A stretch of DNA of 38,467 bases, taken from NCBI GenBank assembly GCA_020851235.1, contig JADZDD010000026.1:1-38467 (forward strand). The letters run 5' to 3'. Positions 1 to 38,467 of the stretch are shown here, piece by piece. How positions within the stretch are numbered: position 1 is the stretch's first letter; each line of letters begins with the position of its first letter. This DNA comes from Burkholderiales bacterium (GTDB lineage Bacteria > Pseudomonadota > Gammaproteobacteria > Burkholderiales > Casimicrobiaceae). A program made the position numbers and the translations under genes. The notes beneath the pieces were generated by a model. The model searched no databases. It was given only the letters and a program-made list of their open reading frames with translations, and was not told the DNA's origin.

Positions 1-1717
1 CAAACGTCACGCTGCGCGTGACCAGCGTCGCCCCTTCCGCCGGACTCGGCGGCGATGCAATCGTCGTCACCGGCGGCTCGGCCTCGGCAGGCGCCGCGGT
101 CGGTACCCCCATCCATACGTTGCCACCGCGAATCTCGGGTTCCGGGAAGTACGCGGCGATCTCGGGACTCAACGGAAAATGCGTGCCGCCGACGGCGAGG
201 CCGTACGGGGTCGCCGCGATGCTGCGCAGGCCCTGCTGCTGCATGAAGCCAAAGCCGCTGTTGGTGACCGTGGACCACGTCGTGCCGTCGGTCGTGGCGA
301 GGAGGTCGAAGCCCAACGTCGCGAAGCCACCCGAGTCGAGCGCCCCCTGGAACGTCCCCATGTACAGGCGGTTGTCACCCAGCGGCGCACTGCTTCGGTT
401 GTACGCGTAGTTCAAGAGCCGCCAAAAGTAGAACTGCCGGCCGTTGCGATAGCCGGTCGTCGCGTTGCCGGGTACACCCCAACCCGCGCCGCGGCGCGTG
501 GTCGGCGGACAATCGTCGGCTCCACCGGTGCCGTTGAGATCCTCGAGCGGCAAGGCGCAAAAGAAATTGGGTGGCAGGTCCGGATTGGTGAACCCTCCCG
601 AGGGCAACGCCGCCGCACCCATGCGCGGCTCGCCGATCAGCACCTCGAACGTACCGTTCGCGCGCAGCCGCAGGAGTTCGGCGCGAATGGCGTTGCCATC
701 GAGCACGGGCGCGCTCATCGCGAGGTACATGTCCCCCTTGAACTCGACGATGTCGGCAAAGCCGTCGTTGCGGACGAGCCCGGACGAGGACTTCGGCCGG
801 CCGCCACCACGATCGAGGACCTTGGTCCAGGTCGGCGTGCAGAACAACCACCATCCCGTGCACCCCTCGGTGCGCCACAACTGGCCGCCGGAGACCTCGT
901 TGGTGACCCCGGCGTAGACGTACTTGCCGGTGCTCATCAGCGTGAAGATCGCGCCGTTGTCGGGCTCGCCCATGCCCATGGCGCTGTAATTGCGCCACGG
1001 CATGCCCGACACCGGATTGGTGTTGGCGAGCACGATCGGACTGTCGGTGCGGTCCGAATCGAACGTCTGCACGTCACCACCCTTGCCGACCGGCGTCGTG
1101 ATGAGCACCTGTCCCAGCGCCGGATCCCTGAAACACGCCATCGTGCGAAAACCGACGGTTCCCGACGGATAGCCGATACGGCTCGCGACGCGGAACGTCA
1201 CGCCATCGGACGTGTACAGGATGTTGCCCTCGAGCGGCCCCAGCGTCGAGATGAAGAGGTAGTCCACGCCGCCGAAGCTGCACGCGGTCATCCAGCGGTA
1301 GCCGAACTCGCGCGCCACGTTGAGCAGCGGCACGTTGGGTGCCGTGTACGCCAGGGCCCACGTGCCGGAGCGGCCGTCGGTACCGCCGGGTGTGTAGCGC
1401 CAGATCTGCCCCGGTGCGGGCAAGCCGGTGGCGGGGTCGATCTCGAAGCGGCCCGTCCCCACGTAGAGCTTCCCCTTGAACCACGCCATCGACCACATGT
1501 AGTCGTTGGTGCGTGCGCCTTGCGCATGCGGACCGTCGACGGCCTGCTCGAGGCCGAGTTGCGCAAGGAGCTTGAAATCCTCGTTGCCGTCGAGAAGATC
1601 GGCCGTGCTGCCGATGCGTGGCAGCATCAGGAAAAGCGCCAGGGCGACGCACAGCGTCAATACCGAACGCAAACGTGCCGCGCGATTCGGATGATTCATC
1701 GCAACGCTGGAGCTCAT
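1..1717 (-). CDS. Secreted protein, probable beta-propeller plus Ig-like region (C-terminus off window)
   Basis: An open frame of 572 codons runs from an ATG at 1717 off the left edge, so the C-terminus is missing. The start follows a clear GGGAGG ribosome site. The N-terminus is a signal peptide: arginine-containing n-region, then a hydrophobic stretch (LTLCVALALFLML) ending near residue 38. The mature part repeatedly shows short motifs such as WFKGKLYVGTG, LYTSDGVTFR, GKYVYAGV, FKGDMYLAM and LATTDGTTWS. These resemble blades of a beta-propeller or sialidase-like fold. Near the left edge PPVTTIASPPSPAEG looks like the start of an Ig-like or FN3-like module. No catalytic motif was recognised. 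It lies 172 bp downstream of the sulfotransferase on the same strand, so it may or may not belong to that operon. Confident that it is a real exported protein; function unknown. Confidence 0.75.
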   Translation of the reverse strand, partial: MSSSVAMNHPNRAARLRSVLTLCVALALFLMLPRIGSTADLLDGNEDFKLLAQLGLEQAVDGPHAQGARTNDYMWSMAWFKGKLYVGTGRFEIDPATGLPAPGQIWRYTPGGTDGRSGTWALAYTAPNVPLLNVAREFGYRWMTACSFGGVDYLFISTLGPLEGNILYTSDGVTFRVASRIGYPSGTVGFRTMACFRDPALGQVLITTPVGKGGDVQTFDSDRTDSPIVLANTNPVSGMPWRNYSAMGMGEPDNGAIFTLMSTGKYVYAGVTNEVSGGQLWRTEGCTGWWLFCTPTWTKVLDRGGGRPKSSSGLVRNDGFADIVEFKGDMYLAMSAPVLDGNAIRAELLRLRANGTFEVLIGEPRMGAAALPSGGFTNPDLPPNFFCALPLEDLNGTGGADDCPPTTRRGAGWGVPGNATTGYRNGRQFYFWRLLNYAYNRSSAPLGDNRLYMGTFQGALDSGGFATLGFDLLATTDGTTWSTVTNSGFGFMQQQGLRSIAATPYGLAVGGTHFPLSPEIAAYFPEPEIRGGNVWMGVPTAAPAEAEPPVTTIASPPSPAEGATLVTRSVTF

Positions 1718-1841
1718 GATGATCCTCCCTTCATGTGTCCCGCCAAGGGATGGCCACCACCTGCGTGGCCCAGGGGCTACGCCAAGCCTTGCAAGGATCG
1801 CGCCCGTGGTCAAGAAGCGAAGCATCCGGTCGCATGGCGAC

Positions 1842-1861
1842 GGCGCGCATCCTCGCGCGCC
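1842..1861 (-). terminator. Weak hairpin between sulfotransferase and secreted-protein genes
   Basis: GGCGCGC (1842-1848) and GCGCGCC (1855-1861) form a 7-bp stem with a 6-nt loop, about 30 bp past the sulfotransferase stop. There is no T-tract, so it could be a weak or Rho-assisted terminator, or chance in GC-rich DNA. The rest of the 172-bp gap shows only the ribosome site of the downstream gene. Confidence 0.25.
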
Positions 1862-1889
1862 CGTTTCCAGGCGGCAGCGCCAGCGTAGG

Positions 1890-3122
1890 CTACAAGAGCG
1901 CGTATTCGTCGGCGAACCGGCTGCGAATGGCGGTCGCGGCAAGACCGAAATCGTCGAGCGTGTACGCGTGTCGGCTTCGCTTGCGCCTCGCATCCTCGGC
2001 GAGGAAGCGGGCGACCGCGGCGTCGACGCCATCGCGTGGCAACGCGAAGTGCTCGAGGATCGCGTGCACCGTCGCCGCCGGCCGCTCGACGAGTTCGTTG
2101 TAGCGCACATCGATGAACGGGGGCGTCTCCTTGGGCCAGTGGTCACGTGCCGCGCCCCCGGCGTCGAACATCCGGGGCAGGTTGCGCATGATCTCGCGCC
2201 CGATCGCGCGACCGTCCTGCGCGGGCGTGATGAGACGGCGCAAGGCGATCGTCAGCGCGCACATCGACGGCAGCACCTCGAGCGGATCGCGATGCATGAA
2301 CACCACTCGCGCATCCGGATACACGGCGAGGAGCTCGGTCAGCGAGGCCATGTGCACGGGGGCCTTCAGCGACCAGGTCGCCGAAGGTGCACCGAAGGAC
2401 AGCACCTGCAGGTGGCGCCGGTGCCACGGGTACGCGTGCGCGAAACGGCTGGCGTACAGGTAGTCGTGATAGTCGACGCTGGGAAAGAACGTCGTGAAGA
2501 GCAGCGCCCGGAATGACGACATCAGGAGCGGATTGCACTCCTCGGGCAGGAGCGCTCCCACGGGATGCGCGAGCGGCAGGCCGGGTGACAGTCGGTTGGC
2601 AAAGCCGGTCGCCGCCTTCGCGTAGCGAACCTGCGCGCGCACCTGTCGCTTGCGCGCGATGGCCGGGGGCACCGGAGTGAGATCCGTCTCCCAGCGCAGC
2701 GGCGTGCGTAACCCGCCTTGCGCGCCGAGCAATCCCTGCAGCAACGTCGTGCCCGTGCGTGGCAGGCCCAGGATGAAGATCGGTGCCGCGATCCGGATAT
2801 CGGCAATCTCGGGATGCAGCGTCAGCGCCTGCGTGATGTGGAGCCGGTTCTTGAGGCTGGCCACCACCATCTGGAAGAAGAGCTGGCGCCCCGCCTCGTC
2901 GGCACCCGACGTCTCGCGAAACTCGCGCAGGAGGAGATCGAGGGCGTCGGTGAACTCGGTACCGCCGAGGTCGTCGAGCTTCGCCTCCTTGCGCGCGGTG
3001 GCCGTGAGCTGCGCTGCATCGAGCTCGGCGCCGCGCCAGCCCAGGCGTGTCGCGAAACGCAGGCTGCGATTCCAGGGCCGGCGCCACCAGACGGGCCGGT
3101 CGAACGCGGCCAACGAACTCAC
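1890..3122 (-). CDS. Sulfotransferase family protein (PAPS-dependent)
   Basis: A 410-aa protein. Residues 115-126 (IFILGLPRTGTT) are the 5'-phosphosulfate-binding loop of PAPS-dependent sulfotransferases, and residues 273-286 (VVFMHRDPLEVLPS) match the 3'-phosphate-binding strand and helix. This is the Sulfotransfer_3 style seen in bacterial enzymes of about 400 aa that sulfate lipids or small metabolites; the acceptor cannot be read from sequence. The start is a GTG at 3122 whose GTGA overlaps the TGA of the upstream glycosyltransferase, implying translational coupling. The open frame extends further upstream, but that part lies inside the glycosyltransferase. There is no signal peptide, as expected for a cytoplasmic PAPS user. 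Being last in the tightly linked series suggests it finishes the product after glycosylation (inference). Confidence 0.88.
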   Translation of the reverse strand: MSSLAAFDRPVWWRRPWNRSLRFATRLGWRGAELDAAQLTATARKEAKLDDLGGTEFTDALDLLLREFRETSGADEAGRQLFFQMVVASLKNRLHITQALTLHPEIADIRIAAPIFILGLPRTGTTLLQGLLGAQGGLRTPLRWETDLTPVPPAIARKRQVRAQVRYAKAATGFANRLSPGLPLAHPVGALLPEECNPLLMSSFRALLFTTFFPSVDYHDYLYASRFAHAYPWHRRHLQVLSFGAPSATWSLKAPVHMASLTELLAVYPDARVVFMHRDPLEVLPSMCALTIALRRLITPAQDGRAIGREIMRNLPRMFDAGGAARDHWPKETPPFIDVRYNELVERPAATVHAILEHFALPRDGVDAAVARFLAEDARRKRSRHAYTLDDFGLAATAIRSRFADEYALL

Positions 3123-4273
3123 CGTCGTGCCACCTCGGCAATGGCTCGTGCTGCCACCGGCGCGCCACCGGCCTCGCGAAAAGACGCCGCCACCCGCTGG
3201 GCCGCGGCGCGAAAACCAGCGCCGTCGAGCACGGTGAAGATGGCGTCGCGCAACGCCGGCGCACTGACGCGATTGGAGCGCACGCGGACACCCGCACCCG
3301 CGCCGACCACGAGTTCGGCGTAGATCGCCTGTTCGTGCGCCATGGGCGCCACCACCGCCGGCACGCCAAAGGACAGCGCCTCGTTCACGACGACACCCGC
3401 ATGGCACAGGATCGCATCGGCACGCGGCAACAGCTCGATGAGCGGTAGCCAGGCGCGCACGACGAAGTTCTCGGGCGGATCAGGCAGCAGATCGGGTTGC
3501 GTTCCGACCACCACCGTCACGTTCGTCCCCTGCAACGCCTCCAGGAGGCGTGCGTACAACGAGCGGGCCCGTTCGGCAAAGAGCGTCCCGAACGACACGA
3601 GGAGAGTCTTGCCTGCGGTGAGCCTTTCCCACGGGAACGGGACCGTTTCGGGGCGATGCGAAAGCGTCGGGCCCACGAAGCGGTAGCTCGCGGGGTAGGC
3701 GACGGCCTCCCCCGCGAGGTAGCGCGACGTGTAGATGAGCACGAGGTCCGCCGACAGGTCCGGTCGTGCGATCGGCACAAGGCCTGCACCGCGTTCGAGT
3801 TCGGCGTACAGGCCGGCGATCCAGGCGGCCACCGCCGGATACTGCGCGACGCGATCGCGCAGCAGCGCGGCCGACGGCGCCGACGTCACCCAGCGCGTCC
3901 TGCGCTTGCGGGCGACGAGCGCGCCCGCGATCGCCTGATGATCGGCCACCACGACATCGGGACGGAAATCCGCCACGGCCGCGTCGACGACGGGCATCAT
4001 GTCACGCGCGATCGGCACGAGGATTCGCTCGAAGAGCGCCTGCATCCCCGCAAGCCACGGCGCCGCGGCGGCGCGGCGCAGGTCGGCCTCGGCGGCGACG
4101 AGCGCGGAGTGCGGCACGGTAAAGACGCGGGCGTCGGGTGCGAGCAGCGGGCGCAGCTCGGCGTAAGTCACCCAGGCGCACTCGTGTCCCGCCATGGCGA
4201 GCTCCGCACCGATCGATACGGTCGGATTGACATGAGCCGCGAACGGCGGGACCACGAACAGGATGCGGCTCAT
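3119..4273 (-). CDS. GT1-family glycosyltransferase (MGT/UGT type)
   Basis: A 384-aa GT-B fold enzyme. The N-terminal domain opens with MSRILFVVPPFAAHVNP, in which His14 sits where GT1 enzymes keep the catalytic base (HxNP). The C-terminal domain has TLLVSFGT (223-230), AWLP (274-277) and the nucleotide-sugar motif around CHAGVVVNEALSFGVP (290-305) followed by HEQ. This is the macrolide glycosyltransferase / zeaxanthin glucosyltransferase / sterol glucosyltransferase group, which transfers sugar from UDP- or TDP-sugars onto lipophilic hydroxyl acceptors. It starts 61 bp after the second hydrolase and overlaps the sulfotransferase by 4 bp. It probably glycosylates the product of the two megasynthases (inference). 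The sugar donor is not predictable from sequence. Confidence 0.88.
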   Translation of the reverse strand: MSRILFVVPPFAAHVNPTVSIGAELAMAGHECAWVTYAELRPLLAPDARVFTVPHSALVAAEADLRRAAAAPWLAGMQALFERILVPIARDMMPVVDAAVADFRPDVVVADHQAIAGALVARKRRTRWVTSAPSAALLRDRVAQYPAVAAWIAGLYAELERGAGLVPIARPDLSADLVLIYTSRYLAGEAVAYPASYRFVGPTLSHRPETVPFPWERLTAGKTLLVSFGTLFAERARSLYARLLEALQGTNVTVVVGTQPDLLPDPPENFVVRAWLPLIELLPRADAILCHAGVVVNEALSFGVPAVVAPMAHEQAIYAELVVGAGAGVRVRSNRVSAPALRDAIFTVLDGAGFRAAAQRVAASFREAGGAPVAARAIAEVARR

Positions 4274-4334
4274 TGGATCGCGTGATCGGCCGATGCGTGC
4301 TGCGGTGAGGATCCCGCGCCGGGAATCCCTCGCT

Positions 4335-5201
4335 TCAAGACGTGAACTCCCGGATCGCGCCCACCACGTGCTCGCGCACGAAGGCCGTCGCGTGGAAGAG
4401 GATCCCGTGCGCGCAGTCGGGCACGATGACGAGCCGACACGACGGCATCACACGCGCGAGCCGCTCGCCTTCGGGGCGCAGGTCGGAGATGGCGCCGTAG
4501 AGCGCGAGCGTCGGGCAGGTGATGCGCGCGAGCGTGGCGTCGTCGATCGGCGCGGTGCCTGCGATGTCGCGCACGAAGGTCGTCTCGTCGCGAAGTCGCG
4601 TCGCCGTTTCCACCATCGGGCTGCGGCGGCGTCGCGTCAGGCGTCCCGCGAACTTCGCGGTGGCGCGACCATCGGCATCGAGGTCGTCGAGGTCGATGGC
4701 ATCGAGGTCGACGTGGCCGCGCGCGGCGTGCCGGGCGAGCCAGTCGCCGAAGAGTTCCTTGATCTTCTGGTCGCGTGCCTCGCCCTCGAGCGTCATGCTG
4801 GCAGCGATCCGCTCGCCGATCTCCGCGACGCCCGACTGCGCGTCGAGCAACACGAGCCCTTGCACGCGGTCCGGGTGATCGGCAGCAAAGCGCAGCGCGA
4901 CGTACCCGCCGAAGCTGTGGCCGACGACGATGACACGGTCCTCGCCGATCGCATCGACGATCGCCGCGAGATCGGCGGCCATGTCGGCGCCCGAGTAACC
5001 ACTGCGCGGTTGCTCGCTGCGACCATGGCCGCGCAGATCGTAGAGCACCACGCGGGCGTGCTTCGCCGCCTCGGGGGCGAGCGTCATGAAGAAGCTCGAG
5101 TGGTTGTCGAGAGGCAGGCCGTGGACGAACACGACGACGGCGTCGCCCGCGCCCATGCGCACGACGTTGAAGCGAGTGCCGCGGGCGAGGACGTCAGCCA
5201 T
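4335..5201 (-). CDS. Alpha/beta hydrolase (operon copy 2)
   Basis: A 288-aa alpha/beta hydrolase fold protein. The oxyanion HG motif is at FVHGLP (25-30) and DLRGHGRSE follows at 55-63. The nucleophile elbow is GHSFGG with Ser96. The likely acid is Asp240 in YGAISD and the His is His265 in CAHG, so the triad looks complete. The ATG at 5201 lies inside the end of the upstream hydrolase (ATGGCTGA, 8-bp overlap). It shares DLRGHGRSE, the serine elbow and overall layout with that neighbour, so the pair looks like an old tandem duplication. In a megasynthase operon with no thioesterase domain, release of the acyl chain from the ACP, or transesterification, is a reasonable role, but this is inference. 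Confidence 0.85.
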   Translation of the reverse strand: MADVLARGTRFNVVRMGAGDAVVVFVHGLPLDNHSSFFMTLAPEAAKHARVVLYDLRGHGRSEQPRSGYSGADMAADLAAIVDAIGEDRVIVVGHSFGGYVALRFAADHPDRVQGLVLLDAQSGVAEIGERIAASMTLEGEARDQKIKELFGDWLARHAARGHVDLDAIDLDDLDADGRATAKFAGRLTRRRRSPMVETATRLRDETTFVRDIAGTAPIDDATLARITCPTLALYGAISDLRPEGERLARVMPSCRLVIVPDCAHGILFHATAFVREHVVGAIREFTS

Positions 5202-6003
5202 CGCGCAGGAAGTCGCCGACGGCGGCGCCGAACGCGAGGGGCACCTCGTTCAGCATGAGATGCCCGCAGTCGAACATCCGCATCGTGACCTCGGGCAACA
5301 GGCCCGCGAGGCGCTGGCGCGTGGCCTCCATCGCGGGCAGCGTGCGCGTGCCGTAGCAAAGGAGCACCGGGCACGCGCACCGCGCGATCTCGGCATCGGC
5401 GATGTCCTGGTCGTGCGCAAGGTCGGTGAGCAGCGTCGTGTCCTTCATGAGCGCCGAGGTTCGCGAGCGAACACGGCGCGTACGGCGTCCCGTGCCGCGC
5501 AGGACCTCCTGCGTGGCGGCCGGCAGGTGCGCCACCGCGTGCGCCTGCACGGCGAGGATGCTCTCCGCAACCTCGTCGGCATCGATGCCGTCCCGTGTGG
5601 CGGGATCATCCTCGTCCTCGATGAAGACCGGCAGCGGCCCTTCCGCAAAGACGAGCTTGCGCACGCGCTGCGGATGATCGAGCACGAAGCGCAGTCCCAC
5701 GACGGCACCGAAGCTGTGGCCGACGATGGCAAGCGGGCCGGTCGATGCGTGACGATCGGCGATGGCCGCGAGGTCGCCGGCCATCGAGCGGATGCCGTAG
5801 CCCGACGGGGTCGCCTCGCTGCGACCGTGGCCGCGCAGGTCGTACATGATGACGCGGTATTCGGTGGCGAGCGTCGGGGCGATCGTGAAATAGAAGCTCG
5901 CGAGCGATGTCGTCATGCCGTGCACGAGGATGACCGTCCCGCGCCGCGGCTGGCCGAGCGCCTGGACGTGCAGGCGGACGCCGGCTATCGACTCGACTGG
6001 CAT
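5194..6003 (-). CDS. Alpha/beta hydrolase (operon copy 1)
   Basis: A 269-aa alpha/beta hydrolase fold protein: LVHGMT (26-31), DLRGHGRSE (55-63), nucleophile elbow GHSFGA with Ser97, and CGHLML with His248. The strand that normally ends in the catalytic Asp reads LLCYGTRTLP, with Thr221 where the Asp is expected. Either the acid comes from elsewhere (for example Glu121 in FAEGP) or the enzyme works differently from its neighbour. The gene starts 19 bp inside the 3' end of the ACP gene and ends inside the start of the next hydrolase. The tight coupling to the ACP makes it a candidate releasing or editing enzyme for ACP-bound chains (inference). Confidence 0.83.
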   Translation of the reverse strand: MPVESIAGVRLHVQALGQPRRGTVILVHGMTTSLASFYFTIAPTLATEYRVIMYDLRGHGRSEATPSGYGIRSMAGDLAAIADRHASTGPLAIVGHSFGAVVGLRFVLDHPQRVRKLVFAEGPLPVFIEDEDDPATRDGIDADEVAESILAVQAHAVAHLPAATQEVLRGTGRRTRRVRSRTSALMKDTTLLTDLAHDQDIADAEIARCACPVLLCYGTRTLPAMEATRQRLAGLLPEVTMRMFDCGHLMLNEVPLAFGAAVGDFLRDG

Positions 6004-6281
6004 GCGGCAATGTAATCGACGAGCTGCCCGACGGTGAGCGCAATGATCTCCTCGAGCTCCATCCCCGAGAGCCAGCTCGGAAAATCGACCGCCTCACCAT
6101 AACGCGCCTGGATCTTCTCGGACAGTGCAACGAGCTCGATGCTCTCGACCTCGAGATCGGCAACGAAGCTCGTCTCCATCGTGATGGGCGTCTCCTGCAC
6201 CCAATCCTCGCCGATCACTTCCTCGATCATCGCGGCGATGTCGGCAAGTATGGCGGCCTTGTTCTCTTCGAGGATGCTCAT
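5985..6281 (-). CDS. Stand-alone acyl carrier protein
   Basis: A 98-aa acidic protein with a carrier-protein signature: ADLEVESIELVAL at residues 41-53, in which Ser47 is the predicted phosphopantetheine site. The C-terminal helix (ELEEIIALTVGQLVDYI) is typical of type II ACPs. Its ATG at 6281 overlaps the TGA of the preceding megasynthase (ATGA). A longer open frame exists upstream, but that stretch codes for the synthase. It adds a second carrier site to the one inside the larger megasynthase. Possible jobs are holding the starter, accepting the finished chain for the hydrolases, or presenting the chain for tailoring. The phosphopantetheinyl transferase fused to the protein encoded just upstream would activate it. 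Confidence 0.92.
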   Translation of the reverse strand: MSILEENKAAILADIAAMIEEVIGEDWVQETPITMETSFVADLEVESIELVALSEKIQARYGEAVDFPSWLSGMELEEIIALTVGQLVDYIAACQSSR

Positions 6282-9200
6282 GGGGGTGTCCAGGCGATGA
6301 TGTAGTCGAGATGGCGGCGCGTGGCGATCCAGCGGCTGTCGACGCGCACGCGCTCGCCGTCGAGCGCGTCGACCACGAGCCGCTTCGGTGCATTCGCAAG
6401 GCCGGTGCCTGCCGCCTTGCCTGCCGCCTCCTTGGCGGCCCACAGGCGGGTGAGCGCGACGTCGCGCTCAAGGCCACCGACGAGCGCGAGTTCGGCGGGT
6501 GAGAATGCGATGCCGGCAAAGCCGTCGCCGCGCGGCTCGATGCGCTCGATGTCGATGCCGGGCGTGACGCCTTCGGCGGCGACCGCGACGGCGAGCGCAT
6601 CCTTGTGCGCGATCGAGACGCGCACATCCGCCCCCGACGGCACGCCGACGAGCGGCTCGCCGTTGGGTCCGTTGTCGATGGCCACCTCGATCGGAAACAG
6701 CTTGACCCCGCCGCGTTCACGCACGAGACGGCGCACCGCGTCCTTGGCAGCGATGCGGCCCAGAAGCCACGATCGGTCGCGCTGCAGCTTCCTGATGCCG
6801 CCCGCCGCCTCGAGCTCGCGCGTGGAGTTGAAGCGGCGCGCGAGGAAGTCGATCGTGACACTGCGCCAGCCCGGATCGGCCAGCATCGCCACACCGTGCT
6901 CATCGAAGGTCGCGAGCAGGTACTCGCTCGGCTGCCGGATGATCTCGTAGATCCCGCCGGCGGTCTCGAAGCGCCAGTCTTCCCAGCCGGTGATGCGGCA
7001 GTAGACGTGGTCGCCCTGCACGAGTTCGAGATCGGCACGCACTTCGCGCCGTCCGAAGCGACGCGAGCGCACCGTGCACTCGAGCGCGGTGCCCGGCTCG
7101 GGCTCCGGTCCGAAGAACTCGACGCGGTCGATGCGCACTGGCATCGCGAGCCGATCCTCCTCGGCGCTGGCGACCACCCACAGTCCGTAGACCTGACCCG
7201 CAGCGTCGAGCAGCGCCCCCTTGCCGGGCAGCGCGGTCAACGTCCCGCGCAGGCCGCCAGGGCCGAAGTCGTGCAGCGAGACGATGCCCTGGTACTGCGG
7301 GCCGTGGAAGAGCCAGCCGTCGCGATAGATGCGGTCCATCGGCACCGGGAACGGCTGCGCATCGGTGTAGGGCTCTTGCGACGGCGCCGGCGCCGGCGGA
7401 TGGCGTTCGGCCATCGTCACCGTGCCTTCGACGTACCCTTCGACCTTGACACGGATGCGCGTGGCGTCGAGGCGCGTCGCGACGACATCGACGAGGACCG
7501 CGGGCTCGACGTACAGCCACGAGCTCGCGAGCACGTCCTCGACGACGATCGCGGTACGCGTCGGATCGAGGCGCTCCGCCGCGTCCATGAGCAGCGCGAT
7601 CGACATCGTCATCGGAACCGTCGGCGCGCGATCGACCGGCTCGCGCCACGTCGGTGGCTGCGGGACCAGCGAGTGGTCGATGAGCTCGGGATACGTGGCA
7701 AGCGAAAGCTCGATGCGATCGGTGCGCGTGGACGGTGCGATGGCGGTCGGGGCAGGAAGTGGGCGCGACGCCGGCGGTGCGGGTCGGCGCCGCGCGAAGG
7801 CGTCGACGATCTCCGTCTGCGCCGCAACGAGCTCGCGCATGCTCGTGTCGAAGGCGGCGAGCACGCGGTGGCCGACGCCTGCGGGCGGCGTCGGCAGCGC
7901 CCTCGCGCCGCGGTCGAGCGGTGCCGCCCCGATCCGGACGAGCGGCGCGCCGAGGTCGAGGTCCACGGTCCCACGCGCCCCCGATCGCACCGACTTCGTG
8001 GCGAGGCCCACACGCTCGAGATCGACCGGCGCACCCTCGACATACAGCGCCGCGCAGGCGCGGCGCAACTGCTCCATTCCGGGGTGCTGCGCCGTGACGA
8101 GCGAGATCGCGTGATGCGGCTCGCCCGCCAGCACGTCGTCGACGAATGCCGCCAGGCTGCCGGTGCCCACCTGCACGAAAACGCGCGCACCCGCGGCGTA
8201 CAGCGCGAGGATCGTCTCGCGAAAGCGCACCGGCTGCACGAGGTGATCGAGGAAGAGCTTCGTCACCGCGCGCGGATCGGCGGGATAAGGCGCGCACGTC
8301 GTTGCCGACCACAGCGGGCGCTCCGGCGCGCGCAGCGCGACGGTGGCAAGCGCGCCGCCGTAGAAGTCGAGATGTCCGGCGAGTGCGGGCGAGTGGAACC
8401 CCGAGCGAAACGGCAGCACCTCGAAGAGAATGCGCGCCTCGCGCAGGCGTTCGCGCACACGCTCGGCCGCGGCCGGCGGCCCGCACACGATCGACTGGTG
8501 CACGCAGTTGTCGTGCGTGACCACCATGCCGGGCACGCCGGCGATGAGTTCGCCCACCCGCGCGGCACCGGCGCCAACGGCCAGATACTCGAGGTCCGCC
8601 ACGCGCAGCATGCCGGGTCGCAGGCTCGCGATGAGCTCGTGCAGCGACTCGCGCTCGAACATCCCGGCCGCGAGCATGCCCGACCATTCGCCGATGCTGT
8701 GCCCTGCAATCATGTCTGGGTGCACACCGAGTGCCGCCAGCACGTCGGTCAGGAAGGCATTGAGCGTAAAGACCTGGAAGCCTTGCTGCTCGAGGTTCGG
8801 CGATTCGACGTCGGGCTCGGGCAGGCCGAAGTGGCGCGCGATGGCGGCGACCTTCGGGGCAAATATCGCTTCCACGCCCGGATACAGGAACGCGACCTTG
8901 CCGCCGGCCGTGATGAGTCCCTCCGGCGCGAAGTACAGCCCGTCGCGGCCGCGCCGGGCACGACCGCTGCTGACCGCGTGCACCGCGGCTTCGATGCGTC
9001 GCGTCGTCGGCGCGATGAGCGCGAGGCGGGCGGGACCCTCGCCCCCACTCACCCCGCCGGCCACGGCCGTGGCAAGCGCCGCAGTCGTGGGCGCGGCGAC
9101 GATCAGCGCGGGGTCGACGTCGCGGTCGGCCGGCGTCCGTGCACGCTGGCGGCGCACCGCCTGCGGCGCGTCGATGATGACGTGCGCGTTGATGCCGCCG

Positions 9201-10528
9201 AAGCCAAACGCGTTCACTGCCGCGCGGCGCAGCGGCGCGTCCCAGGGTTGCGCGGTAGCAAGCGTGCGAAAGCGCGTGCGCGCAAGCAGCGGATGCGGAT
9301 CGTCGCAGTGCAGCGTCGGCGGCTGCACGCCGTGGTACACCGCGAGCGCGGCCTTCGCGAGGCCAGCCGCACCCGCCGCCGGCATCGCATGGCCGATCAT
9401 CGACTTCACCGATCCGACGGGCACCGGCTCACCGTTGGCGGCACCGAAGATGCGCGCAAGCGTCGTGAGTTCGGCCGTGTCTCCGGCGGTCGTGGCCGTG
9501 CCGTGCGCCTCGACCAGTCCCACCGTCGCCGGATCGAGCCCGGCGTCGCGCCACGCCCGGGTGAGCGCGAGGACCTGGCCCTCGACCCCCGGCGCCATGA
9601 GGCCGGTATCACGGCCGTCGCTCGACGTGCCCGTCCCGCGGATGACAGCGTAGATGCGATCGTCGTCGCGACGCGCATCGGCCGCGCGCTTCAGGACGAA
9701 CATGCCGATGCCTTCACCAATCAGGAGCCCGTCGGCGGCACGATCGAAGGGCCGGATCTGCTGTCGCCGCGACAATGCACCGAGCTGCGAGAAGACGCTC
9801 CAGAAGGCGATGTCGTGACAAAGGTGTACACCGCCGGCGAGGACGAGGTCGGCCTTGCCCTCGCGCAACTCACGGACCGCGAGGTCGACGGCGAGCAGCG
9901 TGCTCGCGCACGCCGCATCGATGGTGTACGCCGAGCCGGCGAGGTCGAGACGGTTGGCGACGCGCGAGGCGAGGAGGTTCGGCACGACACCGATCGCCGC
10001 ATCGGCGTTGTACGTGCCGCAACGCGCCTGGAAGTCCCGCTTGATCGCCTCGATCCGCTCCGCATCGAGGTCCGGGAGCAGGGCGTGCAGCGATTCGACG
10101 AGTTGCTGCGAGCCGCGCGTGACATCGAGCATGCGCACCATGCGCGGACCGAAATAGTGGCCGCGGCCGACGATGACCGACGTTTTCTCGCGCGCGAATG
10201 CGCGCTGCGCATAGCCCGCGTCGGCGAGCGCATCGGAGGCCACCTGCAAGGCGAGCAACTGCTCCGGCTCGGTGGCCTTGGCCGCCGCGGGCATGATGCC
10301 GAACTTGCCGGCGTCGAACGTGGCGAAATCGTCGATGAACCCGCCGCGCCGCGCGTACACGCGGTCGGGCGCCGTGGACGACGGATCGAAATAAACCGGG
10401 TCCCAGCGTTGCGACGGGACGTCGGTGATGGCGTCGACCCCGGACTCGATGTTGCGCCAGAACGCGGCGAGGTCCGGCGCCCGCGGGAAGACACAAGCCA
10501 TCCCGATGATGGCGACGTCGCGTTCCAT
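6278..10528 (-). CDS. Type I megasynthase: KS-AT-DH-PPTase
   Basis: A 1416-aa multidomain synthase. The ketosynthase (about 1-455) has Cys207 in DAACAST, His342 in EAHGTA and His380 in IGHAMPAAG. The acyltransferase (about 540-840) has Ser611 in GHSIGEW and His712 in FHSP. The double-hotdog dehydratase-like region (about 935-1195) has a possible His952 in LIDHSL and Asp1108 in LLDAAGQ; the first motif departs from the usual HxxxGxxxxP, so activity is uncertain. The C-terminal Sfp-type phosphopantetheinyl transferase (about 1240-1416) shows SIAHKD, GIDIE (Asp1326, Glu1328) and LWAAKEAAGKA. No carrier domain was found, so it must work on the neighbour's ACP or the free ACP. The ATG at 10528 follows GGAAG and lies 41 bp after the upstream synthase. 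It resembles PfaC/PfaB or enediyne synthase parts rearranged. Confidence 0.92.
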   Translation of the reverse strand: MERDVAIIGMACVFPRAPDLAAFWRNIESGVDAITDVPSQRWDPVYFDPSSTAPDRVYARRGGFIDDFATFDAGKFGIMPAAAKATEPEQLLALQVASDALADAGYAQRAFAREKTSVIVGRGHYFGPRMVRMLDVTRGSQQLVESLHALLPDLDAERIEAIKRDFQARCGTYNADAAIGVVPNLLASRVANRLDLAGSAYTIDAACASTLLAVDLAVRELREGKADLVLAGGVHLCHDIAFWSVFSQLGALSRRQQIRPFDRAADGLLIGEGIGMFVLKRAADARRDDDRIYAVIRGTGTSSDGRDTGLMAPGVEGQVLALTRAWRDAGLDPATVGLVEAHGTATTAGDTAELTTLARIFGAANGEPVPVGSVKSMIGHAMPAAGAAGLAKAALAVYHGVQPPTLHCDDPHPLLARTRFRTLATAQPWDAPLRRAAVNAFGFGGINAHVIIDAPQAVRRQRARTPADRDVDPALIVAAPTTAALATAVAGGVSGGEGPARLALIAPTTRRIEAAVHAVSSGRARRGRDGLYFAPEGLITAGGKVAFLYPGVEAIFAPKVAAIARHFGLPEPDVESPNLEQQGFQVFTLNAFLTDVLAALGVHPDMIAGHSIGEWSGMLAAGMFERESLHELIASLRPGMLRVADLEYLAVGAGAARVGELIAGVPGMVVTHDNCVHQSIVCGPPAAAERVRERLREARILFEVLPFRSGFHSPALAGHLDFYGGALATVALRAPERPLWSATTCAPYPADPRAVTKLFLDHLVQPVRFRETILALYAAGARVFVQVGTGSLAAFVDDVLAGEPHHAISLVTAQHPGMEQLRRACAALYVEGAPVDLERVGLATKSVRSGARGTVDLDLGAPLVRIGAAPLDRGARALPTPPAGVGHRVLAAFDTSMRELVAAQTEIVDAFARRRPAPPASRPLPAPTAIAPSTRTDRIELSLATYPELIDHSLVPQPPTWREPVDRAPTVPMTMSIALLMDAAERLDPTRTAIVVEDVLASSWLYVEPAVLVDVVATRLDATRIRVKVEGYVEGTVTMAERHPPAPAPSQEPYTDAQPFPVPMDRIYRDGWLFHGPQYQGIVSLHDFGPGGLRGTLTALPGKGALLDAAGQVYGLWVVASAEEDRLAMPVRIDRVEFFGPEPEPGTALECTVRSRRFGRREVRADLELVQGDHVYCRITGWEDWRFETAGGIYEIIRQPSEYLLATFDEHGVAMLADPGWRSVTIDFLARRFNSTRELEAAGGIRKLQRDRSWLLGRIAAKDAVRRLVRERGGVKLFPIEVAIDNGPNGEPLVGVPSGADVRVSIAHKDALAVAVAAEGVTPGIDIERIEPRGDGFAGIAFSPAELALVGGLERDVALTRLWAAKEAAGKAAGTGLANAPKRLVVDALDGERVRVDSRWIATRRHLDYIIAWTPP

Positions 10529-10569
10529 CACGCGTCGACTTCCATGCGAATGCCCGCGGAACGCGGCGA

Positions 10570-13500
10570 TCAGGCCATCGCCCCGGGATCGCCACGCATG
10601 AGGATCACCTGCGCGCGGGCGGCCGAGCCATGCAAGAGTTCGTCCATGAAGCTCGCCACGCCGGCGGCGGGGTCGATGAGCCCGATGCCGCGACGCGCGT
10701 ACTCGCGCTCGAGCTCGGGCGACATCATCCCGGTGGCGCCCCACGGCCCCCAATTGATCGAGAGCACGCGCCCGGCAAGGGCGGCGTTGAGCTTGGCGGC
10801 GAGCCGGTCGAGGTAGTCGTTGGCGGCGGCGTAGTCGACCTGACCGCGGCTGCCGAACGTCGACGCGATGCTCGAGAAGAACACGATGAAGCCGATGTCC
10901 GGGCGCACCTTGCGCGCGATCGCCAACGCGCCATGGACCTTCGTCTCGAACACGCGCGCGAACGAATCGGGCGTCTTGTCGCGCGCGAGCTTGTCCTCGA
11001 TGACGCCCGCGCCGTGGATCACGCCATCGAGCCGGCCATGGCGTGCATAGACGTCGTCGATGAGCCGCTCGAACGCCTCGGTGTCGCGAACGTCGAGCGG
11101 GTGATACGTGACCTTCGATCCGGCCGCAGCGAGTGCGGCCATGTTCGTGCGCACCTCGCGCTCGGCGAGAATGCGCGCGCACGCCGCCTCGATCTCGGCC
11201 GGCGTCTTCAATGTGCCGCGGGCGATCAGCACCTGTCGCACTGCGCGCGCATCGCGCGCACCGGCCAAGTCATCGGCCTCGAGCGGCCCGGGCAGCGCGG
11301 TGCGACCCACGAGCTCCAACCGGCACCCGAAGCGCTCGGCGAGCGCCAGCGCTGCCGCTGCGGTGATACCGCGCGCCCCTCCGGTGATGAGGACGACGGA
11401 CTCGGGGCCGAGCACGACGGGCGCCTTGCTGCGCACGCCATGCGCATCGTCGCGATGTGCGGCGTGCACGGCGTCGCCGTCGGCGCCGTTGCCACCCTCG
11501 AGGCTCGCGCGCACGATCCGCGGACGCACCCGTTCGCCTTCTTCCGAGTAACCGACCTCGCCGGCATCATCGACGACGTTGAGTTCACCCACGAGGCGCG
11601 TCGCGAGTTCCGCATCGTCGAGTCGCGTCGCGAAATTGGCGACCCGAATCTGCCGATCGGGCCACTCCTTGCGCAGGCTCTTGATCATGCCGGAGACGCC
11701 GCCTGCGGAAGGATGCGCGCCGATGCCATCGCTCGCCGGATCGTCGGACATGTAGCCGTTGGCGGTCCCGGCCACGATGACGTGGCTCGCCCCGTGCATC
11801 AGCGCAGCACGAATGCGCCGGAACAGAACCGGCACGTCGTCCGCCTTCCAGTCCGAACGCAGCGGCGTGAGATCGACGAGGGCGTCGGTCGTGATCGCCG
11901 TGGTGGCACGATCGGCCATCACGGCACGGGCGGTCCCTGCCGCCGAGAGCTTCTGCGCCAACAGCGCGTCGAGTTGCGGGAGCCCGCCGACGATCGAGAT
12001 CGCACGGTCGGTGAGGCGCCATTCGTGCGTTGCGTCGGTGGCCGGCGTGAGTTCGACGACGTAGCGGTCGACCTGTGGCGCGGTCACCGGTTCGGTCGTT
12101 GCCGCGCCCTCCACGGTGACCGAGGCTGCCGCCGTAGCCTGCACCTGCGCGCTCGCCGCGACGCTCGCACGACCGCCGACGAGGGGCGCCAGGCTCTCGA
12201 CGATGCCGCGCAACGTCTTCACCGCCACGAGATCCTCGGGCAACTCGGGTGGCGTGTCGCCGGCGTGTCCGCGCAGGCGTTCCGCGACGGCGCCCAGGAT
12301 CTCGACGCGCTTGATCGAATCGATCGACAGGTCCGCCTCGAGATCGAGGTCGAGATCGAGCATCTCCAATGGATAGCCGGTACGCTCGCTCACGATCGCA
12401 AGCAGCGTCGCCTCGACGTCGAGCGTCTCCCCGGCGGGCGACACCGGCGCGATCTCGGTGGTGACATCGACGGCGATCGTGGCCACCACCGTTGCGGGTG
12501 CCGTGTCGGGGGCGGACAAGCGCGCGCTGTCGTGCAACGCGGCGCCGGCTCCGGGATCGCTGCCCAGGTACGAGAGCATCACGCGACGCTGGGCATCGAC
12601 GAGCTCGCGCACGTTGCGCAGGTAGTCGAGCACCGCGACATCGCGCTCGCCCTGCGGTGGGGCGACCTCGTACGACGCGCGCATCGGGATCGGATCGACG
12701 ATCGGTCGCAACGCGTGCCCTGGCACCTCTCCCTGCATCGGCCACGCGCGCTGTCCGTTGACCCACCAGGTGCTGGCCGAACGGCGCGGCGCCGGGGGTG
12801 CGTCGAGCGACAGCGACGCAACGTCGCGGGGCGCGAACAGTGCGTTGCCGTCGACGGGAACGCCGTGCACGGCGAGCTGGCCCAGTGCCAGCAGGAACTG
12901 CACGACCCCATCCTCGCCAGGACGGTCGCAGGCGATCGCCACATGCGGTCGCTTGCCCAGGATGCGTCCGACCAGGCCCGTGAGCACCCGCCCCGGGCCC
13001 GCCTCCACGAAGATGCGCGTGCCGGCGGCGTACATCGCCTCGATCTGCGCGGCGAAGCGCACCGGCTCCCCGATGTGCTGCGCCAAGAGTTCACGGATCG
13101 CTGCGGGATCGGCAGGATACGTGCCGGCGGTGGTATTCGCGTACACGGGAAGCGCCGGTGCGGCCACGTCGACCGCGGCGAGGTCATGGGCGAACGCGGC
13201 ACAGGCAGCACGGACGAGCGGGCTGTGGAACGCGCACGCCACGGGGATCGCCTTGGCGGCGATGCTCGCCGCGAGGAGCTTTTCCACGGCCGCTTCCACG
13301 GCACGCTTCGGCCCCGAGATGACCGACTGCTCGGGCGAATTCTCGTTGGCGATCACGACGCCATCGATGTCGGCAGTCGCGGCGGCAATCGTGGCGCGAT
13401 CGGCGGCAACCGCCGCCATCGTCCCGGCGTCGTCGGCGTCGGCGCACGCCTCGAGGATGCGGCGCCCGCGAAGCTCCGACAAAGCCGGCAGCGCCGCTTC

Positions 13501-16500
13501 GGGCAGCGCGCCCGCGACGGTGAGCGCGACGAGTTCGCCGTAACTGTGACCGGCCACCATGTCGGGACGCACGCCGCAGCGCTGCAACAGGCTCGCCATC
13601 GCGAGTCCGGCGATGCCGAGCGCAGGCTGTGCAGCGCGCGTATCGGTGAGGGCCGCCTGCTGCCCGGCCTGTGCCTCGCTCGTCCACGCGGTCGGCGGAA
13701 AGATGAGCTCCTTCCAGTGCGCACCCGACTCCAGATGGCGTTGCAAATCGGGGAACGCGACGAAGAGCTCTCCCAGCATCCCGACCCGCTGCGATCCTTG
13801 TCCGGGGAAAACGAAGGCGAGTTTCGCGTTCGCGTCGGGCTCGGGCGGTGCAAGGAAGACGCCCGAATTCTGTGCCTTGCCCTCGCGCGCCGCGGCGACG
13901 CGCTCGGCGAGGTCGGTCGCATCGCGCGCCACGAGCGCGATCTGCACGCGGTCGCTGCCCTCTGCCGCCGCGCGCGCGAGTTCGGCGAGCGACCACTCGC
14001 CGGTCGCTGCCGCACGCGCGACACGCTCGGCGCGATCGAGCGCTGCGGCGCGATCCGCGCCACGAATGAGGAAGAGCTCGGCCGGCCAGCGCGCCAGGCC
14101 AAAGCGCGCCGGTTCGGCGTCGTGCGACGCGAGAACGACGTGGAAATTGGTTCCGCCGAAGCCGAACGCGCTCACCCCCGCGTAGCGCTCGCGCACCGGC
14201 CACGGCTTGGCCACCGGCGACATCACGAACGGCGACGCCGGCGTCCAGCCGGGATTGGGTTGCGTGATGTTGAGCGTCGGCGGCAATACCTGCCGCTGCA
14301 GGGCGAGCGCCGCCTTCACGAGTCCCGCCACGCCCGCGGCACATTTCGTATGGCCGATCTGCGACTTGACGGAGCCGAGCGCGATCGACGCTGCCGCGAC
14401 GCCGGCCTCACCGAAGAAGCGATTGAGCGTTTCGAGCTCGGTGCGATCACCCACGACCGTACCCGTTCCGTGCGCCTCGACGAGACCGACGGCGCGCGGT
14501 GACACGCCGGCGCGTCGATACGCGCGCTCGAGCGTACGCTGCTGGCCCTGTGCCCGTGGCGCGGTCAATCCCAGGCTCTTGCCGTCGCTCGCGCCACCCA
14601 CGCCCTTGATCACGGCGTAGATGCGATCGCCATCGCGCTCGGCGTCCGCCAGGCGCTTGAGGACGATCGCCGCGACACCCTCGCCCAAGGCGATGCCGTC
14701 GGCGGCGGCGTCGAACGTGCGGCACTGTCCGGTCGGCGACAGCGCATGCACGCTCGAGAATGCGAGATAGTCGACGATGCTGTTGTGCATGTCGGCGCCA
14801 CCGCACACGACCATGTCGCTGCTGCCCGAGACGAGCTCCTTGCAGGCGACGTCCACCGCGGCGAGCGACGACGCGCACGCGGCATCCACGGTGTAATTGC
14901 TGCCACCCAGATCGAGGCGATTGGCCACCCGGCCTGCGATCACGTTGGCGAGGATGCCGGGGAAGGAGTCCTCGGTCATCGACGGAAGTGCACCGGCGAG
15001 CTCCGGCGGCAGCTCGCCGACGTACTGCCGCCACAGCGCGCGAAAGCCGTATGCGCTCGCAAGATCGGTCCCCGCCTCGGCACCAAAGATCACGGCCGCG
15101 GTGTCGCGATCGAACTCGCGACCCTCCGCGCCGTAGCCGGCGTCGTCCAGCGCGCGCCGCGACGCTTCGAGGGCGAGGAGCTGCACCGGCTCGATGGCGG
15201 CGAGCGAGCGCGGCGGAATGCCGTACGGCAGAGGATCGAAAGGATACGGATCGAGGAAGCCGCCCCACTTCGAAGGCGTCATCTCCCCGTTGGTCGAAGC
15301 CGGATCGAAGAACGCTTCGGCCCGCCAGCGCTCGGTCGGCACTTCACGGATGCTGTTGACGCCGTGCACGATATTCGACCAGAACGTCTCGAGATCCGGC
15401 GCACCCGGCATGATCGCCGCCATGCCGACGATCGCGACGTCGCGTGTGATCTCGCTCGGCGCCGGCGCCTGCCGCGTCGACAACGCGTCAAGATGCGCCT
15501 GCGCGCCGTCGGCAACGTCGGCGTGGAGCTGTGCCACCGGAAGCACGGCATCGCGCAGTGCCGCGATCTGGCCCAGCATCACCATGCCCTCGCGCCGCTG
15601 CACGTCGGCGTCGACGGTCACGAGCTTGTCACCCTCGCGCACGAGACCCTTGGCTGCGATGCGCAAGCGGCCGAGATTCAATTCCTCGAGTTGCTGCCAC
15701 ATCGCCTGCGGGGCGACACCTTCGGCTTGAAGCCGGGCGTGCTCGCGCTGGAAATATCGCACGAACTCGGTGTCGGCGCAGCGCGTGGCGTGGCCCGGTG
15801 CCGTCTCGAGCAGCACGGTCGACGTGCAGGCGAGTGCCGCCTCCTGGAAAGCCGGCTGGATGGCGCCGCAGGCGACGGCCTCGACCGAGAAGAGGTACGC
15901 CGTTCCCATGAGGACGCCAACGGCAGCCCCACGGGCCACGAGCGGGGCCGCCATGGCGGCCACCATCGCCGCCGAGCGTGCATCGTGGATGCCACCGGCA
16001 AACACCACCTCGAGGTCGTCGCACGTCGGCTGCGCGAGCAGACGCTCGATCTGCAGCTCCCACAACGCGAGGCTCGTGCGCGGGCCGACGTGACCTCCGC
16101 ACTCGGAACCTTCGAAGACGAACCGCCGTGCGCCCTGCTTGAGGAAAAGATCGAGCAGCCCCGGCGAAGGCGTGTGCAGGAACGTGCGCGTGCCCGCGTC
16201 CTCGAGCGGCTTGGCCTGCGCGGGACGCCCCCCGGCGATGAGCGCGACCGGCGGCTTCCACTTCAGCACCGCCGCGAGCTGCTCGTCGCGCAGCGCCTGC
16301 GGCACGAAGCCCAGGATGCCGACACCCCACGTCTTGCCCGCGAGGCGCCGGGTGGTCTCGGCGAGGAGCGCGTCGACTTCGGCGCCGCGCATCAGCGCGA
16401 GTGAGAGAAAGGGAAGCGCGCCGGCGCCAGCGATCGCGTCGGCAAAGGCCGGCTGATCGGAGACTCGCGTCATCGGTCCTTGCAGGATCGGGTAGCGCAG

Positions 16501-17379
16501 GCCGTAACGTGCCGCGAGTGGGGCGTCGGCCGCCAGCGCGCGTTGCTCGCACGCTGCGACGAGGCCGCGGTCGATGGCAGCGACAAGGCCGCGCACGACC
16601 CCGCCGGTGCTGCGGAAACGGGCCGCGAGCGAGCGAGCGAATGCGGCGTCCTGGCCTGCGGGCAGGAGCTCGCGGCGAAGATCGCGCGCGCCGAGGTTCG
16701 CGGCAACGCCACGGGCGACGATCTCGCGCACGGGCAGGTCGGGGCGCGTGTACACGCGATGCTCGTCGACGAGCAACGTCTCGCTCCCGTCCATCGCGGC
16801 GATGGCCGCCTTCGCGTCCGACGAGAGGCTCGATTCGCGCACGAGCGCGAGTTGCGCGTCGACGACCACGCCCGCGGCCCCGCCGGCGATGCACGCCGCT
16901 GCCGTGTGCACGCCGATGCCACCTTGCGCGTAGATCGGGACCGTCACCTGTGCGGCGAGTGCCTGCACGAGCACGAACGTCGTGTCGCCGCCGACACGGC
17001 CACCGCTCTCGGTCCCCTTGGCAATGAGTGCGCATGCCCCGGCGGCCACCGCAGCATGCGCTTGCGCGACGCTCGTGACCTCGACCATCACGGCACGGGG
17101 AGCCCATGCCGCGACGGGCACGCCGGCTTCGACGATCACGGTATCGACGTTCGACGGCAACGGCGTTGCGCCGATCGCTGCATGCGCCGAGATGCGAACG
17201 CCGATCCCCGCGACGCCGCTCGCCTCGATCTCGCGCAGCGCCTCACGATTGTCGCGTGCATCACGCCCGAGCCCGACGATACCGAGCGCACCCGCGCGTG
17301 CCGCGGCGATGGCCATGCCGGCATTCGGTTGCTCGAACGGCGTGACGACGACGACTCGAAAAGACTTGCGCTGCTGCAT
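10570..17379 (-). CDS. Type I megasynthase: NMO-NMO-KS-AT-ACP-KR
   Basis: A 2269-aa protein from the ATG at 17379, which follows AGGGG; a GTG at 17433 would add 18 residues. Two FMN-type nitronate-monooxygenase-like barrels come first (about 5-235 and 285-545). The second has LQGPMTRVSD and SECGGHVG, the enoyl-reductase-like PfaD style; the first has SGGRVG, with Arg in place of His. The ketosynthase (about 645-1085) has Cys835 in DAACASS, His970 in EAHGTG and His1010 in GHTKCAAG. The acyltransferase (about 1185-1510) has Ser1279 in GHSYGE and His1385 in FHSP. One ACP has Ser1688 in DLSIDSIKRVEIL, a PUFA-synthase-like sequence. The ketoreductase (about 1990-2210) has TGGARGI and YAAAND. It heads the operon and with the next gene supplies a full reductive cycle. 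It has one ACP where PUFA synthases have several. Confidence 0.93.
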   Translation of the reverse strand: MQQRKSFRVVVVTPFEQPNAGMAIAAARAGALGIVGLGRDARDNREALREIEASGVAGIGVRISAHAAIGATPLPSNVDTVIVEAGVPVAAWAPRAVMVEVTSVAQAHAAVAAGACALIAKGTESGGRVGGDTTFVLVQALAAQVTVPIYAQGGIGVHTAAACIAGGAAGVVVDAQLALVRESSLSSDAKAAIAAMDGSETLLVDEHRVYTRPDLPVREIVARGVAANLGARDLRRELLPAGQDAAFARSLAARFRSTGGVVRGLVAAIDRGLVAACEQRALAADAPLAARYGLRYPILQGPMTRVSDQPAFADAIAGAGALPFLSLALMRGAEVDALLAETTRRLAGKTWGVGILGFVPQALRDEQLAAVLKWKPPVALIAGGRPAQAKPLEDAGTRTFLHTPSPGLLDLFLKQGARRFVFEGSECGGHVGPRTSLALWELQIERLLAQPTCDDLEVVFAGGIHDARSAAMVAAMAAPLVARGAAVGVLMGTAYLFSVEAVACGAIQPAFQEAALACTSTVLLETAPGHATRCADTEFVRYFQREHARLQAEGVAPQAMWQQLEELNLGRLRIAAKGLVREGDKLVTVDADVQRREGMVMLGQIAALRDAVLPVAQLHADVADGAQAHLDALSTRQAPAPSEITRDVAIVGMAAIMPGAPDLETFWSNIVHGVNSIREVPTERWRAEAFFDPASTNGEMTPSKWGGFLDPYPFDPLPYGIPPRSLAAIEPVQLLALEASRRALDDAGYGAEGREFDRDTAAVIFGAEAGTDLASAYGFRALWRQYVGELPPELAGALPSMTEDSFPGILANVIAGRVANRLDLGGSNYTVDAACASSLAAVDVACKELVSGSSDMVVCGGADMHNSIVDYLAFSSVHALSPTGQCRTFDAAADGIALGEGVAAIVLKRLADAERDGDRIYAVIKGVGGASDGKSLGLTAPRAQGQQRTLERAYRRAGVSPRAVGLVEAHGTGTVVGDRTELETLNRFFGEAGVAAASIALGSVKSQIGHTKCAAGVAGLVKAALALQRQVLPPTLNITQPNPGWTPASPFVMSPVAKPWPVRERYAGVSAFGFGGTNFHVVLASHDAEPARFGLARWPAELFLIRGADRAAALDRAERVARAAATGEWSLAELARAAAEGSDRVQIALVARDATDLAERVAAAREGKAQNSGVFLAPPEPDANAKLAFVFPGQGSQRVGMLGELFVAFPDLQRHLESGAHWKELIFPPTAWTSEAQAGQQAALTDTRAAQPALGIAGLAMASLLQRCGVRPDMVAGHSYGELVALTVAGALPEAALPALSELRGRRILEACADADDAGTMAAVAADRATIAAATADIDGVVIANENSPEQSVISGPKRAVEAAVEKLLAASIAAKAIPVACAFHSPLVRAACAAFAHDLAAVDVAAPALPVYANTTAGTYPADPAAIRELLAQHIGEPVRFAAQIEAMYAAGTRIFVEAGPGRVLTGLVGRILGKRPHVAIACDRPGEDGVVQFLLALGQLAVHGVPVDGNALFAPRDVASLSLDAPPAPRRSASTWWVNGQRAWPMQGEVPGHALRPIVDPIPMRASYEVAPPQGERDVAVLDYLRNVRELVDAQRRVMLSYLGSDPGAGAALHDSARLSAPDTAPATVVATIAVDVTTEIAPVSPAGETLDVEATLLAIVSERTGYPLEMLDLDLDLEADLSIDSIKRVEILGAVAERLRGHAGDTPPELPEDLVAVKTLRGIVESLAPLVGGRASVAASAQVQATAAASVTVEGAATTEPVTAPQVDRYVVELTPATDATHEWRLTDRAISIVGGLPQLDALLAQKLSAAGTARAVMADRATTAITTDALVDLTPLRSDWKADDVPVLFRRIRAALMHGASHVIVAGTANGYMSDDPASDGIGAHPSAGGVSGMIKSLRKEWPDRQIRVANFATRLDDAELATRLVGELNVVDDAGEVGYSEEGERVRPRIVRASLEGGNGADGDAVHAAHRDDAHGVRSKAPVVLGPESVVLITGGARGITAAAALALAERFGCRLELVGRTALPGPLEADDLAGARDARAVRQVLIARGTLKTPAEIEAACARILAEREVRTNMAALAAAGSKVTYHPLDVRDTEAFERLIDDVYARHGRLDGVIHGAGVIEDKLARDKTPDSFARVFETKVHGALAIARKVRPDIGFIVFFSSIASTFGSRGQVDYAAANDYLDRLAAKLNAALAGRVLSINWGPWGATGMMSPELEREYARRGIGLIDPAAGVASFMDELLHGSAARAQVILMRGDPGAMA

Positions 17380-17768
17380 GAGACCCCTGCGAACGACGAA
17401 GGATTGCGCCTTGTTGTTAGAGCTCGCGAGCACTCGTGCTGCCTGTCGGCAGGACTACGTTCCCGCGCTTGCAATAGTACCGAAAGTGCTCGCTTCCGTG
17501 GAGTGGAAAACCCGAATTTTGCCCCGTAAAACCAGGGGTTTGCCATTCATCGGCGACGTCCGGTCGAACTACCGCCGACGCCGCGTCCCTGCGCTGTGCG
17601 CGGCCCGCTGCACTGCGCTTCGCAAGCCCCGCGCCAAGATGCACCGGCGCGGTGCAACGCGATGCCACCCACTCGCCGGCGCGGGCAACGTCGCGTTGTC
17701 GAGCGCGATCCGTAGTCTACGGCCGGCATTCCCGGGGTCGCGTCCCAACCACCCCGGCGGGCAGGAGC
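17380..17768 (-). promoter_or_regulatory. Upstream region of the megasynthase operon
   Basis: 389 bp without a credible gene, between greA and the first megasynthase, both on the minus strand. Three small inverted repeats lie 40-75 bp before the start codon: GCTCGCGAGC (17422-17431, perfect palindrome), AGCAC/GTGCT (about 17429-17440) and CTGCC/GGCAG (17439-17452). Further up, AAAACC occurs twice on the plus strand 21 bp apart (17507 and 17528), within a relatively AT-rich patch at 17505-17545. A -10-like TACTAT lies on the minus strand at 17479-17474 but has no convincing -35. Positive regulation, or a promoter for an alternative sigma factor, is plausible. Nothing else was seen in 17546-17768. 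Confidence 0.35.
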
Positions 17769-18242
17769 CTACTGGTAGCGCACCGCCAGGATCTCGTAGC
17801 TGCGCACGCCGCCCGGCGCGGCGACGTCGGCGACGTCACCCTCGGCACGCCCGATCAAGGCGCGCGCGATCGGTGAACTCACCGAGATCTTCCCGCACTT
17901 GATGTCCGCCTCGTCGTCCCCGACGATCTGGTAGGTGACCTGCTCACCGCGCTCGCCGTCTTCGAGATCCACCGTCGCCCCAAAGACCACATGCTCCACG
18001 TCGAGCGCCGCCGGATCGATCACCTGCGCGTTGGCGAGCTTGCCTTCGATCTCCTGGATCCTGCCCTCGATGAAACCCTGCCGCTCCTTGGCGGCGTCGT
18101 AATCCGCGTTCTCCGACAGGTCGCCGTGCGAGCGCGCCTCGGCGATCGCCTGAATCACCGCCGGACGCTCGACCGACTTGAGGTGCGCGAGCTCCGCCTT
18201 GAGCTTCTTCTCTCCGGCAACGGTCATGGGAACCTTACTCAT
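17769..18242 (-). CDS. greA: Transcription elongation factor GreA
   Basis: A 157-aa protein of standard GreA length. It rescues backtracked RNA polymerase by stimulating transcript cleavage through the secondary channel. The N-terminal coiled coil carries the hallmark [12 protein letters not shown] around residue 45, with the acidic tip (Asp, Glu) required for cleavage. The C-terminal FKBP-like domain includes [14 protein letters not shown]. The ATG at 18242 follows AGGA. It is the last gene of a carA-carB-greA series, 89 bp after carB, an order common in proteobacteria. Confidence 0.97.
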
Positions 18243-18272
18243 CTTCGTCCTGGCCTCAATGCAATGAATCGA

Positions 18273-18289
18273 CGCCGCCACCGGCGGCG
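18273..18289 (-). other. Hairpin in the carB-greA spacer
   Basis: CGCCGCC (18273-18279) and GGCGGCG (18283-18289) can form a 7-bp stem with a 3-nt loop between carB and greA. No T-tract follows, so partial termination or RNA processing is possible; it may also be chance in GC-rich sequence. Confidence 0.25.
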
Positions 18290-18331
18290 GACCTTGCCAC
18301 CCCCGGCGGGTACCGAACAGCGGGGCGAGCG

Positions 18332-21553
<3,222 letters not shown>

Positions 21554-21599
21554 TCAGGAAATCACGGTCGGGGGCCGGATCGGAGTCGGGCACGGATCG

Positions 21600-22781
21600 T
21601 CACGGGCGCTGCTCCATCGCCTTCACGAAACGATCGAAGAGATACGTCACGTCGTGCGGCCCGGGGCTTGCCTCGGGGTGGCCCTGGAAGCAGAACACCG
21701 GCTTGTCCTTCCACGCGAGGCCCTGCAGCGTGTCGTCGAACAGCGAGACGTGCGTGATGCGGACGTTGTCCGGCAGCGAGGCCGGGTCGACGGCAAAGCC
21801 GTGGTTCTGGCTCGTGATGAGCACCTGTCCCGTATCGCGATCGAGCACGGGGTGGTTGGCGCCGTGGTGGCCGAACTTCATCTTGAGCGCGCGACCGCCT
21901 GCAGCCAGCGCCAGCAACTGATGGCCAAGGCAGATCCCGAAGATCGGAAGATTCGCCTCGAGCAGCGTGCCGATCGCGGTGATCGCGTAGTCGCAAGGCT
22001 CGGGATCACCGGGACCGTTGGACAGGAACACGCCATCCGGTTGCATGGCAAGCACGTCACGTGCGGGCATGCGCGCCGGCACGACCGTGATCCGGCAGCC
22101 GCGCTCGGCGAGGTGGCGCAGGATATTGCGCTTCACGCCGTAGTCGTAGGCCACGACATGGAAGCGCGCCTCGCTCAACGTGCGATAACCGGACTCGAGA
22201 TCCCACGCGGCCTCGGTCCACGCGTAGGGCGCGCTGCAGGTGACGGCCTGCGCGAGATCGAGCCCGGTCATGGACGGCACCGCGCGCGCGCGCTCGACCG
22301 CGGTGTCGAGCGCCGCCGTGTCGTGTGCCGCGGCCGCGACGATGCAGCCGTTCTGCGCGCCCCGCTCCCGCAACAGGCGCGTCAAGCGACGCGTGTCGAC
22401 GTCGGCGATGCCGACGATATTTCCGCCGCGCAGATACGATGCGAGATCGCCGGTCATCCGCCAGTTCGACGCACGACGTGGCAAGTCACGAATCACGAGT
22501 CCGGCAACGCGGATGCGCTCGGATTCGACGTCCTCGGCGTTGACGCCGACGTTGCCGATGTGGGGATACGTGAGCGTGACGATCTGCCCGGTGTACGACG
22601 GATCGGTGAGGATCTCCTGATATCCGGTCATCGCGGTGTTGAACACGACCTCCCCCGTCGCGACACCCGCCGCACCGATGGCGCGGCCACGGAACACGGT
22701 ACCGTCGGCCAGCACCAGCACGGCCGGTGTCGCCGGAGCAAACAGCGCGGTGCGGGCGGCAGCGGATGCGGTGGCGTTCAT
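21600..22781 (-). CDS. carA: Carbamoyl-phosphate synthase small (glutaminase) subunit
   Basis: A 393-aa class I glutamine amidotransferase subunit that hydrolyses glutamine and channels ammonia to CarB. The nucleophile is Cys284 in FGICLGHQ, and His368 and Glu370 in GHPE complete the triad. The N-terminal CarA domain ([14 protein letters not shown]) begins near residue 21, so the protein carries about 20 extra alanine-rich residues. The ATG at 22781 has no good ribosome site; an in-frame GTG 66 bases upstream is an alternative start. The leader upstream contains a promoter and hairpins listed separately. Confidence 0.97.
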
Positions 22782-22803
22782 CACGAAGGCGATCGACGGT
22801 GAC

Positions 22804-22832
22804 GGCGCGAACGCGCCGCCCGAGAGGCGGCG
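22804..22832 (-). promoter_or_regulatory. Mutually exclusive hairpins in the carA leader
   Basis: CGCCGCC (22814-22820) pairs with GGCGGCG (22826-22832) around a 5-nt loop. GGCGCG (22804-22809) pairs with CGCGCC (22812-22817) around a 2-nt loop. The two stems share 22814-22817, so only one can form at a time. They end about 20 nt before the carA start codon. This is the geometry of a switch, but high GC makes chance stems common. Confidence 0.35.
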
Positions 22833-22854
22833 ATCCTGCGTCGGATGCACAAAC

Positions 22855-22885
22855 GGGGAAGGTCGAACGTCGATCGACCTTCCCC
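22855..22885 (-). promoter_or_regulatory. 12-bp perfect hairpin at the 5' end of the carA leader
   Basis: GGGGAAGGTCGA (22855-22866) and TCGACCTTCCCC (22874-22885) are perfect inverted repeats with a 7-nt loop. On the minus strand the stem is followed by GTTTGTG, a weak T-rich stretch. It lies just downstream of the predicted carA promoter, and also 74 bp after the stop of the SDR gene. It could be a terminator for bamE-dapB-SDR, an attenuator in the carA leader, or both. Confidence 0.6.
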
Positions 22886-22899
22886 GCCTGAGGCGCGGA

Positions 22900-22928
22900 A
22901 TTGTATCGCAAGTCGCCGCCGCTCGCAA
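22900..22928 (-). promoter_or_regulatory. Predicted sigma-70 promoter of carAB
   Basis: On the minus strand, TTGCGA (22928-22923) and TACAAT (22905-22900) are separated by exactly 17 bp, matching 4/6 and 5/6 of the consensus -35 and -10. Transcription would start near 22893, about 112 nt before the carA ATG, just ahead of the 12-bp hairpin. Confidence 0.6.
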
Positions 22929-22958
22929 AGGCGACGACGTCGTGGCCAGCGGCCGCGC

Positions 22959-23723
22959 TCAGTAGCTCGCGCTATAGCCGCCGTCGACGTAGAGCACGTG
23001 ACCGGTCACGAAATCGGCGGCCGCCGAGGCGAGGAATACCGCCGCGCCGGCGATCTCGCGTGGCTGCCCCCAGCGCGCCGCCGGCGTACGCTGCAGGACC
23101 CACGATGAGAACGTCGCGTTGGCCATGAGCGGCGCGTTCATCTCGGTTTCGAAGAAGCCGGGGGCGATGGCGTTGACCTGCACGTTGTACGCGGCCGCTT
23201 CCACCGCGAGCGCGCGCGTGAGCATCTTGATCGCGCCCTTGCTCGTCGCATAGGCCACGATGTTCGGGCGCCCGAGGTCGGACGCGATCGATCCGATGTT
23301 GACGATCTTGCCGCGGCGACGTGCCCGCATCCCGGGGAGGACCGCACGCGACATGAGGAACGGGGCGTCGGCGTTGACCGCCTGCACCTCGCGCCACTCG
23401 TCGAGCGTGTAGGTCTCGAACGCCTTGCGATTGTTCATCCCGGCGTTGTTGACGAGGATGTCGATCGCGCCGATGGTGCCCTCGACCTCGGCCACCCCCG
23501 CGGCAACCGCGGCTTCATCGGTGACGTCGAAGGCGCAGACGCTTGCCGCCTGGCCGGCCTCGGCCAGGCGCTCGAGCGCGTGGTCGAGCCGGTCGCGCCG
23601 GCGGCCGTTGATCACGACGCGGGCGCCGGCCGCGGCGAGGCCTTCGGCGATGGCGAAGCCCAGGCCCGAACCTCCGCCGGTCACGAGCGCGACGCGCCCG
23701 GAAAGATCGAAAGGATGCTTCAT
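22959..23723 (-). CDS. SDR-family NAD(P)-dependent oxidoreductase
   Basis: A 254-aa classical short-chain dehydrogenase. The cofactor loop is TGGGSGLG (15-22), NNAG is at 92-95, and the catalytic triad is Ser145, Tyr158 and Lys162 (YxxxK). The C-terminal LYVDGGYSASY is typical. The profile resembles gluconate 5-dehydrogenase or 3-oxoacyl-ACP reductase-like enzymes; the substrate is not certain. An Arg (NGRRRDR) after the second beta strand favours NADPH. The ATG at 23723 overlaps the dapB stop (ATGA), so it is co-translated with dapB. A lysine-pathway role is not obvious. Confidence 0.88.
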   Translation of the reverse strand: MKHPFDLSGRVALVTGGGSGLGFAIAEGLAAAGARVVINGRRRDRLDHALERLAEAGQAASVCAFDVTDEAAVAAGVAEVEGTIGAIDILVNNAGMNNRKAFETYTLDEWREVQAVNADAPFLMSRAVLPGMRARRRGKIVNIGSIASDLGRPNIVAYATSKGAIKMLTRALAVEAAAYNVQVNAIAPGFFETEMNAPLMANATFSSWVLQRTPAARWGQPREIAGAAVFLASAAADFVTGHVLYVDGGYSASY

Positions 23724-24520
23724 CCGCGCAGTCCCAGGACGTCCGGCATGTCGAAGACTCCGGTGCAATGTGCCGCGCGCTTCGCCGCGACGAATTCTGC
23801 GGCGCGCAGCGCGCCATTCACGAAGAGCTGTCGCGACGTCGCGCGATGCGTGATCTCGACGCGCTCGCCTTCGCCCGCGAAAACGACCGTGTGCTCGCCG
23901 ACGACGTCGCCGCCGCGCAGCGCGGCAAAGCCGATCGTGCCGACGCGGCGCTCGCCGGTGTCACCGTGCCGGGCGTACACGCCGGCTTGCGCGAGCGACG
24001 TGCCGCGACCCGCGGCCGCGGCCTCGCCCAAGCGCAGCGCCGTTCCGGAGGGCGCGTCGACCTTGTGCTTGTGATGCATCTCGACGACCTCGATGTCGAA
24101 GCCGGCGCCAAGTGCGCGCGCCGCCTGCTCGACCAGCGAGAGCAGCACGGTGACGCCGACGCTCATGTTGGCGGCGAAGACGATCGGAATCGCCGTGGCA
24201 TGTTCGCGAAGCGTCGCCCGCTGCGCATCGTCCATGCCCGTCGTGCCCACCACCGCCGCCACCCCATGCCGCGCGCAGGCGGCAAGATGCGCGAGGGTGC
24301 CCGCGGGCCGCGTGAAGTCGATCAGCACGTCTCCCGCCGCGACGGCGGCGTCGATGTCGCTGCCGATCGTGACGCCAGCCACCTGCGTGCCGACGGCCGG
24401 GCTGCCCGCGAGGTCGAGTGCGGCGGCAAGCATGAAGCGGGGATCGGCGCCGACGGCGGCGACGAGTTCGCGCCCCATGCGCCCCCCGGCCCCTGCCACC
24501 ACGATACGCAGCGCCGGCAT
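23720..24520 (-). CDS. dapB: 4-hydroxy-tetrahydrodipicolinate reductase
   Basis: A 266-aa DapB of typical length. It reduces the DapA product with NAD(P)H in the lysine and meso-diaminopimelate pathway, cytoplasmic. The cofactor loop is VAGAGGRMG (8-16). The active-site segment is EVVEMHHKHKVDAPSGTA (from about residue 144), with the His pair and Lys153 expected for catalysis. GTTGM and FAANMSVGV are also family hallmarks. It starts 8 bp after bamE and overlaps the SDR gene by 4 bp. Confidence 0.97.
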   Translation of the reverse strand: MPALRIVVAGAGGRMGRELVAAVGADPRFMLAAALDLAGSPAVGTQVAGVTIGSDIDAAVAAGDVLIDFTRPAGTLAHLAACARHGVAAVVGTTGMDDAQRATLREHATAIPIVFAANMSVGVTVLLSLVEQAARALGAGFDIEVVEMHHKHKVDAPSGTALRLGEAAAAGRGTSLAQAGVYARHGDTGERRVGTIGFAALRGGDVVGEHTVVFAGEGERVEITHRATSRQLFVNGALRAAEFVAAKRAAHCTGVFDMPDVLGLRG

Positions 24521-24528
24521 GACGCGGC

Positions 24529-25083
24529 CTACGGCGTCGCGGCCGCTGCCGGATCCATGACCTTCTTGAAGAAGTCGAGGACCTTGCCCATCATCCCCGC
24601 GTCCTGCCCGTACGGATCCTGCGGCATCGCGCGGCTGGCGGCGATGCGGTTCAATTCCTGCGCCGACTGTGGCATCTCGTCACCCTCCCAGCGGGCAAGC
24701 AGGTCGTCCTTGAAGTACACGGTGAACTGGCGATGCTCCCGCACGCGCCCCCCGCGCTGGAACTGGTACACGTAATCCCAGCGGTTGTCGCGAAATGCGC
24801 TCGTGATGAGCGGCGTGCCCAGGATCGCCCGCACCTGCGCCTTCGTCTGCCCTTCCTTGAGCTTGTCCACCATGTCCTGCGACAGGTAGTTGCCCTGATT
24901 GATGTCGAGCTTGTAGACGCCGAACTGGGTGATGATCGGCACGTACTGATCGACCATCTTGGTCAGCGAGTTCTCCGTCGAGCACGCGCTCAACGCAGCC
25001 GCGAGCGCCAGCGCGACGAGCCCGCGCCGCGTGCGGCGGGGGATGCGAACGGCAGGTACGGCAGTGCGGCAGGGGAAGGGCAT
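24529..25083 (-). CDS. bamE: Outer membrane protein assembly factor BamE
   Basis: A 184-aa lipoprotein of the BAM complex (SmpA/OmlA family). The basic start and hydrophobic stretch lead to the lipobox LSAC with Cys34 as the lipidation site. The conserved core includes YVPIITQFGVYKLDINQGNYL, QVRAILGTPLI and NRWDYVYQF. The C-terminal extension, with a Pro/Gly/Met-rich linker and an amphipathic stretch, is longer than in E. coli and similar in style to other betaproteobacterial versions. The ATG at 25083 is chosen because it places the signal peptide correctly; longer in-frame starts exist upstream. Divergent from fur, a common arrangement. Confidence 0.95.
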   Translation of the reverse strand: MPFPCRTAVPAVRIPRRTRRGLVALALAAALSACSTENSLTKMVDQYVPIITQFGVYKLDINQGNYLSQDMVDKLKEGQTKAQVRAILGTPLITSAFRDNRWDYVYQFQRGGRVREHRQFTVYFKDDLLARWEGDEMPQSAQELNRIAASRAMPQDPYGQDAGMMGKVLDFFKKVMDPAAAATP

Positions 25084-25170
25084 CGGAGCGTGCGATCGGG
25101 TTGGCGCGGACCGGGGATCCCGCGGCGACCGCCGTGGTCGCCTGTGGCGTGGCCACGCGGCAGCCGCGCT

Positions 25171-25199
25171 ATTATAGCTTCGGGCGCGCGCCGCTTCTG
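25171..25199 (-). promoter_or_regulatory. Probable bamE promoter (perfect -10, weak -35)
   Basis: A perfect TATAAT lies on the minus strand at 25176-25171. At 17-bp spacing the -35 reads CAGAAG, a poor match. It lies in the 174-bp bamE-fur divergent spacer; a plus-strand TATTAT overlapping the same bases could serve fur, also without a good -35. Confidence 0.45.
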
Positions 25200-25257
25200 G
25201 CCGGACGTCGGTCACGCGGGCCTCGATCCGCGAGCGCCGTTTCGAAGGACTCCACGC

Positions 25258-25698
25258 ATGTCGTCACCGCAGGACCTCAAGAGCGCCGGCCTCAAGACCA
25301 CGCTGCCGCGGCTCAAGATCATCAATGCCTTCGAGTCGTCGAAGGTGCGCCACCTCACGGCGGAGGACGTGTACAAGCGACTCCTGGGCGACGGGCTCGA
25401 CATCGGGCTGGCCACCGTCTACCGCGTCCTCACCCAGTTCGAGCAGGCCGGGCTGCTCGTGCGGCATCACTTCGAGTCCGGCAAGGCGGTCTACGAGCTC
25501 AACGAGGGGTCGCACCACGATCATCTCGTTTGCCTCCAGTGCGGCCACGTCGAGGAGTTCTACGACGCCGAGATCGAGCAGCGGCAGACGAAGATCGCGC
25601 GCGAGCGCGGGTTCGAGATCCGTGAGCACGCGCTGTACCTGTACGCCGACTGCACGAAGGCGCGCTGCCCGTACCGCAAGACTCGCGGCAGCGGTTGA
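25258..25698 (+). CDS. fur: Ferric uptake regulator Fur
   Basis: A 146-aa metalloregulator. The winged-helix DNA-binding part has PRLKIINAFE, LTAEDVYKRL and LDIGLATVYRVLTQFEQAGL. The regulatory and metal-binding part has HHDHLVCLQCGHVEEF with Cys92 and Cys95, and a second Cys pair at CTKARCPY. It represses iron-uptake genes when loaded with Fe(II) and can also control iron-linked oxidative defence. The start is the ATG at 25258, which gives the canonical N-terminus SPQDLKSAGLKTTLPR. A candidate target site lies in this window at 35869-35887. Confidence 0.97.
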   Translation: MSSPQDLKSAGLKTTLPRLKIINAFESSKVRHLTAEDVYKRLLGDGLDIGLATVYRVLTQFEQAGLLVRHHFESGKAVYELNEGSHHDHLVCLQCGHVEEFYDAEIEQRQTKIARERGFEIREHALYLYADCTKARCPYRKTRGSG

Positions 25699-25738
25699 CA
25701 TCCACCCGGCGCGCGGGGTGTCGCGAACATGACGCGCG

Positions 25739-27274
25739 TCACGTCTCCCGACGATTGAAGTCGGCCACGCGGAAGCCGAGCGCGAAGAGCGTCGCAAAAT
25801 AGACGGCGGCGCCCGCGACGACGAGCCCGGCGAGCCGGGCGGCGCGCTCGAAGAGACCGGCGGCAAACCACACCGGCGCCGGCGCGGTGAGCCAGGCCAG
25901 GACACCGGCCAGGACGACGAGTGCGATGCCGACCTTGCCGAGGAAGCGCCACCATCCGGGCGCGGGCCGATAGTGGCCGCTGCGCCGCAGGAACCAGTAG
26001 AGCGCACCGGCGTTCACCCCGGCGCCCAGACTCGTGGCGAGCGTGAGACCGGCGTGGCCCAGCGGCCGCATGAGGATGAGCGCGAAGGCGAGCGCGACGA
26101 GCACGGTCACGAAGGCGATGGTCACCGGGGTGCGCATGTGCTGGCGCGCGTAGAAGCCGGGGGCCAGGATCTTGACCAGGACGAGTGCGATGAGACCGAC
26201 CGCGTAGCCGAGGAGCGCCGCGCGCGTTTGCCAGACGTCGCCGATGCCGAACTTGCCGTACTGGTAGAGCGTCGTGACGAGCGGCACCGACAGCAGCCAC
26301 AACGCGACCGCCGCCGGCAGCGCGAGCAGGAAGGCGAGCCGCAAGCCCCAATCGAGAAGCGCCGAGTAGTCGGCTGGGTTGTCGGCCGCGTGGTGCCTGG
26401 CAAGCGTGGGCAGCAGCACCGTGCCGAGCGCGGCACCGAGGAGCGCCGTCGGAAACTCCATCAGCCGATCCGCGTACGTGATCCACGAGATGCGCCCGTC
26501 GCCCAGCCAGGCCGCGAGCTGCGTATTGATGAGCGCGGAGATCTGCGCGGCGGACACGCCAAGAACCGCCGGACCCATCAGGAGCAGGATGCGGCGGACC
26601 CCCTCGTCGCGCAGGTCCAGCCGTGGCCGCGGCAGCATCCCGATGCGCGCGAGCGGCGTGATCTGAAAGGCGAGCTGGGCGACGCCTCCCGCGAACACGC
26701 CCCAGGCGAGCGCCAGGATCGGGGGGTCGAAGTAGGGCGCGAGAAAGATCGCGGCAAAGATGATGGCGAGGTTGAGCAGCACCGGCGTGAAAGCCGGGAC
26801 GGCGAAGCGACGGTAGACGTTGAGCACCCCCCCGGCGAGCGACACGAGCGACACGAACAGGATGTAGGGAAAGACGATGCGGATCATCTGCGTCGTGAGC
26901 TCGACCTTGCCCGGCGTCGCGGCAAAGCCGCTCGCGAGCGCGTACACGAGCCAGGGTGCCGCCAGCACCCCCACGACGGTCACGCCGAGGAGGACGAGGG
27001 CGAGGAGCGCGCCGACGCGCCCGACGAGATCCCGGGTCGCCTCCGGGCCACGCAGGCGCTGGTACTCCGCGAGGACCGGCACGAAGGCCTGCGAGAACGC
27101 CCCCTCGGCGAACATGCGCCGCAGGATGTTGGGGAGCCGGAAGGCGACCTCGAAGGCGTCCATCGCCGCGCCGGCGCCGAAGATCGTCGCCTTGAGGCTC
27201 TCGCGGACGAGACCGGTGACGCGGGAGACGAGTGTCATCCCGCTGACGGTGGTCAGGGTACGAAGGAGGTTCAC
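25739..27274 (-). CDS. murJ: Lipid II flippase MurJ (MviN)
   Basis: A 511-aa polytopic inner-membrane protein. MurJ flips lipid II to the periplasmic face for peptidoglycan synthesis. The N-terminus VNLLRTLTTVSGMTLVSRVTGLVRE matches the family start, so the GTG at 27274 is chosen over a TTG 16 codons upstream. FGAGAAMDAFEVAFRLPNILRRMFAEGAFSQAFVPVLAEY is the signature segment with essential Arg and Asp residues. Many hydrophobic helices follow, consistent with 14 membrane spans. Divergent from rpsT, convergent with fur. Confidence 0.96.
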   Translation of the reverse strand: MNLLRTLTTVSGMTLVSRVTGLVRESLKATIFGAGAAMDAFEVAFRLPNILRRMFAEGAFSQAFVPVLAEYQRLRGPEATRDLVGRVGALLALVLLGVTVVGVLAAPWLVYALASGFAATPGKVELTTQMIRIVFPYILFVSLVSLAGGVLNVYRRFAVPAFTPVLLNLAIIFAAIFLAPYFDPPILALAWGVFAGGVAQLAFQITPLARIGMLPRPRLDLRDEGVRRILLLMGPAVLGVSAAQISALINTQLAAWLGDGRISWITYADRLMEFPTALLGAALGTVLLPTLARHHAADNPADYSALLDWGLRLAFLLALPAAVALWLLSVPLVTTLYQYGKFGIGDVWQTRAALLGYAVGLIALVLVKILAPGFYARQHMRTPVTIAFVTVLVALAFALILMRPLGHAGLTLATSLGAGVNAGALYWFLRRSGHYRPAPGWWRFLGKVGIALVVLAGVLAWLTAPAPVWFAAGLFERAARLAGLVVAGAAVYFATLFALGFRVADFNRRET

Positions 27275-27322
27275 GGGCGACGGGGCGCCGGCCGCAGGAC
27301 CTGCGCACGCGGGCGCCGGCAA

Positions 27323-27351
27323 TTGTCCGGTGGGAGAAAATCGGATATTAT
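27323..27351 (+). promoter_or_regulatory. Predicted rpsT promoter
   Basis: TTGTCC (27323-27328) and TATTAT (27346-27351) are separated by 17 bp and face rpsT. The transcript would carry a leader of about 118 nt before the start codon, long enough for feedback control, though no specific structure was identified. Confidence 0.6.
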
Positions 27352-27475
27352 TCCTGGCTTACCCGGATTTGACCAACCCGAGGGTTTCCCGCGCGTCTCG
27401 CGCCGCCTCACGCCGCAGCATCGAGGCCGCGCCGACACCGCGCAGTGAACCCTCGCACCGACAGGAAACCGATCC

Positions 27476-27739
27476 ATGGCCAATTCGGCCCAAGCGAGGA
27501 AGCGTGCCCGGCAAGCGGAGGCGACGCGCAAGCGCAACGCCAGCAAGAAGTCCGAATTGCGCACGGCGGTAAAGAAGGTCCGCAAGGCCATCGCGGCCGG
27601 CGACAAGGAGGCAGCGACCAAGGTCATGCAGGAGTCGCAAGCGGTCATGGACCGCATCGCCGACAAGAAGATCGTGCACAAGAACATGGTCTCCCGCACC
27701 AAGTCACGGCTCGCGCAGGCGATCAAGGCGCTCGCCTGA
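27476..27739 (+). CDS. rpsT: 30S ribosomal protein S20
   Basis: An 87-aa, very basic protein of exact S20 size. It starts [19 protein letters not shown] and ends [15 protein letters not shown], both typical. S20 binds 16S rRNA early in 30S assembly. The ribosome site AGGA lies about 10 bp before the ATG. Monocistronic, with a promoter upstream and a strong hairpin downstream. Confidence 0.98.
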
Positions 27740-27762
27740 GTCAGGCTGCAGCGTCGCTGCCG

Positions 27763-27785
27763 CGCGGCGCCCTCGGGGCGCCGCG
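27763..27785 (+). terminator. Rho-independent-type terminator of rpsT
   Basis: CGCGGCGCCC (27763-27772) and GGGCGCCGCG (27776-27785) form a perfect 10-bp stem with loop TCG, 24 bp after the rpsT stop. The T-tract is weak (TTGCATTTG). Confidence 0.65.
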
Positions 27786-27923
27786 TTGCATTTGAGGGGT
27801 GTGGGGCCGGTCACCGCCGGCGTGCCGCGGCGATGGCGGGCAGTGCTAACATCGTCTTTCAAATGACAACGAGGCCCGACGCGTCGCGGTGATCGCCATC
27901 GTCGGCCGCGGCGCGGCACTGCC

Positions 27924-28880
27924 ATGGTTCCATCGCCGCACGCACCTGCCGCCGTCGCACCCCCCAAGCATTTCCTGCAGTTCACCGATTTCACGCGCGA
28001 CGAGATCGGCCACGTCCTCGAGCGCACGCGCTGGATCAAGGAGCGCTTCAAGCGCTACGAGCTCTACCAGCCGCTGCGCGACCGCACGCTCGCGATGGTC
28101 TTCGAGAAGGCGTCCACGCGCACCCGTGTCTCGTTCGAGGCCGGGATGTTCCAACTGGGTGGCATCGCGATCAACCTCAATCGCGGGGACACGCAGTTGT
28201 CGCGCGGCGAGCCCATCGAGGACGTCGCTCGCGTGATCTCGCGCATGGTCGACGTGGTGATGATCCGTACCTTCGAGCAGAGCATCATCGAACGCTTTGC
28301 CGCGCACTCGCGCGTGCCCGTGATCAACGGCCTCACGAACGAGTACCACCCGTGCCAGATCCTCGCCGACATCTACACCTACGTCGAGCACCGCGGTGAC
28401 ATCGCCGGGCGCACCGTGGCGTGGGTCGGTGACGGCAACAACATGTGCAACACCTGGATCCAGGCCGCCGCCGTGCTGGGCTTCACGGTGCACGTCGCAA
28501 CCCCCGTCGGCTACGCGATCGACGACGCCAAGGGCAGTCCCTATCGCGCGCACTACCGCACGTTCGCCGATCCGATGGAAGCGTGCCGCGGTGTCGATCT
28601 CGTGACCACCGACGTGTGGACGAGCATGGGCTTCGAAGCCGAGGATGCGGCACGCCGGACGGCCTTCGCCGAATGGATGGTCGACCCCGCGATGATGCGC
28701 GAGGCGCATCCGGATGCGTTGTTCATGCACTGCCTGCCCGCGCACCGCGGCGAGGAGGTGGCGCCCGAGGTGATCGACGGGCCACAGAGCGTCGTGTGGG
28801 ATGAGGCGGAAAATCGCCTCCACGCGCAAAAGGCGCTCCTCGAATACCTCGTCTGCGGCCGCGTCGACGGCACCGATTGA
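27924..28880 (+). CDS. argF: Ornithine carbamoyltransferase
   Basis: A 318-aa enzyme that joins carbamoyl phosphate and ornithine to give citrulline. The carbamoyl-phosphate motif STRTR is at 64-68 (KASTRTRVSFE). HPCQILAD, the ornithine-side VDLVTTDVWTSMG and the catalytic HCLPAHRGEEV are all present. The start is the ATG at 27924, giving about 14 extra residues before the usual HFLQFTDF; the region between rpsT and argF shows only a weak -10-like TAACAT at 27847. It uses the carAB product and feeds argG, also in this window. Confidence 0.96.
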   Translation: MVPSPHAPAAVAPPKHFLQFTDFTRDEIGHVLERTRWIKERFKRYELYQPLRDRTLAMVFEKASTRTRVSFEAGMFQLGGIAINLNRGDTQLSRGEPIEDVARVISRMVDVVMIRTFEQSIIERFAAHSRVPVINGLTNEYHPCQILADIYTYVEHRGDIAGRTVAWVGDGNNMCNTWIQAAAVLGFTVHVATPVGYAIDDAKGSPYRAHYRTFADPMEACRGVDLVTTDVWTSMGFEAEDAARRTAFAEWMVDPAMMREAHPDALFMHCLPAHRGEEVAPEVIDGPQSVVWDEAENRLHAQKALLEYLVCGRVDGTD

Positions 28881-28882
28881 CG

Positions 28883-28915
28883 CCGGGTGCGGCGCGCGCA
28901 CGGCGTCGCACCCGG
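28883..28915 (+). terminator. Hairpin after argF
   Basis: CCGGGTGCG (28883-28891) and CGCACCCGG (28907-28915) form a perfect 9-bp stem with a 15-nt GC-rich loop, directly after the argF stop and 34 bp before the next ATG. There is no T-tract; termination or mRNA 3'-end protection is possible. Confidence 0.45.
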
Positions 28916-28949
28916 ATCCACCCCACGCCCCCACCGGAGAATTGAGTCC

Positions 28950-29918
28950 ATGCGATCCCGCCTCCTCGCCACCGCCGTCGTCGCCATGCTCCTGCCGTTC
29001 GCGGCCGGCAGCGCATCCGCCCAATCGTGGCCCGACAAGCCGGTCCACATCCTCGTCCCCGCCCCCGCGGGCAGCTCGCTCGACGTCCTCGCGCGCGCCA
29101 TCGGCGACAAGCTGCGCGAGAAGTACGGACAGCCCTTCATCGTCGAGAACAAGCCCGCTGCCGGCGGGACGGTCGCCACGGCCGAAGTGGCGCGTGCTCC
29201 CGCCGACGGCAGCGTCATGCTGCTGGGCTTCAATGGCCCGCTCGCCACCGGACCCCTCATCACCAAGGTCCCGTACGACGTGAAGAAGGACCTCGCTCCG
29301 GTCATCATCACGTCGAGCCAGCCCAACGTGCTCGCGGTGAACGCGGGACTGCCGATCAAGTCGGTCGCCGACCTCGTGGCGTGGTCCAAGGCGAATCCCG
29401 GCAAGCTCAACTTCGCGTCGGTCGGCAACGGCAGCTCATCGCATCTGAACGCGGAACTCCTGAAGGCAATGTCGGGGATGGAAGCGGTCCACGTGCCGTT
29501 CAACGGCTCGCCGCCGGCGGTGCTGTCGACCGTGCAGGGCGACACCCAGATGATCTTTGCCGTCATGCAGCCGCTGCAGGCGCAGATCCAGGCCGGAAAG
29601 CTGCGCGCGATCGCGGTCACCACACCCAAGCGCTTTCCGCTGCTGCCCGATCTGCCGACGATCGCGGAGACGTATCCGGGCTTCGAGGCGCTGGCCTGGA
29701 ACGGGCTCGTCGTGCCTGCCGCCACGCCGAGCGCGGTGGTGGCGAAGATCAATGCCGACGTCGGCGCGGTCCTCAAGGACCCGGAGATCGTGAAGAAAAT
29801 GAACGGCTTCGGCTTCGATCTCGTCGCCGGAACGCCGGGTGACTTCGCCGCGCTCATCCAGGGCGAAGTCGACCGCTGGACGCCGATCGTGAAGAAGCTC
29901 GGCATCAAGATCGAATGA
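28950..29918 (+). CDS. Bug-family tripartite tricarboxylate transporter substrate-binding protein
   Basis: A 322-aa exported binding protein (TctC/Bug family). A signal peptide with cleavage near ASA-QS (residue 24) is followed by WPDKPVHILVPAPAGSSLDVLARAI, ENKPAAGG, PYDVKKDLAPV, NFASVGNGSSSHL and WNGLVVPAATP, all characteristic. Such periplasmic proteins bind carboxylates or other small solutes; many are orphans with no neighbouring TctA/TctB membrane genes, as here. GGAGAA precedes the ATG at 28950. Ligand unknown. Confidence 0.93.
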   Translation: MRSRLLATAVVAMLLPFAAGSASAQSWPDKPVHILVPAPAGSSLDVLARAIGDKLREKYGQPFIVENKPAAGGTVATAEVARAPADGSVMLLGFNGPLATGPLITKVPYDVKKDLAPVIITSSQPNVLAVNAGLPIKSVADLVAWSKANPGKLNFASVGNGSSSHLNAELLKAMSGMEAVHVPFNGSPPAVLSTVQGDTQMIFAVMQPLQAQIQAGKLRAIAVTTPKRFPLLPDLPTIAETYPGFEALAWNGLVVPAATPSAVVAKINADVGAVLKDPEIVKKMNGFGFDLVAGTPGDFAALIQGEVDRWTPIVKKLGIKIE

Positions 29919-29964
29919 CCCCGCAGCGCGCGGGCCGTCGCCGCGCGCGGGCACTGCCGGACGA

Positions 29965-31413
<1,449 letters not shown>

Positions 31414-31432
31414 TCAACCCAAGGGAGAAACC

Positions 31433-31777
31433 ATGGAGAACGTCGCAGCCGGTGAACGCGAGCGGTCGGGGAAGACCATCACGACGATCATCTATGCACT
31501 GTATGCCTTGTCGTTCGTCGTCGGCCTCACCGCGATTGCGGCGATCATCATGAACTACGTCAAGCGCGACGACGTCGCCGGGACGTTCCTCGAGAGCCAC
31601 TTCCGCTGGCAGATCCGGACGTTCTGGTTCGGCATCCTCTGGGGCGTGATCGGCATCATCACCGCATTCGTCTTCGTCGGATGGTTCGTGCTCGGGGCCA
31701 ATGCCATCTGGATCATCTACCGCATCGTCAAGGGCTGGCTGCGACTCAACGACAACAAGCCGATGTACGTGAGTTGA
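31433..31777 (+). CDS. DUF4870-like small membrane protein
   Basis: A 114-aa protein with three predicted membrane spans (about 18-42, 63-85 and a short third near 88-102). The segment [16 protein letters not shown], followed by a further hydrophobic helix and a basic end, matches the DUF4870/TIC20-like group of small membrane proteins. A clear ribosome site (AGGGAGA) precedes the ATG. Function unknown. It is divergent from argG and 97 bp ahead of the YajQ-family gene. Confidence 0.8.
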
Positions 31778-31874
31778 CCCCGTAGCGCGCGGAGCGGGTC
31801 GGCGGGCGCGAATCCGTTATCCTTGTCTCACGGGCAGCCGCTTGCGCGGTTGCCGCCCACGGATCGCTTGCGTC

Positions 31875-32366
31875 ATGCCCTCTTTCGACATCGTCTCCGA
31901 AGTCAATCAGGTCGAGGTCAACAACGCCGTCGACCAGGCCAACAAGGAAGTCTCCACGCGCTTCGACTTCAAGGGGTCGGACGCCCGCGTCGAGTACAAG
32001 GAGAAGGACAAGGCGCTCACCCTCCATGCCGACGACGACTTCAAGCTCGGGCAGGTCGCCGACATCCTGACCGGCAAGCTCACCAAGCGCGGGGTCGACA
32101 TCCGCTCGCTCAAGTACGGCGACGTGGAGAAAGTGTCGGGCAACAAGGTCAAGCGCGTGGTGACCGTGCGCACCGGTGTGGATCAGGAACTCGCGAAGAA
32201 GATCGTGCGGCTCATCAAGGACAGCAAGCTCAAGGTGCAGGGCTCGATCCAGGGCGACGCCGTTCGGGTCTCGGGCCCCAAGCGCGACGAGTTGCAGAAT
32301 GCGATCGCGCTCGTGAAGAAGTCGATCACCGACTTCCCGCTGCAGTACCAGAACTTCCGCGACTAG
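31875..32366 (+). CDS. yajQ: YajQ-family nucleotide-binding protein
   Basis: A 163-aa protein with the YajQ family start [21 protein letters not shown], then STRFDFKGS, and the end [13 protein letters not shown]. Homologues bind cyclic di-GMP or nucleotides and influence transcription in some pathogens; the role here is unproven. The ATG at 31875 is chosen because it gives the exact family N-terminus. An imperfect hairpin (31834-31857) lies just upstream. Confidence 0.95.
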
Positions 32367-32379
32367 CCTCGCGTGTCGG

Positions 32380-33144
32380 CTAGCGTAGCGACGCGTCGAG
32401 CGCGAGCAGGTCGAGCGGTGTCACCCGGATGGCGCCGCTGCGCGGTGCGTCGATGTCGGCAATGAGGAAGAACGCGAGCGCGACGACCAGCGGGAGCACC
32501 GCCATGATCCGTGCCTCGAGCACCGGGCGGCGCGTGCCGAGGCCCACGAGAAAGCTTGCGCACACGGCGAGCAGCGTCATCAGCGCCCATGCCCCGTGCG
32601 GGATGCGGTTCCAACCCGCGGCCTGCGCGTACCCTTGCGCATTGATGACGTCGTTGACGCTCGCGACGACGAGCGCGCGCAGGGCGTCGGGCGTGTCCCG
32701 GGCCCCGTCGCGTGCGCTGCGCCACATGTCGTCGTGGAGCGCAACGATGGCACGGTCGAGTGTGGCGAGCTCGGTGGCATCGCGCGTCACGTAGTGGCGC
32801 ACGCGCACGCCGGCATATTGCTTGAGACTCGCCTTGAGCTTCGCGGCATGGGCCGGCGGCAGCAGGTCGGCGCGCAGGTACGCCGTGCCGATGGCATTGG
32901 CCTCCTCCTCCTCGTACGCCTTGCGCTGGTCGTAGCGGGTGAGCGCCATCGAGAAGGTGAAACCGATGATGAGAGCGAGGAGCGTGAGCGTGGACGACTG
33001 GACGAGCGTGAAATCCTCACGCATCCCTTCGACCACGGCGCGTCGGCGCGAAGCGATCCATCCGCCCAGCCACGTCGCCACCGCGAGGACGACGAACGTG
33101 ATCGGAAACACCAGCGCGAGAGGATAGTCGAGGATGGCCGTCAT
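32380..33144 (-). CDS. DUF4239 (bestrophin-like domain) membrane protein
   Basis: A 254-aa membrane protein: two N-terminal spans (about 8-30 and 50-68), a soluble middle with YDQRKAYEEEEANAIGTAYLRADLLP, and two C-terminal spans (about 185-204 and 213-230). The Tyr-Glu-rich segment after the second span is the hallmark of DUF4239, which some databases call bestrophin-like. Function unknown. Convergent with yajQ (13 bp apart). Confidence 0.8.
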   Translation of the reverse strand: MTAILDYPLALVFPITFVVLAVATWLGGWIASRRRAVVEGMREDFTLVQSSTLTLLALIIGFTFSMALTRYDQRKAYEEEEANAIGTAYLRADLLPPAHAAKLKASLKQYAGVRVRHYVTRDATELATLDRAIVALHDDMWRSARDGARDTPDALRALVVASVNDVINAQGYAQAAGWNRIPHGAWALMTLLAVCASFLVGLGTRRPVLEARIMAVLPLVVALAFFLIADIDAPRSGAIRVTPLDLLALDASLR

Positions 33145-33192
33145 GGCGGCGCGCGTTGCAAGGCGACGAGCCCGAAGCGAAGTGACGAGGCG

Positions 33193-33783
33193 CTATTCGA
33201 GATCCTCGACCAGCGCCTGCCGTGTCGCGGCCGGCAGCACCGGGACCTGCGCCTGGTACGCGGGATGATCGACCCCGACGCCGAGCGCAGCGCCTGCCTT
33301 CAGCGCCGTGACCATCGCCGCCGTGAGTTCGAAGCGCAGGAAATGCACGGCCGAGGTCTTCTCGTCGTTCGAGCGCTCGAGATCCTCGTCGCCGATGGCG
33401 AAGATGCGATCGTGACCGGCAACCTGCACCCACACGCGATCCTCGATGCCCTGCAGACGCGCGAGAGCGGCGCGCCGCACGTCGACGTCCTCGTACTCGA
33501 TCAGCATCGTCGCCTTGAAGTTGCTTCCGTCGGGCACGAGCGGACCGTAGACGTCGAGCTCGTCCTGGATCCCTTGCTCCTCGAAGGTCTTCTCGATGCG
33601 CAGCATCTCCTGGATCTGATAGCGGACCGTGAGCTCGTCCTCGAAGAGGAGCGTCACGTGATCACCGAGGGGCACCGAGCGCAGCCGCTTGTGCGCAATG
33701 ACGCGCGCCCGGAAATGCGCGCGCTCCTTCGCGTAGGCCTCGAGCGTCATGAGGCTCTCCCGCGTGATCTTCTGGCCGGACAT
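33193..33783 (-). CDS. DUF3501 family protein
   Basis: A 196-aa soluble protein matching DUF3501: ITRESLMTLEAYAKERAHFRARVIAHKRLR, LLFEDELTVRYQIQEMLRIEKTFEEQGIQDEL, and FLRFELTAAMVTALKAGAALGVGVDHPAY. It lies 46 bp after the HdrD-like Fe-S gene, and the pair is commonly found next to rubrerythrin, suggesting a shared role in peroxide or iron handling. No catalytic residues are known for the family. Confidence 0.88.
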   Translation of the reverse strand: MSGQKITRESLMTLEAYAKERAHFRARVIAHKRLRSVPLGDHVTLLFEDELTVRYQIQEMLRIEKTFEEQGIQDELDVYGPLVPDGSNFKATMLIEYEDVDVRRAALARLQGIEDRVWVQVAGHDRIFAIGDEDLERSNDEKTSAVHFLRFELTAAMVTALKAGAALGVGVDHPAYQAQVPVLPAATRQALVEDLE

Positions 33784-33829
33784 GGGCTTCGCTTTCGTTG
33801 GTTGCCAGCGTCGTGCGGTGGCCGGTCGC

Positions 33830-35170
33830 CTAATCGAGTCCGTAGGCGATCCGCAGCAAGGTAAGCGGATGCTCCTTGCGCGCCGGCGCCGACCCGCTCG
33901 CGCCGATGCCCTGCATGATGCGCCGTCCCGCGATCGGGCAATCGGAACTCACGAAATCGGGGACGGGCTCGGCCATGCGCGCGAATACCGGCTTGCCGAT
34001 TCGCATCGACTCGGCGAAGAACTCCGCCTTGACGCCGTACGTGCCATCGTGTCCCGCACACCGCTCGACGGTCGTCACCTCGGTGCCCGGGACCCACTGC
34101 AACGCCTCGCGCGTCTTCTGCCCGACGTTCTGCACGCGCGAGTGGCATGGGATGTGGTAGCTCACCTTGCCGAGCGGCTTCACGAACTCCCTCTTGAGCA
34201 GGCCATCCTTGTCGCGCGCCACGAAATACTCGAACGGATCGAACATCGCGTCCGCGACGCGCTTGAGCTCGTCGCGCTCGGGAAAGAGCAGCGGCAGCTC
34301 CTTCTTGAACATCAGCGTGCACGACGGCACCGGCGTGACGATCGCGTATCCCTCGGCGGCAAGGCGCGCGAGCTGCGGCAGGTTGTGTTCCATGAGCCGC
34401 TCGACCGCAGCGAAGTCGCCGAGCTCGAGCTTTGGCATCCCGCAGCAGACTTCACTTGCCGCGAAGACGAACGGGATCTCGTTGTGCGCGAGGAGCTTGA
34501 CGAGATCGTGGCCGATTCCAGGCTCGTTGTAGTTGACGTAGCAGGTCGTGAAGATCGCAACCTTGCCGGGAGTGCGCTCGCCGTCGCGCACCGGCCACGG
34601 GCCGGACGCCGGCAGTCGCCGCCGGAACGGCCGCTTGGCGTATGGCGGGAGCTCCGCCTCGGCGGCGACACCGAGTGTCGACTCGAGCGCCTTGCGTAGC
34701 GCCGGCGACGCATTCGCCGCATTCACCATCGCGGCCATGCCCGGCGCCGTCGCGAGCTTGCCCACGCGGTCGGTTCCGGTGAGCAGCTTGTCGCGAAACT
34801 TGACGTCGCCGTCGCGAAACTTCTTCGCCTTCGCACGCAGCATGAGGTGCGGAAAATCGACGTTCCACGGATGCGGCGGCACGTACGGGCACTTCGTCAT
34901 GTAGCACAGGTCGCACAGGTAACACTGGTCGACGACCTTCCCGTAATCGGCCTTCGCAACCCCGTCGACCTCGCCCGTGGAGCTCTCGTCGACGAGATCG
35001 AAAAGGGTCGGAAACGCACCACAAAGACTCACGCAGCGCCGACATCCATGGCAGATGTCGAACACGCGTGCAAGCTCCTTGTCGAGGGCTTCCTGCTCGA
35101 AGAACGCGGGATCGCGCCACTCGACCACATGACGCGTGGGACGCTCGAGACTGCCTTCGCGGGTCGTCAT
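33830..35170 (-). CDS. Heterodisulfide-reductase-related Fe-S protein (HdrD/GlpC-like)
   Basis: A 446-aa protein with two [4Fe-4S] ferredoxin-like motifs (Cys40, 43, 46, 50 and Cys83, 86, 89, 94), followed by two CCG-like regions (EVCCGMP near 275, ERCAGHDG near 380), as in HdrD and GlpC. These proteins move electrons between quinones or partner oxidoreductases; a link to rubrerythrin reduction is plausible from context. The ATG at 35170 is preferred over an in-frame start 21 codons upstream. It lies 124 bp after rubrerythrin. Confidence 0.9.
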   Translation of the reverse strand: MTTREGSLERPTRHVVEWRDPAFFEQEALDKELARVFDICHGCRRCVSLCGAFPTLFDLVDESSTGEVDGVAKADYGKVVDQCYLCDLCYMTKCPYVPPHPWNVDFPHLMLRAKAKKFRDGDVKFRDKLLTGTDRVGKLATAPGMAAMVNAANASPALRKALESTLGVAAEAELPPYAKRPFRRRLPASGPWPVRDGERTPGKVAIFTTCYVNYNEPGIGHDLVKLLAHNEIPFVFAASEVCCGMPKLELGDFAAVERLMEHNLPQLARLAAEGYAIVTPVPSCTLMFKKELPLLFPERDELKRVADAMFDPFEYFVARDKDGLLKREFVKPLGKVSYHIPCHSRVQNVGQKTREALQWVPGTEVTTVERCAGHDGTYGVKAEFFAESMRIGKPVFARMAEPVPDFVSSDCPIAGRRIMQGIGASGSAPARKEHPLTLLRIAYGLD

Positions 35171-35294
35171 GACGTGCGCACTCCAGGGTGGCGAATACGG
35201 CGGCGAGACGTGCGCCGGCGCGCCACCCGGCACGGGGAAAGGGGGCGCTGCCGGTGGCTCACGATTCGTGGACCGCCGGCAGCCGCGTGTGGGA

Positions 35295-35717
35295 TCAGTC
35301 CGTCAGTGCGTCGAGCGCTTTCTGGAAACGGTTGGCGTGCGAGCGCTCTGCCTTGGCGAGCGTTTCGAACCAGTCCGCGATCTCGTCGAAGCCTTCCGCG
35401 CGTGCCGACTTGGCCATGCCCGGGTACATGTCGGTGTACTCGTGCGTCTCACCCGCCACGGCCGACTTGAGGTTGTCCCGACTGCTCCCGATCGGCAGGT
35501 CGGTGGCAGGATCGCCCACCGACGCGAGGTAATCGAGGTGGCCATGCGCGTGCCCCGTCTCACCTTCGGCGGTCGAGCGAAACAATGCCGCCACGTCGTT
35601 CTGTCCCTCGACGTCGGCCTTGTTCGCGAAATAGAGATAGCGGCGGTTCGCCTGCGATTCGCCCGCGAACGCGGCCTTGAGGTTCTCGTGCGTCTTGGTG
35701 CCAGCCAATGGTTTCAT
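35295..35717 (-). CDS. Rubrerythrin (short, diiron-domain only)
   Basis: A 140-aa ferritin-like diiron protein. Ligands are visible as Glu20, Glu53-x-x-His56, Glu90 with nearby Glu93, and Glu124-x-x-His127. There is no C-terminal rubredoxin domain, so electrons must come from a separate donor; the adjacent Fe-S protein is a candidate. Rubrerythrins reduce hydrogen peroxide. GAGGAGAA precedes the ATG at 35717. A Fur-box-like sequence lies about 150 bp upstream. Confidence 0.93.
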
Positions 35718-35865
35718 GCGTTCTCCTCGAGGGTGTGTGAGCGCGTCCGCAGCGACGCGCTCTTCCATTGTCCGGCGAGCGTCCTGCCGCCGGCCTTCGA
35801 CGCATTGTGCGCATCGCAGACGGGATTCGTCCAATAAATTGTGCCAATCCGGACGATAGGATTCG

Positions 35866-35890
35866 ATGGCGAATGGGAATCATTTGCCAT
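35866..35890. promoter_or_regulatory. Fur-box-like site / hairpin upstream of rubrerythrin
   Basis: 35869-35887 (GCGAATGGGAATCATTTGC) agrees with the classic 19-bp Fur box at 13 of 19 positions, including AATG and AATCATT. The same bases form a stem ATGGCGAATG/CATTTGCCAT with a 5-nt loop and one G-T mismatch, so an aceB terminator is an alternative reading. No clear sigma-70 promoter was found between it and rubrerythrin. Confidence 0.5.
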
Positions 35891-35952
35891 TGCCGCGCAA
35901 CGCGGCGCGGATGCGGCCGCCCGCGTTGCGGGGCCACAGGCGATCGCCCGTC

Positions 35953-37554
35953 TCAGTCGATCCGCTCGTACGCCGGCAGCGTGAGGAATTCGACGAACGT
36001 GTCGTTCTCGACGAGGTCCGTGAAGATCCTCGCCGCCTCGTCGTACTTGCCCTGCGCGTAGGCGGCACCCAGGTGCTCACGCACCTTGGCGAGCTCCTCG
36101 GGAACCATCGCGGCCACCATCGGCTTGTCCACCTTGCGGCCGTCGTCGAGCACGCCCTTGGGCGAGCGCATCCACTGCCACACCTGCGAGCGTGAGATCT
36201 CGGCCGTGGCCGCATCCTCCATGAGATTGAAGATCGGCACCGCACCCTGTCCCGCGAGCCACGCACCGATGTACTGGATCGCGACGTTGATGTTGAGCCG
36301 CAATCCCTTCTCGGTGATCGGCGTTTCCGGCTCGAATTTCACGAGATCGGCCGCCGACACCTTCACATCGTCGCGCTTCTTCGTGGTGATCTGGTTGGGG
36401 GTGGGCATCAGTCGATCGAAGGCTTCGAGCGCGACCGGCACGAGCGCGGGATGCGCGACCCACGTCCCGTCGTGGCCGTACGTCGCCTCGCGCTCCTTGT
36501 CGGCCTTGACCTTGGCGAACGCTTCGGCATTGGCCTGCTCGTCGTTCTTGACCGGGATCTGCGCCGCCATCCCGCCCATCGCGTGGATGTTGCGCCGGTG
36601 GCAGGTCTTGACCAGGAGCTCGGCGTAGCTCTTCATGAAGTGCGTCGTCATCGTGACGAGTGCACGATCGGCGAGGCAAAAGTCCTTGTTGCTGCGGAAC
36701 TTCTTGATGCACGAAAAGATGTAGTCCCAGCGTCCGGCGTTGAGCCCTGCCGAGTGCTCGCGCAGTTCGTAGAGGATCTCGTCCATCTCGTAGGCGGCGA
36801 GGATCGTCTCGACGAGCACGGTGGCCTTGATCGATCCCCGCGGCACGCCGAGCTCGTCTTGCGCCATCACGAAGATGTCGTTCCACAGCCGCGCCTCGAG
36901 GTGGCTCTCGAGCTTGGGCAGGTAGAAATAGGGCCCGCTGCCGCGGCTGATGAGTTCCTTCGCGTTGTGAAAGAAATACAAGCCGAAGTCGATGATGCCG
37001 CCGGAGACCGCTTCACCGTCGATCGTCACGTGCTTCTCGGCGAGGTGCCAGCCGCGTGGGCGCACGAAGAGCACCGCGGTCTTGTCCTTGAGCCGGTAGG
37101 CCTTCCCTTCCGGCGTCGTGAAGTCGATACGCCGGCGAACGGCGTCGCGCAGATTCACCTGCCCCTGCATGTTGTTGTGCCACGACGGCGTATTCGCGTC
37201 CTCGAAGTCCGCCATGAACACCGAGGCGCCGCAGTTGAGCGCATTGACGATCATCTTGCGATCGACGGGGCCGGTGATCTCGACGCGCCGATCGACGATG
37301 TCCGCGGGGACCGGCGCGCACGTCCAGTTCCCCTCGCGGATCGCCCGCGTCGACGCGAGGAAGTCGGGAAGCTTGCCGGCGTCGAATTCCTTCTGGCGCG
37401 CGGCGCGTGCGGCCATCAGCTCGGCGCGGCGGGGGCCGAAGGCGCGGGCGAGACGCGCGACAAAGGCAACCGCTTCGGGGGTGAGGATCTGGGCGTAATC
37501 GGGTGTGATGGCGCCGGTGATGGCGATACCGGGGCCGTAATTGGCGGTGCTCAT
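35953..37554 (-). CDS. aceB: Malate synthase A
   Basis: A 533-aa malate synthase of the A type. It condenses glyoxylate and acetyl-CoA to malate in the glyoxylate cycle. Recognised segments: [89 protein letters not shown] and ISRSQVWQW. The ATG at 37554 follows GAGG at good spacing; an alternative start 6 codons upstream is less likely. No isocitrate lyase lies in the window. Confidence 0.97.
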
Positions 37555-37650
37555 GGAAACCTCGCAAACCATGCGGATGAAGGAAGCCGGGCGACGTGTC
37601 GCGGGCGGCTCGGGATACGAAAGTCGGGGTCATCCGCAGTCGCAAGCGAA

Positions 37651-37669
37651 TGTGAAAGCGACTTTCACA
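37651..37669. promoter_or_regulatory. 19-bp operator-like palindrome upstream of aceB
   Basis: TGTGAAAG CGA CTTTCACA: perfect 8-bp arms around a 3-bp centre, about 97 bp before the aceB ATG and immediately downstream of a TAGAAT -10-like element. The position over the expected transcription start suggests a repressor site. The protein that binds is unknown. Confidence 0.6.
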
Positions 37670-37675
37670 AACGCG

Positions 37676-37681
37676 ATTCTA
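37676..37681 (-). promoter_or_regulatory. -10-like element of aceB
   Basis: TAGAAT on the minus strand (37681-37676). No consensus -35 is present at 16-18 bp. The predicted start near 37669 would fall in the palindrome. Confidence 0.45.
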
Positions 37682-37719
37682 CGCGAGTTTGCCGGTGCGA
37701 CCACCGCGCGCGGGGGGGC

Positions 37720-38041
37720 GACTCGGGTCGCGCGGTGAGCGTTCGTGCGCACCGTTCGGCGTCTCCGGGTCCCGCTGCGGGGTGCAGCCAGCGCGTGACT
37801 CGGGTCGCGCGGTGAGCGTTCGTGCGCACCATTCGGCGTCTCCGGGCCCCGCTGCGGGGTGCAGCCAGCGCATGACTCGGGTCGCGCGGTGAGCGTTCGT
37901 GCGCACCATTCGGCGTCTCCGGGCCCCGCTGCGACACGGTTGCTCGCCGAAGCGCATGACTCGGGTCGCGCGGTGAGCGTTCGTGCGCACCATTCGGCGT
38001 CTCCGGGCCCCGCTGCGACACGGTTGCTCGCCGAAGCGCAT
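37720..38041. repeat. Four tandem 77/84-bp composite repeats
   Basis: Units begin GACTCGGGTCGCGCGGTGAG at 37720, 37797, 37874 and 37958. Units 1 and 2 are 77 bp and end in a GGTGCAGCCAGCGC-type tail. Units 3 and 4 are 84 bp and end in ACACGGTTGCTCGCCGAAGC. The shared core is nearly identical, with a few point differences in unit 1. The 77-bp units break any reading frame, so conserved protein coding is unlikely even though a minus-strand frame stays open across the block. Confidence 0.92.
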
Positions 38042-38138
38042 CGCTATGGGTCCCGGTGCCTCGGGGCGGCCCGAAACACCGGTCCGCCCGTCGGCACCAC
38101 CCATGACGCGATGCCGGCTCAATACCGCGCCGCAGCGG
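38037..38138 (+). repeat. Left arm of a ~102-bp inverted repeat
   Basis: 38037-38127 is the reverse complement of 38377-38467 with a single mismatch, and the match continues with a few mismatches to 38138 (partner 38366). It begins inside the CGCAT that ends the last tandem unit, so tandem block and inverted repeat are joined directly. Confidence 0.9.
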
Positions 38139-38274
38139 GGCCTGGAGGCGCCTTGTTCCGAGGGGCGCGATACTCGCGCGATTTGCGCGCCATGCCACGC
38201 GACGCATATTCGCGGAACCCCGCGTGCGAGACGCAGGCGCCCCGTGGTACCCAAGCGCTGCGTGGCGATGGCAT

Positions 38275-38364
38275 GCGAAGCGCCGCGGGACTGCGAAGCA
38301 TCGTGGGACTACGAAGCGCCGTGAGACTACGAAGCGCCCTGGGATTGCGAAGCGCCGTCGCGCT
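38275..38364. repeat. Five tandem 18-bp repeats
   Basis: Units start at 38275, 38293, 38311, 38329 and 38347 with consensus close to GCGAAGCGCCGTGGGACT. Each differs by a few bases. They lie between the arms of the inverted repeat. On the minus strand they would read as a six-residue Arg-Phe-Val-rich repeat, but no gene start or homology supports coding. Confidence 0.88.
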
Positions 38365-38365
38365 G

Positions 38366-38467
38366 CCGCTGCGACACGGTATTGAGCCGGCATCGCGTCA
38401 TGGGTGGTGCCGACGGGCGGACCGGTGTTGCGGGCCGCCCCGAGGCACCGGGACCCATAGCGATGCG
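38366..38467 (-). repeat. Right arm of the inverted repeat (reaches window edge)
   Basis: Reverse complement of 38037-38138. The inner end (CGCTGCGACACGGT) also matches part of the 84-bp tandem unit. The arm is still matching at the last base, so the inverted structure probably continues beyond the window. Confidence 0.88.

What the first reader, a model, noticed from the sequence alone, without database searches (positions are those of the whole stretch)
1890..17379. Self-contained two-megasynthase operon with sugar and sulfate tailoring
Seven tightly coupled genes encode ketosynthases, acyltransferases, ACPs, ketoreductase, a dehydratase-like domain, a PfaD-like reductase, their own phosphopantetheinyl transferase, two hydrolases, a glycosyltransferase and a sulfotransferase. 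Domain identities are visible in the sequence. That together they make a sulfated glycolipid or glycosylated long-chain polyketide is inference. Known relatives by family are PUFA (Pfa), enediyne and heterocyst-glycolipid synthases; I do not recognise this exact gene set, and sulfation of a product of such a synthase would be unusual.
Basis: partly seen in the sequence, partly recalled or inferred. Interest (0 to 1): 0.88.

Follow-up and report, generated by a model that had tools for sequence, protein, structure and literature searches.

The report
Putative sulfated-glycolipid synthase operon
A bacterium of the Burkholderiales carries a compact set of genes that probably builds a very long fat chain, adds a sugar and then a sulfate; the fat-making and sugar-adding core belongs to a known but chemically uncharacterised family, and sulfate-adding genes turn up again beside related fat-making genes in other bacteria.

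Summary
In detail: seven tightly packed minus-strand genes (1890-17379) encode SynA (two FabK/NMO-type ER barrels - KS - AT - ACP - KR), SynB (KS - AT - DH - PPTase), an ACP, two alpha/beta-hydrolases, a GT1 glycosyltransferase and a Sulfotransfer_3 protein. An eighth gene, a secreted propeller-like protein, follows and is cut by the contig end. The nearest relative with a characterised pathway is the phenolic-lipid (Type P, ars) synthase; SynA-SynB-ACP-hydrolase-GT is a mobile core found in actinobacteria, Frankia and others (GT ortholog in 25 of 25 non-genus genomes tested) and may be the uncharacterised Type M of Shulse and Allen. In the genus, SynA and this sulfotransferase occur in the same 3 of 22 genomes. 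Elsewhere the sulfotransferase is no fixed partner: within 10 kb of SynA in 2 of those 25 genomes, but in 8 of 14 other Pseudomonadota with related synthases, none of which has the window-type GT nearby. GT plus sulfotransferase is thus essentially this genus's combination. The propeller occurs in 5 of 8 synthase-positive and 0 of 361 other class genomes. Best reading: a sulfated, glycosylated very-long-chain lipid. The product is untested.

The parts
10570..17379 (-). SynA, 2269 aa: ER1 (pseudo) - ER2 - KS - AT - ACP - KR
   Evidence: Pfam; start codon; alignment of three orthologs
16528..17364 (-). ER1: first FabK/NMO-like barrel of SynA, without the GGH histidine (GGR here; 0 of 29 aligned sequences have H). 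Limits approximate.
   Evidence: AlphaFold model (pLDDT 91.1); Foldseek
15463..16521 (-). ER2: second FabK/NMO-like barrel, GGH kept in 29 of 29 aligned sequences. Limits approximate.
14011..15444 (-). SynA ketosynthase with C-H-H site
   Evidence: Pfam; motif counts
12862..13815 (-). SynA acyltransferase (GHSYGE, GQGSQ)
   Evidence: Pfam
12274..12408 (-). SynA single carrier-protein domain (LSIDSIK)
   Evidence: Pfam
10738..11397 (-). SynA ketoreductase
   Evidence: Pfam; alignment
6278..10528 (-). SynB, 1416 aa: KS - AT - DH - PPTase
   Evidence: Pfam; NCBIfam; alignment
9068..10522 (-). SynB ketosynthase with Cys and both His kept (not a Cys-less chain-length factor)
   Evidence: Pfam; 25 of 25 rows
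8156..8884 (-). SynB acyltransferase: GHSxGE kept, GQGxQ replaced by LYPGVE
   Evidence: Pfam
6962..7708 (-). SynB double-hotdog dehydratase. Limits approximate.
   Evidence: model; Foldseek; His and Asp invariant in 19 rows
6281..6868 (-). SynB 4'-phosphopantetheinyl transferase. Limits approximate.
   Evidence: Pfam PF01648; motifs
5985..6281 (-). stand-alone acyl carrier protein, 98 aa (EVESIEL)
   Evidence: NCBIfam (all matches below their cut-offs); alignment
5194..6003 (-). AH1, alpha/beta-hydrolase, candidate thioesterase
   Evidence: Pfam; alignment
4335..5201 (-). AH2, alpha/beta-hydrolase, candidate thioesterase or transferase
   Evidence: Pfam; alignment
3119..4273 (-). GT, MGT/GT1-type glycosyltransferase
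   Evidence: Pfam; NCBIfam TIGR01426 (below its cut-off); PDB relatives among oleandomycin and YjiC-type glycosyltransferases
1890..3122 (-). ST, Sulfotransfer_3 (PRTGTT loop, PAPS-binding by recalled motif)
   Evidence: Pfam (1.4e-35); PDB relatives 2zq5, 2z6v; alignment; GTG start inferred
1..1717 (-). secreted propeller-like protein, cut by the contig end
   Evidence: ORF; no Pfam match; family alignment; co-occurrence

Best explanation
The operon makes and decorates a very-long-chain lipid. (1) SynB's PPTase loads the SynA carrier domain and the stand-alone ACP. (2) SynA and SynB elongate malonyl units iteratively: KS condenses, KR (SynA) reduces, DH (SynB) dehydrates, ER2 (SynA) reduces the enoyl, as in the ArsA-type synthase that makes chains of about C22-C26. 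The second KS-AT on SynB probably sets starter or length, or leaves some beta-positions hydroxylated. ER1 is a catalytically dead partner that pairs with ER2 in the same chain. (3) The chain moves to the stand-alone ACP and is released or transferred by AH1/AH2. (4) The GT adds a hexose to a hydroxyl of the chain. (5) In this genus the ST then adds a sulfate, giving an anionic sulfated glycolipid, and the secreted propeller acts outside the cytoplasm on it or on its placement. Shown: genes, domains, motifs, conservation and co-occurrence. Inferred: every reaction, chain length, sugar, sulfation site and location.
For: Complete reducing domain set with its motifs. 45% identity over 1658 aa with the ER-ER-KS-AT-ACP-KR synthase of Beijerinckia indica pBIND02, which sits with two genes annotated as KAS-III-type (one confirmed by Pfam as chalcone-synthase type) and a DH-PPTase protein. 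Shulse and Allen list that strain as Type P with the Azotobacter ars genes, and ArsA makes C23-C25 acids (PMC4824345 passage). GT orthologs in 25 of 25 synthase genomes, best E <= 3e-80 in each. ST and SynA in the same 3 of 22 genus genomes (Fisher 6e-4, not corrected for shared descent). ST within 10 kb of the synthase genes in 8 of 14 other Pseudomonadota genomes, 5 of 11 genera, against 0.58 genera expected under a uniform null (P 5e-5). Propeller in 5 of 8 SynA-positive and 0 of 361 SynA-negative class genomes; leaving out the three genomes that fed the profile, 2 of 5 against 0 of 361, P 1.5e-4. Export-type genes near other synthases of the family.
Against: No product is known. Mere presence of an ST in a genome is uninformative: PF13469 is found in 206 of 369 class genomes; 7 of 8 synthase genomes against 199 of 361 others gives P 0.07. 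In the 25 non-genus genomes that share the SynA-SynB-GT core only 2 have an ST within 10 kb of SynA, so the core product does not need sulfation. In the 14 other Pseudomonadota the window-type GT is found in the fetched regions of only one (G163), which has no PF13469 gene; the 8 with a nearby ST have no such GT there, and several of them lack a full SynB (G617 has only its DH-PPTase part). They therefore support a link between this synthase type and sulfation, not a sulfated glycolipid. The 10-kb limit was chosen after seeing the data. The ST substrate cannot be read from sequence.
Confidence: 0.5

Rival explanations
1. The core makes a glycosylated long-chain lipid, and the ST is an incidental neighbour that sulfates something else (an exopolysaccharide or another metabolite) or is a remnant.
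For: No ST within 10 kb of SynA in 23 of 25 other genomes with the core; PF13469 is common (206 of 369 class genomes); the GT-plus-ST combination is confined to the genus apart from two actinobacterial genomes with an ST within 10 kb; the synthase contig of G363 holds six PF13469 genes.
Against: Within the genus ST and SynA occur in the same 3 of 22 genomes; the ST start (inferred) overlaps the GT stop in the same operon; between the window and G009 the ST has diverged as far as the GT and hydrolases (45% against 41-45%); recurrent nearness in other genera; two ST groups are each shared by synthase loci of different families (G198/G617 46%, G359/G451 39%).
Confidence: 0.29
2. The ST sulfates the beta-hydroxyl of the acyl-ACP and a hydrolase then drives decarboxylative release to a terminal alkene (CurM / olefin-synthase logic); the GT adds its sugar elsewhere on the chain.
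For: ST, two hydrolases and a KR are all present; the ST-TE pair is the known precedent (recalled).
Against: The ST profile matches the CurM and olefin-synthase ST structures only over 27-29 residues around the PAPS loop (4gox E 0.018, 4gbm E 1.4), while 2zq5 and 2z6v match over nearly the whole length (3e-56, 2e-45). The ST is a separate protein, and most relatives of the cassette keep a hydrolase but have no ST nearby.
Confidence: 0.07
3. A polyunsaturated or polyene product (PUFA- or enediyne-like) rather than a reduced chain.
For: TIGR02813 (PfaA) is the best NCBIfam match to SynA (932 bits).
Against: That score is below the PfaA cut-off of 1010; one ACP domain instead of a tandem array; fused ER with the GGH motif in 29 of 29 sequences; PKS-type DH; second KS keeps its Cys. 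Partial use of the ER cannot be excluded.
Confidence: 0.14

Closest known systems
Type P secondary lipid synthase: ars genes of Azotobacter vinelandii, Beijerinckia indica pBIND02
   Same: ER-ER-KS-AT-ACP-KR protein (45% over 1658 aa) plus a DH-PPTase protein (29% over 519 aa with the C-terminal part of SynB); the first ER also lacks the His (GGQ) (on the Beijerinckia proteins; Azotobacter sequences were not fetched)
   Different: Beijerinckia has two type III PKS-like genes between the synthase genes, two ACP stretches and no KS-AT on the PPTase protein; the window has KS-AT on SynB, a stand-alone ACP, two hydrolases, GT1 and ST, and no type III PKS among the ORFs tested
Type M secondary lipid synthase (Frankia, Streptomyces avermitilis, Actinosynnema, Renibacterium; Shulse and Allen 2011)
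   Same: Actinobacterial SynA-SynB-ACP-AH-GT cassettes; SynA-profile matches in 13 of 13 genomes of the genus of Frankia gtarii, 7 spanning both ER barrels and 6 only the second; PPTase motif hShxH, which the paper reports for Types M, N, O, P, R, S and T alike. Product uncharacterised in that paper.
   Different: Burkholderiales host, ST and propeller added. Domain order of Type M (Figure 1) could not be read, so identity with Type M is an inference from distribution.
PUFA synthase PfaABCDE
   Same: KS-AT-ACP-KR core and FMN TIM-barrel ER
   Different: Single ACP domain, ER fused at the N-terminus and nearer to FabK than to PfaD by Foldseek, PKS-type DH, two catalytic KS
Heterocyst glycolipid (Hgl) pathway
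   Same: Long-chain iterative synthase plus glycosyltransferase, by logic (pathway detail recalled)
   Different: No thioester reductase among the operon proteins; hydrolases instead; ST present
Thraustochytrid PUFA ERb/ERc heterodimer (PMC13311796, passages)
   Same: A pair of TIM-barrel ERs, one apparently dependent on the other
   Different: Here both barrels lie in tandem in one chain and the first lacks the GGH motif; catalytic loss and mutual dependence are inferred

Membership tests
Type P / Ars phenolic-lipid synthase | ArsA-like ER-KS-AT-ACP-KR protein | tested here: met
   45% over 1658 aa with the B. indica protein, same domain order
Type P / Ars phenolic-lipid synthase | type III PKS genes in the operon (ArsB/ArsC) | tested here: not met
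   No chalcone-synthase-type match among the 22 window ORFs given to Pfam, the seven operon proteins included (the ACP as a longer ORF); present in B. indica
Type M secondary lipid synthase | conserved in Frankia | tested here: inconclusive
   SynA ER profile matches 13 of 13 genomes, but only 7 over both ER barrels
Type M secondary lipid synthase | PPTase with x(G/D)xP and hShxH motifs | tested here: met
   NGEP and VSIAH in the window SynB; not specific to M, and partly lost in relatives
Type M secondary lipid synthase | domain order of Figure 1 and KS clade M | not testable with these tools
   Figures are not held; no named Type M reference sequence was fetched
PUFA synthase | PfaA equivalence (TIGR02813 cut-off) | tested here: not met
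   932 bits against cut-off 1010
PUFA synthase | tandem ACP array in PfaA | tested here: not met
   one PP-binding stretch
PUFA synthase | KS-CLF pair in PfaC with a Cys-less CLF | tested here: not met
   SynB KS has the Cys in 25 of 25 rows and Pfam finds one KS in SynB
Enediyne PKSE | single KS-AT-ACP-KR-DH-PPTase polypeptide (recalled) | tested here: not met
   two proteins with a fused ER
Heterocyst glycolipid pathway | thioester reductase release (recalled) | tested here: not met
   no such domain among the operon proteins
CurM / olefin-synthase ST-TE release | ST of the CurM/OLS type | tested here: not met
   only the PAPS-loop stretch matches 4gox and 4gbm
Sulfotransfer_3 sulfotransferases | PF13469 match over cut-off with PAPS loop | tested here: met
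   123.9 bits against 27; PRTGTT
Sulfotransfer_3 sulfotransferases | PAPS-dependent transfer to a lipid | not testable with these tools
   needs an assay

The most novel reading that the evidence does not exclude
Ars-type synthases across Pseudomonadota make a so far undescribed class of sulfated, exported very-long-chain lipids, glycosylated as well in this genus. Several sulfotransferase lineages were recruited to them independently, and a previously unnamed secreted propeller family works with these lipids.
Probability: 0.35. Interest if true: 0.78.

Novelty: new variant of a known kind. Interest (0 to 1): 0.6.

Why it matters
Relatives of this synthase are widespread (actinobacteria, Frankia, a myxobacterial MAG, Pseudomonadota), and the likely matching class, Type M, was listed as uncharacterised in 2011. 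The GT-containing core predicts a glycolipid, and the lineage-specific genes predict its head group (sulfate here, methyl or acyl groups elsewhere), so the product becomes testable by lipidomics. A sulfated very-long-chain glycolipid in a Gram-negative bacterium would be an unusual anionic envelope lipid. The pseudo-ER/ER tandem gives a clear structural question.

Tried and rejected
My first reading from the 25 non-genus genomes (ST profile A3 in 15 of 25, none beside the locus) was that the ST is only a genus-specific add-on. The Pfam-wide ST search in Pseudomonadota overturned this in part. Presence/absence of PF13469 was tried as evidence and dropped as uninformative (206 of 369, P 0.07).

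Fattiviracin/cycloviracin glycolipids were considered because they are glucosylated trihydroxy long-chain acids of actinomycetes (PMC4365757 passages). No synthase sequence for them was seen, so they remain a lead only. The hglE-KS label was followed into one Rhodococcus glycolipid paper (PMC8396431 passages), which tabulates such a cluster without tying it to the glycolipids in the passages seen.

Promoter and terminator scans were at chance level. ARAGORN found no tRNA in the window. The + strand ORF 179-1888 has no Pfam match and I judge it antisense noise. The window propeller has no Pfam match and no plasmid match. No KS tree was built, because no named Pfa, Hgl or Type M reference sequences were fetched.

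Literature, none read whole: PMC3098273 parts 1-3 of 7 of its main section plus passages; PMC13291983 outline and abstract; PMC13311796, PMC4365757, PMC8396431 and PMC4824345 passages; PMC5704753 listing abstract only. No paper linking a sulfotransferase with this synthase type appeared in the listings of searches; most subscription papers are not held.
Full report
Setting. The window is one whole contig (G000:C26, 38,467 bases) of a 3.9-Mb genome of 98.8% completeness. Upstream of the operon are greA, carB, carA, an SDR gene, dapB, a BamE-domain gene, murJ and argG.

The observation. Seven minus-strand genes from 17379 to 1890 carry the named domains. Neighbouring genes overlap or are at most 61 bases apart. 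An eighth minus-strand gene starts at 1717 and runs off the contig; it begins with a signal-peptide-like stretch and looks like a beta-propeller (my reading; not modelled).

Domain detail. SynA begins with two FabK/NMO-like barrels. The AlphaFold model of this part has mean pLDDT 91.1 and pTM 0.92, and Foldseek's best hits are TM0800 and FabK enzymes (best E 7.6e-21). The second barrel keeps the GGH motif in 29 of 29 aligned sequences. The first has GGR in 27, GGP in 1 and GGL in 1, never GGH (that this His is catalytic in FabK is recalled). A tandem pseudo-ER plus ER is therefore a family feature; I compare it with the reported thraustochytrid ER heterodimer (passages). SynA further has KS, AT, one ACP and KR. 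SynB has a KS with Cys and both His in 25 of 25 rows, an AT whose GQGxQ motif is replaced, a DH recognised by structure, and a PPTase whose motifs are intact here but degenerate in some Actinomadura relatives. With ER, KR and DH present, a full reducing cycle is possible.

Relatives of the synthase. In the genus, SynA occurs in 3 of 22 genomes, at the same greA-carB site in all three. Identities of G003 and G009 to the window are 84 and 64% for SynA, 86 and 60 for SynB, 94 and 64 for ACP, 84 and 41 for AH1, 88 and 45 for AH2, 80 and 42 for GT, 84 and 45 for ST. The propeller is 55% to G009; in G003 the contig ends just past the ST, so it cannot be judged. CarB next door is 92 and 89%, so the operon diverges faster than its neighbour. 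A scan of GTDB genomes with the SynA N-terminal part gave 30 loci: the two genus members, Actinomadura and other actinobacteria, Frankia, Acidimicrobiaceae, a Myxococcales MAG, a deltaproteobacterial MAG and a proteobacterial MAG (SZUA-336). SynB follows SynA in 25 of 30; three of the other five are cut by the contig end, and the two SZUA-336 loci lack it (my count from the table; L048 is counted although divergent).

The core includes the glycosyltransferase. The GT profile was run on the 25 genomes behind the non-genus loci, 22 of them actinobacterial (L036, L049 and L051 were not given as handles; the last two lie in genomes already included). It finds an ortholog in 25 of 25, best E <= 3e-80 in each; after further copies of that kind the next hit is at 2e-31. 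In 27 of the 30 regions then fetched around GT hits, a hydrolase gene lies directly beside the GT (my count). The exceptions are L063 (no hydrolase called), L075 and L077 (none called in the piece fetched). A Streptomyces plasmid record shows the same order with annotation: PKS, KS protein, ACP, alpha/beta-hydrolase, glycosyltransferase, methyltransferase. What lies near the GT otherwise varies: a Methyltransf_23 family (6 distinct genes in 5 genomes), a GHMP-kinase-like family in 11 genomes (one member tested, Pfam below cut-off), an SDR-like and a PapA/WS-DGAT-like gene in one (L065), a lipoprotein-like gene in the delta and myxo MAGs.

A characterised relative. Beijerinckia indica pBIND02 carries a 2674-aa ER-ER-KS-AT-ACP-KR synthase, two genes annotated as KAS-III-type (the one tested is of chalcone-synthase type), a 629-aa DH-PPTase protein, a GT4 and exporter genes. 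SynA is 45% identical to the synthase over 1658 residues, and the C-terminal part of SynB is 29% identical to the DH-PPTase protein over 519. Shulse and Allen list this strain as Type P together with Azotobacter vinelandii; that the plasmid locus is their Type P locus is my inference. In Azotobacter, ArsA makes the C23-C25 acids for alkylresorcinols and ArsD is described as a PPTase (PMC4824345 passage). The SynA profile matches 13 of 13 Frankia-genus genomes, 7 over both ER barrels and 6 only over the second; Shulse and Allen describe Type M as conserved in Frankia, product uncharacterised. I infer, but did not prove, that the cassette is Type M.

The sulfotransferase. It is a PF13469 protein with a PAPS loop. 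Its nearly whole-length PDB relatives are 2zq5 and 2z6v; CurM and olefin-synthase ST domains match only around the loop. I recall 2zq5 and 2z6v as mycobacterial sulfotransferases, one with a bound fatty acid; this comes from no call. In the genus, its profile matches 3 of 22 genomes, the same three; the window's genome has one further PF13469 gene elsewhere. Among the 25 non-genus genomes with the core, PF13469 genes lie within 10 kb of SynA in 2 (G064 about 1.1 kb, weak score; G072 about 8.5 kb). Fourteen Pseudomonadota genomes outside the genus carry a SynA-type ER gene in the samples. An ST lies within 10 kb of their synthase genes in 8: G198 directly after SynB; G451 and G139 1.4 kb upstream, divergent; G359 1.4 kb past SynB, beside a propeller; G181 in a same-strand series before SynA; G363 adjoining; G334 9.6 kb; G617 7.7 kb downstream with same-strand ORFs between. 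Not within 10 kb: G163 and G088 (no PF13469 gene in the genome), G510, G784, G570 and G798 (G570, G088 and G798 have short synthase contigs). One genome per genus: 5 of 11 genera against 0.58 expected under a uniform null, P 5e-5; without genus g119, P 6e-4. The distance was chosen after looking, and secondary-metabolite genes cluster, so these P values are generous. By pairwise BLAST the linked STs fall into at least four groups: window/G003/G009; G198 and G617 (46% over 361 aa); G451/G139 and G359 (37-39% over 222 aa; 39% over 304 for G451-G359); G181/G334 (60%). A result against a general 'sulfated glycolipid': the window-type GT is found in the fetched regions of only 1 of these 14 genomes, G163, which has no ST; the 8 with a nearby ST have none. 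G181 has a GT4-type gene directly before SynA. Several of the 14 also lack a full SynB (G617 keeps only the DH-PPTase part).

The propeller. In the same 369-genome class sample, SynA occurs in 8 genomes and the propeller family in 5, all among those 8 and none among the 361 others (Fisher 1e-9). The profile was built from synthase loci, three of them from these five genomes (the window, G510, G784). Leaving these out, 2 of 5 against 0 of 361 gives P 1.5e-4. In the two independent finds, G570 and G798, the propeller lies beside ST genes on contigs without SynA. In G139, G451 and G784 it follows SynB, a PF01663 phosphodiesterase/sulfatase-superfamily gene (Pfam on G139; G784 58%, G451 96% identical to it) and a hydrolase.

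Mechanism and verdict. The core most likely makes a very-long-chain acyl product, handed to the stand-alone ACP, released or transferred by the hydrolases and glycosylated by the GT. In this genus a sulfate is probably added, and the propeller acts after export. My estimates: long reduced chain about 0.8, glycosylated about 0.75, sulfated by this ST about 0.6; together about 0.5 allowing for their dependence. The synthase kind is known; the GT-ST-propeller combination was not found in the paper searches made. Novelty: a new variant of a known kind. Interest 0.6.

Noticed in passing
window 1-1717 (minus), L023, L105, L107, L125, L130, L103: A secreted propeller-like family (the window member without Pfam match) that co-occurs with SynA-type synthases; in G570 and G798 it sits next to sulfotransferase genes away from the synthase contig.
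   Followed up: partly
L104 17339-19231, L106 17090-18982, L112 3224-4864, L123 357-2228: A PF01663 phosphodiesterase/sulfatase-superfamily gene, a hydrolase and the propeller form another sub-cassette with related synthases (G139, G451, G784; in G359 they lie near the synthase in another arrangement).
   Followed up: partly
SynB of several Actinomadura loci: PPTase motifs are degenerate in part of the actinobacterial SynB proteins, so the domain may be dead there.
   Followed up: no
L065 15194-19028: In SZUA-336 the GT is followed by a methyltransferase, an SDR-like gene and a PapA/WS-DGAT-like gene.
   Followed up: no
L046 1766-4567: In Actinomadura sp. KC216 the KS-AT stretch where SynA's is expected matches the SynB query better (36%).
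   Followed up: no
window 22962-23768 (minus): An SDR gene lies between dapB and carA, inside an otherwise standard dapB-carA-carB-greA run.
   Followed up: no
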